DNA of 64,000 nucleotides from Evansella cellulosilytica DSM 2522. GTDB lineage: Bacteria > Bacillota > Bacilli > Bacillales > Salisediminibacteriaceae. The notes beneath the pieces were generated by a model. It was not told the DNA's origin and searched no databases. It saw only the letters and a program-made list of their open reading frames with translations. The stretch's first letter is position 1. Each line of letters begins with the position of its first letter. The stretch is from the NCBI RefSeq assembly GCF_000177235.2, contig NC_014829.1, positions 3,658,001 through 3,722,000 of the forward strand, read 5' to 3'. This document shows positions 1-64,000 of the stretch, in pieces. The position numbers were made by a program, and so were the translations under genes.

Positions 1-1280
1 ATAAACCAAATCCAGATGGTTCCAATCATTGTGTTTGTTAATCCCGTTTCCTTTAATGCATCGACTTTGTTCCATCCCCAACCTACAAATAAAGCGATAA
101 TCATTCCACCAAGTGGTAGGAAGTATTGATCGGTTAATAAATCAACGAAGTCCAAAAATGTTTCTCCAAAGATGAGGAAATCGAAAGGGCCGCCTTGACT
201 TAACGCAGAGGGAATTCCCAGTAACGTGACAGCAATACCTGCTATCAATGTAGCTTTTTTACGACTCCATTTCATTTTTCTCATGACAAACGATACACTA
301 ACCTCTAGCAAAGAAATGGCTGAAGATAATGCTGCAATCGCTACTAAGAAAAAGAACAAGATTGCAAAAAACGAGCCTGCTCCTCCCATCAAGCCAAATA
401 CTTCAGGTAGCGTAACAAACACTAATCCGGCACCGTCTGTTGGAGCGATATTAGCAAACGTAAAAACTGCTGGAAAAATAACAATGCCTGCTACAATGGC
501 AAAAATAGTATCCAAAGTCACTACTGTACCTGCTGCATGTGGTAACTTCGTTTCCTTAGACAAATAACTACTGTACGTAATCATTGCCCCCATACCTAAA
601 GACAGAGTAAAGAATGCTTGCCCTACTGCTGCAGCATAAACATCTGGATTTCCAAAGGCACTCCATTCTGGACTAAATAAAAATGCTAAACCATCCGATG
701 CACCATCTAATGTTAAACTAAACCCTGCCAAAATAATTAAAAGAATCGCAAGGAGTGGCATAAATATTTTATTAGAAAACTCAATCCCTTTTTTCACACC
801 AAAGAATACGATCACTATGACAATCGCCATAAATAAAAATTGCCAAAATACAGGACCATATGAACCACCTGCAAAATTACTAAAGAAGTTTTCAAATTCA
901 CCTGCTCCTACACCTTGAGCAGTGCCAGTCAAATAGCTATATAAAAAGTATATGATCCATCCAGCAATAACCCCATAAAAAGATAGTATGAAAAATGAGG
1001 ATAGAACCCCTAAAATACCGCCAAGTACCCACGGTTTACCTGGAGCAATTTTATTAAAGGAGCCAATGGCATCAGACTGTCCTCTTCTACCAACAGAAAA
1101 TTCAGCTAATAAAACCGGTAAGCCTACTAAAAAAATGCACAAAATATAAATGATTAAAAATGCTGCTCCGCCATTCTCACCAGTTACATAGGAGAATCTC
1201 CAAATGTTCCCTAAACCTACCGCTGAGCCAACTGCGGCTAAAATAAATCCTAGTCTTGTGGCCCATTGTTCACGACTCAT
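1..1280 (-). CDS. sodium:neurotransmitter symporter family transporter (3' part missing)
   Basis: Reading the minus strand from an ATG at 1280 gives an open frame of about 426 codons that runs off the window start. The N-terminus has the SNF-family signature (WATRLGFILAAVGSAVG, then LGNIWRFSY), which lines the sodium site in TM1 of this LeuT-fold family. Many hydrophobic segments follow, as expected for an integral membrane importer. The family uses the sodium gradient to import amino acids or related solutes; the substrate cannot be told from sequence. The last one or two membrane segments lie outside the window. It is preceded by its own intergenic region, so it is probably transcribed alone. 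Confidence 0.92.
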   Translation of the reverse strand, partial: MSREQWATRLGFILAAVGSAVGLGNIWRFSYVTGENGGAAFLIIYILCIFLVGLPVLLAEFSVGRRGQSDAIGSFNKIAPGKPWVLGGILGVLSSFFILSFYGVIAGWIIYFLYSYLTGTAQGVGAGEFENFFSNFAGGSYGPVFWQFLFMAIVIVIVFFGVKKGIEFSNKIFMPLLAILLIILAGFSLTLDGASDGLAFLFSPEWSAFGNPDVYAAAVGQAFFTLSLGMGAMITYSSYLSKETKLPHAAGTVVTLDTIFAIVAGIVIFPAVFTFANIAPTDGAGLVFVTLPEVFGLMGGAGSFFAILFFFLVAIAALSSAISLLEVSVSFVMRKMKWSRKKATLIAGIAVTLLGIPSALSQGGPFDFLIFGETFLDFVDLLTDQYFLPLGGMIIALFVGWGWNKVDALKETGLTNTMIGTIWIWF

Positions 1281-1634
1281 ATTTCATTTCTCCCCTTTCT
1301 TTATTAGTTCAGTTTCACTAAGGAAAAGTATCGATGTATGTCCCCCTTTGTGTAGTAAAAGTATATTAGGTATATAACAAATTATTATTAAAATATTCTA
1401 TTAATTTAGAATATGTATAATACTGTAAACTTAAAATTAACGCTGTAAAGGATGAAATTACCCAAAAAGAAAACACCTCCTAGTCAGAACGTGTTTTCTA
1501 GTATAATAATTTATTTTTTGTATCGTATACTAAACTAATGTCATCATGAACATTGTGATCACTAGAACTTTTACGAACGTTACACTGAACCTCATCTATT
1601 ATAGTAATACTAGTGGAGAAATACATAAGCATTG
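1281..1634. other. intergenic region between the symporter and yunB
   Basis: AT-rich stretch of 354 bases. It should hold the promoter of the symporter (minus) on its left side and carries the yunB terminator hairpin at 1464-1498. No ORF with a convincing ribosome binding site was seen. Confidence 0.6.
1464..1498 (-). terminator. intrinsic terminator downstream of yunB
   Basis: GAAAACAC (1469-1476) pairs with GTGTTTTC (1491-1498). On the minus strand the stem is followed by TTTTTGGG. It lies about 140 bases after the yunB stop. Confidence 0.65.
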
Positions 1635-2480
1635 CTAATTATTCCCAGAAGGTAACTCCGGCAACTCAAAATCACTAAAATCTCCTTGAATGCCTTGTTG
1701 CTGATCTATGTCATTCGGTGCAATAATAGCTGGAGTCACTCCATCTCCGCCACTACTATAAAACTGAGGTACATCTCCTGAAAGCCAGACGTTTGCAACA
1801 GGGATTGATGTTTTGACTACTTCTTGGTCTGTTGCAAAAGGGATAACCACTTGTACATCGGCTTCAATATCAACAGTTATGCTTAAATAAGTATTATTTA
1901 TTCCAGTATTAACAATCTCTTGCCCAAAGTCAGCTTTCACTTCTCCGATTGTCGATAATCTTACAGGAACTCTTGGTCCTAGATGAGCCAAAAGGGCATT
2001 ATTTGTTGCTTGCCCTAAAGGAATCATATGAATAATACCATCCTCGGTAAAAGTCGCACCCTCACGTTCTATATCGACATCGGTTGGGAGACTATAGTCT
2101 TTAATACGGCCATGCTCAATGTCGTTTAAATAATCTTGTACTCTTTTAACAGTTTCATGCTGTACTTTTAAATATATTGAATTGTTAATTTGAAACGATT
2201 GAATATTTCCATTACTATCATATTGGTATTCCACAATTTCATCGACATTTAAGTCTCCTATTACCTTCTTCGAAATTGCATCATTGATTGCTAATGTTCC
2301 TACCCGCTGTGTTTCTGTTTTAGCTATTTCAATGAGCGTTGGTCTAATCCCCGCTTCTACTATAATAAGTCCCTGTACTGTTAAAAAGCTAAAAATAAGT
2401 AGCGAAATTAAAAACACAAAGCGAAAGGGTAAGGGTCCCTTTCTTTTCTTACGGGGACGAAATGTTCTAAGATTCTTCAT
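1635..2480 (-). CDS. yunB: sporulation protein YunB
   Basis: A 281-residue protein with a basic N-terminus (RPRKKRKGPLPFR), one membrane segment at about residues 22-42, and an extracytoplasmic domain containing the family core around residues 43-80. B. subtilis YunB is slightly shorter and is expressed in the mother cell during sporulation; its biochemical role is not established. The C-terminal 40 residues are low-complexity and Gly/Pro-rich. The start is supported by a GGGGG-containing ribosome binding site just upstream. It lies next to yunC-F in B. subtilis; here the thyA-dfrA pair and an HD-GYP gene separate them. Confidence 0.9.
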   Translation of the reverse strand: MKNLRTFRPRKKRKGPLPFRFVFLISLLIFSFLTVQGLIIVEAGIRPTLIEIAKTETQRVGTLAINDAISKKVIGDLNVDEIVEYQYDSNGNIQSFQINNSIYLKVQHETVKRVQDYLNDIEHGRIKDYSLPTDVDIEREGATFTEDGIIHMIPLGQATNNALLAHLGPRVPVRLSTIGEVKADFGQEIVNTGINNTYLSITVDIEADVQVVIPFATDQEVVKTSIPVANVWLSGDVPQFYSSGGDGVTPAIIAPNDIDQQQGIQGDFSDFELPELPSGNN

Positions 2481-2636
2481 AGCTAGTCAACCCCCTTCTG
2501 CTTTCATCTATATGCAGGAATGGACAGCATCTTAACTAGAAATTTTTCTTTTTTTACTAAGGGTAATTTGTTGATGAATGTTGTTGGATGGGACCGGTTA
2601 ATGACTTCTTCCGATCAGTTGATTTTGTTTACTTAA

Positions 2637-2855
2637 TGGACTATGTGTGGGGGATCATACCTTCAACTAACTTTTTTGGCTCAAGGGTTGATGGCGATGC
2701 TCCTTCTTACCTTCGCACTATTTTTTCTTTGCTCACGGGCAGATGGCACGCTCCCTTCTTACCTCCCACACATTTTTAGTCTCTCACGGGCTGATAGCGA
2801 CGCCCCATCTTACCATCACACTTCATTTTGCTTGCTCAATGGCAGATAACGCGCC
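2637..2855. repeat. degenerate tandem repeat, period 51-52 bp
   Basis: Units start at 2685, 2737, 2788 and (partial) 2840. Each begins with a G-rich GGGCWGATRGCR-like block, then CTTCTTACC or a variant, then a T-rich stretch ending in GCTCAC or CTCAC. A more decayed unit (2637-2684) precedes them and another may lie at 2590-2636. The period is not a multiple of three and no plausible gene crosses it, so it is non-coding. Its period matches the array at 46899-47350. Confidence 0.75.
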
Positions 2856-2879
2856 AGCATCATCAAACTTCCCTATATA

Positions 2880-2910
2880 AAAAACAAAAAAACGGGGATA
2901 TCCCCGTTTC
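2880..2910 (-). terminator. intrinsic terminator downstream of dfrA
   Basis: Perfect palindrome AAACGGGGATATCCCCGTTT at 2890-2909, followed on the minus strand by seven T residues in all. It is about 180 bases beyond the dfrA stop, with no gene between. Confidence 0.75.
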
Positions 2911-3085
2911 ATAAAGAGTCCATTGAAAAGATCCAGTTCAACTTTTTCAGTGCCTTTAGTTAGAATGTCAATGGTTCGTCGTTGTGAGTATGGCAAACCC
3001 ACTCGTATTCAAAAGAGTGCAACATTGAAACTAGGAACTAAATAAGTTAAAGCCCGTCCTTTTTCACTTCCCTCTTTCTTAACAC

Positions 3086-3574
3086 CTAATTACTTGTCCT
3101 TTCAAAAACTTGAAAAGTATGTTCATATTTGTTTTTCTCATCTACAATACCTTTTTCACTTGAAACTATTTTCCACTCTATTTCATCTATCGCTGGGAAA
3201 TATGTATCTGCCTCAAATTCGGCATTAATAGAAGTAATATATAGACGTTTAGCAATTGGCATTAACTGTTCATACAGTGTGGCACCACCTATGACAAAGA
3301 ACTCCTCTTCACTATTGACAAGGGGCTTTACATCATCTAATGAATGTAACACTTCTACCCCATCAGCATGAAAAGATTCACTTCTCGTAACGACTAAGTT
3401 TCGTCGATTCGGTAAAGGCCGTCCAATCGACTCGTACGTTTTCCTTCCCATTAACACGGAGTGACCTGATGTCGTTTTCTTAAAGAATTTTAAGTCATTA
3501 GGTAAATGCCATGGCATTTCTCCGTTTAGTCCAATCTCCCTGTTTTTTCCCATTGCTGCAATCATAGAAATCAT
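3086..3574 (-). CDS. dfrA: dihydrofolate reductase
   Basis: A 162-residue protein of typical bacterial DHFR length. It reduces dihydrofolate to tetrahydrofolate with NADPH and so recycles the product of thymidylate synthase. Visible hallmarks are the N-terminal [11 protein letters not shown] segment, [11 protein letters not shown] with the catalytic Asp, [15 protein letters not shown] for cofactor binding, and [11 protein letters not shown]. The ATG overlaps the thyA stop codon as ATGA, so the two are translationally coupled. A GGAG lies 10 bases upstream inside the thyA end. Confidence 0.97.
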
Positions 3575-4365
3575 ACGGAGACTTCTCCTTTTATATGAGG
3601 ATGTGGATCATATCCGACCAACTCAAAATCTTCAATTTTAAAATCTTCAATCCTTTTTACTTCAGGGTTTAGCTTCATTGTTGGTAAAGGTCTTGGGTCT
3701 CTTGTTAGTTGTAGATTAACTTGTTCGATATGATTTTTGTAAATATGAACATCGCCGAATGTATGAACGAAATCACCATAATCAAGTCCGCACTCTCGAG
3801 CAATCATCATTGTTAAAAGTGCGTATGAAGCAATATTAAATGGCACTCCTAAAAAAACGTCAGCACTTCTTTGATAAAGTTGACATGATAGTTTTCCGTC
3901 TGCTACGTAAAACTGGAAAAGGCAGTGGCACGGTGCTAATGCCATTTTATCAAGGTCAGCTACATTCCAAGCGTTTACTACTAGTCTTCGTGAATCTGGA
4001 TTATTTTTAATTTGTTCAATGACATTACCTAACTGATCAATCGTCTCACCACTAGGCGTAGGCCAAGACCTCCATTGCTTTCCGTATACTGGCCCTAAAT
4101 CACCGTTTTCATCTGCCCACTCATTCCAAATACGGACGTTGTTTTCCTGTAGATAGCGAATATTTGTATCACCTTTTATAAACCATAATAACTCATGAAT
4201 AATGGCTCTTAATGCTAGCTTCTTAGTCGTTAACACTGGAAAACCGTCATTCAGATTAAAGCGCATTTGATAACCGAATGTACTAATAGTACCTGTTCCA
4301 GTACGGTCTGTTTTTTCAGTACCGTTTTCTAAAATATGCTTGCATAAATCATGATACTGCCTCAT
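3571..4365 (-). CDS. thyA: thymidylate synthase (ThyA type)
   Basis: A 264-residue protein, the usual length of the E. coli ThyA class. It methylates dUMP to dTMP using methylene-tetrahydrofolate. The catalytic cysteine is in [12 protein letters not shown], and the dUMP-binding region is [19 protein letters not shown]. It forms a two-gene operon with dfrA (4-base overlap), the usual pairing because ThyA generates dihydrofolate that DHFR must reduce. An AGGAGG-like site precedes the ATG. Confidence 0.97.
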
Positions 4366-4406
4366 TTTAAACGTTCCTCCTCATTTTTATAAGCTTCTTT
4401 CTTATA

Positions 4407-5513
4407 TTAAGAACCTACCATTTTTTGGGTAAGCGCAACTTCACACTCTACGATCGTTATATCTAGCTGTTTCATTAAGTCTAAATCGTAGGGCTTAACT
4501 GGAATGTTATTTTCTTCTATTACTCTAACGACAGGTCTAGTAGTGAACTCACCGTTTTGTCTAGCCACAACACCGACATGTCCGTTACTTAATACAACCT
4601 CCAACCCTACTGGGTAAAGTGCGACAGTCCTTGAGAAAACTTCGACCATCTCTTTTTCATAGAGCGTATTTACACCAGCATAAAGAATGTCAAGTGCTTC
4701 ATGAGGTAGCTTCGCTTTACGATATACACGGTTACCTGTCACTGCGTCGAATACATCTGCAATGCCAATTATCTTTGCATAAAGGTGGATATCCTTTCCT
4801 TTAATACCTCGCGGATATCCTGATCCATCTAACCTTTCATGATGCTGGTATGCACAATGAGCTGCAATTAATGAGATTGTTTGCGATTTTCTTAACAAAT
4901 CAAAACCAATGGTCGAATGCTCTTGAATAAGTTGAAACTCTTCATCTGTTAATTTATCTTGTTTGTTTAATATCTCAACTGGGATAGCAACTTTCCCTAT
5001 GTCGTGAAGAATTGCTCCCATACCAAGCTCATTTAATTGCTTATCATTTAATCCGAGCTTATTTCCTAATGCAAGAGAATATATTGTTACATTTAATGAA
5101 TGTTGAAAGACGTATGAATCGTAGCAATATACATCAGATAGCATAGATATTACTTCTTTTTGATCCTTAATACCATGAAGAATATTTTTAACAATAGCAC
5201 CAAAGGTTGGACTTATTTTATCCATATCAATCGATTTCCCGAGCGTGATATCTCGAGACATTTTGCCAAAATTATTTTCAATTTCCATTACTGATTTTAG
5301 CTTCTCATGCTCTGGAATGACATCGTCAACGTAAATATCCTTTGTCTCGTTATCTTCAATGTATACAAAAGAAATTCCTTTTCGCTTTATTCGATCAATT
5401 ATTGTTTTAGTCAAAAGCACTCCACTATTAAGTAATGCTTGTCCATTCTCATTATAAATTGCCTTTGCTAACCGATCATTTACCTGTAATGAATTAACTG
5501 ATCGTATTCTCAT
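4407..5513 (-). CDS. HD-GYP domain protein, probable cyclic-di-GMP phosphodiesterase
   Basis: The frame is open from 5534, but GGAAGGGGC sits 7 bases before an ATG at 5513, so the shorter 368-residue form is preferred. The metal-binding HD is in LHDIGKVAIP (about residues 170-180) and the GYP signature is HHERLDGSGYP (about 224-234), both intact. HD-GYP domains hydrolyse cyclic-di-GMP. The N-terminal 130 residues have no recognised sensory domain and the protein appears cytoplasmic. It is in the same direction as thyA-dfrA, 41 bases upstream, and may share a transcript with them. Confidence 0.88.
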   Translation of the reverse strand: MRIRSVNSLQVNDRLAKAIYNENGQALLNSGVLLTKTIIDRIKRKGISFVYIEDNETKDIYVDDVIPEHEKLKSVMEIENNFGKMSRDITLGKSIDMDKISPTFGAIVKNILHGIKDQKEVISMLSDVYCYDSYVFQHSLNVTIYSLALGNKLGLNDKQLNELGMGAILHDIGKVAIPVEILNKQDKLTDEEFQLIQEHSTIGFDLLRKSQTISLIAAHCAYQHHERLDGSGYPRGIKGKDIHLYAKIIGIADVFDAVTGNRVYRKAKLPHEALDILYAGVNTLYEKEMVEVFSRTVALYPVGLEVVLSNGHVGVVARQNGEFTTRPVVRVIEENNIPVKPYDLDLMKQLDITIVECEVALTQKMVGS

Positions 5514-5545
5514 CGTACTGCCCCTTCCGTGCACCTCTTGGTTGA

Positions 5546-5569
5546 AGCAGCTCCATGGAAGGAGCTGCT
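5546..5569 (-). terminator. hairpin just after yunC
   Basis: AGCAGCTCC pairs with GGAGCTGCT around a 6-base loop, a few bases after the yunC stop. The T-run on the minus strand is weak, so termination is plausible but not certain. Confidence 0.45.
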
Positions 5570-5576
5570 ATTTTCC

Positions 5577-5879
5577 TTATGTTAATTTAAGTAAAAACTC
5601 TTTTCCTGTCATTCCTTTAGAGATGCCTAAATTCTCTGCCTCTACCGTAACAGACTCTAAAGGGGCTTCAATTAATTGTTCTATTGTTTTCACACCAACA
5701 GCTCTCCCTGCAACCACTTTGCGATCTTTTAATTTTTCGTTAAGTAACGCTACATCTAATGCTCCACACATGATATAACCCTTATCATTTGTAACTACTA
5801 AAAGGTTCGTTTTTGGCAGTACTACAGAGACTGCAGTAAAAGGTTTTCCTTCGATAAACATTGGCTGTACTTCGACCAT
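5577..5879 (-). CDS. yunC: DUF1805 protein YunC
   Basis: A 100-residue protein matching the YunC/DUF1805 family in length and pattern (VTNDKGYIMCGALDV, then GRAVGVKTIEQL). The function of the family is unknown; a small compact alpha/beta fold is expected. It stands directly before yunD in the same direction, the order seen in B. subtilis. Confidence 0.88.
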   Translation of the reverse strand: MVEVQPMFIEGKPFTAVSVVLPKTNLLVVTNDKGYIMCGALDVALLNEKLKDRKVVAGRAVGVKTIEQLIEAPLESVTVEAENLGISKGMTGKEFLLKLT

Positions 5880-5964
5880 TATTTCTTCACCCTTTCATAA
5901 GTCATTAACAACTGCATGTTAATAGCCTATGATTGATTCGAAAATTAGTGTCCGTCCCTTTTAT

Positions 5965-7341
5965 TTATCGGTTCTTTAATTTCCAAATTAATATGTCTCT
6001 TAAAAATTCTGGCATATAATACGTTTTATCCTTACACCCGCTAATTTCAGGGTACAATTTTCCTAGAGTAAACATATCTAGTGTAGCTAGTTTATAGACC
6101 TTGTCTCCCTCAATTAATTCACCATGAATAAAAACATTGTTCTCATGAATAAAACCATCATGAGGCAATGTAAGACCATCAAAAATCATTTCTCCTAATA
6201 CTTTACCACGGAAGCCAAAACCCTTTAATTTAAGCTCAATCATTTCCTGAGATCGTGCCATTCGTGTAATCTCCAATAAACCTTGACCAGTAATTGTTAC
6301 ACTAGCAGGATTGATAGGGTGAGGACAAATCCGATGAATGTCCTTTATTGTTACTTCACCTTCTTTTAAACCATCTAAAAGCACCCCTGCGTTTACCATA
6401 CTTATATCTGCATCGCACCATTCTCTTAAGCCTCTTGCCAACAATCGTATTATTGGGGTTTCTTTATACCAATTCACTTCTTGGGGCTCGTCTAGCCTAG
6501 CTACGGTTTGATTTAATTGTTTATGTGAATCAATTTCAAGAGTAGTGAGTAAGTCCTCTGTAAATTGATCTTTGTTATTCGTATTTACTTTTATCGAATG
6601 AACATCAACAATTGGATCCGCTTCTTTATTTCTATGCGTAAGTTTAATTTCTCCAATATATTTTCCTGAACGTCCGGATTGGTTTATCCAAGTGCCATTA
6701 ATCATTTTACCGCTCTCTAGTACATGGTGTGTATGGGCCCCAATGATGAAATCAAATTGAGGATACTTTACTGCGAGCTGTTCGTCTTGATGTAATCCTA
6801 AATGAGATAAACATATAAGGTAATCCACTTCAGGACGAATTTTTTTTATTAATGGTTCCAAGCAAGTGAATGGATCTGCTATTTTCCAACCTAACGTTTG
6901 ATAAAAGAGAGAAAAAGGTATCGTAGCACCAATTACTCCAACTTTTAATTTATTTTTCGTCTCGATTATTTTATATGGCTTAGCCCAGGAAGGTCTTTCA
7001 TTCGTTTCATCAAAAAGGTTACAAATAAGAACCGGAAAATTTGCTTCTTCATACAAACGATTTAAATCTTCTTTTGAAAAAGTAATTCCTTCATTATTAC
7101 CGATCGTTACTGCGTCGTAATGAAGTTTATTTAATAGTGTTACATTCCCTTTTCCCTTTAATCCTTCAGAAATGGGATGTACACGATCTATGTGATCTCC
7201 GACATCAAATAAAAGTACTTCTTCACCGTTCGCCTCTGCTTCATTTCTTCTTTCTTTAATAAGCGCAACGACGGCTGACCAATTTTCTAATTGACTATGT
7301 AAATCGTTTGTATGAAGAATTCTAAGCTTCTTCACTTTCAC
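5965..7341 (-). CDS. yunD: metallophosphoesterase / 5'-nucleotidase family protein YunD
   Basis: A 458-residue protein with an N-terminal calcineurin-like metallophosphoesterase domain: LHTNDLHSQ, LLFDVGDHID, the family's third motif as TIGNNEG (usually GNHE/D in relatives), SHLG and GAHTHHVLE. A C-terminal 5'-nucleotidase-type domain follows from about residue 290. No signal peptide is visible, so it probably acts in the cytoplasm on nucleotides or related phosphoesters. It is between yunC and yunE, all in one direction. Confidence 0.88.
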   Translation of the reverse strand: MKVKKLRILHTNDLHSQLENWSAVVALIKERRNEAEANGEEVLLFDVGDHIDRVHPISEGLKGKGNVTLLNKLHYDAVTIGNNEGITFSKEDLNRLYEEANFPVLICNLFDETNERPSWAKPYKIIETKNKLKVGVIGATIPFSLFYQTLGWKIADPFTCLEPLIKKIRPEVDYLICLSHLGLHQDEQLAVKYPQFDFIIGAHTHHVLESGKMINGTWINQSGRSGKYIGEIKLTHRNKEADPIVDVHSIKVNTNNKDQFTEDLLTTLEIDSHKQLNQTVARLDEPQEVNWYKETPIIRLLARGLREWCDADISMVNAGVLLDGLKEGEVTIKDIHRICPHPINPASVTITGQGLLEITRMARSQEMIELKLKGFGFRGKVLGEMIFDGLTLPHDGFIHENNVFIHGELIEGDKVYKLATLDMFTLGKLYPEISGCKDKTYYMPEFLRDILIWKLKNR

Positions 7342-7372
7342 CCAATTCCACCGCCATTCTGCTTACATCACA

Positions 7373-8197
7373 TTAACTTCCCGTAATGCCTTGATATATC
7401 AATCTAATTCCAATGATAATTAAAAATACTCTTAAGAGATTAACGATAGCATCGCTTTGCATTTTTCTATTTATCGCTGCACCAAGTTGTCCACCAATCC
7501 AAGCACCTGGAAGTAATGCTAAAACATATAGCCAATCAATGTTACCTAAAGCCATATGTGATACTGAGCTTAAAATGGCTGATAAAAAAATCATGAGCAT
7601 AGATGTTGCAACAGCGATATGGGGCGGAAAACCGAATAACAATATCATTGCAGGAACCATTAAAGAGCCCCCACCAATACCAAATAGCCCTGAGCACATA
7701 CCAACGACAAACCCAATGAGAATGCCTATAATTGGGTGATAGCCGTATGTAATCTCAACACCTGCACGATTAACATACGTCCGCTGTACCCCTTTTTTTG
7801 CAGGCTTCAGTGGTAAAATGTACTTCCTTACCATTAATACGAACGATACTAAAACAATAAAAGTACCAAAAATAATTAGAAAGATGTCCGTATTAAGATC
7901 TTTATTTAACCAAACACCAAATAATGCGCCTGGTCCACTTCCTCCAAAAAAGATGAATGCACTTTGGTAATCAACTTTCTTCTGTTTTAAATACGCTAAT
8001 GTGGAAGATAATCCTGTAAAAATCATAATTAACAGAGAAGTTCCAACAGCAATTTGGGGTGTAATCCCATGCAATATTGGCATATACCCACTTAGCATCA
8101 TCAATGCCGGAACAACGATAATACCTCCGCCAAGTCCCATTATACTTCCTAAAATGGCAGCTACAAGGCCTAAAAGCAATAATATTATCCATTCCAT
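7373..8197 (-). CDS. yunE: TauE/SafE family membrane protein YunE
   Basis: A 274-residue integral membrane protein with about eight hydrophobic segments arranged as two similar halves. Both halves carry the Gly-rich motif GxGGGxxxVPAL typical of the sulfite-exporter TauE/SafE family (GLGGGIIVVPAL near residue 22, GIGGGSLMVPAM near residue 175). The family is linked to export or uptake of sulfonates and other small anions; the substrate here is unknown. Neighbours are yunD and yunF. Confidence 0.88.
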   Translation of the reverse strand: MEWIILLLLGLVAAILGSIMGLGGGIIVVPALMMLSGYMPILHGITPQIAVGTSLLIMIFTGLSSTLAYLKQKKVDYQSAFIFFGGSGPGALFGVWLNKDLNTDIFLIIFGTFIVLVSFVLMVRKYILPLKPAKKGVQRTYVNRAGVEITYGYHPIIGILIGFVVGMCSGLFGIGGGSLMVPAMILLFGFPPHIAVATSMLMIFLSAILSSVSHMALGNIDWLYVLALLPGAWIGGQLGAAINRKMQSDAIVNLLRVFLIIIGIRLIYQGITGS

Positions 8198-8292
8198 ATA
8201 AAAAGACCTGCTTCCTTTTTTGTTATGCAGTCATGCATATATTCCCTCAGAAAAACAAAAAATGTGACAAGAAATCCGATTATCTTCTATTA

Positions 8293-9135
8293 TCAATCAA
8301 ATAAGTGTAATTGTCGAGGCGCTAATCCTATATAATTTAACTTTAATTTTTCAATAAACTGCTTCCCATTTTTTGCTGCATGACCACCAGAATTATTATT
8401 AAACAAAACGTAAGATTCTTTCGTTTTATGAGATAGATTTTCGATTTTTTTAGCTAGATCTGTTAACTCTTCATTATTATATTCATATAAATACCTAACA
8501 TCACGCCAATTTTCACCTTTTCTCGGACTAGACCAACCATAAATATTCCGTCCATGAAAACGGAACAGCGTTTTGTTTTTATTCGTAACATGAGGGACAA
8601 ATGGAATAGAACGTTCTCCTGCTTGAGGCTCATCACATATACTATGTATCCATTCATCTTCTTCCATAAATGCAATTGTTTTTTCCATGAATTGTTCATT
8701 ATACCATGAACGATGTCTAAATTCTAAAGCGATATCCCAGTGAGAAAACTGTTGTCTACAATATCTTAAATAGGTAACATTTTCTTTATTACATTCAAAC
8801 CACGGTGGAAATTGTAAAAGGATCATCGCCAGTTTGTTCGCTTCCTTCATTGGCTGAATTGATTGTTTAAATGCTTCGAACATTTTTGTCCTTGAATCGT
8901 AAGGAATATCTCCTCTTAAGTGTCCCGTAATGCCTTGAAAAGCTTTCACTATAAATGTAAATGTAGAAGGAGTTTCTTCCATCCATTTTTCAATGTTTCG
9001 CTGTGGTGGGATCGCATAAAAGGATGAATCAACTTCTACAATTGGAAAGTGGCTAGCATACGTAGTGAGCTTATGTGATTGTTTTTCATAGAGAGAGTCA
9101 TGATCTCCCCAGCCTGTTAAACCTACCCAAATCAC
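8293..9135 (-). CDS. yunF: DUF72 family protein YunF
   Basis: A 280-residue protein with the DUF72 TIM-barrel pattern: IWVGLTGWGD at the start, VEVDSSFYAIP, FTFIVKAFQGITGH, LALEFRHRSW-like IALEFRHRSWY, and a C-terminal YVLFNNNSGGHAAKNG. The biochemical function of DUF72 proteins is not established. It closes the yunC-F block. Confidence 0.9.
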   Translation of the reverse strand: MIWVGLTGWGDHDSLYEKQSHKLTTYASHFPIVEVDSSFYAIPPQRNIEKWMEETPSTFTFIVKAFQGITGHLRGDIPYDSRTKMFEAFKQSIQPMKEANKLAMILLQFPPWFECNKENVTYLRYCRQQFSHWDIALEFRHRSWYNEQFMEKTIAFMEEDEWIHSICDEPQAGERSIPFVPHVTNKNKTLFRFHGRNIYGWSSPRKGENWRDVRYLYEYNNEELTDLAKKIENLSHKTKESYVLFNNNSGGHAAKNGKQFIEKLKLNYIGLAPRQLHLFD

Positions 9136-9161
9136 AAAAAAATCCCTCCTCCCTTATATCG

Positions 9162-9199
9162 AAAAAACCTAATCCAGACAAAATAGTCTGAATTAGGTT
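9162..9199 (-). terminator. suf operon terminator
   Basis: AACCTAATCCAGAC pairs with GTCTGAATTAGGTT over 14 positions with one mismatch. On the minus strand it ends in TTTTTT. It begins 19 bases after the sufB stop. Confidence 0.9.
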
Positions 9200-9217
9200 A
9201 TGACATCAAAATTAGTT

Positions 9218-10615
9218 TTACCCTATAGAGCCTTCCATCTCGAACTTGATGAGACGATTCATTTCAACCGCATATTCCATTGGGAGTTCTTTTGTAAATG
9301 GCTCAATGAATCCCATAACAATCATTTCAGTCGCTTCTTGCTCTGATACTCCACGACTCATTAAATAGAATAATTGTTCCTCAGACACTTTAGACACTGT
9401 TGCCTCGTGTTCAAGTGTAATATTGTTGTTTAATATCTCATTGTATGGAATTGTATCTGAAGTAGACTCGTTATCCATAATGAGTGTATCACATTCGATA
9501 TTTGCTTTAGAACCTTCAGAACGACGTCCAAAGTGACAAATACCACGATACGTTACTTTACCACCATGCTTTGAAATCGACTTAGACACGATTGTTGAAG
9601 AACAATCAGGTGCTAAGTGTGTCATTTTAGCTCCTGCATCTTGATGTTGTCCTTTACCAGCGATTGCAATAGATAACACATTACCACGTGCACCGCGACC
9701 CTTCATGACAACAGCAGGATACTTCATCGTTAATTTAGACCCAATATTTCCGTCAACCCATTCCATCGTTGCATTTTCTTCTGCAACTGCACGCTTCGTT
9801 ACTAAGTTAAATACGTTTGGCGCCCAGTTTTGAATTGTAGTATAACGGCAATATGCATTCTTTTTAACGATAATTTCTACAACCGCACTGTGAAGTGAAT
9901 TCGTTGTATAAACTGGTGCTGTACAACCTTCTACATAGTGCACAGAGCTATCTTCATCAGCAATAATCAACGTACGCTCAAATTGACCCATGTTTTCAGA
10001 GTTAATTCGGAAATAAGCTTGCAATGGTGTATCAACCTTAATTCCTTTTGGAACGTATATGAACGATCCACCAGACCAAACAGCTGAGTTTAAAGCAGAA
10101 AATTTGTTATCTGTTGGCGGAATTACAGTACCGAAGTGCTCTCTAAATACAGCTTCATTCTCTTTTAGCGCAGTGTCTGTGTCTTTAAACACAATTCCTT
10201 GCTCTTCAAGATCTTCTTTCATATTATGGTATACAACCTCAGACTCATATTGCGCAGATACACCGGCTAAATACTTTTGTTCTGCTTCTGGAATACCTAG
10301 CTTATCAAATGTGTTTTTAATCTCTTCAGGCACTTCATCCCATGATCTCTCTGACTTTTCCGATGGTTTAACATAATAAGTAATATCATCGAAATTTAAT
10401 TCAGACAAATCTCCGCCCCATTGTGGCATAGGCATTTTATAAAATTGTTCTAATGACTTCAAACGGAAATCTAACATCCATTTCGGCTCATCCTTCATAC
10501 GGGAAATTTCCTCGACGATTTCTTTCGTTAAGCCCTTTTTAGAGCGAAAAATCGAAACGTCTTTATCGGAAAAACCGTATTGATATTCACCGATCTCAGG
10601 CATTTTCTTTGCCAT
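9218..10615 (-). CDS. sufB: Fe-S cluster assembly scaffold SufB
   Basis: A 465-residue protein, the standard SufB length. With SufC and SufD it forms the SufBC2D scaffold on which Fe-S clusters are built in the cytoplasm. The C-terminal core is well conserved ([47 protein letters not shown]). It is the last gene of the minus-strand order sufC-sufD-sufS-sufU-sufB, which is the Gram-positive SUF arrangement. A gap of about 160 bases separates it from sufU, longer than any other gap in the operon. Confidence 0.97.
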
Positions 10616-10776
10616 AATAAACCCTCCCTTAAAAAATTATAACACTCTTCCATGTACCCTTTTTAAACGTTTCTTAAAGCCATGAAGCTTGATAAAGGGA
10701 AGTCATACAATGGCTAAAAGATCTATACGTCTATTTTACACTACTAAGACAGTGAAAACCAAGTGATTGTCGCTAT

Positions 10777-13746
<2,970 letters not shown>

Positions 13747-13776
13747 CTTCATTCCTCCTCTTAAAAACCGTCGTTA

Positions 13777-14556
13777 TTATTGGCCTACCGTTTCGTCTTC
13801 AATACCTAATTCTTCTTTAATCCAGTCATATCCTTCCGCTTCCAATCTTTCAGCTAATTCAGGTCCACCTGATTTAACGATACGACCTTGCATCATAACA
13901 TGGACAAAGTCCGGAGTTATGTAATTAAGAAGGCGTTGATAGTGAGTAATAATAAGGCAACCAAAATCATCACTACGCATTTCATTAATACCTTTAGAAA
14001 CAACCTTTAGTGCATCAATATCTAAACCAGAATCAATTTCATCAAGAATAGCAATTTTTGGTTCAAGCATCATTAGCTGTAATATTTCATTACGCTTTTT
14101 TTCTCCACCAGAGAACCCTTCGTTTAAATAACGATGTTGGAATGATTCATCCATTTCTAACGTATTCATTTTTTCATCCATTTGACGAATAAATTTCATA
14201 AGAGAAATTTCGTCTCCCTCTTCACGGTTAGCATTAATAGCACTACGAACAAAATCTGCATTCGTAACACCACTAACTTCACTTGGATATTGCATCGCTA
14301 AGAAAAGTCCTGCACGTGCACGCTCGTCAACTTCCATTTCAAAAAGGTCTTCTCCATTAAAAGTTGCGTTCCCTTGCGTTACTTCATATTTAGGGTGTCC
14401 CATTAAGGCAGAGGCTAAAGTTGATTTACCAGTTCCGTTCGGACCCATAATTGCATGAATTTCTCCACCTTTAACTTCGATTCCAAACCCTTTCAAAATT
14501 TCTTTATCTTCAATTGATACATGAAGATCTTCTACTTTTAAGCTTGGCTTAGTCAT
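13777..14556 (-). CDS. sufC: Fe-S cluster assembly ATPase SufC
   Basis: About 259 residues. The frame opens at 14571, but that ATG contains the ribosome binding site (ATGGAGG) of the better-placed ATG at 14556. Walker A is GPNGTGKST, the signature segment is FSGGEKKRNE, Walker B is IAILDEIDSGLD, and the switch histidine is in IITHYQRLL. It is an ABC-type ATPase that drives conformational change in SufBD. It is the first gene of the suf operon. Confidence 0.97.
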   Translation of the reverse strand: MTKPSLKVEDLHVSIEDKEILKGFGIEVKGGEIHAIMGPNGTGKSTLASALMGHPKYEVTQGNATFNGEDLFEMEVDERARAGLFLAMQYPSEVSGVTNADFVRSAINANREEGDEISLMKFIRQMDEKMNTLEMDESFQHRYLNEGFSGGEKKRNEILQLMMLEPKIAILDEIDSGLDIDALKVVSKGINEMRSDDFGCLIITHYQRLLNYITPDFVHVMMQGRIVKSGGPELAERLEAEGYDWIKEELGIEDETVGQ

Positions 14557-14669
14557 TTTCCATACCTCCATTTATTTTACGTAATTGAATGAAAAGAAAT
14601 AACTCCATTATGAGTCTTCTCTTTTATTTTCGTACCAGTATGATACTTAAAAAGCTTAAGACTAAGAAA

Positions 14670-14684
14670 TTAATATCATTCTCA
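14670..14684. promoter_or_regulatory. possible Fur-like box near the suf promoter
   Basis: The 7-1-7 comparison gives TTAATAT-C-ATTCTCA; the right half agrees well with the Fur half-site, the left only partly. It lies about 115 bases upstream of sufC. It is a weak candidate. Confidence 0.25.
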
Positions 14685-14910
14685 ATCTATTCTCATTACA
14701 ATCTTATATCAAATGCAAAACCAGTTCAAGGAAAAGGAACCTATTCACAATTTAATTTTTTTACTTATTCTACACTTTTTTATGAACAACTTATGTATTT
14801 TCCCAATAATTCTTTGTTTTTATTCACAAATTTTTCAATTTTGCGTATTCAGCCTACTTGACATTACAGCTATATTTTTCACTAAATCTCATTAATTATG
14901 AATGAGCAAG

Positions 14911-14966
14911 TGTTTATCATTCTCATCGAAATGATAATTTGTAACTCTAATTGAGAATGAATATCG
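14911..14966. promoter_or_regulatory. pair of Fur-box-like sequences
   Basis: TGTTTAT-C-ATTCTCA (14911-14925) and TGAGAAT-G-AATATCG (14952-14966) each match the Bacillus 7-1-7 Fur consensus at about 11 to 12 of 14 positions. A dyad TTATCATT/AATGATAA (14914-14937) overlaps the first. They lie about 350 to 400 bases before sufC and about 150 bases from the small ORF at 15110-15298, so the target is unclear. Confidence 0.4.
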
Positions 14967-15064
14967 TTTACATTTAGGAGAGAAGTTGTCCATAATGAGT
15001 GATATATGAAAACACGGTGTCTCCTAATAATACACTAACTAGACTCACCGTACATTTGCATAAA

Positions 15065-15103
15065 GAGAGACCCAAAAGGTATTTTATAACCTTTTGAGTC
15101 TCT
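15065..15103 (-). terminator. hairpin terminator after the 15110 small ORF
   Basis: GAGAGAC-CC-AAAAGGT pairs with ACCTTTTGAGTCTCTC around a 7-base loop. On the minus strand it is followed by CTTTATGC, a weak T-run. It sits directly after the stop codon at 15110. Confidence 0.5.
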
Positions 15104-15109
15104 CACGTT

Positions 15110-15298
15110 TTATTTATGAACTTGACGTTGGAATTCCGCGACAATGGATATAGACTGATGATGATCCTTTTCTCGCTGCTCTTCCACTTCCATTCGGTTC
15201 TCCAACTTACGATTGTATTCTGCATAACCGATTCCGTGAGATTGTTGCATCGCTTTTTCCATCTCAGTAGTATGTTTCGCTTGAATCTGATGGATAAT
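15110..15298 (-). CDS. small hypothetical protein, possible ATT start
   Basis: A Glu/Gln-rich frame of 62 codons ends at 15110. No ATG, GTG or TTG opens it before an internal ATG at 15262 (50 residues). GAAAGGAAAGTGATT, close to a full anti-Shine-Dalgarno match, lies 9 bases before an in-frame ATT at 15298 and directly after an in-frame TGA. Either the gene starts at ATT (rare, known for infC), or an ATG was mutated. The peptide (YAEYNRKLENRMEVEEQ) looks like a soluble helix; no family was recognised. A hairpin follows the stop. Confidence 0.4.
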   Translation of the reverse strand: MIHQIQAKHTTEMEKAMQQSHGIGYAEYNRKLENRMEVEEQREKDHHQSISIVAEFQRQVHK

Positions 15299-15519
15299 AA
15301 ATCACTTTCCTTTCAAATGTTTTTGAGGTAATCTTACTTAATTCTTATATTACCTCTGCTTTCTTTCACATATTTAATGGTAACACTTGAAAGAAAATGT
15401 GCCAAAAGGAGTTTTATGTCATAAAATATAACGTGAACGTATAATATAATCTGACATCGAACTACCAAACTCTTTTCTACATATCCACCAATATTCTCTT
15501 TTATACTTTCATTTTGAAA

Positions 15520-15885
15520 CTAATGTGCCTGTCCTCCAAACTCTTGAAGGCATTCTTCAACTAAAGTAACTGCATTACTCATTGCAGCACCACCACCAAA
15601 TGCTGCAGTTACGCCTACTGCCTCAAGTATTTCTTCCTTACTACACCCATGATCAATGCAACCCTTCATATGGTATATAATGCAATATTCGTCTTGACTA
15701 TAAATGCCTATACCTAGGGCAATTAATTGCTTCTCTTTTTGTGAAAGGGCTCCTTCCTTAAAACACGCCTCCGTAAATTCGTTAAATTTACCAGCAATAT
15801 CAGGCATTTGCTTAGTAAATATACCAATTCCTTCCTTATAATGATGCAATGCTTCTTGAATTGAACCCTCGTATTGATTTTCCAT
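15520..15885 (-). CDS. yurZ: carboxymuconolactone decarboxylase / AhpD-like family protein YurZ
   Basis: About 121 residues from an ATG at 15885, which has GAAGGAG 8 bases upstream; an in-frame start at 15927 is less likely. The family motif is visible as [20 protein letters not shown] with the cysteine and histidine of the CMD/AhpD active site, then [14 protein letters not shown]. Relatives are small peroxidase-like or decarboxylase-like helical proteins; the reaction here is unknown. The position between suf and the methionine transporter matches B. subtilis yurZ. Confidence 0.82.
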
Positions 15886-15967
15886 ACTTCCCGCTCCTTC
15901 AAAATGATTTCGATCATAAACAATCATAGTATGAGTTATATGAAGGAAAGATATTATGGAAGGTTTT

Positions 15968-16055
15968 AGTCTTTTCTTAGAAGCAGTGGAATTTCGCCGT
16001 AGCTCTTAAAGTACTAGTGAGTAGTCTTCTCGCTACTACCCATGGCATCGGCACC
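15968..16055 (+). repeat. dispersed imperfect palindrome, copy A (right arm decayed)
   Basis: Begins AGTCTTTTCTTAGAAGCAG and contains GTGGAATTTCGCCGT and the inner arm AGTACTAGTGAG shared with the copies at 33669, 39608 and 60883. The outer right arm has diverged. It lies downstream of metQ. Confidence 0.75.
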
Positions 16056-16120
16056 TCTTTTTTATATGATTTTGCTCTTAAAATGAGAAAAACTCCATCC
16101 CCTAAGCTAATACATCTATA

Positions 16121-16162
16121 AAAAAGGTGACTCAGTAGGTAAAATTTACCTTTTGAGTCACC
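16121..16162 (-). terminator. metNPQ operon terminator
   Basis: GGTGACTCA-GT-AGGTAAA pairs with TTTACCTTTTGAGTCACC. The minus strand continues with TTTTTT. It begins 8 bases after the metQ stop. Confidence 0.9.
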
Positions 16163-16169
16163 AGCATAC

Positions 16170-17060
16170 TTATTCAGCAGGTACTACTGCACCATCATAA
16201 GTTTCTAAAATAAAGTTTTTAACATCCTCAGAACGAAGTACTTGTAATAATGTAGTGATACGCTCGTCATTTTCATCTCCACTACGTACAGCAATAACGT
16301 TTACGTATGGGTTATCTTGGTCACCAGACTCAAGTGCAATTGCGTCTTCAACAGGATTTAAACCAGCATCTAAAGCGTAGTTAGAATTAATTAAAATTGC
16401 GTCACCTTCATTGTGCTCATAAGCAGTTGGTAATAATGCTGCTTCGACATTAGCTAAAAACTCAAAGTTTTTTGGATTCTCTACAATATCATCTAGAGAT
16501 GCACCAATACCTGCACCTTCTGCTAATGTAATTAATCCATGATCCTCAAGCATCATTAAAATTCTACCATGATCAGCAACTGAATCACTTAAAATAAATT
16601 GCGCTCCCTCAGGTAGTTCATCTAAGCTGCCATAATCTTGAGAATAAACACCAATTGGTTCAATATGAATGCCACCAGCATTAACAAAGTCATAGCCTTG
16701 TTCTTCAATTTGCATCTCTAAGTAAGGAATGTGTTGGAAATAGTTAGCGTCTAATTCACCAGCATCTAACGCTTCGTTTGGTAAAACATAATCGTTAAAT
16801 GTAACAATCTCTAAATCAATTCCCTCTTCTACTAGTAGTGGCTTTACAAATTCTAACACCTCTGCATGTGGAACATTAGTCGCCCCTATAACTAATGATA
16901 CTAATTCTTCAGTAGTTGCATCATCTTCTGTTGTTTCTTCTACTTCTCCAGCATCAGCAGTACCTTGCTCATCAGTTGTTTCATCTTCTCCAGTACCACA
17001 AGCTGCTAAAATACTTAACGAAAGACCAAATGCAGTAATTAATTTAACTAATTTTTTCAT
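16170..17060 (-). CDS. metQ: methionine ABC transporter substrate-binding lipoprotein MetQ
   Basis: A 296-residue NlpA/MetQ-family lipoprotein. The lipobox is LSILAACGTGE with the lipid-modified Cys at about residue 21, followed by an acidic linker (EVEETTEDDATTEE). The binding domain carries VIGATNVPHAEVLEF and NYFQHIPYLE. It captures methionine outside the membrane for the MetP/MetN importer. It is the last gene of an S-box-controlled operon and is 22 bases after metP. Confidence 0.95.
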   Translation of the reverse strand: MKKLVKLITAFGLSLSILAACGTGEDETTDEQGTADAGEVEETTEDDATTEELVSLVIGATNVPHAEVLEFVKPLLVEEGIDLEIVTFNDYVLPNEALDAGELDANYFQHIPYLEMQIEEQGYDFVNAGGIHIEPIGVYSQDYGSLDELPEGAQFILSDSVADHGRILMMLEDHGLITLAEGAGIGASLDDIVENPKNFEFLANVEAALLPTAYEHNEGDAILINSNYALDAGLNPVEDAIALESGDQDNPYVNVIAVRSGDENDERITTLLQVLRSEDVKNFILETYDGAVVPAE

Positions 17061-17082
17061 CTAAATTTACCCCCAATTATTT

Positions 17083-17769
17083 TTATCTTTTATCTAATCT
17101 ATTGGTTAAACGATCGCCGATAAATTGAATAATAAAGACGATCAGTAACACAATCAATGTTGCCATCAGCGTAATGTCGGTATTTCGTCGTTGGAAACCA
17201 TCTCTAAACGCTAAATCACCTAATCCACCAGCACCTATGACCCCAGCCATTGCTGTATAACCTACTAATGCGATGGCAGTGACTGTCAAGCCTGATACTA
17301 ATGCTGGCATTGATTCTGGCAATAATACTTTAAAGATAATTTGTCTATTACTAGCGCCCATTGCCTTTGATGCTTCAATCACCCCCTTATCAATTTCTCT
17401 TAGTGCAATTTCTACCATACGAGCGTAAAACGGTGCTGCCCCTATAATTAATGCTGGTAGTGCAGCGGAAGGACCTAACATCGTTCCTACAATGATTCTC
17501 GTAAATGGAATTAGCAAGACGATCAGTATAATAAAAGGAATCGACCGAAAGACATTGACATATGCCGAAATAACACCTTGAATAATTCTGTTCTCCCATA
17601 GGTTACCTTTATCTGTTAAAAAGAGAAGTAAACCTAGTAATATCCCAAATAGAAATGTAAACAGCAGTGAGTATGATGTCATATAAATCGTTTCTTTTGT
17701 CGCATCCCACATGTTGGGCCATTTTACATTTTCAAATAATAAAATATTATAGATCGTTCCTATATTCAT
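17083..17769 (-). CDS. metP: methionine ABC transporter permease MetP (MetI type)
   Basis: A 228-residue permease with five hydrophobic segments. The EAA loop that docks the ATPase is EASKAMGASNRQIIFKVLLP. It overlaps metN by four bases (ATGA). It forms the membrane channel for methionine uptake. Confidence 0.95.
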   Translation of the reverse strand: MNIGTIYNILLFENVKWPNMWDATKETIYMTSYSLLFTFLFGILLGLLLFLTDKGNLWENRIIQGVISAYVNVFRSIPFIILIVLLIPFTRIIVGTMLGPSAALPALIIGAAPFYARMVEIALREIDKGVIEASKAMGASNRQIIFKVLLPESMPALVSGLTVTAIALVGYTAMAGVIGAGGLGDLAFRDGFQRRNTDITLMATLIVLLIVFIIQFIGDRLTNRLDKR

Positions 17770-18788
17770 GGATGGATCACCTCCACTTGTACCTTTTGCT
17801 CACGGATATAAGCAATTACTCTCTCTAACTCACTAGCCTCACCGTCTACATTAATGAAAAGCGATCCATAGGGTCCATTTTGAGTTTGACTAATCTTCCC
17901 TTGTAAAATATTTACCGTAACATCAAATGTACGAATGATATTTGTAATTAAAGGCTTTTCTGCTTCTCTTCCAACAAAAGTTAACTGCAAAACATGACCG
18001 ATATCTTCTTCCTCTAATAGATGTCTAATTGCTTCTTCAGTTTCTTCCGGTTCAGTCACTTGCTTCACAAACTCTTTTGTCATTTCTTGTTTTGGATGCT
18101 TGAAAACTTCTAAAACATTCCCTTGTTCTACTATTTTTCCTTGCTCCATTACAGCAACTCTATGACATATTTTTCTTATAACATGCATCTCGTGTGTAAT
18201 TAAAACAACAGTAAGACCAAGCTTTTTATTTATATCTACTAGTAGTTCCAAGATAGAATCAGTTGTTTTTGGGTCTAACGCCGAAGTTGCCTCATCACAT
18301 AACAACACCTTCGGGTTATTTGCAAGTGCTCTTGCTATACCAACTCTTTGTTTTTGTCCACCACTTAACTGTGAGGGGTATGAACCTCCACGTCCTTCAA
18401 GTCCAACTAAACGAATTAGCTCCTCAACCCGCTCATCACGTTCCGTTTTTGGTACTCCTTTAATTTCTAACGGAAAAGAGATATTTTCTTTTACTGTTCG
18501 AGACCAAAGTAAGTTAAAGTGTTGAAATATCATTCCTATTTCTTGACGTGCCGCTCTAAGTTTTTTACTTGAAAGCTTGTTCATCGTCTTCCCTGCTATC
18601 GTTACTTCACCAGAGCTTGGGGTTTCAAGCATATTTAACAATCTTATTAGTGTACTTTTGCCGGCCCCACTATATCCGATGATCCCGAAAATCTCACCTT
18701 CATCAATTGTTAAATTTATTTCATCGACAGCGGTGACTTTCCCATCACGAGTATTAAATGTTTTCACAAGATTCGATAACGAAATCAT
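17766..18788 (-). CDS. metN: methionine ABC transporter ATP-binding protein MetN
   Basis: A 340-residue ATPase. Walker A is GYSGAGKST, the signature is LSGGQKQRVGIARAL, Walker B is VLLCDEATSALDP, and the switch His is in LITHEMHV. The C-terminal 75 residues form the NIL (ACT-like) domain that senses methionine in this family. It is the first gene of the operon and follows an S-box leader. Confidence 0.96.
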   Translation of the reverse strand: MISLSNLVKTFNTRDGKVTAVDEINLTIDEGEIFGIIGYSGAGKSTLIRLLNMLETPSSGEVTIAGKTMNKLSSKKLRAARQEIGMIFQHFNLLWSRTVKENISFPLEIKGVPKTERDERVEELIRLVGLEGRGGSYPSQLSGGQKQRVGIARALANNPKVLLCDEATSALDPKTTDSILELLVDINKKLGLTVVLITHEMHVIRKICHRVAVMEQGKIVEQGNVLEVFKHPKQEMTKEFVKQVTEPEETEEAIRHLLEEEDIGHVLQLTFVGREAEKPLITNIIRTFDVTVNILQGKISQTQNGPYGSLFINVDGEASELERVIAYIREQKVQVEVIHP

Positions 18789-18941
18789 CTTCTTTGCCCC
18801 CTCTTTGGTTCTTTTAAAACTAGTTTTTTTTGTGTTGGCTCACTATAAGCCTTATAATCTATTATCCCTATACGCATAGTGCGGATTGTATATAGTAGAA
18901 TGTTAGAATTTTATTATTATCTCAAGAAATTGTATTTTAAT

Positions 18942-18987
18942 AAAACAAAAACCTTTCTGCTCTCACGAAAGATAAGCAGAAAGGTTT
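18942..18987 (-). terminator. regulated terminator of the metNPQ S-box leader
   Basis: AAACCTTTCTGCT (from 18948) pairs perfectly with AGCAGAAAGGTTT (18975-18987), then a T-rich run on the minus strand. It is placed between the SAM aptamer and metN, as expected for a transcriptional off switch. Confidence 0.92.
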
Positions 18988-19002
18988 CTCTATTATGAAA
19001 CC

Positions 19003-19113
19003 TACCCCTCATCTATCAAAGCATCACACTTTGCAGGAATTGGCACCTTTTCCAAGTCACCTTGGTGGTTGCCGGGCTTCATCGGGCCAGTCCCTCCGCC
19101 TCTCTGGATAAGA
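19003..19113 (-). ncRNA. SAM-I (S-box) riboswitch before metN
   Basis: On the minus strand the conserved S-box elements appear in order: CTTATCCAGAGAGG, GGAGGGACTGGCCCGATGAA, CCCGGCAACC, GGTGCCAATTCCTGC, and GATGAG. SAM binding favours the downstream terminator and shuts off the methionine importer when SAM is plentiful. Confidence 0.97.
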
Positions 19114-19190
19114 AAGTATTATTATTTTAGTAAATTAACATCGCTCTTGTGGAATCATATCACGGCTATAAAAAGAATGTCAATTATTTT

Positions 19191-19529
19191 TTACCGGAAA
19201 TTTTTACTTAAGTAAAGGAGTGACTCTAGCAATAAAAGATCCTTCAGCTGACCACTAACTCCTAACTCACCTCTTTTTTTCATAGAGATGAGGAAGTCTT
19301 CTCCTTGTAGCAATAGCCTAAGTGATTCAATATCACCTTCAATGATGACATCCCCAACTGTATCTTTCACAGACTCAATGTCTATGTTCTGTCCATTAAA
19401 ACGAACGATCCATTGCTCCTCGTCACAAATAAAACAAACATTTATGAATGCTTTATCTACTAGTTCATTCATATGAATTGACTTTCGAATTCGATTGACC
19501 GACGCTAAGAGAAGCTCATGCATCATCAT
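19191..19529 (-). CDS. yusD: SCP2 sterol-binding-like domain protein YusD
   Basis: A 112-residue protein with the SCP2-like pattern: a strand pair around WIVRFNGQNIDIE, then GDVIIEGDIESLRLLLQGEDFL. Family members bind lipophilic ligands, but the role of YusD is unknown. Its place just upstream of metN's leader matches B. subtilis. The best start among MMMHE is uncertain by one or two codons. Confidence 0.75.
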   Translation of the reverse strand: MMMHELLLASVNRIRKSIHMNELVDKAFINVCFICDEEQWIVRFNGQNIDIESVKDTVGDVIIEGDIESLRLLLQGEDFLISMKKRGELGVSGQLKDLLLLESLLYLSKNFR

Positions 19530-19593
19530 CCCGCCCTTACTAAGGTTATACCTAATTGAGGTATTCTCCTTTTAAGGACAATTTCCCTTTTTT

Positions 19594-20871
19594 TTATCCG
19601 ACATTTTCTATTTGTTTCTCTTTTTTATGCGGAATTTGTTTTCTAAAAACAAAGAAGAAGTAAAGCGTACCTGCTAAATAAAGAACACCAGTAATCGAAA
19701 ATACGATTGCATAACCTGAATAAGCACCGTAAACCATCACAATTGTTGTAGAGACTGGTCCCATCACTGCCCATCCTAGCTGGAATACTGCTTGACCTAC
19801 CGAATTTGCTAATCCTTTAATTGAGTCATCAACACTTCGCATCATAAGTGACATTTGAATGGGATTACCTGCGTTCATTAATGCTTGCCTAAATAAAAAA
19901 CCAAATACTGCCCAATAAATATTTTGTGTATAGGCAGTGAGAAGAAGAAATGGAATGGATAATAGTTGTAAAATAACAACTGCTTTAACTTCTCCAACCT
20001 TATTCACGACTGCTGGACCTATAAGAAGAGCGACTGCTGTCATTGCTTGACCTGCAGATATGATAATCCCTACGAGTGAATGAGAGATTTCAAATCTATC
20101 TACGAAATATAGATTCAAGTATGGAATGACAAGTCCTGATCCGAAGCCAATCAGTATTTGTGCGATAGCAAATAAAATAATAATTTTAAATCCAGCCCGG
20201 TGTGTTTTAAATAAACTTTTAAAAGAACGATCTTGTACTGTTTGCGATGTTAGCTTTTTCTCTTCCTTTATTTTCAAGAAAGATGGTAAAGCTAGCACGA
20301 CAAATCCAACACCAATCAGTAACGTCAAACGTATACTCCATAATGCATCAAAGCCTAAAATCAAATGAAAGAAGTCACTTAATGTACCACCCAATGTATT
20401 TCCTATGACGTTCACAACCATAATTATCGCAAAGTTAAAACTAAATAAGTGAACGCGTTGTTTTTCAGTTGAATTTTCAGCTAGCAACGGAATAGAGGAA
20501 ACTTGAATAAATGCCATAAAAATACCTGTCATAAATGCCGTTCCTAAAAGTAGTATCTCAACGGAAAGAACAGCTCTAAGTAATAAGCTTAAAGCCGCAA
20601 AGATACCACCAATATAAATGAGCTTTTTTCTTCCAACCCGATCACTTAAAATTCCTGCTGGCAATAGTAACAGTGCTGTAGCGATAGATTGCATTGCAAT
20701 AACTGAACCGTTCGTTTGGTCACTATATCCTAACTCACGAATGTAATAATTGTAAATGATCATAAAAATTCCCATGCCTATATGTGCAAATATAGAGCCA
20801 GTGAGAAATAAACGTACGTTGCGATTGTATCCCTTGAATTGATTTGACCAATCGCCTACGAATTTTGTCAT
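19594..20871 (-). CDS. MFS transporter
   Basis: A 425-residue membrane protein with about 12 hydrophobic segments. The MFS loop 2-3 motif is GILSDRVGRKKLIYIGG, and a long basic central loop (KIKEEKKLTSQ) separates the halves. The substrate is unknown; drug or sugar efflux are both possible. It occupies the place where yusE-yusF lie in B. subtilis. Confidence 0.85.
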   Translation of the reverse strand: MTKFVGDWSNQFKGYNRNVRLFLTGSIFAHIGMGIFMIIYNYYIRELGYSDQTNGSVIAMQSIATALLLLPAGILSDRVGRKKLIYIGGIFAALSLLLRAVLSVEILLLGTAFMTGIFMAFIQVSSIPLLAENSTEKQRVHLFSFNFAIIMVVNVIGNTLGGTLSDFFHLILGFDALWSIRLTLLIGVGFVVLALPSFLKIKEEKKLTSQTVQDRSFKSLFKTHRAGFKIIILFAIAQILIGFGSGLVIPYLNLYFVDRFEISHSLVGIIISAGQAMTAVALLIGPAVVNKVGEVKAVVILQLLSIPFLLLTAYTQNIYWAVFGFLFRQALMNAGNPIQMSLMMRSVDDSIKGLANSVGQAVFQLGWAVMGPVSTTIVMVYGAYSGYAIVFSITGVLYLAGTLYFFFVFRKQIPHKKEKQIENVG

Positions 20872-21492
20872 GAAATTTCCTGCCTTCCACCTCTTAAAGT
20901 CAAAATATTTAGGTTACTTCGAGTCTCTAAATATATACTTATCATAGCCGATGGAAGAAAATTTGAAAAGATATTATTTTAATATTTACATGGATAATAC
21001 TGTGAATGTTACTTAGGAAATAATAAAAGTGGCTGACTTAAAAGGTGAAAATTCGAAGAGCACTGAAAAAGTAAAAAACATGATTGTATCCTGTATTAAT
21101 ATTCATAAGCCATAATTTAAGGACGAATTGATGATCCTGGAGCAAGCGAGGTAACTGTCTCTTCCTCTACGCGCATATGCTTTGGAGCGTATCCGTAACT
21201 GTATGAGCATATAGAGAAATAACAAAAGAGAAAAAATGCTGATGGAGCAGCGTCGAGACAACTCGAAGCTTCATCAAAGAAGCGTCGCTCTTCCTGTGGA
21301 AAAGTAAGTCAGGGTGAGACACTGCAGAGCGAGGCTCGAAGCGGCTTGCCGACTCTCTACGAAAAAGCGAATTTGTGCAGGTCTCATCAACTTTTATATT
21401 CAAATGACCTTATATTTATTAGCCTCCCCTTTCAATCTAGGACTTTTTAAGTGCCATTGTGTTCTTTCACTTTTTCAGTGTTCCTTAGCAAT

Positions 21493-21568
21493 GTATGTAG
21501 CCGTTGCAATCGTTAAAAAGCCTGATAGGAGTGAGTTTCTCCTATCAGGCGAGTGTAGCCATTGCAAT
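21493..21568. repeat. direct repeats TGTAGCCRTTGCAAT flanking the yusG terminator
   Basis: TGTAGCC-G-TTGCAAT near 21496 and TGTAGCC-A-TTGCAAT near 21554 flank a 12-bp perfect hairpin. A similar GTGTAGCCATTGC follows another long hairpin at 53723-53754, so the combination recurs in the window. Confidence 0.55.
21515..21550 (-). terminator. terminator downstream of yusG
   Basis: GCCTGATAGGAG (21520-21531) pairs perfectly with CTCCTATCAGGC (21539-21550). The minus strand continues TTTTTAACG. It is about 140 bases after yusG. Confidence 0.85.
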
Positions 21569-21579
21569 ACAATTAATAG

Positions 21580-21613
21580 GCACTGAAAAGTTGCTTTTTA
21601 CTTTTTCAGTGGC
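21580..21613. repeat. GGCACTGAAAAGT palindrome
   Basis: GGCACTGAAAAGT pairs with ACTTTTTCAGTGGCC around about 8 bases. Same family as 29847-29885 and 30591-30628. Confidence 0.7.
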
Positions 21614-21692
21614 CTCATATCGCCCCTTTTAAGTCACCCTCTTGGACAATTCTTGTGAAGAGTATAACAAGCATTTTTATGAAAAAAGGAAA

Positions 21693-21998
21693 TTAGCACC
21701 AGCCCATGTCACAACCCTCTACATACGATTGTGGTTGTTGAGGTTTCTTCTCTTTTTTATAAATTTTCTCTTCATCTAAATCAAAGCCCTCTGCCATTTC
21801 ATATAAATGTTCCTGTCCATTATTCTTGATTTCGCCTATTTTTTCTTTGTTTAAATAAAGCGCTGTTTCGCCATTACTTTCTTTTTTATGCTCCACTTTA
21901 TCTGTTACATCAACACGAACTTCAGAAGCCATTTCGGTGTCTTGTTTATTGTCATGCACAGTGAAAAAATCTTGATCAATGTTCTTCAAAGCTAACAC
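21693..21998 (-). CDS. yusG: YusG-like protein (DUF2553)
   Basis: A 101-residue acidic protein. The central part (VRVDVTDKVEHKKESNG then LYLNKEKIGEI) resembles YusG/DUF2553. A C-terminal extension ends in EGCDMGWC. The function of the family is unknown. It lies directly downstream of gcvH, as in B. subtilis, which supports the assignment. Confidence 0.7.
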   Translation of the reverse strand: MLALKNIDQDFFTVHDNKQDTEMASEVRVDVTDKVEHKKESNGETALYLNKEKIGEIKNNGQEHLYEMAEGFDLDEEKIYKKEKKPQQPQSYVEGCDMGWC

Positions 21999-22080
21999 CC
22001 CTTCCTTACTTTTATGATTTACACTCTGTGCAATAAGTATGAAAGGAAAAAAACGTTAATATAAAGTAAGTTTGTTGTAG

Positions 22081-22122
22081 AAAAGACTAAAACGAGCTTC
22101 ACTAAGCTCGTTTTTAGTCTCT
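22081..22122 (-). terminator. terminator downstream of gcvH
   Basis: AGACTAAAACGAGCTT pairs with AAGCTCGTTTTTAGTCT around CACT. The minus strand ends in TTTTCTAC. The stem abuts the gcvH stop. Confidence 0.85.
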
Positions 22123-22123
22123 T

Positions 22124-22507
22124 TTAGTCTTCACTTATCATCTCTTCATATGCTTCCGCTGTCATTAACTTATCTAATTCAGATGGATCTGTCGGCTCAA
22201 CAACGACCATCCATGCTTTTTCATATGGAGATTCGTTAACAAATTCTGGTGATTCTTCTAGTTCTTCATTCACTTCAACTACTTTACCAGTAATTGGTGC
22301 ATAAAGCTCAGATACAGTTTTTACAGATTCCACACTTCCGAAAGGCTCGTCCGCTTCAATTGTATCTCCAACCTCTGGAAGTTCTACAAAAACGATATCG
22401 CCTAGCTCTGATTGTGCAAAGTCAGTAATTCCGATACGGACTTTGTTCCCTTCAGCCTTTACCCACTCGTGCTCTTCTGAATACTTATAATCTTTTGGTA
22501 AGCTCAT
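22124..22507 (-). CDS. gcvH: glycine cleavage system H protein
   Basis: 127 residues from an ATG at 22507 with GGAGGG 7 bases upstream; longer in-frame starts are unlikely. The lipoylated lysine is in [16 protein letters not shown]. GcvH shuttles the aminomethyl group between the P, T and L proteins, and in Bacillus also serves as lipoyl relay for other complexes. The isolated position next to yusI is typical; the other gcv genes are elsewhere. Confidence 0.96.
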
Positions 22508-22644
22508 TATAAATCCCTCCATCATTATCATGTCCAGCTTGAACTGCAAAGTGTGTTTTTAAACATTATGTATGACACAGTTCTTATTCATACGTCATCT
22601 AAAACTATATTACAAAAAGACTTTGCAAACAACCTTAAATGGTG

Positions 22645-23001
22645 TTACTTCCAAGTCTCTTCAAAGGTTTCTTCTTTAAAACCAACAGTGACCTTCTCCC
22701 CATCAGTGACAATTGGGCGTTTAATTAACATACCATCAGAAGCTAATAAAGTAAGAAGTTCATCATCACTTGCAGTAGGAATTTTATCCTTTATTCCTAG
22801 TTCGCGATATTTTTTTCCACTTGTATTAAAGAATTTCTTTAATTCTAACCCACTTTTTTTGTACAAATCCGTTAATACTTCTTTTGATGGAGGGTGCTCA
22901 ACAATATGAATCGATTCATACGTAATTCCTTGGTCATCTAACCATTTTAAAGCATTTCGACATGTTCCACATTTAGGATATTGATAAATAGTAGTACTCA
23001 A
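22645..23001 (-). CDS. yusI: ArsC/Spx family protein YusI
   Basis: A 118-residue thioredoxin-like protein of the arsenate reductase/Spx group. The N-terminal redox motif is YPKCGTCRNALKWL (CxxC). The C-terminal part has LIKRPIVTDGEKVTVGF, the usual ArsC-like ending. It could be a reductase or a Spx-like regulator; gene order favours YusI. Confidence 0.87.
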   Translation of the reverse strand: MSTTIYQYPKCGTCRNALKWLDDQGITYESIHIVEHPPSKEVLTDLYKKSGLELKKFFNTSGKKYRELGIKDKIPTASDDELLTLLASDGMLIKRPIVTDGEKVTVGFKEETFEETWK

Positions 23002-23054
23002 AATAAAAAACCTCCTTTCTAAAATAATATTATATTATTTCTCAAGCAAATTCA

Positions 23055-23210
23055 CTATTTTGCCTCATTAATTTTTTTTACATCTTGAGGAGGCATTTTA
23101 TAAGCTTCTTGTATACCCTCAATTGGACCTTTATCTTCAGATTCCGTTGAAAACTTATCAACTGCCTCAATACGGTACCCTTTTATAAATTCATTTGCTG
23201 GCTTTTTCAT
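23055..23210 (-). CDS. small hypothetical protein (51 residues)
   Basis: An ATG at 23210 with GGGAGG 10 bases upstream opens a 51-codon frame ending at 23055. The product is charged (starts MKKPANEFIKGYRIEAVD, contains SEDKGPIEGIQEAYKMPP). No family was recognised. It lies upstream of yusI in the same direction and could be cotranscribed with it. Confidence 0.6.
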   Translation of the reverse strand: MKKPANEFIKGYRIEAVDKFSTESEDKGPIEGIQEAYKMPPQDVKKINEAK

Positions 23211-23340
23211 GATGTTGGGTCCTCCCTTAAAATATTTTTTTTAATATATGCAGCAAAAGAAAAAAATAAAGCTTTTCCACCAATTTATGTATTAAATTAA
23301 TGATACGTTACTGATGAAAAGCCTAAAAGTATAGAAAGCA

Positions 23341-23381
23341 TAAGTGAGTCACTCAAGCTCTTTGCTTAAGTGACTCACTTT
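23341..23381. terminator. hairpin after the fad operon
   Basis: AAGTGAGTCACT pairs with AGTGACTCACTT with further pairing toward the loop. It is about 70 bases beyond the fadE stop. T-runs are weak on both sides; it could terminate fadNAE or simply separate it from the 23055 ORF. Confidence 0.5.
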
Positions 23382-23452
23382 TAGAGAGGAGAATGTCCCT
23401 TTCTTATAAAGGACAAGTCATATTTAGTATTGGGGCAGGGGAGTGCCCCAAA

Positions 23453-25234
23453 TTATATAACGTATTTTTCGGCTTCAATAATCGCAGCAGCAATTTCACG
23501 CTTCTTCGCCACTACATTTACAGGTGTATGACGAGTGAGTTTTTTCAAAATAGAAAGCATAGTTCGTAGGCTATCGCCATCCTCTAACGCCACTAATGAT
23601 TCCTTTGCATACGCTTCGATTCGATTAAAAGCCTCTTGTGTAAATACTTCCGTTAACAATAACTTTTGCTTTGCTTTCTCTATGCCAGTTTGATTGATTG
23701 CTTTTTCCGTTCTTAATATACAAGATTCTATACTGAATATATCTGATACAATGTCAGCTATATGAGATAGTAACTCTTGTTCTTTTTGCAATTTCTCTCC
23801 ATATGTTTGAACAGCCGTTCCAGCTACCATCATAAATATTTTTTTCGCATTTTCGAGCAAATATCTTTCTTGCTCAAGCGGATCATCCCCAACTTCTTGC
23901 GGCATCATCATCATCAGTTCCTCTTGAAGAGATCCCGCCTGCTCAAGAAGTGGTAATTCTCCCTTCATCGCTTTTCTCATAATTGTTGCAGGGACGAGCA
24001 TTCGGTTTATTTCGTTTGTCCCTTCAAAAATACGATTAATACGGGAGTTTCTATACATCGTTTCCACTTCATATTCTGCCATGAATCCATATCCACCATG
24101 TATTTGAACTGCTTCATCGGCAACAAAGTCTAACACCTCTGAACCAAACACTTTATTTAATGAGCATTCAATCGCATACTCTGCAATCGCTTTTCCGACA
24201 GCTTTACCATCTTTTTGTTGTTCTGCAGATAAAGCTTGGAAAGCTTCATCAATGAGGCCGCCAGTTCGATATATTGTACTTTCAGCTGCATACGTTTTGG
24301 CAGCCATTTCAGCTAACTTTTTTTGAATAAGTGTAAATTTGGAAATTGGTCGTTTAAATTGTTTCCTTTCATTCGCGTACTTTGCAGACAACTCAATACC
24401 TAATTTCGCTCCACCAACACAGCCAACTCCTAGCTTCCAGCGCCCAATATTTAAAATATTAAATGCAATCACATGGCCTTTACCAATCTCGCCTAACACG
24501 TTCTCTATAGGAACGAGGGCATCCTCCAGAATTAAAGTTCTAGTGGATGAACCTTTAATTCCCATTTTCTTTTCTTCTGGACCCGTTGATACCCCTTCAT
24601 AATCACGTTCTAATATAAATGTGGTAAATTGTTCTCCGTCCACTTTCGCATACACAACGAAAACGTCAGCAAATCCAGCATTCGTTATCCATTGTTTTTC
24701 ACCGTTGAGGACATAATGAGTACCAGCATCATTTAGTTTTGCTGTCGTTTTTGCACCAAGTGCATCTGACCCTGAGCTTGGCTCCGTAAGAGCATAAGCT
24801 GCAATTTTTTCTCCACTAGCTAATTCTGGTAAATACTTCTGCTTCTGTTCTTCATTACCGAAAAAAACGATAGGTAATGTACCAATCCCTACATGCGCAC
24901 CATGTGAAAGAGAGAAAGAACCTGCTAATGCAAATTTTTCTGTAATTAAAGAAGAACTAATTTTGTCTAAGCCGATTCCACCATACTCTTCAGGGACGTC
25001 TGCTCCAAGTAAGCCGAGCTCTCCCGCTTCCTTTAAAAGCCGCACTGAAATATCAAACTGATGCTCCTCAATTTTTTCAATTTCAGGTACTACTTGCCCC
25101 TTCACGAAATCCTCTGTCGTTTTTGCAATCATCTTATGCTCATCAGACAAATCCTCTGGGGTAAATACACGTTCTGGCGAAAGTTCTTCTAGCAGGAACC
25201 CTCCACCTCTTACCGTTTTATCAGCCGTATCCAT
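23453..25234 (-). CDS. fadE: acyl-CoA dehydrogenase FadE
   Basis: A 593-residue FAD enzyme, close to B. subtilis FadE in length. It carries out the first oxidation of fatty acyl-CoA. The FAD/substrate region contains YALTEPSSGSDA and KQWITNAGFADV, and VQIHGGYGFMAEYEVE is the C-terminal signature followed by RIFEGTNEINR. A long C-terminal domain (about residues 420-593) is typical of this subgroup. It is the third gene of the fadN-fadA-fadE operon. Confidence 0.95.
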   Translation of the reverse strand: MDTADKTVRGGGFLLEELSPERVFTPEDLSDEHKMIAKTTEDFVKGQVVPEIEKIEEHQFDISVRLLKEAGELGLLGADVPEEYGGIGLDKISSSLITEKFALAGSFSLSHGAHVGIGTLPIVFFGNEEQKQKYLPELASGEKIAAYALTEPSSGSDALGAKTTAKLNDAGTHYVLNGEKQWITNAGFADVFVVYAKVDGEQFTTFILERDYEGVSTGPEEKKMGIKGSSTRTLILEDALVPIENVLGEIGKGHVIAFNILNIGRWKLGVGCVGGAKLGIELSAKYANERKQFKRPISKFTLIQKKLAEMAAKTYAAESTIYRTGGLIDEAFQALSAEQQKDGKAVGKAIAEYAIECSLNKVFGSEVLDFVADEAVQIHGGYGFMAEYEVETMYRNSRINRIFEGTNEINRMLVPATIMRKAMKGELPLLEQAGSLQEELMMMMPQEVGDDPLEQERYLLENAKKIFMMVAGTAVQTYGEKLQKEQELLSHIADIVSDIFSIESCILRTEKAINQTGIEKAKQKLLLTEVFTQEAFNRIEAYAKESLVALEDGDSLRTMLSILKKLTRHTPVNVVAKKREIAAAIIEAEKYVI

Positions 25235-25285
25235 CGTTTAGTCCTCCTTTGAAATATAGTAATCTATTACACTTACTTCTGATGT

Positions 25286-26467
25286 TTATTGAATTAACTC
25301 AAACACACCTGCTGCTCCCATGCCACCACCGATACACATTGTGACAACACCAAACTGCTCTCCCCGCCGCTTCATTTCATGAATAAGACTCAAAGTCAGC
25401 TTTGTACCAGTACATCCTAGCGGGTGACCTAAAGCTATTGCGCCACCGTTCACATTAACTTTTTCACTATCAAGTCCTAAATGTCTGATTACTTGAATGG
25501 CTTGTGAAGCAAATGCTTCATTTAGTTCAAATAACCCGATATCTTCTACCTCTAATCCGGCCATTTTCACGGCACGTGGAATTGCTTCAACTGGACCGAT
25601 GCCCATAATTTCTGGCGCTACTCCAGCCACTGTAAAAGAACGGAATTTAACGATCGGTGTTAACCCAGATTCTTCTGCTTCTTCACGATCCATTACTAAT
25701 ACTGAAGCAGCTCCATCACTCATTTGTGAAGCATTACCGGCTGTTACTGTTCCTGTCGTACTAAATGCAGGCTTTAGTTTTGCCAGTGTTTCAACTGAAG
25801 TATCAGGGCGAACTCCTTCATCCTCTTCTAGTACAACATTGTTTTCTACTAACTGATGTTGAAGATTAATTGATCTCATCGTCACTGGTACCGGAACAAT
25901 TTCGTCTTTAAATTTTCCTTCCTTCAACGCCTTCGCTGCTCGTTTATGACTTTCTACAGCAAAGGCATCTTGATCTTCGCGAGTTACGTCAAACCTTCGC
26001 GCAACTTCTTCTGCAGTGTGTCCCATACTCATATAATACTCAGGTGCTTGCTCAACTAAAGTAGGGTTAGGTGCAATGACATGCCCCCCCATTGGAATCA
26101 AGCTCATTGATTCTGCTCCACCAGCAATGATTGCCTTTCCATATCCGAGCATGATCCTTTCTGCAGCGTAAGCAATCGATTGTAGCCCAGATGAACAATA
26201 TCTATTTACCGTTATCGCTGGTACGTGATCGGGCAGACCTGCTAACGCAGATATATTACGTGCCATATTCATGCCTTGCTCTGCTTCAGGCATCGCACAG
26301 CCGATAATAACATCATCAATTTGAGATTGATCATAATTATTCGCTCTCTTCAATGTTTCCTTTATCGTTATTGCACCAAGGTCATCTGGTCTTACACTTC
26401 GAAAAGTCCCTTTTTTTGCTTTACCTACAGGTGTTCTTGCACCTGCAACGATAACTGCTTCTTTCAA
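25286..26467 (-). CDS. fadA: acetyl-CoA C-acyltransferase (3-ketoacyl-CoA thiolase) FadA
   Basis: A 393-residue thiolase. The nucleophilic Cys is in NRYCSSGLQSIAYAA. The second Cys is in GHPLGCTGTKL and the second region's acid-base Cys/His in TMCIGGGMGAAG. It cleaves 3-ketoacyl-CoA to acetyl-CoA. It sits 24 bases after fadN. Confidence 0.96.
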   Translation of the reverse strand: MKEAVIVAGARTPVGKAKKGTFRSVRPDDLGAITIKETLKRANNYDQSQIDDVIIGCAMPEAEQGMNMARNISALAGLPDHVPAITVNRYCSSGLQSIAYAAERIMLGYGKAIIAGGAESMSLIPMGGHVIAPNPTLVEQAPEYYMSMGHTAEEVARRFDVTREDQDAFAVESHKRAAKALKEGKFKDEIVPVPVTMRSINLQHQLVENNVVLEEDEGVRPDTSVETLAKLKPAFSTTGTVTAGNASQMSDGAASVLVMDREEAEESGLTPIVKFRSFTVAGVAPEIMGIGPVEAIPRAVKMAGLEVEDIGLFELNEAFASQAIQVIRHLGLDSEKVNVNGGAIALGHPLGCTGTKLTLSLIHEMKRRGEQFGVVTMCIGGGMGAAGVFELIQ

Positions 26468-26491
26468 ATGATTCCCCTCCTTTTTTATCGA

Positions 26492-28879
26492 TTAATTACG
26501 TAACGGTTTACCTTTTGCAAGCATGTGCTGCATACGTTGTTGTGTCTTTGGTTCCCCTACTAGACTTAGAAAGGCTTCTCTCTCAATATCTAGTAAATAT
26601 TTCTCATCTACTAATGATCCTTTCGGTACACGTCCACCAGCAAGAACAAATGCGAGCTTCTCCGCTATTTTCAAATCATGATCTGAGGCATAGCCACTTA
26701 AATGCATTTGCTTTGCACCTAGAAGCATCGTTGCATATCCTGTTTCCCCAACAACAGGGATCTTTTCTCGCTTCGGTGGTTTATAGCCTTGATCAAATAA
26801 GAATTTAACTTTATTTTTTGCTTCATGTAATAAATGGTCACCATTTATGCTAACACCATCTTGCGGTCGCAAAAATCCATATTGTTGTGCTTCCTGTGCA
26901 CTTGTTGAAACCTTCGCCATTGCAATCGTTTCAAAAACTTGGTTTGCAACAGCTTGTAAATCAATTTTGGCACCTTCTGGTAAACTTTGAATCTGTCTTA
27001 AATAAAGCTCTTTATTACCCCCACCTCCAGGGATGAGGCCAACACCTGTTTCAACTAGACCCATATACGTTTCTAGTGATGCTTGAATACTAGCAGACGG
27101 TAAACAAATTTCTGTTCCTCCTCCAAGTGTCATACCAAATGGTGCAGTAACGACCGGTTTTGCTGAGTAGCGTATGTTTGCCATTGCTTTTTGAAATTGA
27201 CGAACAACAAGATCTATTTCTGGAAAATTCATGTCTTGTGCTTCCATCAAGATCATCATTAAATTTGCACCGACACAGAAATTTTTACCTTGGTTATTAA
27301 TAACAAGTCCTTTATAATTTTTCTCAACTTCATCTACAGACTTATTAATCATTTGTAAAACGTCTAATCCAATGGAGTTGTTAGGAGACGTAAATTCTAA
27401 ACATGCTACATCATCACCAATATCTATTAAAGAAGCACCTGCGTTCTTCATAATAACGTTTTCATCTTCTTTTAACGCCTTTAAGTAAATGACTTTTTCA
27501 TTTAAGTCCGCTTTTACATAGGAACCTTCGGAATAGTATTCATCAAACGCTTGATAAAAATGGGTAAGTCCTTTATCGAGCATCTCCTTTACCCAAAGCG
27601 GAACCTCTTCACCTTCTTCTTCCATTCGCTTTACCGATTTTTCTACACCAATGGCATCCCAAGTTTCAAACGGTCCCATCTCCCATCCAAAGCCCCATTT
27701 CATAGCTAAATCAACTGAATGGATGGAATCTGCCACTTCATGGCACACTTCTGCAGAATATAGTAATGCAGGCTTTAGTATACTCCAGACTAACTCACCA
27801 GCACGATCATCCGCATATATAAGCGCTTTCAATTTATCCTGTTTCGTTTTTGCTTGTTTACTTCGTTGTACAGAAGGCGCTTTTAACTTTCTTCGTGGTT
27901 CATACTCCATTGTCTCAAAATTAAGCTCAAGTATTTCGCTTCCTTTGTCTGTCTTCTTTTTAAAGTAAAAACCTTTCCCTGTTTTACTACCGAGCATATT
28001 GTTCTCGGCCATTTGTTTCATAAATGCAGGTGGATTAAACACCTCTTTTTCTTCCCCGTTCACCTTGTCATATACATTTTTTGCAACATGTAAAAATGTA
28101 TCTAAACCAACTACATCTAACGTACGGAAAGTTGCACTTTTTGGCCTTCCAATTGCTGGACCTGTCACAGAATCTACTTCACCAACTGTATACCCTCTTT
28201 GCAGCATTTCTCGTACAGTGACTAATAAGCCATATGTTCCAATTCTATTAGCAATAAAATTAGGAGTATCCTTCGCTTCTACAACACCTTTTCCTAGAAT
28301 GTTTTCTCCAAATGAACGCATAAACTGAAAAACTTCTGGAGACGTCGACTTTGTAGGAATAATTTCAAGTAGCTTTAAGTATCTTGGTGGATTGAAAAAA
28401 TGAGTTCCTAAAAAGTGTCTTTTAAAATCATCCGACCTATCCTCCGCCATCGCCTCGATCGATATACCTGAAGTGTTAGAGCTTACAATGCTTCCCTTTT
28501 TCCGATATTCGTCTACTTGTGTAAACACTTTCTTCTTGATTTCTAAATTTTCAACAACTACTTCAATAATCCAATCAACCTCAGCAATTCGTTTCATGTC
28601 GTCCTCTAAATTACCGGGCTGGATGAGATCTATATTTCCTTTTTTTGCTAAAGGTGCTGGTTTTTGCTTCTTTAGCTTTTTTATTGCCTCAGTCGCTAAA
28701 CGATTACGAACGACTTTATCATCTAAAGACAATCCTCGTTTTTCTTCCTCCTTATGCAGTTCCTTTGGCGGGATATCCAAGAGTAACGTAGGTATACCAA
28801 CGTTAGCTAAATGAGCAGCAATACTTGACCCCATAATCCCTGAACCTAAAACAGCAACCTTTTCAATTCTGTTTACCAT
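26492..28879 (-). CDS. fadN: 3-hydroxyacyl-CoA dehydrogenase / enoyl-CoA hydratase FadN
   Basis: A 795-residue bifunctional beta-oxidation enzyme. The N-terminal NAD site is VAVLGSGIMGSSIAAHL, the dehydrogenase core has FNPPRYLKLLEII, and the C-terminal half (about residues 480-700) carries the crotonase fold with LTLGGGTEICL-like GMTLGGGTEI and GLIPGGGG. It is the first gene of the operon; a FadR-type operator lies 17-34 bases before its start. Confidence 0.96.
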   Translation of the reverse strand: MVNRIEKVAVLGSGIMGSSIAAHLANVGIPTLLLDIPPKELHKEEEKRGLSLDDKVVRNRLATEAIKKLKKQKPAPLAKKGNIDLIQPGNLEDDMKRIAEVDWIIEVVVENLEIKKKVFTQVDEYRKKGSIVSSNTSGISIEAMAEDRSDDFKRHFLGTHFFNPPRYLKLLEIIPTKSTSPEVFQFMRSFGENILGKGVVEAKDTPNFIANRIGTYGLLVTVREMLQRGYTVGEVDSVTGPAIGRPKSATFRTLDVVGLDTFLHVAKNVYDKVNGEEKEVFNPPAFMKQMAENNMLGSKTGKGFYFKKKTDKGSEILELNFETMEYEPRRKLKAPSVQRSKQAKTKQDKLKALIYADDRAGELVWSILKPALLYSAEVCHEVADSIHSVDLAMKWGFGWEMGPFETWDAIGVEKSVKRMEEEGEEVPLWVKEMLDKGLTHFYQAFDEYYSEGSYVKADLNEKVIYLKALKEDENVIMKNAGASLIDIGDDVACLEFTSPNNSIGLDVLQMINKSVDEVEKNYKGLVINNQGKNFCVGANLMMILMEAQDMNFPEIDLVVRQFQKAMANIRYSAKPVVTAPFGMTLGGGTEICLPSASIQASLETYMGLVETGVGLIPGGGGNKELYLRQIQSLPEGAKIDLQAVANQVFETIAMAKVSTSAQEAQQYGFLRPQDGVSINGDHLLHEAKNKVKFLFDQGYKPPKREKIPVVGETGYATMLLGAKQMHLSGYASDHDLKIAEKLAFVLAGGRVPKGSLVDEKYLLDIEREAFLSLVGEPKTQQRMQHMLAKGKPLRN

Positions 28880-28895
28880 GAAATACCTCCCCTTT

Positions 28896-28913
28896 TGAAT
28901 GAATACTCATTCA
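28896..28913. promoter_or_regulatory. FadR operator before fadN
   Basis: TGAATGAATACTCATTCA is an 18-base near-perfect palindrome that fits the Bacillus FadR site (TGAATGAnTAnTCATTCA). Binding here would repress fadNAE until long-chain acyl-CoA is present. Confidence 0.9.
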
Positions 28914-29163
28914 TTTTTATTGTAAAAAAATATACTAAGAAATCTCAGGCATTAGTTCAGTTACACTTACTATATAAGATTTTTTCCTGATTAGCAACCG
29001 ATTTAACTTAATTTTTTGTAAATTAAAACTATTCTCTTCTTTACTAAGTATATGTCAGATGTTTGAACTTTATGAATTGAAGTATATCGCTTTTTAATAA
29101 GAGTACAATAAAAGCGTCTATGTAATTGCATAGCTAATAAAGCAAGTAAGGGAGGACTTACCA

Positions 29164-29445
29164 ATGCAACAGCAGCAACAAATGGGACAACAGCAACAAA
29201 ATGTTATGCCACAACCACCTAATATTATAACGACGAAGGACCATCTTTATATTACTGATATGCTTGCTTGGAATTTGTTAGCAATGAAGAAAGCGCATCA
29301 CTTCGCCTCTCAATGTCAAGATCAACAAATTGCACAAGCATTAGAGGAAGCTGGTAAGATGCATTATAACCATTACCAAACATTAATGACGCACTTAGAT
29401 CAACAACAGCAGCAAGCACAAATGCAACAAAACACGATGCAATAA
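29164..29445 (+). CDS. CotF-family spore coat protein
   Basis: A 93-residue protein with Gln-rich ends (MQQQQQMGQQQQN and a similar tail) around a CotF-like helical core: TTKDHLYITDMLAWNLL, then ALEEAGKMHYNHYQTL. The family is found in spore coats. GGGAGG precedes the ATG. Position next to fadN matches yusN of B. subtilis, but two coat genes are present here. Confidence 0.82.
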   Translation: MQQQQQMGQQQQNVMPQPPNIITTKDHLYITDMLAWNLLAMKKAHHFASQCQDQQIAQALEEAGKMHYNHYQTLMTHLDQQQQQAQMQQNTMQ

Positions 29446-29463
29446 TGGAGGGAGGCTCTACTT

Positions 29464-29838
29464 ATGAATAATAATCAAATGCAAAATCAAGGAAATCAGC
29501 AACAATCATCAAAAATTCAAAATCCGAAAACACAACATCCTGAAACCCCACAAATGACTGATCGGGATTTCATCAATGATATGTTAACGACAGAAAAATA
29601 CATGACTGATGCTTATTCTGTGGCGATGAACGAAGCAAGTCACGAATCTCTTTATACTGACATTCAAGAAAACTTTATACAATCGCAACAATGTCAGCGT
29701 AAGCTCTTTAACTTAATGTTTGAAAAAGGTTGGTATAGCTTTGACGCTGAAAAGCAGCAAACACTTCAGCAATCGTACCAACAATTTTCTGGCTATCAAA
29801 ACCAAATTCCATACGCACAAAATAACACGATGTCATAA
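29464..29838 (+). CDS. CotF-family spore coat protein
   Basis: A 124-residue protein, 18 bases after the first coat gene and in the same frame direction. The core TDRDFINDMLTTEKYMTDAY and QQCQRKLFNLMFEKGWY is the CotF-like pattern of two long helices. The N-terminal 30 residues are Asn/Gln-rich. It is most likely an inner or outer coat component made late in sporulation. Confidence 0.85.
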   Translation: MNNNQMQNQGNQQQSSKIQNPKTQHPETPQMTDRDFINDMLTTEKYMTDAYSVAMNEASHESLYTDIQENFIQSQQCQRKLFNLMFEKGWYSFDAEKQQTLQQSYQQFSGYQNQIPYAQNNTMS

Positions 29839-29846
29839 GTTTATTA

Positions 29847-29886
29847 GGCACTGAAAAAGTGATGTTCTTTCACTTTTTCAGTGCCC
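29847..29886 (+). terminator. GGCACTGAAAAAGTG palindrome after the coat genes
   Basis: A perfect stem pairs GGCACTGAAAAAGTG with its complement ending at 29885 around about 8 bases. It follows the second coat gene by 9 bases, so it probably ends that transcript. It belongs to a dispersed family in this window. Confidence 0.75.
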
Positions 29887-29947
29887 CTCTTCTATTTCCA
29901 CTATTTTTCATGATGTAAAATTTACTTAAATCTATTCCCAAGTTTTT

Positions 29948-30562
29948 GTGAAAAATATTATTTTTTTGGCTAATTTTTTTATTGTTGCACATTCTATGTA
30001 TATGAATATTACTAGTATCTTATTTATTACACTTTTAATTGCGTGGTTTGTGGAATGGTTTATCTTTCAAGAATCGACCGGAAAAGAAAAGGAGGTTCAC
30101 AATAGAGCATTACTATTAAAAGGAATAGTAGCTATTACGGTACTTTTCTCCATTATAGTTAGTGTTTTATTACGTAATGTTATTGGACAACAGATGAGTT
30201 TTTCATCTATTATCGGTTTGTTTTTGTTAGCACAGGGAATCGTCCTTAGATATTGGACCTATTTTTTAATCAAGCCTTACTTTAGTAGGTCAATAAGCAA
30301 TAATGACGTGCGCCCGTTATTTAGTCATGGACCATTTCGCTTTTCACGCCATCCTCTTCATAGTGGATTATTTCTCATCACACTCGGCATTGGTTTGTTT
30401 TTAAGTGGGCATTGGATGTCCATTTTGTGTACTTTCCTCTTACTAGGTAGTGCGTTGCATTACACTATGATAATGGAGGAATCAATATTTAAAGAAAAGT
30501 ATGGCGATATTTACACATACTGGTGCCGCCATCGTTATCGACTCGTTCCATTTTTATATTAG
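29948..30562 (+). CDS. isoprenylcysteine carboxyl methyltransferase-like membrane protein
   Basis: About 200 residues with five hydrophobic segments. The C-terminal SAM-binding motif of ICMT/phospholipid methyltransferases is visible as HGPFRFSRHPLHSG, followed by EESIFKEKYGDIYTYWCRHRYR. A membrane-bound methyltransferase is inferred; the substrate is unknown. The start is uncertain: GTG at 29948, or ATG at 29997 or 30003, none with a clear ribosome binding site. Confidence 0.75.
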   Translation: MKNIIFLANFFIVAHSMYMNITSILFITLLIAWFVEWFIFQESTGKEKEVHNRALLLKGIVAITVLFSIIVSVLLRNVIGQQMSFSSIIGLFLLAQGIVLRYWTYFLIKPYFSRSISNNDVRPLFSHGPFRFSRHPLHSGLFLITLGIGLFLSGHWMSILCTFLLLGSALHYTMIMEESIFKEKYGDIYTYWCRHRYRLVPFLY

Positions 30563-30590
30563 GCTTTTTTAATGCAGCGAAAACAAATAA

Positions 30591-30655
30591 AAGGCACTGA
30601 AAAAGTTGATTTGTACTTTTTCAGTGCCTCCGATATTTACCTTTTTCAGTGCCTA
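30591..30655. repeat. GGCACTGAAAAAGT palindrome with an extra arm
   Basis: GGCACTGAAAAAGT pairs with ACTTTTTCAGTGCC, then a third arm CTTTTTCAGTGCC follows near 30640. It lies between convergent genes and can terminate both. Confidence 0.75.
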
Positions 30656-30722
30656 GCTTTTGAGTCATTCTGCTCCGAAAATATAGAATATCCTTCTCTA
30701 CAATAAAATTCTCGTTACTAAT

Positions 30723-33128
30723 TTATTGTATTGTTAAAACGCCACCTTGTAACTCGTATTCATTCGTACCAGTTCTTGCATAGACATTGATTTGATATCT
30801 CCCTGGAACTAATGGTTCTCCATTTATCGTCATATTCCAACTAAAGCTATGAAGCCCTTGTGGTACATTTGTTGCTTTAGCCGGTTCAGCAAGAAGCTCT
30901 CCAGTATCAGCATTCCTAATTCTCAAGTTAAATACTTCTGCGCCACCAGGTACATTTACTGTTCCGACAAGATTTTCACCAGCTATACCAAGTGATAACC
31001 CACTTAGCATTGGGTAATCAGGCTCTTGTACGAAAAGGATAGTTGGTACTTCCACAGATTGTTCACCATCACTTAAAATAAATGTTCCCTCGTAATAGCC
31101 TGGCTCTAGCTTACTCGCATCTACTTGTACACCAAAGTTGATATTTTGTGTTCTTCCTGGTTGTACTTGTAGATTTCTGCTCGTCTGAATTTTAATTCCT
31201 TCATGACCAGTAAACTCTAATGAATAACGTTTACGTTCATTTGATAAATTGTGAATAGTAAAGCTTTGACGCTGAACTTCCTTTCCTTTTTCCTTTGAAA
31301 AAATACCGAATGAATGGCTTCCTGGTGTGACGACCGTATTTGTATTGATAGCATCAAACACTCTAATACTTCCTGCACCTTGCGTGTTATGAGGATATAG
31401 GTTTCCATCAAAATCATATAAATTTTCAGCAGTATTCATCAATGCTGATTTAACAAACTCGACGCTCCAATCCGGGTTCGCTTGTAAAATGAGTGCAGCA
31501 GCGCCTGCTACATGTGGTGCCGCCATGCTTGTGCCTTGTGTTGATGCATATCCATGTGGATTATCTGGATTGTGTGTTGGAACAGTACTTAAAATCGCAA
31601 CACCTGGTGCGGCTACATCAGGCTTTATCATCCACGTATTCATAACGGGACCACGAGATGAGAAGTCAGCAATTGTCTCACCAATCAATCTATCAAACTC
31701 AATATTAAATGAGATCGTATTATTCCCAGCTGCAAGTTCAGCTAATAAGACTTCCCCATCTTCTAGAGTTGTCATAATAGATGGAATAGCTAATCCTGCA
31801 ACTTCAGGCTGCTCCCCTTCTACATTATTATAAATAACAGCACCAATAGCACCATGCTCTTTCGCATTTTCAGCCTTTTCAACGAAAGGATAGTCGCCAC
31901 GTTGAATAAGTGCTATCTTTCCTTCTAAATCCTTCCCTTCAAAATCTTCATCTGTTCCAGCTAGTCCAACATCGACAAATTCAAATTCACCCTCATTTAA
32001 AGCAAGTAGCTCCTCTTCATTTGGGTACCCCATCACTTTTGCAGATGGATAATCTGCCCCTGGAGATGTAAAGATCTCTGCAGTATAAAAATTATATGGC
32101 AGCTGTGATGCACCAACAGAAATCGCTTCACGAGATGTTCCTGGCGAACCAACTGTCCAATTGTTCGGGCCACTATTACCGTTTGACGTAACAGCTACAA
32201 CACCTTCTGCCATTGCCCAATCTAGAGCAATGCTCGTTGGAAAATCCGGGTCATTAGAAGTATTACCTAATGATAGATTCATCACATCCGCACCATCTAA
32301 TACAGCTCTTTCAATAGCTGCAACGACATTTTCCGTACTTCCACTTCCCCCAGGACCAAGCACTCGATAAGCGAGTAACGTTGCTTCGGGTGCAACACCT
32401 TTAATATTCCCATTTGCGGCTACAGTACCTGCCACATGAGTACCGTGAGTTGTCGCATCACCACGCGGGTCTCCAACAGGGGTTTCTTGTGGGGAATCAT
32501 TGTTATCAACAAAATCCCAGCCTTTATATTCTTCGAAATTATTAACTAAGTCAGGGTGTGTGTAATCTACACCTGTATCAATGATCGCTACTGTTACACC
32601 TTCACCAGTATACCCTGCATCCCATGCTTGTTCCGATTGGATGAATGGGGCTGTTTCAAGCATCTCAGGAGTAATTGATTGTGAAGTAAATATATCATCC
32701 TCACTAATAGATACTGCTTCATACTCTTGGTTAGGATATACTGCTTTAATCCCATCAATATCTACTAATTTATAAAGTTCATTTTGTGGAAGTTCTAAAG
32801 AGAAACCAGAAAATACATATTCATATTCCTGATTAATATTGCTAGAGGAAGTTGCAGATTGTATTTCATTTATTACGAGATTACGTGCTTTCGCTAAGTG
32901 ATTTTTCGTATGATTTTTCCCTATGTGTTTTGACTCGACAATTGACTCTTCTTGTAGCTCAACAATAACGGTAATCACTTCAGAGGAGGTTTCATCTACT
33001 TCTAGATGAAAGGTAGTTAACTGTGGACTTGAATGATCTGCTTTTACACCTTGAAAACCAGATAAATTAGAGAACGCTAAAATAAATATTAATGAATACA
33101 CAAATAATAGTTTAATACTTTTTTTCAT
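30723..33128 (-). CDS. secreted subtilisin-family serine protease, Vpr-like
   Basis: An 801-residue S8 protease. A signal peptide covers about residues 1-30. An inhibitor I9-type propeptide follows (about 38-140). The catalytic triad is Asp184 (AIIDTGVDY), His228 (HGTHVAGT) and Ser534 (GTSMAAPHVAG). A PA domain is inserted between His and Ser (about 345-475), as in Vpr. The C-terminal 200 residues contain beta-sandwich segments of the Fn3/FlgD-Ig type. It should act outside the cell or in the wall, degrading proteins. It is monocistronic. Confidence 0.93.
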   Translation of the reverse strand: MKKSIKLLFVYSLIFILAFSNLSGFQGVKADHSSPQLTTFHLEVDETSSEVITVIVELQEESIVESKHIGKNHTKNHLAKARNLVINEIQSATSSSNINQEYEYVFSGFSLELPQNELYKLVDIDGIKAVYPNQEYEAVSISEDDIFTSQSITPEMLETAPFIQSEQAWDAGYTGEGVTVAIIDTGVDYTHPDLVNNFEEYKGWDFVDNNDSPQETPVGDPRGDATTHGTHVAGTVAANGNIKGVAPEATLLAYRVLGPGGSGSTENVVAAIERAVLDGADVMNLSLGNTSNDPDFPTSIALDWAMAEGVVAVTSNGNSGPNNWTVGSPGTSREAISVGASQLPYNFYTAEIFTSPGADYPSAKVMGYPNEEELLALNEGEFEFVDVGLAGTDEDFEGKDLEGKIALIQRGDYPFVEKAENAKEHGAIGAVIYNNVEGEQPEVAGLAIPSIMTTLEDGEVLLAELAAGNNTISFNIEFDRLIGETIADFSSRGPVMNTWMIKPDVAAPGVAILSTVPTHNPDNPHGYASTQGTSMAAPHVAGAAALILQANPDWSVEFVKSALMNTAENLYDFDGNLYPHNTQGAGSIRVFDAINTNTVVTPGSHSFGIFSKEKGKEVQRQSFTIHNLSNERKRYSLEFTGHEGIKIQTSRNLQVQPGRTQNINFGVQVDASKLEPGYYEGTFILSDGEQSVEVPTILFVQEPDYPMLSGLSLGIAGENLVGTVNVPGGAEVFNLRIRNADTGELLAEPAKATNVPQGLHSFSWNMTINGEPLVPGRYQINVYARTGTNEYELQGGVLTIQ

Positions 33129-33612
33129 TTAACACCATCTCCTATTATTTTTTTTACTAGCATGAAGATTACTTTATCATCACCCTCTATTCATAGAAAA
33201 CTTTGTCACTTATATAAAATCTAACCATTCATTCTACTAACTGTCAATATATTCAGATAACTGCTATGTGAATATGACTCATAAATTTAGAATTATATAA
33301 GTATAAGATGAATCATAGTATTTATTAACACATTCTCACTATTACAAGTGCTTTTCCGGAATTTAATTTCACATTTTTATTATTATAAAATAGAATATAG
33401 CCGCTGTTAATCGGACTATATTCATCGCCTTCCTTCTATTAATATAGTTTCTGTCTATCAAAATGATGAAATAGTAATATAGTAATTTGTTTCTTTTATA
33501 TCTATTGACCTAATCATATATCTATTAAATTTGTGTCATTTGTTCTATTGATTTTCTACATAGGCTTATAGTAGATTTACAATATCTCCATTGGATACAT
33601 TTTTTACCATAA
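33129..33612. other. AT-rich upstream region of the Vpr-like protease
   Basis: About 480 bases of very AT-rich sequence before the repeat element at 33613. It should hold the protease promoter on its left. No ORF, RNA or clear binding site was seen. Confidence 0.5.
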
Positions 33613-33742
33613 GAAAAAAACTAAAAACAGGCTTGGCAAAGCTCATTTTTAGTCTTTTCTTAGTAGCAGTGGAATTTCGCCGTAGCTTTTAAAGTGCTGG
33701 TGAGTGCTCTTCTCACTAGTACGCACGGCGATAAAATTCCAC
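33613..33742 (+). repeat. dispersed imperfect palindrome, copy B
   Basis: A terminator-like stem (ACTAAAAACAGGCTT...AGTC, 33613-33657) leads into the palindrome at 33669-33742. Outer arm GTGGAATTTCGCCGT pairs with ACGGCGAT-AAAATTCCAC with a three-base bulge. The inner arms GTGCTGGTGAG and CTCACTAGTAC pair fully only if two G-U pairs are allowed. Confidence 0.85.
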
Positions 33743-33774
33743 TACCAAATTTATACTTTCTTATCTTCTGAGAA

Positions 33775-33810
33775 AAAGAGAGGCTCCCTAGGGGCCTCTC
33801 TTTTTATTAT
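33775..33810. terminator. terminator downstream of the stand-alone secY
   Basis: AGAGAGGC...GCCTCTCT flanked by A-rich and T-rich runs on both strands, so it can act in either direction. On the minus strand it ends transcription of the SecY gene. Confidence 0.85.
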
Positions 33811-33817
33811 CGTTTCT

Positions 33818-35119
33818 TTATGAAGACTTCTTTAAGAATCCTGAATATCTTCGCTCAATTAACTGGCTTTCCACTTGCTTCATCGTATCTAACGCTACCG
33901 CTGTCACGATAAGTAGCCCTGTCCCACCAATTTGTACAGCTGGTGGTAAGCTTGCAGCACGTGTGAAAATCAACGGCATGACAGCTACAGTTGCTAAGAA
34001 CAGAGATCCAACAAACGTTAATCTGTAAAGCGTACGAACAATATACGTTTGTGTTGCTTTACCAGGACGAATACCAGGAATAAAACCATTTTGCTTCTTT
34101 AAGTTCTCTGCCATCTGCTCTGGGTTCATTTGAATGAACGTATAGAAGTAAGCAAAGGCAATGATTAACGCAGCATATACTACCATACCAACTGGTTCTT
34201 GTAGATTTACATATTGTATAATCCAACCACCAAATCCGTCTGTGCTCCCGAAAATACCGGCAACTGTTTGTGGCATAAAGAACAATGCTGAAGCAAAGAT
34301 AACTGGAATAACCCCTGCAGCATTTACCTTTAATGGAATGTGCGTCGATTGTCCACCTGTTTTCTTTCCACCTGCAGCCATTTTCTTAGCATATTGTACT
34401 GTCACTTTACGAACAGCTTGTTGTACGAATATAATCGCAACAATAACCGCTAAAATGGCAAGTGCAATAAGTAAAATCGTTACGATATTTAAGAATAACT
34501 GGTCTCCTGCATCAACAATATAAGTAGTATAAATTTGTCTAACACCATTTGGAATTGCAGCTACAATCCCTCCAAAGATAATAATGGAAATACCATTTCC
34601 GACACCTTGTGCTGTAATTTGCTCCCCTACCCACATAAGGAATGCCGTACCTGCTGTTAAAACAACAGCAATTAGTAAGTATGTGGTTACAGAAGGGTCT
34701 GGAACAACACCTGGCATAATATTGTTAAATCCAATGGATAATGCTAACGCCTGTAAAAATGCAATACCAATAGTTCCATAACGTGTTACTTGAGCAAGTT
34801 TCTTACGACCTGCTTCTCCTTCTTTCGCCCATTCAGCAAATTTAGGAACAACATCCATTCTTAATAACTGAACGATAATGGAAGCTGTAATATATGGCAT
34901 GATACCTGTTGCAAATATGGAGAATCTTTCTAAAGCTCCTCCACCAAATGTATCAAGTAATCCAAAAGCTGCTAAACCGTCAAAATTAAGAGCATCAGGA
35001 TTTACCCCGGGGGCTGGAATATGTGCACCTATACGGAACACTAACAGCATTAATAATGTAAAAATAATCTTGTTGCGCAGTTCACCCACGCGGAAAATGT
35101 TACGGATAGTACGAAACAT
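33818..35119 (-). CDS. secY: preprotein translocase subunit SecY, stand-alone copy
   Basis: About 433 residues from an ATG at 35119, with GAGGTG 6 bases upstream (the upstream GTG overlaps that site). It has the full ten-segment SecY pattern: FRIGAHIPAPGV, the plug/TM2 region GGGALERFSIFATGIMPYI, VVPKFAEWAKEGEAGR, and FIPGIRPG near TM8/9. It makes the protein-conducting channel with SecE/SecG. The unusual point is context: it is not in the ribosomal spc operon but alone between a protease and hom. Confidence 0.93.
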   Translation of the reverse strand: MFRTIRNIFRVGELRNKIIFTLLMLLVFRIGAHIPAPGVNPDALNFDGLAAFGLLDTFGGGALERFSIFATGIMPYITASIIVQLLRMDVVPKFAEWAKEGEAGRKKLAQVTRYGTIGIAFLQALALSIGFNNIMPGVVPDPSVTTYLLIAVVLTAGTAFLMWVGEQITAQGVGNGISIIIFGGIVAAIPNGVRQIYTTYIVDAGDQLFLNIVTILLIALAILAVIVAIIFVQQAVRKVTVQYAKKMAAGGKKTGGQSTHIPLKVNAAGVIPVIFASALFFMPQTVAGIFGSTDGFGGWIIQYVNLQEPVGMVVYAALIIAFAYFYTFIQMNPEQMAENLKKQNGFIPGIRPGKATQTYIVRTLYRLTFVGSLFLATVAVMPLIFTRAASLPPAVQIGGTGLLIVTAVALDTMKQVESQLIERRYSGFLKKSS

Positions 35120-35292
35120 GTGCAGCACCTCTACCTTTTAATATATGGACCTACTCTAGTTTGTTTATGGCCGTTGCTAATAGAATATCATAAAATAAAG
35201 ACACAGTTTGTAATTTTTTAAAAAAAGATAAAAATTTACATCCTTTTTTGACAAAATTAGGGTTCTTACTGACCATAGAATGAACAAACTAC

Positions 35293-35317
35293 TGATAACG
35301 CTTTCACTTGTGAAAGC
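35293..35317. promoter_or_regulatory. cre-like site and palindrome upstream of secY
   Basis: TGATAACGCTTTCA (35293-35306) resembles the CcpA cre consensus with one core mismatch. It overlaps a palindrome GCTTTCAC-TT-GTGAAAGC (35300-35317). It is about 175 bases before secY. No other notable feature was seen in the rest of this gap. Confidence 0.35.
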
Positions 35318-35416
35318 TACAGTTTATTCTATCATAATTTATCTAATATTACCTTATTAAATTTTGACAATTTATCTCTTACTAGTTTTCACTAGAAAAA
35401 TAGGAGTGGAAAAAGC

Positions 35417-35458
35417 GAGGCTATGTCAAAAGGTGTTTCATACCTTCCGACACAGCCT
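35417..35458 (-). terminator. terminator of the metY-hom operon
   Basis: AGGCTATGTCAAAAGGT pairs with ACCTTCCGACACAGCCT with a few mismatches. The minus strand continues CGCTTTTTCC. It lies just after the hom stop. Confidence 0.8.
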
Positions 35459-35471
35459 TTGTGATTCCCGT

Positions 35472-36764
35472 TTAGAAAGTTAGTGTTCTTTCTTTTTTTA
35501 CAGGTGAATCATTTAATAGCAGTTCCTTTTCATCCGTTAATAATGGATACACATTTATTCCTGTTAATCTATCAATCGCTATTAGCGCATCGATTTCCTC
35601 TCTTGACGCTTTAATTGCAAACCCGTGTCTATGGTTAATTGGATTTATTGAAAGCAGTACGTCAAGCCGACTTTTAGAAATATAGAAAGGCAAACGATCA
35701 TCACCAGTTAAAAACCATAGCTTATTCGCTTCATCATGATTTAATTCCTCGTCAGAGTCAAATAGATGCTCTGTAAATTCATAGGCGGATAGTTTATTTA
35801 ACTCATTTTCATTCATTAGAAGATTCACAACGTCTTCAATGACTGCACTTGAAGTTGGGTACCTTCCCGCTCCTGGTCCTTGCAATAATACAGAACCTAC
35901 GATACTTCCTTCAATATGAATACCATTGTTAACGCCTTCCACATTAAAAAGCGGATGCTCTCGTAAAACAATCGAAGGCTGTACCGACGCACTTACTTTA
36001 TTATTACCTTTAATGAGGGAAGCAACCAATTTAATACGACCTGTAATTTTTTCTACAAGCTTTATATCTTCGATGTTGACCGAGCGGATCCCTAACGGAC
36101 TATTTGACTCCCATTCTGGTGCTACGCCATAAATCCACCGACTTAATATATTCGTTTTAAAATAAGGATCCCATCCATCGATATCCTTATCAGGAATTGC
36201 TTCTGCAAACCCCTTTTCTTGTGCCTCTTTTAAAGAGGATGCAAAGGAAGATGATTCTTCTCTCATCTTTGTAAGGATAAAGTTAGACGTGCCGTTGACA
36301 ATACCTTCTAAACGATTAATTGTATTCGTTTTTAACGTGTGGCGAAGTGTATTTAGTAGAGGAATTCCTCCTGCAACGGCAGCCTCAAATAAAAGCTGGC
36401 AACTGTTTTGTTCTGCCAACGTGTGAAGTTCATCACCGTGCTTAGCAAGAAGCTCCTTGTTCGCTGATACGACAGAGATTCCTTGACGCAACAATGCAGT
36501 AACATATGGATAGCCAGTTTCTGAGTCAGGTGTTGCCTCAACAACAGCATGTATTTGTGCATTTAATACATCGTCGAGATTATTTGTCACCGTTGTTTCT
36601 CCATTCACTTGGCGATTATCTACATTTTTAACAACTACAAATGGGATCTCTATTCGTGCCCCTAAAAGGGCTTCGAGCTTTTTCGCTTTCTTTTCAATCG
36701 TTCTATATACTCCTTCACCTACAGTTCCAAATCCGATAATCGCTAGTTTAAATGACTGACTCAT
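35472..36764 (-). CDS. hom: homoserine dehydrogenase
   Basis: A 430-residue NAD(P)-dependent enzyme. The Rossmann motif is AIIGFGTVGEGVY and the catalytic region contains SANKELLAKHG and GIVNGTSNFILTKM. It converts aspartate semialdehyde to homoserine. The C-terminal 90 residues differ from the ACT domain of B. subtilis Hom. It follows metY in the S-box operon by 42 bases, so it likely supplies homoserine for methionine rather than for threonine. Confidence 0.88.
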   Translation of the reverse strand: MSQSFKLAIIGFGTVGEGVYRTIEKKAKKLEALLGARIEIPFVVVKNVDNRQVNGETTVTNNLDDVLNAQIHAVVEATPDSETGYPYVTALLRQGISVVSANKELLAKHGDELHTLAEQNSCQLLFEAAVAGGIPLLNTLRHTLKTNTINRLEGIVNGTSNFILTKMREESSSFASSLKEAQEKGFAEAIPDKDIDGWDPYFKTNILSRWIYGVAPEWESNSPLGIRSVNIEDIKLVEKITGRIKLVASLIKGNNKVSASVQPSIVLREHPLFNVEGVNNGIHIEGSIVGSVLLQGPGAGRYPTSSAVIEDVVNLLMNENELNKLSAYEFTEHLFDSDEELNHDEANKLWFLTGDDRLPFYISKSRLDVLLSINPINHRHGFAIKASREEIDALIAIDRLTGINVYPLLTDEKELLLNDSPVKKERTLTF

Positions 36765-36806
36765 GACGAGAGTCCTCCTTGATAAATCAATTTATTCTTA
36801 TGCTTA

Positions 36807-38114
<1,308 letters not shown>

Positions 38115-38215
38115 CTACATAAATTTGTAATTTTAAATATGTTAAACTTTAAAGTTTATTTCCTCTTCTAGGATTTACTTACATAACGAATACAGTATTT
38201 TACCATTCCTACTAA

Positions 38216-38256
38216 AAAACGCCCCTCTGCCGAAAAGACAAAGAGACGTTAGTAAC
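38216..38256 (-). terminator. regulated terminator of the metY S-box leader
   Basis: On the minus strand AACGTCTCT pairs with AGAGGGGCGTT with a small bulge, then TTTTTT. It lies between the aptamer and metY. Confidence 0.85.
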
Positions 38257-38268
38257 ATGGTTAGAACG

Positions 38269-38384
<116 letters not shown>

Positions 38385-38574
38385 TAATATATGTATTTTT
38401 CATCAATATTTTAACACAGTAGTCCTCTAAAGGATCGTATCATTGTATATAATTTTCGTCAACGGTTTTTATATGAAAAACTGTCCTTCACACTATTATC
38501 GCAAATTTTTTAAATATTATGAAGTTGTTGAAAATAATAACACCTATTTATAAGCGTGTCAATTTATTTTACAC

Positions 38575-38665
38575 ACTTTTTAAGAATTTCGACGTATCCC
38601 TTAAAGTACTAGGAGTGCTCTCCTGAGGGATGATGATGTCTGGAGATAGACTTCCTTCCCCAAGT
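38575..38665 (+). repeat. possible decayed relative of the dispersed palindrome (copy H)
   Basis: AATTTCGACGTATCCC, TTAAAGTACTAG and GAGTGCTCTCCTGAGGGAT resemble the left and inner parts of copies A and C. It has its own arms ATCCCT/AGGGAT and AGGAG/CTCCT. The outer arms are lost. Confidence 0.4.
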
Positions 38666-38704
38666 TGAAAAAACTTAGCAGATAATATTTACCAGTTTAC
38701 TGTT

Positions 38705-38734
38705 TGAATAGAATTTTAAAATACTAACATAATA
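38705..38734 (+). promoter_or_regulatory. SigG-type promoter of the SASP gene
   Basis: TGAATA (-35, 38705-38710), a 17-base spacer, and CATAATA (-10, 38728-38734; consensus CATACTA). The ATG is 34 bases after the -10. This fits forespore expression. Confidence 0.75.
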
Positions 38735-38767
38735 AAAGTATCCTACAATAAAGCGAGGTGATACACG

Positions 38768-38950
38768 ATGGCACGAAACAACAAACTTCTCGTACCTGGT
38801 GTAGAACAAGCATTAGATCAAATGAAGTATGAAATTGCGCAAGAATTCGGTGTAAACCTAGGTGCAGATGCTACTTCACGTTCAAATGGATCTGTAGGTG
38901 GCGAAATTACAAAACGCCTAGTTCAACAAGCTGAACAACAAAAATTTTAA
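38768..38950 (+). CDS. alpha/beta-type small acid-soluble spore protein
   Basis: A 60-residue SASP. The family core is seen as [21 protein letters not shown], then [16 protein letters not shown]. It contains the germination-protease cleavage region around EIAQEFGV. These proteins coat and protect spore DNA. It has a SigG-like promoter and a strong terminator, so it is monocistronic. Confidence 0.96.
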
Positions 38951-38963
38951 TATGAGTGGCACT

Positions 38964-38994
38964 TACACGCAGGCATAGCGCCTGCGTGTTTTTA
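38964..38994 (+). terminator. SASP gene terminator
   Basis: ACACGCAGGC-ATAG-CGCCTGCGTGT followed by TTTT on the plus strand, 14 bases after the stop. Confidence 0.93.
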
Positions 38995-39095
38995 ATATGA
39001 ATGGGGTACATAAAACTCTTCCCAATTTAATGTGTAACATATAATATGTAATTAACAAATGTGACAAGTACATTAGATGAGAGGGGATATTATTC

Positions 39096-39395
39096 ATGAT
39101 TGTTCGATCTTTAAATATTATCCTTTCGTTCTCTCTTCTATTATTAGTCCTATCGATTCATGCACCTTCTCATTTTTCTGACAACTATGAGAACTACATT
39201 ACAGCAACAACATATGAGTTAGCAGCTGAAGGGAATGAACCGGAAGATAAAGGTACAAATAGGTTATTGTATTCTCCATCTTTTTTTCATCAGAAAATAT
39301 TGAGCGATTTGGTCATAGCACGTTCTGATACATTCCAGAAGTGTTGGCAAAAAAAGCAGGCCACTTATATTAATCAAAACGGTGATTATTTATAA
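39096..39395 (+). CDS. hypothetical protein with N-terminal membrane segment
   Basis: A 99-residue frame with AGAGGGG 9 bases before the ATG. Residues 5-22 are hydrophobic (SLNIILSFSLLLLVLSIHA), giving a signal peptide or anchor; the rest is polar and has one Cys. No family was recognised. The ribosome binding site and hydrophobic start support it, but the codon pattern is not decisive. Confidence 0.5.
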   Translation: MIVRSLNIILSFSLLLLVLSIHAPSHFSDNYENYITATTYELAAEGNEPEDKGTNRLLYSPSFFHQKILSDLVIARSDTFQKCWQKKQATYINQNGDYL

Positions 39396-39438
39396 TTACC
39401 ACCTTCCTACTATATTAAAATAAAGTGGAGGGAAATAA

Positions 39439-39570
39439 ATGAAGCCTGTGCGCAAAAATGATGATCTATACATTAAAGAAGCATTTAGAGGTTTAACATG
39501 GGGATTATTGATGATGATCGTTGTCTTTTTAATACTACACTTTGTTTTCGACATAAAAGCATTTCAATAA
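39439..39570 (+). CDS. small membrane protein (43 residues)
   Basis: GTGGAGGG lies 6 bases before an ATG at 39439. The product has a short charged head (MKPVRKNDDLYIKEA) and one membrane segment (about residues 18-37, rich in L, M, I, V, F). No family was recognised. It lies 43 bases after the 39096 ORF and may be cotranscribed with it. Confidence 0.6.
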   Translation: MKPVRKNDDLYIKEAFRGLTWGLLMMIVVFLILHFVFDIKAFQ

Positions 39571-39579
39571 AATTAAGCA

Positions 39580-39687
39580 AAAGAGGATGTCCCAAAAGCT
39601 ATTAGAAGCAGTGGAATTTCGCCGTACCTCTTATAGTACTAGTGAGTTCTCTTCTCGCTAGTACGCACGGCGATAAAATTCCACTGC
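39580..39687 (+). repeat. dispersed imperfect palindrome, copy C
   Basis: Outer arms GCAGTGGAATTTCGCCGT (39608-39625) and ACGGCGAT-AAAATTCCACTGC (39667-39687) pair with a three-base bulge. Inner arms GTACTAGTGAG and CTCGCTAGTAC pair with one G-T. It lies between converging genes. Confidence 0.88.
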
Positions 39688-39710
39688 CAATTTTATACGC
39701 TTATCTTATA

Positions 39711-39761
39711 AAAAAAAGGAGAGGCAATGGATTCGTTTTTATCCATTGTCTCCCCTTTTTT
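39711..39761. terminator. terminator overlapping the end of the SASP-like gene
   Basis: GGAGAGGCAATGGAT pairs with ATCCATTGTCTCC; A-run and T-run flank it, so it can work both ways. The right end touches the stop codon of the minus gene at 39760. Confidence 0.85.
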
Positions 39762-40014
39762 ATCGCTGTTTTGTCATTTGTTTTTGTGCCATTTTTACTA
39801 ATTCACGAACCATGTTTCCACCGATACTTCCACCTATTTCCCCTGCATCTTTTGCCTTTATATTGCCATTATAGCCCTTCTGCAAGGAGATTCCTTTTTC
39901 ATCAGCAACTTCATACTTCACGTTTTCCCGGTCTTTAACGTTCATTACTTCTGCCTTTAAACGATCTAATCCTTCTCTCGCTTCCGGAACAAGAATTTTA
40001 TGTTTACGGCTCAT
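39760..40014 (-). CDS. divergent alpha/beta-type SASP-like protein
   Basis: An 84-residue protein. The start (HKILVPEAREGLDRLKAEVM) and the end (GEIGGSIGGNMVRELVKMAQ) match the two conserved blocks of alpha/beta SASPs. A 25-residue lysine-rich insertion (about 28-52) separates them and the usual protease site is altered. It may be a minor or specialised SASP of the SspF/SspH type. It is 11 bases after the DUF4025-like gene. Confidence 0.75.
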   Translation of the reverse strand: MSRKHKILVPEAREGLDRLKAEVMNVKDRENVKYEVADEKGISLQKGYNGNIKAKDAGEIGGSIGGNMVRELVKMAQKQMTKQR

Positions 40015-40025
40015 CCCAGTTCACC

Positions 40026-40262
40026 TTATTCAAAGCCTTTTCTTGGTATTTCTCTTCCTGCTTTGCCCGAAGTCTTTTGCCCATTCTCATTAACTTCATC
40101 AATTTTAGCGTCAATCGTTCCTTCTGTATATGCATCTGACACTTGCTCATGCGTTACCGCTAATCCATTCTCAGTCTCATCTTTACTATTATATTGATTT
40201 ACTTCATATGTTTTTTCAGCTACTTTGTCAATTTGCTCATGTGTCACTTTATTTTTGTGCAT
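40026..40262 (-). CDS. DUF4025-like (YozQ-type) small protein
   Basis: 78 residues from an ATG at 40262; GGAGG lies 8 bases upstream, and the upstream TTG contains that site. The sequence ends with AVTHEQVSDAYTEGTID and PRKGFE, a pattern seen in YozQ/DUF4025 proteins of Bacilli. The function is unknown. The pairing with a SASP-like gene suggests a sporulation role by context only. Confidence 0.65.
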   Translation of the reverse strand: MHKNKVTHEQIDKVAEKTYEVNQYNSKDETENGLAVTHEQVSDAYTEGTIDAKIDEVNENGQKTSGKAGREIPRKGFE

Positions 40263-40428
40263 TTGCTTCGCCTCCAATCATTATTATGTTTTACATGAAA
40301 GTAAAAAAATATGAAGCAGGCTGTCCCAAAAGCTATTATAATTTCTGGCAATGAATCCACTCGGCGTGCGCTAACTACAAGAAATCGACTTATAATGGGC
40401 TTTAAGAGATTGCGGTGGCACATTGCAT

Positions 40429-40473
40429 AGAGGATGACTCAAAGGTAAAAATTCGACTTTTTAAGTCACCCTC
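40429..40473 (-). terminator. hairpin after the SMP-30 gene
   Basis: GAGGATGACTCAAAGG pairs with CTTTTTAAGTCACCCTC with mismatches. It is just after the stop at 40480. The T-run is poor. It is similar to stems at 15065, 16121 and 49988 that share GACTCA/TGAGTC arms. Confidence 0.5.
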
Positions 40474-40479
40474 AAATCG

Positions 40480-41352
40480 TTAACCTTTAAAACGGTAGCT
40501 ATATGTGCCTTTTACCCCAGGTTCTACGACAAAAACGCCACCTGCATTTGGTTGCTCCTTCTGCTCTGCCTCTGAAAGACCGACACTCGCTGTTGTAACG
40601 TATAATTTATCTAGTTTTTCCCCTCCAAAGCAGCAACATGTTACTTGACTGACGGGGAAGAAAATTTCACTTAGTTTTTCTCCATTGTCCGGATTCCATC
40701 TTGAAACTCGGGAACCACCCCAATGCGCAATCCAAAGCATACCTTCAGCATCAATAGTCATCCCATCAGGAAAACCTTCTCCTTCAGGAATTGTAATGAC
40801 ATACCTTTTATTGTTTATTTCACCTGTAGCAGCATCATAGTCAAAAGCCGCGACCTTTTTTGTCGGTGTATCAATATAATACATGAGTTGTTTGTTCGTA
40901 TCCCAAGCAAGACCATTTGAGATTGATACATCTTCAATCATACGTGATATATTTTTATCGATATCTAGACGATATAGTGCGCCTTCACCTTCAAGACCAT
41001 CTAGATGCATTGTTCCAGCCCAAAACCTACCACCAGGATCAACTTTTCCATCATTAAAACGATTTTCTTTTTTTTCTGACTCAGGGTGATTAATTGAAAC
41101 AATCTCTTCGCTTATTTCGTCTAAGTAATAAATGCCATCTTGAAGGCCAACTAAATAGCCACCACGTTCCACTAGGCCTAAACAACCAATATATTGGCTA
41201 AGCTTGATTGTTTGCGTTTCATTTGTCACTGGTTTAAAACGATGTATTTTTTTCTCTAAAATATCTATCCAATACAGTACTTGTTTTTTTTCATCCCAAC
41301 AAGGACCCTCACCTAAAGTGGCTCCAGCAGGGATTATTAACTGAGCTTCCAT
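40480..41352 (-). CDS. SMP-30/gluconolactonase family protein
   Basis: A 290-residue six-bladed beta-propeller of the SMP-30/regucalcin family. The metal and active-site motifs are visible: LGEGPCWDEKKQVLYW (Glu ligand), RFNDGKVDPGGRFWAG (Asn), SNGLAWD (Asn) and FPDGMTIDAEGMLWIA (Asp). The family hydrolyses sugar lactones with a divalent metal. It has no neighbouring sugar genes, so the substrate is unknown. Confidence 0.9.
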   Translation of the reverse strand: MEAQLIIPAGATLGEGPCWDEKKQVLYWIDILEKKIHRFKPVTNETQTIKLSQYIGCLGLVERGGYLVGLQDGIYYLDEISEEIVSINHPESEKKENRFNDGKVDPGGRFWAGTMHLDGLEGEGALYRLDIDKNISRMIEDVSISNGLAWDTNKQLMYYIDTPTKKVAAFDYDAATGEINNKRYVITIPEGEGFPDGMTIDAEGMLWIAHWGGSRVSRWNPDNGEKLSEIFFPVSQVTCCCFGGEKLDKLYVTTASVGLSEAEQKEQPNAGGVFVVEPGVKGTYSYRFKG

Positions 41353-41564
41353 CTTTTCACACCCTTTTTTCTCATTTGAATCCTCTTCTTACTCTTCGAT
41401 ACAAAAGACGATTTCCCTTGAAAAAAAACTCAGTTTGTTATTTTTAAAAACGGGTATGTAATTTTATGTAAATAACCTTAATTTGTTGTTTTGTTTTCAT
41501 GAAGATTTTATAATGAAACATTGTATAACAAATTTTGTGTTTTTAAATAAGGAAGGTTGATACT

Positions 41565-43394
41565 ATGAAATCCATTACAAAGAGACATAGCTTCATGCTG
41601 TTTAGTCTCACCTTTTTATGGATAAAAACACTCATTATTTCCATGACTACATTCCAATTAACGATAAATTATTTTTTAGAAGCTGTTACGTTCATACTAA
41701 GTCCGCTCGTTTTTTTAGTCGTTGTTTTTGGACTCGGCCTTTATTTCAAACCAAAGTGGCAAGGCTATTACTTTCTTTTTATTAGTGTGTTACTAACAAT
41801 TGTGTTATATTCTAACGCCGTTTACTACCGTGAGTTCAGTGATATTATTACACTACCTATGCTGTTAATGAGTGGCAATATGGGGGATTTATCGACTAGT
41901 ATTATTGAACTTATTCATTGGTACGATGTATTTTTCTTTTTAGACCTATTTATTATCGGCTATTTCATATGGAAAAAACCAAAATGGGTTCGATTTGAAA
42001 AAATAACATTTCAGCAATCTAAAGCGGCTGTTGTCGTCATACTCGTGATTATCACTATTTCAATCGCGCAAGTAAGTACGTTAGACAGAGCGCAAGCATT
42101 TAATAGAACGTTTCTCGTTCAATCGTTAGGATTATATAACTTCTATATATATGATGCATTTGTCCAAACACAAACGAGCGTTCAGACTGTGTTTGCAGAA
42201 GAAAATGATTGGACTAATATTAACAAGCATTTAGATGAAAATCGCGTTGCACCAAACGATGACATGTTTGGTATTGCTAAAGACATGAATGTTATCGTCG
42301 TGTCACTAGAATCTGTCGAGAGCTTTGTTATTGGTGAGGAATTAAATGGACAGGAAATAACCCCATTTCTCAATGAGCTTATTGAAGATAGCTTTTACTT
42401 CGATAATTTCTATTATCAAACAGGTCAAGGAAAAACGTCAGACGCTGAGTTTCTTATTAACAACTCCTTATATCCGCTAGGAAGAGGTGCTGTATTTCTG
42501 ACACACGATCAGAATGAATATCGTGCACTTCCCGAAACCCTTACTAATTACGGATATGAAACAGCGAATTTTCATGCAAATGACCGATCCTTTTACAATA
42601 GGGACGTTATGTACCCTAACTTAGGTTATAACCGAATATATTCATTTAGTGATTATGATATTTCCATGCGTAATTCTGTCGGATGGGGGATGAAAGACAT
42701 TGATTTTGTTGAACAATCAATGGATTACATTACTGAGCTACCTGAACCTTTTTATAGTACACTACTAACACTTACAAATCATTTTCCGTACCACTTAGAC
42801 GAGGAAGATCATTTCATTGAACCATTTAATTCGAATAGTAATATTGTAAATCAATACTTTCCAACTGTCAGATACACAGACGAAGCAATGAGAATTTTAG
42901 TTGATCAATTAAAAGAAGAAGGTTTATATGAAAACACTGCATTAATTATGTATGGAGATCATTATGGCATTGCAAATAGTCATTATGATGAGCTTAGCAA
43001 ATTTTTAGGGAAAGAGATTAACCTTTATGAGGCTGTGAAACTGGAACGAGTACCACTCATTATTCACATACCAGGTGTAGATGGGAAAACAATATCAACC
43101 ATTTCTGGGCAAGTTGATGTGATGCCATCACTCTTAAATTTACTGGGGATTCCGGAAGATGATCACGTCATGTTTGGCAATGATTTATTTGCTGAAAACC
43201 GCGAAGAGTTTGCTGTACTAAGGGATGGAACAGCCATTTCCAATGAACTAATATCAGTAAATGGTTCTTGCTTAAGCTACACTACCGGTGAAGAATTCCC
43301 TTTAGAAAAGTGTGATTCATTACGAGAAAAAGGTGAAGAAGCGCTTTTCTATTCAGACAAAATCATCTATGGTGACCTATTCCGTTTTAATTGA
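41565..43394 (+). CDS. lipoteichoic acid synthase family protein (LtaS-like)
   Basis: A 609-residue membrane-anchored sulfatase-fold enzyme. Five hydrophobic segments fill residues 10-170. The extracellular domain has the LtaS motifs: VVSLESVESFVIG with the metal Glu, GKTSDAEF with the catalytic Thr, HANDRSFYNRDVMYP, LTNHFPYHL and YGDHYGI with the Asp-His pair. It polymerises glycerol phosphate from phosphatidylglycerol, or acts as an LTA primase. It is slightly shorter than B. subtilis LtaS (649). A signal-peptidase-like site (TVFAEE) follows the membrane part. GGAAGG precedes the ATG. Confidence 0.92.
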   Translation: MKSITKRHSFMLFSLTFLWIKTLIISMTTFQLTINYFLEAVTFILSPLVFLVVVFGLGLYFKPKWQGYYFLFISVLLTIVLYSNAVYYREFSDIITLPMLLMSGNMGDLSTSIIELIHWYDVFFFLDLFIIGYFIWKKPKWVRFEKITFQQSKAAVVVILVIITISIAQVSTLDRAQAFNRTFLVQSLGLYNFYIYDAFVQTQTSVQTVFAEENDWTNINKHLDENRVAPNDDMFGIAKDMNVIVVSLESVESFVIGEELNGQEITPFLNELIEDSFYFDNFYYQTGQGKTSDAEFLINNSLYPLGRGAVFLTHDQNEYRALPETLTNYGYETANFHANDRSFYNRDVMYPNLGYNRIYSFSDYDISMRNSVGWGMKDIDFVEQSMDYITELPEPFYSTLLTLTNHFPYHLDEEDHFIEPFNSNSNIVNQYFPTVRYTDEAMRILVDQLKEEGLYENTALIMYGDHYGIANSHYDELSKFLGKEINLYEAVKLERVPLIIHIPGVDGKTISTISGQVDVMPSLLNLLGIPEDDHVMFGNDLFAENREEFAVLRDGTAISNELISVNGSCLSYTTGEEFPLEKCDSLREKGEEALFYSDKIIYGDLFRFN

Positions 43395-43395
43395 A

Positions 43396-43442
43396 AAGAA
43401 AAGACTAAAACCGAGCTTAGTAAAGCTCGGTTTTAGTCTTTT
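43396..43442. terminator. terminator of the LTA synthase gene
   Basis: AGACTAAAACCGAGCTT and AAGCTCGGTTTTAGTCT pair perfectly around AGTA and are followed by TTTT. It starts just after the stop codon. Confidence 0.93.
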
Positions 43443-43760
43443 CTTAGAAGCGGTGAAGAAATGTTGCCACATGTCTTTAAAGTAGTAGTGAGTGCTCTTC
43501 TCACTACTACGCGTGGCTGCATTTCCACCGCCTAAATATACATTACATTTCTCTTATGCAGAACTAAAACCGAGCTTAGTAAAGCTCGGTTTTTGTCTTT
43601 TCTTAGAAGCGGTGAAGAAATGTTGCCACATTTCTTTTAAAGTAGTAGTGAGTGCTCTTCTCACTACTACGCGTGGCTGCATTTCCACCGCCTAATATAT
43701 ATTACATATCTTTTAAGCAGTACTAAAACCGAGCTTGATGAAGCTCGGTTTTTTGTCTTT
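43396..43760 (+). repeat. tandem terminator-plus-palindrome units (copies D and E)
   Basis: Three stems with CGAGCTT/AAGCTCG arms (43396, 43562, 43722) alternate with two palindromes (43450-43531 and 43609-43691), a period of about 160 bases. The palindromes have outer arms GCGGTG/CACCGC and GAAATGTTGCCAC/GTGGCTGCATTTC and inner arms GTAGTAGTGAG/CTCACTACTAC. They lie between converging genes. Confidence 0.88.
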
Positions 43761-43794
43761 CTTATGAAAATTTCAATGCCAAGTTTTATACTTA

Positions 43795-45486
43795 TTAATA
43801 TTTTTTTAATAAATATCTTAAAGGAATACAAGAAACGAGAATTATAATTAAAGCTGCTGGTGCTGCTAAATGATATAGTGCCTCAGAGGCTTCGAAATAT
43901 ACTCTCACCGCTAGCGTATCAAATCCTGGTGGACGCAGCATTAAAGTTGCAGGTAATTCCTTAATGGAACTTACAAAAACTAACGCCCCACCAGCTAATA
44001 CACCTGGCATAATATTCGGAAGTATTACCTTAAACATCACCTTCCAAGGTGGATAACCTAAACTGCGTGCTGCTTCGTCAATCCTCGGTGACACTAAGCT
44101 TAAAGACGCTTCTCCTGACTGCATCGCTTGAGGTAAAAAACGAACGACAAAAGCTAGTGCAACCATATAAAAAGTATTATACAACGCAGGTATGTGGTTA
44201 TTAAATATAAACACCATTCCTAGTGCAACGATCACACCAGGTAATGCATACCCTGCATAGCTAAGTTTATCTATTGTACTTGAAATAACAGAAGGATATC
44301 TTGATTTTAAATAAATAATAGGCATTGCTAAAAACATACATAGTATTGCAGCAAATCCAGATACTTGTAAGCTATTCCATGCGAATCCAAAAAATCTCGC
44401 GTCTAGCGCCCCCATCCCAATACCAATGATCGACCAATAAACAAGTACTACAATTGGTAAGATGACAGATACAGTAAAAACTGTTCCAACAAAGAATAAT
44501 ACAAGCGGCTTCCATTTTCCTAAAGATAATATATCTGGCGCTTTATATGTGTTTGTCGTTTGATAATATTTATTTTTCTTCCGTGTTCTTGATTCAATCC
44601 ACAAAATTATTACTGTTAACAATATAAGGACTAAGCTAAGTACCGAGGCAGAAGCCGTATCAAAACCAGCTCGTTGAAAATATATTGCCGCTGTAAATGT
44701 GACATAGCGAAGCATTGCAATTGCCCCAAAATCAGATAGAACATATAAAGAGATTAATATAGCACCAGCACCAATAGCCGGCCTTAAAAATGGTAAGTTC
44801 ACTTTCCAAAAAACTTGAAGCGTTGACATTCCTTGCGACCTTGCCACCTCTTCAAAGTTTCTGTTCATTTTTCTTAAAGAGGCGCTCGCGATTAAAAATA
44901 CGTATGGATATGTAAACATCGTTAATACGAAAAATATCCCCCAAAAGGAGTAAATATTTAATGAGTATTCCCCAAATATATTTACAAGCCAAGCAGTATC
45001 ATTCCAAAAATTACGAAGCCATCCACTTGGGCCAATAACGATAATATATGTAACAGCCCCTACATAAGGAGGAATTACAAGCGGAAGCGCCAGCAGCCAT
45101 TGCCACATTTTTCTCCCTGGAATATCGGTCCGAACTACGAACCATGCTAGGGAAACTCCTATTGCTACCGCACAAAATGTGACAGCCGCAGTGAGAGAAA
45201 AAGTGTTCCACAAAAGCTCAGGAATTCTTCCATCAAGGAGACGCATCCACCTTTCAGTGCCCGCAAACATGGAACGCCAAACGACATATATAATCGGGAT
45301 TGACATAATAACAGCTACTAATAGCCCTAGTATAAGTAAAACAGGTCCAGGTGGGTTGCCCTTCCAAATGGCTAACCACCTTCTACGGAAAAAATGGAGA
45401 ATGGCTGGGGATGAATTATCCCCAACCTCAGCATTCTGATTATTATTTTTTCTTGTCTTTTCATCATTGTTGTTATTCATCATCAT
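43795..45486 (-). CDS. iron(III) ABC transporter permease
   Basis: A 563-residue protein with two fused permease domains and about 12 membrane segments, as in FbpB/SfuB-type transporters. The first EAA loop is FEEVARSQGMSTLQVFWKVNLP (about residues 205-225), the second IDEAARSLGYPPWKVMFKVILP (about 440-460). The N-terminal 40 residues are Asn-rich and cytoplasmic. It follows the binding-protein gene by 26 bases. No ATPase gene is adjacent. Confidence 0.9.
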   Translation of the reverse strand: MMMNNNNDEKTRKNNNQNAEVGDNSSPAILHFFRRRWLAIWKGNPPGPVLLILGLLVAVIMSIPIIYVVWRSMFAGTERWMRLLDGRIPELLWNTFSLTAAVTFCAVAIGVSLAWFVVRTDIPGRKMWQWLLALPLVIPPYVGAVTYIIVIGPSGWLRNFWNDTAWLVNIFGEYSLNIYSFWGIFFVLTMFTYPYVFLIASASLRKMNRNFEEVARSQGMSTLQVFWKVNLPFLRPAIGAGAILISLYVLSDFGAIAMLRYVTFTAAIYFQRAGFDTASASVLSLVLILLTVIILWIESRTRKKNKYYQTTNTYKAPDILSLGKWKPLVLFFVGTVFTVSVILPIVVLVYWSIIGIGMGALDARFFGFAWNSLQVSGFAAILCMFLAMPIIYLKSRYPSVISSTIDKLSYAGYALPGVIVALGMVFIFNNHIPALYNTFYMVALAFVVRFLPQAMQSGEASLSLVSPRIDEAARSLGYPPWKVMFKVILPNIMPGVLAGGALVFVSSIKELPATLMLRPPGFDTLAVRVYFEASEALYHLAAPAALIIILVSCIPLRYLLKKY

Positions 45487-45512
45487 GCCCTCTCCCGAAT
45501 GCCGTTCGACTA

Positions 45513-46577
45513 TTATCTTAAATCAAGGTCTAAACCAGAATTCTCAATTAATTCTCTCGTTCCTTGGAAGTAATTCCCTAGCTCTTTTAGAGGCATATCT
45601 TGTACTTTTAAATCTGTAAATTCTACAATATGCGGCTCTACTTCTTCAGGATAAGATGCACCATATTCAGAATTAATTAAGAGCTCTAAAGATTCTCCGA
45701 CGAAAGCAACTTGGTTTTCAGGCTGTAGCACCCACTCAAGGAAAACTAGCGCATTATCTGAATTCGGACCGTCATTTACAAGTCCAACACCAGCTGCATT
45801 GGCGATAACACCCATTTCGCCTTCACCTTGATCTAAGTAAATAAATCCTACGTTATTATTGTTTGGCTCTAGTAATTGTTGATGGAAGTAATAGTTATTC
45901 ACTAAACCGAAAGAGTGAAGCCCTTCTCCAACAGCTCGTCTAATATCTCCATGACCTTCATAAATACCTGCTGCATTTTCTCTAATGGAAGCTACCCATT
46001 CAGATGTTCTTTCATCGCCCCACTCATAACGAAGAGCTGAAACGTTACCTAACATACCTCCGTTACCACCACGAGTAATTGCATAGCCATTTTCTACGTT
46101 AGCCCACTCAGCATCAAATAAATCTTCAATGCTTGTTGGCATTTCTTCCTCTGTAATTAAATCTTTATTATAAATGAAACCTCTTGATCTAGCAGATATA
46201 GCAAAGTAAGCATTATCATCGGCTTTGAAATCAGCTGGAATTGTATCAATCCCTTCAGGGTTAGAGCCTTCTAAGAGTCCCTCATTATGTAGGTAGCCTA
46301 ACGCCCCAAGATCGTTTGAGATGAAAATATCCGCTTGCACATTTCCTGCTTCTTCTTGAAGCTGTAATGGATCTGCACCGTGTAATGCAGAAACCTCAAT
46401 ACCAGTTTCCTCTGTAAATTTATCTAATAAAGGTTGAACAAAATTTTCGTTACGTGATGAGTATACTACAAGTTCCCCTTCCCCATCTACTGCAGAACCA
46501 TCATTTCCACAACCTGTTGTTGCCAATAATCCAGTCGATACTAATGCAAGTGTGACAAACTTTAATACTTTTTTCAA
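45513..46577 (-). CDS. iron(III) ABC transporter substrate-binding lipoprotein
   Basis: About 354 residues from a TTG at 46577; the frame also opens with an ATG at 46592, but ATGGGGGT there is itself the ribosome binding site 8 bases before the TTG. The lipobox is LLATTGCGND. The mature part has the FbpA/FutA pattern (ELVVYSSRNENFVQPLLDKF at the start, YYFHQQLLEPNNNN). It captures ferric iron outside the membrane. Fur boxes cover its promoter. Confidence 0.9.
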   Translation of the reverse strand: MKKVLKFVTLALVSTGLLATTGCGNDGSAVDGEGELVVYSSRNENFVQPLLDKFTEETGIEVSALHGADPLQLQEEAGNVQADIFISNDLGALGYLHNEGLLEGSNPEGIDTIPADFKADDNAYFAISARSRGFIYNKDLITEEEMPTSIEDLFDAEWANVENGYAITRGGNGGMLGNVSALRYEWGDERTSEWVASIRENAAGIYEGHGDIRRAVGEGLHSFGLVNNYYFHQQLLEPNNNNVGFIYLDQGEGEMGVIANAAGVGLVNDGPNSDNALVFLEWVLQPENQVAFVGESLELLINSEYGASYPEEVEPHIVEFTDLKVQDMPLKELGNYFQGTRELIENSGLDLDLR

Positions 46578-46613
46578 TTTCTTTACCCCCATTTAATAAT
46601 TAAATATTTTAAT

Positions 46614-46628
46614 TGATAATGATTCTCA
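46614..46628. promoter_or_regulatory. Fur box near the start of the iron transporter operon
   Basis: TGATAAT-G-ATTCTCA matches the 7-1-7 Fur consensus at nearly all positions. It lies between the -10 element and the start codon. Confidence 0.85.
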
Positions 46629-46646
46629 AATTCATTCACATTTATG

Positions 46647-46675
46647 AGTATACTGGGATTGAGAATCATTGTCAA
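46647..46675 (-). promoter_or_regulatory. SigA promoter overlapped by a second Fur box
   Basis: On the minus strand TTGACA (46670-46675), a 17-base spacer and TATACT (46647-46652). A Fur box TGAGAAT-C-ATTGTCA at 46660-46674 covers the -35 and part of the spacer. Repression by iron-loaded Fur is expected. Confidence 0.88.
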
Positions 46676-46898
46676 TAAGATTTGGAAAAATATTTGTTTA
46701 AGATGTTTTGTAACTTATTAATATAATAATTTTATATTGTTTAGTGATTTGCAGTTGGAGAATTACTATGTACGGATGAGAGGAGATTTGCTTTATCTTG
46801 CTTGCGATGTGGTAATCATGCAACACAGGCGTATAAATAGTTTAGATTCTTCAATTACTATTTTTTCTGGGGATTTTAATTATTAGTTTGATTTGTTT
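46676..46898. other. non-coding stretch before the 52-bp array
   Basis: About 220 AT-rich bases upstream of the iron promoter. No gene, RNA or binding site was recognised. Confidence 0.5.
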
Positions 46899-47350
46899 TC
46901 CGTTCAGTGGTTGCGCTCTTGCTTGAACGGAATACTTTGCCTTGTTGTTTTCCGTTCAATGGATCCTCTCTTCCTTGAACGGAATTCTTTTTCATTTTCT
47001 TTTCCGTTCAGTGGATCCTCTCTTCCTTGAACGGAATTCTTTGTCGTTTTCTTTTCCGTTCAGTGGATCCTCTCTTCTTTGATCGGAATTCTTTTTCATT
47101 TTCTTTTCCGTTCGGTGGATCCTCTCTTCCTTGAACGGAATTCTTTGTCATTTTCTTTTCCGTTCAGTGGATCCTCTCTTCCTTGAACGGAATTCTTTTT
47201 CATTTTCTTTTCCGTTCAGTGGATCCTCTCTTCCTTGAACGGAATTCTTTTTCATTTTCTTTTCCGTTCAGTGGATCCTCTCTTCTTTGAACGGAATTCT
47301 TTGTCATTTTCTTTTCCGTTCAATGGATCCTCTCTTCTTTGAACGGAATC
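46899..47350. repeat. tandem array of nine 52-bp units
   Basis: Units start with TCCGTTCA at 46899, 46951, 47003, 47055, 47107, 47159, 47211, 47263 and 47315, a spacing of exactly 52 each time. A full unit holds TTCCGTTCA, GTGGATCCTCTCTTCC, TGAACGGAA and a T-rich link. TTCCGTTCA and TGAACGGAA form a 9-bp hairpin in each unit. The middle units are nearly identical; the first is most diverged. The period is not a multiple of three and there are no spacers, so it is neither coding nor CRISPR. Confidence 0.96.
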
Positions 47351-47487
47351 CCAACTCCTTTGACTTTCCTTTCTACACCACTTTTCTCGCTCGAAAGGAA
47401 TACTAACTTGTTTCCATTCTAAGTATGTTTGGCACTACCACCACTCACCGCACTCTCAATAAGAAACCAGCTTATAGGAGTACATTA

Positions 47488-47537
47488 AAAAAAGATTAAC
47501 AACTAGCTTCACTAGCTAGTTGTTAATCTTTTTTTTG
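47488..47537. terminator. bidirectional terminator after the bactofilin gene
   Basis: AGATTAACAACTAGCT pairs with AGCTAGTTGTTAATCT, flanked by A-run and T-run of seven or more on either side. It ends the minus-strand gene at 47587. Confidence 0.9.
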
Positions 47538-47586
47538 GCAAACGGGAAATACTCAATTGCCCAATGCGTATCCTCTTCTCCAAACA

Positions 47587-48366
47587 TTAATCATTTACAG
47601 TTTTTTCACTACTATGAACTACTGCACTTCTAACTTTCACTAAGCTATCATGATAAGTTACAGTCTCTATGTCACAGGCTTTTCCGATATAGACGACTTT
47701 TCCCTTGACTAGCTTTGCTTTCGTGTTCTTTATGTGAATATGATCACCTTCAATGACATCTGCACGAAGCTCTCTTTTTAAAAACGGAATTAGTTTATCT
47801 AACCAAAGAAAACTTGCCTTTTTTACTACTTTCATTTTTTTACTCTTAATTTCACTTGCTGAGCATTTTCCCTTTAAGTGTATAGCTAACTCATCAGTAT
47901 GTAAGTGACCATCAATATTAAAAGTCCCATTTAGATTTACTTTATTGAATTTGCAATTGTCCCTTATTTTTATTCTTCCTTCTAACTTAAAAGTATCTCC
48001 AAAAAGGCTTTTTTGTCCTTTCAAATTACCTCTAATAGTTAAGTGATCACAGGATAAATTTCCGTGCACTTTACAATTGCCGAGTATATGGATAACTTTT
48101 GCATTGAGGTTTCCAGTAATACTTACATTACCTCTAACCATTACTTCTTCGCCGCTTAAGCTCCCATCAATTTTTGCATTACCATTGATTTCAGATAATT
48201 GAGCTTGAACATCGCCACTTACTTTTCCATTACCATTCCAGTGAAAATTATTACACTCTACATCACCATCTATAACACCATTTCCGTTCATGGAAACATG
48301 ATGAAATGAACCACCAGTTGTTTTACCTGATCCACTAAAAATTAAGTCTCCTTGCTTTTCAGTCAA
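47587..48366 (-). CDS. bactofilin-like polymer-forming protein
   Basis: A 259-residue protein made of short repeats with the pattern V-x-G-N-G-x-I-x-G-D-V, each forming one turn of a right-handed beta-helix (for example MNGNGVIDGDV, WNGNGKVSGDV, INGNAKIDGSL). This fits the bactofilin/DUF583 fold. The C-terminal half is more basic (SEIKSKKMKVVKKAS). It has no signal peptide and is probably a cytoplasmic scaffold. It is transcribed away from the NhaC gene. Confidence 0.8.
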   Translation of the reverse strand: MTEKQGDLIFSGSGKTTGGSFHHVSMNGNGVIDGDVECNNFHWNGNGKVSGDVQAQLSEINGNAKIDGSLSGEEVMVRGNVSITGNLNAKVIHILGNCKVHGNLSCDHLTIRGNLKGQKSLFGDTFKLEGRIKIRDNCKFNKVNLNGTFNIDGHLHTDELAIHLKGKCSASEIKSKKMKVVKKASFLWLDKLIPFLKRELRADVIEGDHIHIKNTKAKLVKGKVVYIGKACDIETVTYHDSLVKVRSAVVHSSEKTVND

Positions 48367-48515
48367 GTTTTTTCCTCCTTAAAGTGAAGACGTATTTACA
48401 TTAAATGTAACATATTTCTCCCAATATGAATTGACAAATTTACATAAAAGAATCATTAAAATCACAAGCTATTCTTCAATAATAAAAATGTAAAAAGAAA
48501 AGACAGGTGATTGTC

Positions 48516-49919
48516 ATGGAAGCTAGTTGGTTGTCTATACTACCTTTTTTAGTTGTCATACCTATTGCCATTATTACAAAGCAAGTATTACCTGGTTTAA
48601 TTGCAGGCTTGTTAGTTGGTGCATACATTCTTTCTCCTACTCCAATCGGTGGTATGCAAACGACGTTGATGTACGTTGTACAAGCCTTAATTGATGAAAA
48701 CAATATAAAAATTATTGTTTTTTTGTATGCATTTTCAGGACTTGTCGGCATGATTAAAACGAGTGGCGGTATAAAAGGGTTCGTTGAAACAGCAGCGAAA
48801 AAAATTGTTTCAAAAAAACAAGCCCTCATTTTAACTTACGTGTCCACAATCGGTACGTTTAGTGCACCTACTTTTCGTTTCGTCACTATTGCACCAATCA
48901 TGAAGGCTTTACTAAAAAAAGTAAAAATGTCAACGAAGGAACTAGGATTTGTAATAGAAACGACTGCAACCCCTGTAATTGTTTTAATACCCGTTGCAAC
49001 CGCCTTTGTAGGTTACATGGTTTCTGTTATTCAAATTTCTGTACAAAATGTCGGGAGTAATTTAGACCCCTATTCATTATTTATTCAAAGTATTCCCTTT
49101 AACTTTTTTGCTTTCGTTATCATTTTATTAGGAATATACTTGAGCTTTTTCCACCCATCACATACAGATGCACCGATGCAAATTGAGGAAGATATAGAAG
49201 ATAAGGATTGGCGTGATTGCCATCCTGCTGTATCACGTGATTTGCCTAATAAACCTTGGAATTTACTCGTCCCTATAGTGCTTGTTATTTCGTTAACACT
49301 CTTTTTAACTTGGTGGGATGGGAGCGATGAAGGCTATACTTTAGTAGAGTCCTTTATTCGAGCAAACGTATTAGATGCAATGGTGATTGCATTACTATTT
49401 ACTGTATTTATTTCCATTGTTATGTTTTTAGTTCAAAAGTTCAGATTAGGGGAACTGATTGAAAGCTTTATACAAGGCGGTAATGATCTAATGTCTGTTA
49501 TCGTTTTACTTTCTGTAGTATGGGGACTTTCTTCAGTAACGGATGATTTAGGGTTTTCTGGGTTTGTCACTGCACACACAGGTTGGATTCCAGATATGTT
49601 TATTACCCCTCTATTATTTGTTTTTGGGGCCGTCATTTCTTATTTTATCGGTTCTGCTTGGGGAACGTGGGGAATGTTGATGCCGCTTGGAATTTCCTTG
49701 TCTTTAACCGCTGACATATCCTTACCTTTAATTATCGGTGCTGTTTTTGCTAGTGGATCCTTTGGGGCATTCGCTTCTCCTCTTAGCGACGATACAAATA
49801 CAATTGCGAAAATATTAGACCTTAAAGTGATGGATTATGCACGTTTTAAACTCAAGCCTGCACTTATTGCTGCGGGAGTAACAACGGTGCTATATACGGC
49901 AGTCGGATTTATATTATAA
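48516..49919 (+). CDS. NhaC-family Na+/H+ antiporter
   Basis: About 467 residues from an ATG at 48516 (AGGTGA 6 bases upstream; a GTG at 48507 is also in frame). It has about 11 hydrophobic segments. The core IGTFSAPTFRFVTIAPIM and the later SAWGTWGMLMPLG and FGAFASPLSDDTNTIAKI are typical of this superfamily. It likely exchanges Na+ or an organic anion for H+, useful in alkaline or saline habitats; the exact substrate is unknown. Confidence 0.85.
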   Translation: MEASWLSILPFLVVIPIAIITKQVLPGLIAGLLVGAYILSPTPIGGMQTTLMYVVQALIDENNIKIIVFLYAFSGLVGMIKTSGGIKGFVETAAKKIVSKKQALILTYVSTIGTFSAPTFRFVTIAPIMKALLKKVKMSTKELGFVIETTATPVIVLIPVATAFVGYMVSVIQISVQNVGSNLDPYSLFIQSIPFNFFAFVIILLGIYLSFFHPSHTDAPMQIEEDIEDKDWRDCHPAVSRDLPNKPWNLLVPIVLVISLTLFLTWWDGSDEGYTLVESFIRANVLDAMVIALLFTVFISIVMFLVQKFRLGELIESFIQGGNDLMSVIVLLSVVWGLSSVTDDLGFSGFVTAHTGWIPDMFITPLLFVFGAVISYFIGSAWGTWGMLMPLGISLSLTADISLPLIIGAVFASGSFGAFASPLSDDTNTIAKILDLKVMDYARFKLKPALIAAGVTTVLYTAVGFIL

Positions 49920-49962
49920 GATGATGATTGATTTTATGCGATAGCGAACTTTTATTTTTAAC

Positions 49963-50067
49963 CGAAAAGAGGCTGTCCGAAAAGCTAGTTGGCTCAGAAG
50001 GTTAAAATTCGACCTTTTGAGTCAACAAAAAAACGAGTGAATCACTTGCATCAAGTAGCTCACTCGT
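49963..50067 (-). terminator. two hairpins between the NhaC and DUF1836 genes
   Basis: The first pairs GTTGGCTCAGAAGGT with ACCTTTTGAGTCAAC (49988-50026). The second pairs ACGAGTGA with TCACTCGT (about 50034-50067), followed on the minus strand by seven T residues; it ends the DUF1836 gene. The leading AAGAGGCTGTCCGAAAAGC resembles sequence at 39580 and 40313. Confidence 0.8.
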
Positions 50068-50075
50068 CAGTAACA

Positions 50076-50663
50076 TCATTTATTTTTTCCTGTATCAGGA
50101 TCATTAATTTCATCGACTAATTTTTCTGCAACTCTACGATACATATTACTCATTTGAACGAGAGAAGATATTGTTAAAAGCTGTTTTATATAATCTGCAT
50201 CTTGCTCTTCAAATTGATGGACAACTTCTTGAACATCCTCTTCATGAGTAACAATACTTTCTTGAAACTTCTCTAAGTTATTGTCAGCCAAAGTCAAATA
50301 GCTAGCATATAGTTTTTCAAGATCTGCTTTCCCATCAACCGATTTTTCATTCACTTCCGCTAATGTCTTTTTCACATCACTAATGGATAACACACCTTTT
50401 AATTGGTATATAAGACTAATTAAAATAAGGTGCTCTTTAGAATACTTTTTATTTGAGATGGGGAAAAATAGTTTTCCCTTCGCGTAATTGTTGATCATTG
50501 TTTTTGTCAGTACTTTTTCTTCTTCATTGCGCTTCGCATCTCGAAAAGTATTTTCAAACAACTGAATAACTTGATCCATATATAAGTCAATATTCGGGAG
50601 GTCTTCCAATAAAATATTTTTCTCTAGTCCTGCCTTTTCAACAAATTCGTTTAGTTTTTTCAT
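50076..50663 (-). CDS. DUF1836 domain protein
   Basis: A 195-residue protein with the DUF1836 block at about residues 22-115: LPNIDLYMDQVIQLFE, LTKTMINNYAKGKLF, KKYSKEHLILISLIYQLK. This part looks like a MerR-type winged helix. The C-terminal 80 residues are helical and acidic. A DNA-binding or regulatory role is inferred from the fold only. Confidence 0.82.
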   Translation of the reverse strand: MKKLNEFVEKAGLEKNILLEDLPNIDLYMDQVIQLFENTFRDAKRNEEEKVLTKTMINNYAKGKLFFPISNKKYSKEHLILISLIYQLKGVLSISDVKKTLAEVNEKSVDGKADLEKLYASYLTLADNNLEKFQESIVTHEEDVQEVVHQFEEQDADYIKQLLTISSLVQMSNMYRRVAEKLVDEINDPDTGKNK

Positions 50664-50798
50664 AATATAACCTCAATTTTGTCATTTCTCTTATTATAGT
50701 TGATATTTTTCACAAAGTAAATATTGACTACATCACATAATGATTGTATCATCATAAGTAGTTATTAAAACTATATATTGTTATGGAGATGATTAGAT

Positions 50799-51446
50799 AT
50801 GAACACATTTATACGAGAACCAATTAATGGTCTCACTCATTTAGCTGGCGCCATCTTTGCATTCATTGGCTTACTTGCTTTAGTGATAAAAGCAACATAT
50901 ACAACAGGATCAGCGCTCGCGATAGCGTCGGTTATTATATTCGGAATAAGCATGGTTCTTCTTTACGCTGCTTCCGCGACATACCATATGGTCATTGCGC
51001 GAGATAAAGTAATCGCTTTTTTAAGAAAAATTGATCATTCGATGATTTATGTCTTGATTGCTGGGACATATACACCATTCTGTCTTATCAGTTTAAATGG
51101 AATAACCGGATGGGTTCTATTTGCCATTATTACAAGCCTTGCATTGTTTGGCGTCATCTTTAAGCTTGTCTGGTTTCATTGCCCTCGTTGGCTCTCAACA
51201 TCTATTTACATTTTCATGGGGTGGATTGTTATATTCTTCTTTTCACCTTTATCAAACGTCTTAAACTCTAATGGATTAATGCTATTAATTGTTGGTGGCG
51301 TTCTATATACGATCGGTGGCGTCATTTATGGAATTAAACCGAAGTTTTTATCTTTTAAACATATGGGATACCATGAAATCTTTCATATATTCATTTTATT
51401 AGGAAGTCTTGCCCATTTCCTAAGCGTATATTTATACGTTTTATAA
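50799..51446 (+). CDS. hemolysin III family (PAQR-like) membrane protein
   Basis: A 215-residue protein with seven hydrophobic segments. The family pattern is intact: EPINGLTHLAGA, SATYHMV, KIDHSMIYVLIAGTYTPFC, and HEIFHIFILLGSLAHF with the metal-binding histidines. Some relatives were named hemolysins but a hydrolase-like metal site is more likely. It is monocistronic. Confidence 0.92.
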   Translation: MNTFIREPINGLTHLAGAIFAFIGLLALVIKATYTTGSALAIASVIIFGISMVLLYAASATYHMVIARDKVIAFLRKIDHSMIYVLIAGTYTPFCLISLNGITGWVLFAIITSLALFGVIFKLVWFHCPRWLSTSIYIFMGWIVIFFFSPLSNVLNSNGLMLLIVGGVLYTIGGVIYGIKPKFLSFKHMGYHEIFHIFILLGSLAHFLSVYLYVL

Positions 51447-51467
51447 AAGTTCAAACAGTTTACTTAA

Positions 51468-51570
51468 AGTCTTTTTTAGAAACAGTGAAGAAAGACTATC
51501 ACTGTTTTCATAAGTAGTAGTGAGTGCTTTACTCACTACTACTTGTCGTGAAACTTTACCGCTTAAGATA
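51468..51570 (+). repeat. dispersed imperfect palindrome, copy G
   Basis: Inner arms AAGTAGTAGTGAGT (from 51512) and ACTCACTACTACTT (to 51544) pair perfectly around GCTTT. The left flank has AACAGTGA/TCACTGTT as its own hairpin in place of the usual long outer arm. It lies between converging genes. Confidence 0.78.
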
Positions 51571-51585
51571 AGGCTTCTATTAATA

Positions 51586-51623
51586 GGTTGACCCAAAAGG
51601 CCCAAGCACCGATTAAGTCAACC
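51586..51623. terminator. hairpin between convergent genes
   Basis: GGTTGAC pairs with GTCAACC around a 24-base loop. No T-run on either side; weak terminator. Confidence 0.4.
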
Positions 51624-51736
51624 TCCTTCTCTTCATTGAGTTGTAAAATTTTTCCGACAAGACACATCTCCTCATGTGAAAGACAGGTCTACTTTAGCAC
51701 GGACTCAGTCACCTCAACTTCTTCATTAACAAACAT

Positions 51737-52483
51737 TTAATTGCTCACTTTGTTTACATCACTCTTTTTTATGCTAGAATTTTGTTCAAAAGCTAGGGCA
51801 TATTTGACATACCCGTAATCATGTAATTTTTTTCCTTCTTCTGTCATGATGTTGGCATTAATATTTACATTATCATAATGATAGCCCTTCTCCTTTAATT
51901 GCTTCTGAATGCCTATCCCATCCATGTAAATATCATCTTTCCCTTTATTTTCTGCATCGATTACGATATATAAAGAAATCGGACGATCAAGCTCAAGCTC
52001 TTTTTTCCAGTTTACATCATCATTATATCTACCTTTTAATACTTCAAGGCTGACTCCTACATGAATGATGTCTTTGTTTTGTTGAATCAGTTCATCAAAA
52101 ATCTCTTCAGAAGCTTCCTTACTTAAACGTTCCATCAAACGTTCGTCTAGGTTATCATAATATAGTCCATCCCAATAAACCTCGGGAAAGAATGTGCCTC
52201 TTACTGTAAACTCATATTCCTGTATACTTTCAGTATCTTCATTCCAATTACCTATTTCTAATAGATTAAACGTATATTCACCGAATTTAAAGTTATAAAA
52301 CCCTTCAGAAATGTTAAATTCTTTTTCTGGGTATGTTTCCTCTACATAGCTATCCAACGCTTTTTTTGCGAGAAACTTACTAATCGGATTACCATTAAAT
52401 GCGTTATACAACGAAAAAATGAAAATGACAATCATAACGATAGCTATACTTATCCAAAATTTTTTATTTTTGAGCATTATCAT
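51737..52483 (-). CDS. membrane-anchored hypothetical protein (YfjL-like)
   Basis: A 248-residue protein: one N-terminal membrane segment (about residues 8-26), then an extracellular domain with FNGNPISKFLAKKALDSYV and NISEGFYNFKFGEYTF. This pattern resembles the YfjL-like group of Bacillaceae; the function is unknown. It overlaps the anti-sigma-like gene by 20 bases, so it is the third gene of a sigma-factor operon and may be its sensor or effector. Confidence 0.65.
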   Translation of the reverse strand: MIMLKNKKFWISIAIVMIVIFIFSLYNAFNGNPISKFLAKKALDSYVEETYPEKEFNISEGFYNFKFGEYTFNLLEIGNWNEDTESIQEYEFTVRGTFFPEVYWDGLYYDNLDERLMERLSKEASEEIFDELIQQNKDIIHVGVSLEVLKGRYNDDVNWKKELELDRPISLYIVIDAENKGKDDIYMDGIGIQKQLKEKGYHYDNVNINANIMTEEGKKLHDYGYVKYALAFEQNSSIKKSDVNKVSN

Positions 52484-53060
52484 GCCCTCCCTTTTTTAGC
52501 TGTAGGAAAAGCCAGCCTAGTAGACATCCAATTAAAGAAAACACAAAGTGGATCAACGTTAGCATCAACACACCAAGAAACGATTGAATGATATACTCAG
52601 TCAGTACAAAGTGCTCTACATGCATTCCCTCCATAAAATCAATGATGTGCATGCCTGTCGCCCACAAAAATGTCGGTATAAAGGAAATATAAAAGACGAT
52701 TTTTATATTTTTATAAAACAAGTATGTTACTAGTCCTAGTAGTGTATAGGAAATAATAAATCCAAAGCTATTACTTAACAATGAGGTCCTAATAGCAAAC
52801 ATAAAGGAAATTGCAACAAAAATGATTTGATATAATGCTAACTTTTGATTTACTTGTTTAAACATTTTTTCTGTATCAATATTTGATGAAAAATCGTTTT
52901 CTTCAATTAAATTCGATCTTGTCATTTTCACTAGCTGCTCTAATTCTTCATTACCTTTCACTTGTTCTTCAAACCATTCTTTCGTTACATCACTTAGTAA
53001 GTTTTCTTCATACAATGGGAGTAAGTCTTCTATGACGTATTTAATCTTGCATTCATTCAT
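52464..53060 (-). CDS. probable anti-sigma factor (membrane protein)
   Basis: A 198-residue protein. The first 70 residues (MNECKIKYVIEDLLPLYEENLL) look like an anti-sigma N-terminal domain. The HxxxCxxC zinc motif common in these proteins is missing; only Cys4 is seen. About five hydrophobic segments follow. It overlaps the sigma gene by 8 bases, the usual sign of a sigma/anti-sigma pair. Partner assignment is inferred from this order. Confidence 0.7.
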   Translation of the reverse strand: MNECKIKYVIEDLLPLYEENLLSDVTKEWFEEQVKGNEELEQLVKMTRSNLIEENDFSSNIDTEKMFKQVNQKLALYQIIFVAISFMFAIRTSLLSNSFGFIISYTLLGLVTYLFYKNIKIVFYISFIPTFLWATGMHIIDFMEGMHVEHFVLTEYIIQSFLGVLMLTLIHFVFSLIGCLLGWLFLQLKKGGHDNAQK

Positions 53061-53541
53061 CTTTTTTCAGCTCCTTCTGTAGTTTGAGCTTTGCCCGATG
53101 AAAGGTAATTCGAGCATAATTTTCTGACTTTCCTAAAAGATCTCCAATTTCTCTGAAGGATAGTTCGCCAAAAATACGGAACACAACAATATCTTTTTCA
53201 GGATAGTTTAAAGAATGGATTAAATGTAATACCTCCGCATTGTTCTCCTTTTTTACTACTTCATTTTCTAAAGTTTCAGTGATCGTCTTTTCCTTTTCCA
53301 TCTTTTCCGTTAACCTCTGATGATATTTTTGCGAACGATAATAATTTTTCAGGACATTTTTTGCTATCGAGAAAACCCACGTTTTTATCGTTGATTTCCC
53401 TTTAAAGCTTGAAAAATTTTTAAATGCGAGATAAAAAACTTCATGAGTTAAATCTTCCGCAGCCTCACGATGTAATGTTTTCACATAAAAATAAGCGTAA
53501 ATATTCGGTTGCAACTTTCGATATACATCCTCTAGCTTCAT
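53053..53541 (-). CDS. ECF-type RNA polymerase sigma factor
   Basis: A 162-residue sigma-70 family protein. Region 2 contains AEDLTHEVFYLAFKNF and TIKTWVFSIAKNVLKNYY. Region 4 is LSFREIGDLLGKSENYARI followed by FHRAKLKLQKEL. It should direct RNA polymerase to a small set of envelope-stress genes. A dyad GTAAC...GTTAC at 53594-53618 lies upstream and could be part of an autoregulated promoter. Confidence 0.92.
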   Translation of the reverse strand: MKLEDVYRKLQPNIYAYFYVKTLHREAAEDLTHEVFYLAFKNFSSFKGKSTIKTWVFSIAKNVLKNYYRSQKYHQRLTEKMEKEKTITETLENEVVKKENNAEVLHLIHSLNYPEKDIVVFRIFGELSFREIGDLLGKSENYARITFHRAKLKLQKELKKDE

Positions 53542-53593
53542 GTGGACACTTCCTCTATAGCAATCCGTTTATCATTTGTTCCTCAATTAATTA

Positions 53594-53618
53594 GTAACAT
53601 GAACGACCAGTTTGTTAC
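53594..53618. promoter_or_regulatory. GTAAC/GTTAC dyad upstream of the ECF sigma gene
   Basis: GTAAC at 53594-53598 and GTTAC at 53614-53618 form inverted arms. ECF promoters often have an AAC in the -35; no good -10 was found at the expected spacing, so this is a weak candidate. Confidence 0.25.
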
Positions 53619-53722
53619 ATAATTTTTTTATTTTTTTCATTTCATTATTGAAGTTTACTTTCTGGTTTGATTTTCGTTTCATTTATAGTCGTGCAATGAG
53701 TGGCCTTTTCGATCAATTGAAA

Positions 53723-53754
53723 GAGCCCACTATAAGGAAGCTTATAGTGGGCTC
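53723..53754 (-). terminator. hairpin after the GerW-like gene
   Basis: GAGCCCACTATAAG pairs perfectly with CTTATAGTGGGCTC around GAAG. The minus strand continues TTTCAATTG. GTGTAGCCATTGC follows on the plus side at about 53761, as at 21554. Confidence 0.75.
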
Positions 53755-53817
53755 GCGTCAAGTGTAGCCATTGCCAGTTGTATTCTCTTGTTTATGACAT
53801 ATACTAGTCTATTTTTC

Positions 53818-54237
53818 TTAATTAATATTAAAATTTTTCATTTTTAACTTTGATTTTCTCGTAAATAATAAAGCAATTCCAAATGTAAGAATAACAAGTA
53901 AGCTTAATGTGCTTGTTTTGCTAACAGGTGGCTTAAAGGTTGTTTTGTTTTCTGTTATTTCATATACGCCTACTGGCTTAACTGATATATAGCCACCACC
54001 ACCGCCACCTTCTCCGAGCGCATCTTTATTCCCCTGAGTAAAGCCTCCTCCTCCTCCACCAATATATCTAATTCTTGCAACGGGGAGCACCTTTTTTGTC
54101 TCTAAGTCTATTGTTTCACCATAGACTAACGTACTATCTTTGTGCTTTGAAAACTTATCAACAATCGGCTTAAATGGTACTTCAAAAGGAGTCGCTTGCT
54201 TTTTCGTTTTCTCCTCTGTGTTCTTCTCGTTCTCCAT
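53818..54237 (-). CDS. GerW/YtfJ family protein
   Basis: A 139-residue protein with the Gly-rich pattern of the YtfJ/GerW family: KDSTLVYGETIDLE, then RIRYIGGGGGGFTQG and GGGGGGGYISVKPVGVYEI. A hydrophobic segment at about residues 108-124 ends in a basic tail, which would anchor it to a membrane. B. subtilis GerW is needed for normal germination; this copy may be a paralogue. It is monocistronic. Confidence 0.8.
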   Translation of the reverse strand: MENEKNTEEKTKKQATPFEVPFKPIVDKFSKHKDSTLVYGETIDLETKKVLPVARIRYIGGGGGGFTQGNKDALGEGGGGGGYISVKPVGVYEITENKTTFKPPVSKTSTLSLLVILTFGIALLFTRKSKLKMKNFNIN

Positions 54238-54375
54238 TTCATTTTACCTCCTCTAACAATGCTTTATTACCTATTCTATTTTCGTTTCATATTTTCCTAT
54301 TTAAATGAATATATTTAAAGTAATAAACTGAATGAAGAGGATAAAATTCTACATCTCCCCAAGCATTTATCTGCC

Positions 54376-54428
54376 TTTAAAAAGAGGGTGCCCACAAGCC
54401 ACTATATTATGACCATGGAACACCCTCT
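54376..54428 (-). terminator. terminator of the NlpC/P60 gene
   Basis: AGAGGGTG (54383-54390) pairs with CACCCTCT (54421-54428), with an inner CCA/TGG stem. The minus strand ends in TTTTT. Confidence 0.8.
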
Positions 54429-54435
54429 CAAATTA

Positions 54436-55704
54436 CTATTCTATTACACGTACTACTCGTCCGTTAAATGTACGTTGCCAGTAGCCACTATTCATGTTCG
54501 CAATCGCAACACCTGTTGAGCTTTGGGAACCGATGAATTGTCCATTACCGATGTATATACCTACATGTCCATCTCTTTTATAAGTATCAAAGAAAACAAG
54601 GTCTCCTGGTTTCATTTCACTTCTCGACACTTGGCGTCCAGCATGTTTTTGTTCATCTGTACTGTATCCAAGATAAACACCAACTTGTGCAAAAGCCCAA
54701 CGTGTAAACCCTGAACAATCAAACCTACCGTGTTGAATATCATATGCTGTACGTCCACCACCAAATACATAATATGAGTTACCGATATATTTTCTTCCAC
54801 CATTAATTACTTGGTTGATGTCACCTGATGAAACTGTGTTGGAAGAAGTTTGCGTATTACTCGTATGTACATTATTAGATATTTCATTCGTGTCATTATT
54901 CGCAGTAGCTTGTGCTCTCGCTTCTTCCTCTTGACGCGCTCTAGCTAATTCTTCCTCAATTCTTTGTCTAATAGACGATTCTTGAGAAGCAAGTTGGCTG
55001 TCTTGTTCAGCTAAGTTAGCAATTAACTGTTCTGTTTCTTCTTCTTTTTTAGTAAGCTCTTTTTTCATTTCTTCATTTTGTTCTTGCTGCTGCATTAAAT
55101 GATGTTGCATTCCTTCAAGCTCAATCATCATTTCTTTAAGTCCTGATAGCTTGTCCTCTAATGCAGTCTGCGTTTCCTCTAATTCTACTAAATTTGCTTC
55201 ATATTGATTAAGCATATCAGTATCGGCTTTCGCTATTTGTGTAATGGAGAATACACGGTCAACGAAATCAGTAAAGCTTTGAGCACCTAAAATGACCTCT
55301 AAGTAGCGTATGTTTCCTCCGCTTTGCTGATAAGCTACAGCTCTTTGAGATAACATTTCAAACCTACGGTCAATATCATCCTCTAATTTAGCAATATCTG
55401 ACTCCATTACTTCAATCTCTTCATTAGTTTCTTCGATACTTTCTTCAGTATCTTTAATCGTTTGCTCATTGTCTTGAATTGCTTCTTCTGCAAGCTCAAT
55501 TTGTCTATTTAATTGATCTAATTCTTCTAACACTTCTGCTATTTCTTGTTCAGCTTCTGATAGTGTAGATTGAATTTGCTCTCGTTCTTCTCTTATGTCA
55601 TTTAGTTCCTGGTTAGTTTCGGCAAATGCAGGAGGTACAGCTAATGTACTACATAGCCCGACAATCATCATCGCGTGTAGTAATTTTCTTCTCTTTTTTT
55701 GCAC
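54436..55704 (-). CDS. NlpC/P60 peptidoglycan endopeptidase, CwlO-like
   Basis: A 422-residue secreted hydrolase. It starts at a GTG with GGGGAAG upstream. The signal peptide ends near PPAFAET (residue 29). Residues 30-260 are a long Glu/Gln-rich coiled coil with the block LEVILGAQSFTDF at 135-147. The C-terminal NlpC/P60 domain has RFDCSGFTRWAF (nucleophilic Cys) and DGHVGIYIG (His). It should cut D-Glu/DAP stem-peptide bonds during wall growth. In B. subtilis CwlO is controlled by FtsEX through its coiled coil. Confidence 0.92.
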   Translation of the reverse strand: MQKKRRKLLHAMMIVGLCSTLAVPPAFAETNQELNDIREEREQIQSTLSEAEQEIAEVLEELDQLNRQIELAEEAIQDNEQTIKDTEESIEETNEEIEVMESDIAKLEDDIDRRFEMLSQRAVAYQQSGGNIRYLEVILGAQSFTDFVDRVFSITQIAKADTDMLNQYEANLVELEETQTALEDKLSGLKEMMIELEGMQHHLMQQQEQNEEMKKELTKKEEETEQLIANLAEQDSQLASQESSIRQRIEEELARARQEEEARAQATANNDTNEISNNVHTSNTQTSSNTVSSGDINQVINGGRKYIGNSYYVFGGGRTAYDIQHGRFDCSGFTRWAFAQVGVYLGYSTDEQKHAGRQVSRSEMKPGDLVFFDTYKRDGHVGIYIGNGQFIGSQSSTGVAIANMNSGYWQRTFNGRVVRVIE

Positions 55705-55947
55705 TATCTTCCCCTACTTCCCTTATTAGTTACTATTAAAATACAAATCTATTATGTATGAAATCTATTTCAACTAGTTAGTAGTATAGCACCAAAAAAT
55801 AACAATCGTGTAATACAAATGTTACAGTTATATTTCAAAATACCAACAATTCTCTATTATTTAGTTTATTTTTTTTAGAAAGTGGGAATGATTTAAAGTC
55901 GACCCTATCTCCAAAATTGTATAACTATGTCAACTTTTTTCTTATAT
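55705..55947. other. upstream region of the NlpC/P60 gene
   Basis: AT-rich sequence holding the promoter of the hydrolase gene (minus) on its left. No RNA or binding site was recognised. Confidence 0.45.
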
Positions 55948-56122
55948 GCTATGTTAAACTTTGTTGTTGATTTTCACTTCAGAAAGCTCGCTTGTCTCTT
56001 CCTCTTCCTGTTTCGCTTTGAAGATGCATCCGTCGAGACAACTCGAAGCTTAATCGTGATGTAACGCTCGTCGCAGGCGTTTCGTACCTTTCGAGAAAAT
56101 CAACATTATCCTTTAACATAGC
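55948..56122. repeat. element with about 28-bp terminal inverted repeats
   Basis: Left end GCTATGTTAAA...TGTTGATTTTC (55948-55975) and right end GAAAATCAACA...TTTAACATAGC (56095-56122) are inverted repeats matching at 23 of 28 positions. The 119-base inside holds TGTCTCTTCCTCTTCC and a block (56031-56051) identical to 21251-21271. No ORF of note is inside. It resembles a miniature mobile or structural element. Confidence 0.78.
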
Positions 56123-56129
56123 CTATTAA

Positions 56130-56157
56130 AAAAAGCCCTCAATATTTTGAGGGCTTA
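56130..56157 (-). terminator. glpD terminator
   Basis: AAGCCCTCAA pairs with TTGAGGGCTT; the minus strand continues with seven T in all. It is about 25 bases after the glpD stop. Confidence 0.92.
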
Positions 56158-56181
56158 TCACTACTACATATGATTGTTCCA

Positions 56182-57780
56182 TTACTTTTGTATCATATAC
56201 AATAATCTATTAACGAGATCACTACGATTCATAGATTTTCTCCAATTAAAGTAATAATCGCCAGTACGTCTTATCAAATAATCTTCAGCCTTTACAACCA
56301 TTTCTTCTTCCACACAATAATACAATTCAGCCTTCAGCTCGCATTCTGTATTGAACCTGTATTTATTCAATTCTACAAACCTCTCGAAAACTTTATCTAC
56401 ATTTGTCCCATAGCGATGAATGAGCGTCCATGCCTTCTTTTTCTCAAAACCTATCTTACTTGCTAACTCCAATTTTTCTTTCACAAAGTTCTCCCATCTA
56501 TTTGCACCACCTACATCTCCACCAGATAATGTGATGTGTTGCGTTTCACAACGAGGGTATGAGCCTCGATACTCTTCTGCTAGCTGTTTAACAACGAGAT
56601 TTACTGTTTTTTCTGCCATTTTTCTAAAACCTGTTAGCTTACCTCCAGCAATCGTAATAAGACCGGAGTTTGAAAGGAATATTTCGTCTTTCCGTGAAAG
56701 ATCAGACGGTGATTTTCCTTCCTCATGAATAAGTGGTCGTAGCCCTGCCCAAGAAGACTCAATATCATCAACAGATATATTAATAGAAGGAAACATGTTG
56801 TTTGTTGCTTTTATTAAATAGTTTTTATCCTCTATCGACACTGTAGGATCGGCTAAATCACCTCTGTATGTCGTGTCAGTTGTTCCTATATAAGTTTTGT
56901 CTGCACGAGGAATAGCAAAAATCATTCTCCCATCTTCAACATCAAAGTACATCGCCTGCCTTAAAGGAAAACGCTTTTGATCTACAACGATGTGGACACC
57001 TTTCGTAACGTGTAAATGTTTTCCTGTTAATGAGCGATCTTGCTTTCTGATTGAATCTACCCAAGGACCAGTTGCATTCACAATTTTTTTTGCATAAATG
57101 TGATGTGTTTTCCCACTTATTGAGTCAAAAGCTACTCCACCGTTTACCTTCCCACTTTCGTTATAAATAAGCTCTTCCACTCCACAGTAATTAACAGCAT
57201 TCGCCCCTAAAGAAAAGGCTGTCTTAACTACTTCAAGTGTAAGCCTCGCATCGTCTGTCTGATATTCATAATATAAACCGGCCCCCTTCAAGCCTTCGTC
57301 TCTTAATAAAGGCTCCTTTTTTAATGCCTCTTCTTTCGATAGCATCTTTCTTCGTTCTTGTTTTTTTACTTGTGCCAAACGATCATATACATATAATCCA
57401 AAAGAAGTGGATATCTTTCCGAAAGAGCCGTTCTTTATAAGTGGGAGTAGCATTGGTTCTGGTTTAACGATGTGAGGTGCATTTTCATGCAGTATCGCTC
57501 TTTCCCTTCCAACTTCTTTCACTAGCTTTATTTCTAATTGCTTCAAATACCTTAAACCACCATGAATAAGCTTTGTAGAACGGCTACTCGTTCCAGCAGC
57601 GAAATCCTGCATTTCCAACAGCCCAACCTTTAATCCTCTATTTGCAGCATCTAAGGCGATGCCACATCCTGTTATACCTCCACCAATTATGAGTAAATCT
57701 AATTCTCCCGATGACATTTCATTTAAAAAGTGTTGTCTATTTTGCTGTGAAAACGTTCTGACCATAATGACAAACACCAC
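56182..57780 (-). CDS. glpD: aerobic glycerol-3-phosphate dehydrogenase GlpD
   Basis: About 530 residues. The FAD motif is DLLIIGGGITGCGIALDAA, then GTSSRSTKLIHGGLRYLK, both typical of GlpD. It oxidises glycerol 3-phosphate to dihydroxyacetone phosphate and feeds electrons to the quinone pool at the membrane. The start may be GTG at 57780 or ATG at 57765; AAGGATG suits the former. glpF, glpK and glpP are not in the window. Confidence 0.95.
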   Translation of the reverse strand: MVFVIMVRTFSQQNRQHFLNEMSSGELDLLIIGGGITGCGIALDAANRGLKVGLLEMQDFAAGTSSRSTKLIHGGLRYLKQLEIKLVKEVGRERAILHENAPHIVKPEPMLLPLIKNGSFGKISTSFGLYVYDRLAQVKKQERRKMLSKEEALKKEPLLRDEGLKGAGLYYEYQTDDARLTLEVVKTAFSLGANAVNYCGVEELIYNESGKVNGGVAFDSISGKTHHIYAKKIVNATGPWVDSIRKQDRSLTGKHLHVTKGVHIVVDQKRFPLRQAMYFDVEDGRMIFAIPRADKTYIGTTDTTYRGDLADPTVSIEDKNYLIKATNNMFPSINISVDDIESSWAGLRPLIHEEGKSPSDLSRKDEIFLSNSGLITIAGGKLTGFRKMAEKTVNLVVKQLAEEYRGSYPRCETQHITLSGGDVGGANRWENFVKEKLELASKIGFEKKKAWTLIHRYGTNVDKVFERFVELNKYRFNTECELKAELYYCVEEEMVVKAEDYLIRRTGDYYFNWRKSMNRSDLVNRLLYMIQK

Positions 57781-57925
57781 ATCCTTTTTCTTTAGGTTAA
57801 AACTAAACGTTCAGATTTAGAAATAACACTCATTCCTACATGTATTTTGGATAGCCTTTCCTTATACCTTTAAAACGTGAATATTAGTGGATACATGAAA
57901 AAACAAGGGGAGTTTTGGGCAACAA

Positions 57926-57961
57926 AAAAACGTAGATGTTATACCGTTACATCTACGTTTT
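57926..57961 (-). terminator. terminator overlapping the stop codon of the 67-residue ORF
   Basis: AAAACGTAGATGT pairs with ACATCTACGTTTT. The stop codon of the 57939 gene is in the loop, so the last codons form one arm. Confidence 0.82.
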
Positions 57962-58142
57962 CAATAGGGATGTCTAATGATTTAATTGTTTCTATAAATT
58001 GATCTTCTGAAAAATTTTGCTTTGGCTGTATTTCAAGAACATGATCTTCTTTAAATGTCGGTATTCCACGATAGTAGCCAACAAACAACCTTACTTTTTC
58101 CTTTTCATCCAAGGTTAACATGCGTGTAAATGTTATCTCCAT
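57939..58142 (-). CDS. hypothetical protein (67 residues)
   Basis: A small charged protein (starts MEITFTRMLTLDEKEKV). A GGAGG-like site precedes the ATG. No family was recognised. A terminator follows immediately and another precedes the gene at 58259, so it is a separate transcription unit between glpD and the YibE/F gene. Confidence 0.6.
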   Translation of the reverse strand: MEITFTRMLTLDEKEKVRLFVGYYRGIPTFKEDHVLEIQPKQNFSEDQFIETIKSLDIPIENVDVTV

Positions 58143-58258
58143 ATTATAACCTCCATTATTACTATACCGAAAAATAGAGACAAACTCTAGTAATTGCCGA
58201 AAAAAAGCTTAAATATACGAAAACAATAATTATTTATCAAAATTATACAAAAAATAGC

Positions 58259-58287
58259 ACATACAAAAGGTCCCCCCTTTTGTATGT
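58259..58287 (-). terminator. terminator after the YibE/F gene
   Basis: ACATACAAAAGG pairs perfectly with CCTTTTGTATGT around TCCCC; the minus strand then reads GCTATTTTTTG. Confidence 0.88.
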
Positions 58288-58336
58288 ACCTAACTATAGA
58301 ATATTCCCTCTGTCGTTTTTTATAAAATACATGCTA

Positions 58337-59452
58337 TTACTTACTTTTTTTTATAAAAATAGAAGCTACAAATGCTGTAATTGGTATAGATAATATTAAT
58401 CCAATGCTCCCCGCTGCAGTTCTCAATATTTCCACTGCTAAAAACTCCCTATGAATTAACTCTGTAAGTGGATTATCTAAAGAATAAATAATCAGTAATA
58501 GAGGCAATGCTGCTCCAACATAAGCTAAAATTAATGTATTGGACATCGTCCCCATAATATCCTTTCCTACATTCATACCTGAGGTAAACAGTTTTTTCAT
58601 GGGAATCATTCGATCTGTTTTACGTACCTCCTCCATAGAAGAAGCAATGGAGATGGCTACATCCATCACGGCACCTAGTGCTCCAATAATGATTCCTGCC
58701 AGTAATAATCCTTTAAAATCTAGATTCATCTCCTGCGAGCTCGTGATGAGAAGCATGCGTTCATCATCACCATGTAAGCCTGTTAAATTCATCACGCTTG
58801 AAAAGATAATGGAGATGATAGCAGCAGAAGCTAACCCACCGATCGTACCAACAACTGCAGCTAACGTTTTTCTAGTAAAGCCACTTACAATAGTAAAAGT
58901 TAAAGCTGTTACGATACCACCTGTCACGATAGCTAACAATACAGGATTATATCCCGCTAAAAGATTTGGAATCATAAACTTAAATACGATGACGAGTGTA
59001 AATCCAAGCGTCAAGACTGCTTTCAACCCTTGTTTTCTACCTAGCGCTATGAGTAATGCTACGAAAATACTAATTAAAACAAGAGTTGAATAATCTCTTG
59101 CATAATCCATAACATCTGCTCTCACTATCTCACCATGATTCATTTCTAATTGAACCATGATTTTATCATTTTCTTCTACCCATATTGGAATATCCTCTGG
59201 ATAATTAAAACGTTCCGCAATCACTACTTCATTTTTCCATTCGCCTGTTAGTAACTTTACCTCTACAGATTGGTAGCCAATCTTATTGCCTGAAAATTCG
59301 TCAACGTACTGTTCTTCTTCAATGATAGATACTACCTCTGCTTTTAGTCGTTCTGTATTAGCCTGAGTGTCGGTGTCATCCATCGCTTTCGCTAACCCAC
59401 TTGGAATTACGGAAAACATAAGTAATAATGCAAAAATGAACATTGGTTTCAT
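58337..59452 (-). CDS. YibE/F family membrane protein
   Basis: 371 residues from an ATG at 59452 with AAAAGGAAC upstream; the in-frame ATG at 59473 contains that site. The N-terminus has a signal-like segment and an extracellular domain, then about seven to eight hydrophobic segments from residue 120. The YibE/F core is visible as VMDVAISIASSMEE and LILAYVGAALPLLLI. The transport function is not established. It follows the M23 gene by 3 to 24 bases, so the two likely share a transcript. Confidence 0.85.
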   Translation of the reverse strand: MKPMFIFALLLMFSVIPSGLAKAMDDTDTQANTERLKAEVVSIIEEEQYVDEFSGNKIGYQSVEVKLLTGEWKNEVVIAERFNYPEDIPIWVEENDKIMVQLEMNHGEIVRADVMDYARDYSTLVLISIFVALLIALGRKQGLKAVLTLGFTLVIVFKFMIPNLLAGYNPVLLAIVTGGIVTALTFTIVSGFTRKTLAAVVGTIGGLASAAIISIIFSSVMNLTGLHGDDERMLLITSSQEMNLDFKGLLLAGIIIGALGAVMDVAISIASSMEEVRKTDRMIPMKKLFTSGMNVGKDIMGTMSNTLILAYVGAALPLLLIIYSLDNPLTELIHREFLAVEILRTAAGSIGLILSIPITAFVASIFIKKSK

Positions 59453-59476
59453 ATACACTGTTCCTTTTCTCATATG

Positions 59477-60739
59477 TTAATTAATATATTTCATCGGGTC
59501 CACTGCGTTCGACTTACTTGCGTTCCAATCCCCTTCGTGAACTTCAAAGTGGAGATGTGGACCGAAAGACCTTCCTGTATTCCCCATGTTACCTAGAAAT
59601 TGTCCTCTAGACACAGTATCACCGGTATTAACAGCTCTATTTTCTAAGTGTGCATATAGCGTTGTAATCGTTTGTCCGTTAATGTTATGACGAATCATTA
59701 CTGTATTTCCATAGGAGGTAGAATAGTAAGAACGAATTACTGTCCCTGATTCTGCGGCAATAACTGGTACGTCACCGGTTCTCCCGTTCTTCCCAATATC
59801 AATCCCGTAGTGCATTTGTCCCCACCGCATTTCAAATCCAGTTGTAATTCTACCTGTTGCAGGTCGCTGTAAAATACCACTTGTCTGCGAAAAGTCGTTA
59901 TCATAATTGTTGCTTACATGATCGTTTGATGTATTGTTTTGCACTTCGGCTTGTTGTTGAAGCTCCCGTTCCTGCTCACGAATCGCCTCACGATCAGCTA
60001 ACTCCTGTTGCGCAGCACTTTCCTGTGCCTCGAGGTTCGCTCTCTCTTCATCTACCGTCACTACTTGATCTTGAAGCGTTCCTTCTTTTTGTACTAGCGC
60101 CTCTAATAGTTGACCTTTTTCTATCTTTTGTTCTTCTAATTCTACTTCTAATTTCTCTAAGCTATTTAATTGCGTTTCTAAGCTCATCAATTCTTCCTCT
60201 AAATTTTGTTGGTTAAACGCAAGCTTTTCTATATCTTCCATATGCATATCGATAATATTTCGATCTTGTTGAGAAATTGTATTGATCGCTATCACTCTTT
60301 CAATAAAATCGCCAAAACTTTGTGCTCCTAATATAACCTCTAAAAAACGAACAACACTTCCATTTTGATAAATAGATCGTAAACGTTCTTTTAACAGTTC
60401 GTCCCTTTGCTCGATTCTTTTCTCTATTATAGTAATCTCTTCTTCTAGCTCAATAATCGTTTGTTCTGTTTCATAAATTTCCTTATTTTTCTCCGATATG
60501 GCTTCACTTGTAGCCATCGTGTATTCATCAAGCCTACTAATCTCTTGATTCATTTCTTCAATTTCTAACTCTACTACTCCTAATTCTTGTTCAAGTAATT
60601 CAGCCTCTCTGTCTAGGCTATCTCTTTGATTTTGATAACTATTTATTTTCTCAAGCAAATCACTATCTTCACTCGCTATTACGGTTGTAGATAATAATCC
60701 AAATATCAAGATGAATGTGAGCATTATTTTTTTGAACAC
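59477..60739 (-). CDS. M23 family murein hydrolase or activator with coiled coil
   Basis: A 420-residue secreted protein. The signal peptide is about residues 1-22, then a Glu-rich coiled coil to about residue 260 with LEVILGAQSFGDF at 133-145. A C-terminal LytM/M23 domain follows with MHYGIDIGKN (His/Asp zinc ligands) and GPHLHFEVH. All ligands are present, so it could be an active endopeptidase rather than an activator. It shares its N-terminal module with the NlpC/P60 protein at 54436. Confidence 0.92.
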   Translation of the reverse strand: MFKKIMLTFILIFGLLSTTVIASEDSDLLEKINSYQNQRDSLDREAELLEQELGVVELEIEEMNQEISRLDEYTMATSEAISEKNKEIYETEQTIIELEEEITIIEKRIEQRDELLKERLRSIYQNGSVVRFLEVILGAQSFGDFIERVIAINTISQQDRNIIDMHMEDIEKLAFNQQNLEEELMSLETQLNSLEKLEVELEEQKIEKGQLLEALVQKEGTLQDQVVTVDEERANLEAQESAAQQELADREAIREQERELQQQAEVQNNTSNDHVSNNYDNDFSQTSGILQRPATGRITTGFEMRWGQMHYGIDIGKNGRTGDVPVIAAESGTVIRSYYSTSYGNTVMIRHNINGQTITTLYAHLENRAVNTGDTVSRGQFLGNMGNTGRSFGPHLHFEVHEGDWNASKSNAVDPMKYIN

Positions 60740-60867
60740 GATTAATCCCCTCTTCCATAGCTGTCCTAATAGTTTCTATCCTTACTTTAAGTGGAAACTA
60801 TGAAAAAAGTGTGGAGAGATGAATACAAGTTGATAACATCGTAGTAATATTGTTGTAATATAGCGGG

Positions 60868-60963
60868 AGTCTTTTCTTAGAAGCGGTGGAATTTCGCCGT
60901 ACCTCTCAAAGTAGTTAGTGAGTGCTCTTCTCGTTAGTACGCACGATGATAAAATACTACTGC
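60868..60963 (+). repeat. dispersed imperfect palindrome, copy F
   Basis: Left arm GCGGTGGAATTTCGCCGT (60883-60900) is intact; the right arm is changed to ACGATGATAAAATACTACTGC. Inner arms GTTAGTGAG/CTCGTTAGTAC pair partly. It lies downstream of the His-rich lipoprotein gene. Confidence 0.8.
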
Positions 60964-60982
60964 CAAATTTATACTTTCTTTT

Positions 60983-61024
60983 AAAAAAAAAACTTTTAAC
61001 TAGCTATGAAGCCAGTTAAAAGTT
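60983..61024 (-). terminator. terminator of the His-rich lipoprotein gene
   Basis: AACTTTTAACTAGC pairs with GCCAGTTAAAAGTT with one mismatch; the minus strand carries a run of about ten T. Confidence 0.92.
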
Positions 61025-61058
61025 CCTTTCATTCATTAAATATTTAGTTCACTACCTT

Positions 61059-62300
61059 TTAATGTCCGTGACTTCCATGATCACCATGTCCACCACCGTC
61101 TGCAGATACGATCTCTAACATTTCATCTATAAAACCTTGTGTTGCAAAAGATACTAATTGCTCACTACCAATTAAATACGCGTGATTATATGGGCCTTCC
61201 GTTGGCTCATGCTCAAAGGTTGGCTTTAATTCTTCTAAATATAAGTGCATTTCTTTTGTAAACTCACCTGATTCTAGCCAAACCATTGGTGCATGTTTAC
61301 CTAGATGAGCAAAAGGAGCAGCAGTTATTGCTAATTCAGGAATAACATCTGACACTAATACGAGACCATGACCTGGTTTATTAATTCCCCAACCAAAGTT
61401 TGTTTCTGTGTCTCTAAACTTAGCAAATTGTATAGACACTTCGGCTTCAGATTCTCCTTCTATTCTCATCACTTGTCCAAAGCTTGATAACTCATTCTCT
61501 ACCTTTTCTGAAATGATATTTTCAGACCCTAAAATATATATCGATGCAGAGCCATCTCTTTTTTGTAATGCAGCTACTGTTTCTTCAGGAATATCATTTT
61601 CTGAAACGTATAAAATTGGTTCATCCATATGAGAAATCCAACTCCCTGCCGGAATGGCATATCCTTTATTATCATCATCCATAGTAGCAATGATGACATT
61701 ATTAGGAAGAGAGTGCACTAAATCTGTGTATAATTGATCTATCTCATAAGCAAATACTGCTGCATTTTCCTCTTCTATTTGTATAACGTCATAGTCATTT
61801 AACTTCGTTAATTCTTCTTCATTTAATCGTCCCATAACCATAATTTGAGTCCCCTCTGAATTACCTTTCGGCTGTAAACGATTAATCTCATTTAAAACAA
61901 GATCAGGAATAACGCCATTTTCTGTAAACAGCAACGGGCCATCATTTGGATGGTGAACAACCGTTAAGCTTGCTAATGCTACCTGCCAATTATCTAGTGG
62001 TGCAAGAATAATCGTACCAGGTTGATTTTCAGAGTGTGTAGCAGGCCAAATTGTTCTTGAAACTAAAACCGATGTCACGAATGGATCATCGCTATTTAAA
62101 CGAGTTACATTTTTAGTGTTCATGTGATGTGTTATTACATCGTAATTACTTACTTCCTTTGATCCACTACTCAACTCATCAGCTGACACTTTATTTTGCT
62201 CGTCTTCATGACCATGGCTACCGTCTTCATTCGAACAAGCAACAATCAAAACAATCATCAAAATGAATAATGTAATTAACAACTTATTTTTTATTTTCAT
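61059..62300 (-). CDS. cell-wall-binding repeat (CWB2-like) lipoprotein, His-rich
   Basis: A 413-residue lipoprotein. The lipobox is LIVLIVACSNED with the lipid Cys at about residue 22. A His-rich stretch (GSHGHED) follows, and the protein ends GGGHGDHGSHGH. Between them are three CWB2-like repeats (about 60-165, 180-290 and 305-400), recognisable by NVTRLNSDDPFVTSVLVS and the recurring pattern of a V-I-L-x-S/T strand followed by a hydrophobic A-L helix. CWB2 domains anchor proteins to wall polymers in Clostridia. A metal-binding role for the His ends is inferred. It is 195 bases after the YVTN gene. Confidence 0.75.
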   Translation of the reverse strand: MKIKNKLLITLFILMIVLIVACSNEDGSHGHEDEQNKVSADELSSGSKEVSNYDVITHHMNTKNVTRLNSDDPFVTSVLVSRTIWPATHSENQPGTIILAPLDNWQVALASLTVVHHPNDGPLLFTENGVIPDLVLNEINRLQPKGNSEGTQIMVMGRLNEEELTKLNDYDVIQIEEENAAVFAYEIDQLYTDLVHSLPNNVIIATMDDDNKGYAIPAGSWISHMDEPILYVSENDIPEETVAALQKRDGSASIYILGSENIISEKVENELSSFGQVMRIEGESEAEVSIQFAKFRDTETNFGWGINKPGHGLVLVSDVIPELAITAAPFAHLGKHAPMVWLESGEFTKEMHLYLEELKPTFEHEPTEGPYNHAYLIGSEQLVSFATQGFIDEMLEIVSADGGGHGDHGSHGH

Positions 62301-62494
62301 ATACTTCTTCCTCCCACTTAACAGATTTTTTTATTATAAAAGTCGTTTTTGTAGAAAGTGTGAAGTTTTTATTTGAATTGTTTTGAAATAATTACCAGTT
62401 AAATACAACCCTTTCTTCCACCAGTAACCATTCGAGTATTCCCCAGATAAAACGATAGGTTTTAAGCATATACAAAGTAATAATTATTACGAAC

Positions 62495-63943
62495 TCATGG
62501 ATTCAGATCAATGATTAATTCACTATTGAAAAATGGTTCAAATATAAGTTTTAACACAGTACTTTCATTTGAAAGTAAAGGGGACAAATCTAACGTTTTC
62601 TCAAAAATCGCTACATATTGAGGGTGATGTGAGTCATTATTAACAGCTATCCATTCTACCGGTCTGACTTCTAATCCCTCACTATTCTTTAATCTCACGC
62701 TTTCCCCAAACGCTATTTGAGATAAATCTCCCGAATGTGTCGTCATATCGATTTTGAAAAAGAAATATGCATGTGGATCCAATGCAGTAACGTTCTCGAT
62801 ATACTCCACATCATTAGTAGAGTAAGGAGTTTGTTGAGTGATAACTAGCTCAACGCTATCAACGAAGGCTTCTCCCTTTAGTTTTACAGAAGAACTTGGT
62901 ACATCGAAGCTATTTTCACCTTCACTTTCTTCTTTCTCCATTCCCTTTAATGTCATTTCATGTGGTTCTTTTCCTATACTGATTTTCTCAATGATAGAAT
63001 AATCATTTCGATCAATGACAACCATATTATTTGCTTCTCTGTGAGTAACAAAAACAAATTCACCATCTGGAGAAAATGAGATATGGTTTGCATAAGAGTC
63101 TGTCGCAATTGTCGTTATGAGCGACATTGTCTCAGTATCAATAACAGATACGTTATTTGAATGATTATTTGCAGTCCAAACTTGTTTCCCATCTGGAGAG
63201 ACCGTAACACCATGAACGCCTTCTCCAGCTTCAACTTCTTGCAAGACCTCAAAACTATTCATATCAATGACAGAGATACTATTCGACCTCACATTTGCAC
63301 TAAAAGCAAAATCACCGTTAGGACTTACAGCAACCTCATTTGGCATTTGACCGACAGGGATTGTCGACATTACTTGATACGTATAGGCATCAATAACACT
63401 TACAGAATTACTGTTTACATTTGCTACCCAAATTTGCGAACCATCGTTTGTAACACTCACGTGAGCAGGACCATCTTCCGTTTTGATTTTGGCAAGAACC
63501 TCAAAAGTTTCTGCATCAACGACAGCAAGATTTCCTCCCTCTTCTCCAAGTCCAGCATTTAATGCCACGTATACATAATTTCCTGAAGGGTGAATATCAA
63601 TGCCATGAACACCTTCATCAAATTTGAGCTCTTTTATTGATTGTTCAGTGTCTAAATCAAATGCATGGACAGTTTTTCCTTGAAAGCCTGTACCAAAGTA
63701 CACAACTTGTTTATTAGGTGACATTGCAATACCGTGCGAAATTTGTTCATGTCCAAGTTGAATTTCACGTACTGGCTCTCGTTCTGAAAAATTTATTTCC
63801 GAAATAGTACCATCTCCAGCATTTGCTACATAAAAAATTGGTGCGCTAAGAGCCTCCTTCGTTTTTGTAAAAAAAATAAGCGGTATTGCACTTACAGTTA
63901 AAAACACAAGTAATAATGATAAAATCCACTTCCATTTGGTCAT
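62495..63943 (-). CDS. YVTN/YncE-like beta-propeller protein with C-terminal domain
   Basis: A 482-residue protein. One membrane segment (residues 6-25) anchors it. Residues 35-335 form seven propeller blades with the repeat xxYVAN-x-VSVIDxxT (for example VANVNSNSVSVIDAYTY and TANNHSNNVSVIDTETM). A C-terminal domain (about 345-482) contains HSGDLSQIAF and NDSHHPQYVAIF and is not recognised. Such propellers bind ligands or other proteins outside the membrane. The gene lies just before the His-rich lipoprotein. Confidence 0.82.
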   Translation of the reverse strand: MTKWKWILSLLLVFLTVSAIPLIFFTKTKEALSAPIFYVANAGDGTISEINFSEREPVREIQLGHEQISHGIAMSPNKQVVYFGTGFQGKTVHAFDLDTEQSIKELKFDEGVHGIDIHPSGNYVYVALNAGLGEEGGNLAVVDAETFEVLAKIKTEDGPAHVSVTNDGSQIWVANVNSNSVSVIDAYTYQVMSTIPVGQMPNEVAVSPNGDFAFSANVRSNSISVIDMNSFEVLQEVEAGEGVHGVTVSPDGKQVWTANNHSNNVSVIDTETMSLITTIATDSYANHISFSPDGEFVFVTHREANNMVVIDRNDYSIIEKISIGKEPHEMTLKGMEKEESEGENSFDVPSSSVKLKGEAFVDSVELVITQQTPYSTNDVEYIENVTALDPHAYFFFKIDMTTHSGDLSQIAFGESVRLKNSEGLEVRPVEWIAVNNDSHHPQYVAIFEKTLDLSPLLSNESTVLKLIFEPFFNSELIIDLNP

Positions 63944-64000
63944 TCTTAATTCCCCCTCAAACTTTCTTTGTTACGTTCTCAATGACTGACTATATTGACG

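Follow-up and report, generated by a model that had tools for sequence, protein, structure and literature searches.

The genome of the alkaliphile Evansella cellulosilytica DSM 2522 (4,681,672 bp) contains a small two-hairpin DNA element that is repeated about 100 times. The fold of this element is kept while its sequence changes, its copies tend to be positioned behind gene terminators, and their orientation mostly follows replication; together, these properties suggest a previously undescribed, small mobile element entering single-stranded DNA (ssDNA) during replication. Within the open literature, no description was recognized as that of this element.

Anatomy of the element and its copies in the window

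At least 108 good matches to the family are present in this genome, and the seven copies found in the window, the 64-kb stretch of DNA that was analyzed, are members of it. The unit is ∼150 bp long and consists of a first hairpin (H1), a second hairpin (H2), and a T-rich tail. H1 is a terminator-like, nearly perfect palindrome that is separate from H2, the longer hairpin, in which the stems vary freely, the loop is conserved, and a bulge is present on the 5′ side only. The left flank of the copies, AGTCTTTTCTTAGAAGC, is the 3′ arm of H1, a point overlooked in the sequence-only reading; with up to 2 mismatches it occurs 61 times in the genome, compared with 0 occurrences of a reversed control. 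Chimeras, in which type 3 elements are joined at the H2 loop to half type 1 or type 2 elements, were also observed. A search of plasmids and phages with one type 2 query gave no match.

The sequence-only reading had described seven clear copies of an about 100-bp palindrome in the window. These copies are real, as covariance model R1 recovers all seven on the + strand with E values from 2.8e-23 to 1.5e-8; the next + strand R1 match in the window has E = 0.34. The training alignment of R1 held five of the seven, and the matches at 15976 and 51475 are from outside it. The count of clear copies was too high, since only five are good, the 15968 copy being without the 3′ outer arms of the fold and the 51512 copy being divergent. 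The earlier description also holds for the stem changes, the loop, the left flank, and the G-U pairing in the 33669 copy.

In the 33669 copy, H1 (33611–33664, +, from sequence and DNA fold) is followed by a type 1 H2 (33666–33746, +; R1 match 33659–33758, E = 1.4e-19, in the training set), and the element end is abutted by the T-run of a neighboring terminator hairpin (33777–33801, −), which lies outside the element and is its proposed insertion target. The type 1 H2 at 39608–39688 (+; R1 match 39601–39700, E = 2.3e-20, in the training set) has a type-3b-like end in place of H1. Two type 2 copies form a tandem pair: the H1 of the 43450 copy (43396–43448, +) begins one base past the stop codon of the + strand gene at 41565–43394 and precedes an H2 at 43450–43531 (+; R1 match 43443–43544, E = 2.8e-23, in the training set), after which come a second H1 (43562–43607, +), the H2 of the 43609 copy (43609–43691, +; R1 match 43602–43704, E = 4.5e-23, in the training set), and another H1-like hairpin at about 43720–43765. 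The 60883 copy (60868–60963, +; R1 match 60876–60976, E = 1.8e-15, in the training set) keeps a type 1 H2 and, of H1, a remnant of the 3′ arm. The decayed type 1 copy at 15968–16073 (+; R1 match 15976–16073, E = 1.1e-11, not in the training set) retains the H1 3′ arm, the 5′ half of H2, and the inner hairpin, and the divergent type 2-like copy is at 51466–51576 (+; R1 match 51475–51576, E = 1.5e-8, not in the training set). Two decayed relatives from a sister subfamily had been overlooked, namely a type 3c H2 at 21481–21578 (+; R2 match, 59.8 bits) and a type 3b-like H2 at 40335–40433 (−; R2 match, 51.2 bits).

Stem covariation and orientation relative to replication

The earlier proposal that the fold is kept while the stem sequence is not was borne out, as both sides vary in 27 of 28 stem pairs and pairing is kept in 98.4% of the alignment cells. 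The one-sided bulge and the internal mismatches, with their bases, are kept across genera. These copies are not chance terminators. Covariation alone is no proof of selection, however, because template-switch correction of imperfect palindromes, a process known for bacterial quasipalindromes, can likewise produce compensating stem changes. The elements, being long imperfect palindromes, suit an origin of the covariation by unselected copying of changes between arms during replication; such correction should nevertheless erase the bulge and mismatches that are kept, and it leaves the location and orientation of the elements unexplained, so we regard this explanation as most improbable.

The orientation of the elements is consistent with the replichore at 86 of 92 loci (p = 3e-19). 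This bias holds at clean convergent gene pairs (26 of 30), and it is seen at 3 of the 4 loci that have a lagging-strand gene on each side. Element orientation thus tracks replication rather than gene direction, and the loci of these two kinds contradict transcription as its source. Two observations on orientation count against an ssDNA model: 6 of the 92 loci have the opposite orientation, and the type 3 sister subfamily has no bias (56 versus 43) although H2 is common to both. Strand-biased hairpin stability was rejected as the main cause, as the stability advantage of the canonical strand, 1.2 kcal/mol in the biased types, is still 0.7 kcal/mol in the unbiased type. The octamer GAGAAGAG in the loop was tested with polar octamers of the SpoIIIE-like kind in mind. 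Outside the elements it is leading-biased (40:8), yet it is nothing special, because other purine-rich octamers reach 89%.

On the canonical strand, G-T pairs outnumber A-C pairs (42:15, 15:2, and 59:21). This excess, which also counts against the ssDNA model, hints that the folding strand is the opposite of the lagging-strand template.

Insertion sites and the proposed mechanism

Among 65 single copies, 24 have a tail that abuts a hairpin followed by a T-run, in the sense of the leading-strand gene (0.4 with shuffled flanks), and 7 of these 24 adjoin the hairpin of another element. The remaining 41 of 65 have no terminator by this test, which counts against the ssDNA model, and 18 of the 65 read as a terminator in the opposite sense too. 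Where a same-strand neighbor was scored, its stop codon lies at the first bases of the element in 13 of 37 cases. At the other junction a T is found in 40 of 47 copies and a preceding A in 33 of 47. At least 5 A within 7 bases come after the tail in 23 of 43 copies, compared with 2 of 43 farther out. Convergent gaps are enriched among element sites (30/68 versus 22/147) and divergent gaps are depleted (3/68 versus 28/147).

Because a terminator ends at the element or a stop codon lies at its start in these copies, H2 is expected, from sequence position, to lie outside normal transcripts at such loci, so position does not support an RNA function. This bears on the earlier reading of the covariation as selection on an RNA fold, in which the element would be a 3′-UTR or small-RNA motif whose fold stabilizes or regulates transcripts. 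Very strong covariation, G-U pairs, and the transcription of many bcr repeats described in Bacillus cereus (PMC3446304) speak for such a role. We consider it unlikely, as the elements lie behind terminators and at stop codons and are oriented by replication rather than by genes, and as the only Rfam matches at the gathering score in the window were two SAM riboswitches, while none of the 11 matches that a search with E up to 1 gave at three element loci reached that score. A fold of ssDNA that is used for mobility fits the data better than an RNA fold.

One pair of filled and uninterrupted sites was found. At C1:2331135, a 3b element is split after its T7 by a type 1 copy, and uninterrupted 3b copies represent the joined site. 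This pair has no target duplication, with ATA at both edges leaving 3 bp ambiguous, and no clear target duplication was seen by eye at the edges of 23 type 3b copies. The absence of a duplication in the filled pair argues against a miniature inverted-repeat element of an ordinary DDE-type insertion sequence (IS), the orientation of which would come from landing beside terminators plus selection. The type 1 and 3b ends do resemble short inverted repeats, and type 3 has no strand bias. We nonetheless find this origin quite unlikely, since it leaves the 26 of 30 orientation at convergent pairs unexplained and since, in searches with PF13751 and Y1, no DDE-type partner emerged: of the seven PF13751 matches, six are nearly identical IS copies, the ends of which are unrelated to those of the element.

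Based on these results, we infer replication-coupled insertion into ssDNA together with recognition of H2. We give a probability of about 55% to the proposal that this is a non-autonomous element inserted into the lagging-strand template 3′ of a hairpin and T-run, with H2 recognized by its shape. Types 1 and 2 would insert into single-stranded template directly 3′ of the hairpin and T-run, usually where a leading-strand gene has its intrinsic terminator and sometimes at the H1 end of another copy, giving tandem arrays. Such insertion would spare both neighboring genes and set one orientation per replichore, and the shape and unpaired bases of H2 would be conserved because the moving enzyme reads a folded single strand. 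Movement itself was not observed, which counts against the model.

Relation to known systems and distribution

REP and REPIN sequences are likewise intergenic, palindromic, high-copy repeats in tandem clusters that are thought to move as ssDNA (PMC3116915, PMC6006769). A REP is described as a short hairpin that carries a GTAG/GTGG foot, and a REPIN as an inverted pair (PMC6006769, PMC3116915), whereas in the Evansella element a separate H1 is followed by a single large H2 bulged on one side, and its anatomy includes neither a 5′ GT[AG]G foot with a short hairpin nor an inverted REP pair. The source genome has three Y1 genes (PF01797), all RAYT-like and sitting among other repeats; within 1.5 kb to each side, none is flanked by the element, as a RAYT gene is by its own repeats, and no gene-bearing element with matching ends was seen.

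IS200/IS605 transposases target the lagging-strand template and read subterminal hairpins (PMC6006769). The orientation and junctions of the Evansella element fit a derivative of this kind, and the one filled site leaves insertion without target duplication ambiguous by 3 bp; the hint as to its folding strand points the opposite way, and the genome has no IS200-size TnpA by PF01797 and no Y1 transposase with matching ends. No mobilizing enzyme was found in the source genome with PF01797/Y1 and PF13751, which counts against the ssDNA model.

Intrinsic terminator motifs are also the landing sites of group IIC introns, and replication-fork primers serve introns that lack an endonuclease domain (PMC4424553). 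The element lands in the same way (in 24 of 65 single copies, 7 of them next to another element's hairpin), as insertion in trans by a group IIC reverse transcriptase would predict. This RNA-mediated route is very unlikely, as the ∼150-bp element is geneless, no GUGYG start was seen at its junctions in the terminator sense, and the window contains no group II intron match at the gathering score.

The bcr1–bcr18 repeats, tied to the B. cereus group, are intergenic, 100–400 bp long, and present in up to 130 copies, some with conserved secondary structure, and bcr mobility has been linked to TTTAT repeats (PMC6542083, PMC3446304). As structured intergenic repeats, compared by description rather than by sequence, they are a fair analogue in kind, as had been suggested. 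Non-coding 52-nt tandem repeats have been reported from the same genome, then named B. cellulosilyticus; the two consensus repeats shown in that paper are unlike the element, and the words “hairpin,” “palindrom,” and “stem” are absent from it (PMC8161180).

Elements of related structure, with different stem sequences, were found in 14 of 35 genomes from the GTDB family. In a survey of Bacilli, matches were found in at least 3 of 398 genomes, a floor because 9 candidates per genome were scored, under which the source genome drops from 135 to 9 matches. Y1 genes are present in 26 of the 35 family genomes without correlation to element presence: four Evansella genomes (G001, G003, G005, and G006) have Y1 genes and no R2 matches, and G010 (4 matches) and G022 (1) have R2 matches and no Y1 gene. 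A RAYT was rejected as mobilizer on these grounds.

We tentatively raise the possibility that mobile hairpins of the H2 kind form a superfamily, moved by an enzyme that is distinct from known RAYTs and IS transposases and that reads shape and unpaired bases rather than stem sequence. Members of the superfamily would have acquired different end hairpins, and one branch would be a replication-coupled, terminator-seeking ssDNA element, the terminator-like end of which serves the next copy as its landing site.

If the proposed model is true, the landing rule of this bacterial miniature element is clear, a hairpin and T-run on the lagging-strand template, and the element comes with a built-in control in a sister subfamily that has the same hairpin and no strand bias. 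It would then be a testable system for how replication steers small mobile DNA, how such DNA spreads while sparing genes, and how a DNA hairpin keeps its shape as its sequence drifts, and it would show that intergenic repeats can covary strongly in their stems without having an RNA function.

Organization and abundance of the hairpin element

In its canonical orientation, the element consists of a terminator-like hairpin (H1, AAGAAAARACTAAAAACGAGCTT-loop-AAGCTCGTTTTTAGTCTTTTCTTA), GAAGC, a larger hairpin (H2), and a T-rich tail of about CCAAATTTATACTTTCTTATCTTTT. H2 contains outer, middle, and inner stems (the last of 11-12 bp), a 5' bulge of some ten bases on one side only, a TGNNYTT loop, and GC on the 3' side. 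Types 1 and 2, which make up the main family, differ in their stems, and the sister subfamily that shares H2 (type 3, with subtypes 3a, 3b, and 3c) has different H1 hairpins and inner stems and an internal loop of GCGAAGC. At three loci (L034, L048, and L056), type 3 elements are fused to half type 1/2 elements, with the break in the H2 loop and ∼50 bp of the half element recurring on the opposite side; the L048 fusion is a 227-bp array of three units.

The genome of Bacillus (now Evansella) cellulosilyticus, for which a G+C content of 36.5% is given in PMC3617157, is a single chromosome (C1) of 4,681,672 bp, and the window corresponds to C1:3658001-3722000. Two covariance models were built, R1 from an alignment (A2) of 43 type 1 and type 2 copies and R2 from an alignment (A3) of 24 sister sequences. 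The genome-wide search proposed in the sequence-only reading yielded at least 121 R1 matches at E ≤ 1, of which at least 108 scored ≥40 bits (at least 108 also had E ≤ 1e-4), and at least 135 R2 matches at E ≤ 0.001; these counts are lower bounds, with the best 150 of 2,391 first-look candidates scored for R1 and the same ceiling applied for R2. Some copies form tandem arrays with a unit length of ∼135-157 bp.

In the window, R1 recovered all seven of the copies previously described on the + strand; five of these are indeed well preserved, but those at 15968 and 51512, also described as clear, are decayed. The two of these seven that lay outside the R1 training set were matched at E = 1.1e-11 and 1.5e-8. 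The pair at 43450 and 43609 is arranged H1-H2-H1-H2-H1 (43396-43765). The copy at 39608 has a type-3b-like end in place of H1 (39583-39609), a sign of module exchange. The window also holds two SAM riboswitches above gathering score, both on the - strand (19006-19114 and 38273-38382). When the window and three loci were searched against Rfam, no family matched the element at gathering score, and a literature search, chiefly of open-access papers, found no recognized description of it.

Stem covariation and distribution in relatives

In A2, 96.3% of cells were paired and 98 had changes on both sides (shuffles, 36). Of the five measures, two did not exceed shuffles: 6 pairs had a both-side change vs 4.0 (a value reached by 43 of 500 shuffles), and there were 19 pair types vs 20.2. 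In A3, pairing was 98.9%, with both-side change in 19 of 28 pairs vs 9.3. A further alignment (A4), made of 35 matches in other species, 34 of them distinct, was 98.4% paired, with both-side change in 27 of 28 pairs, although such counts are inflated because A4 was fitted to the structure of the model and related copies are not independent; sliding the partner lowered pairing to 29-48%. The inner stem is almost freely replaced, and the bases of the bulge, loop, and internal loop are kept. H2 may have an RNA role, but it is badly positioned for one.

The search of relatives found R2 matches in 5 of 9 Evansella genomes, in 14 of the 35 genomes from the GTDB family (5 of 8 genera), and in at least 3 of 398 genomes sampled sparsely across the class, scoring the best 9 candidates per genome. 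R1 gave 23 weak matches in three other Evansella genomes, and all seven that were viewed were type 3-like. In a pattern scan of named genomes, 9 stretches with the sister architecture came from Evansella vedderi DSM 9768 and a single Bacillus MAG, and one type 2 query had no match among plasmids and phages.

Orientation and landing sites

Relative to a terminus near 2.45 Mb (GC skew), 86 of 92 type 1/2 loci have one orientation with respect to replication (p = 3e-19); these loci group 114 copies of ≥35 bits, 7 of 121 having been dropped. In an earlier count, which relied on a fitted terminus, 104 of 108 copies agreed. Since background genes of ≥120 aa are mostly leading (237 vs 69 lagging), gene direction had to be separated from replication; all genes in this analysis come from simple longest-ORF calls. 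Replication was followed by 26 of 30 loci at clean convergent pairs and by 3 of 4 between two lagging-strand genes. Type 3 matches of ≥50 bits (n = 99, leaving out 36 weaker matches of at least 135) followed no replication rule, splitting 56 vs 43 by direction overall and 20 vs 16 at convergent sites.

Clean loci were enriched in convergent gaps (30 of 68 vs 22 of 147 element-free gaps of ≥150 bp, p = 1e-5) and depleted in divergent ones (3 of 68 vs 28 of 147, p = 0.003). A hairpin and T-run in the sense of the leading gene led directly into AAAAGATAAGAAAGTATAAATTTG in 24 of 65 single copies, compared with 0.4 for shuffled flanks; the other 41 lacked one by the same test, and a terminator could also be read in the opposite sense in 18 of 65. 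Eleven of the 24 abutting stems were, by eye, mutually unrelated and thus the neighbors' own; of the remainder, one was like the type 3b H1, five had in common a core similar to ACTAGC, and seven were hairpins belonging to another element. At the opposite edge, the flank ended in T in 40 of 47 cases, preceded by A in 33 of 47. Among 37 copies near a same-strand ORF, 13 had its TAA stop at the first bases of the element (three of these ORFs are <120 aa). A 3b element at C1:2331135 is interrupted after its T7 by a type 1 copy, and the joined form of this site can be read in 3b copies that lack an interruption.

These data fit an insertion site made of a hairpin-T-run followed by AT. H1, too, is a hairpin whose end is T-rich, so that a copy already in place could receive another; arrays with TTTT|AAG joints would be accounted for in this way.

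Candidate enzymes and proposed mode of movement

We call the element a small non-autonomous mobile hairpin DNA. When the features that could be assessed were compared singly with those of REPIN, IS200/IS605, bcr, and group IIC introns, none was a full fit; going by the account in PMC4424553, group IIC introns and the element have a landing rule in common.

Three Y1 transposase genes (191-262 aa) are present in the genome, each surrounded by other repeats, and across 35 genomes the presence of Y1 genes does not track the element. At L071:2200-3330 (C1 about 4384100-4385240), more than ten REP-like palindromes of ∼80 bp (GAAGGTGAGAGTTTTGAACCCGGG...) stand in tandem behind a RAYT-like Y1 gene of 191 aa; this is a separate REPtron. 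The other RAYT-like genes, at L069 and L070 (253 and 262 aa), have GGGACAGGT- and GGGACGGTTCT-type repeats nearby. Six near-identical DDE-type IS copies (L269-L274), identified with PF13751, have a 491-aa frame and ends of TGAATCAATTTCAT that are unrelated to those of the hairpin element, and a DDE-type partner from this family was therefore rejected.

The data are most simply explained by a non-autonomous mobile element that goes into the lagging-strand template, in which case H2 would be a folded single-stranded recognition site. Two observations fit this account poorly. On the canonical strand, G-T pairs outnumber A-C pairs (42:15, 15:2, and 59:21, with a few pairs supplying much of the excess), which implicates the complement of the lagging template. 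In addition, type 3 shares H2 and lacks the orientation bias, which must then depend on the ends or on the enzyme. Insertion into the lagging-strand template would explain why orientation follows the replichore, why the terminators of leading genes are used even at convergent pairs, and why the landing sites are harmless.
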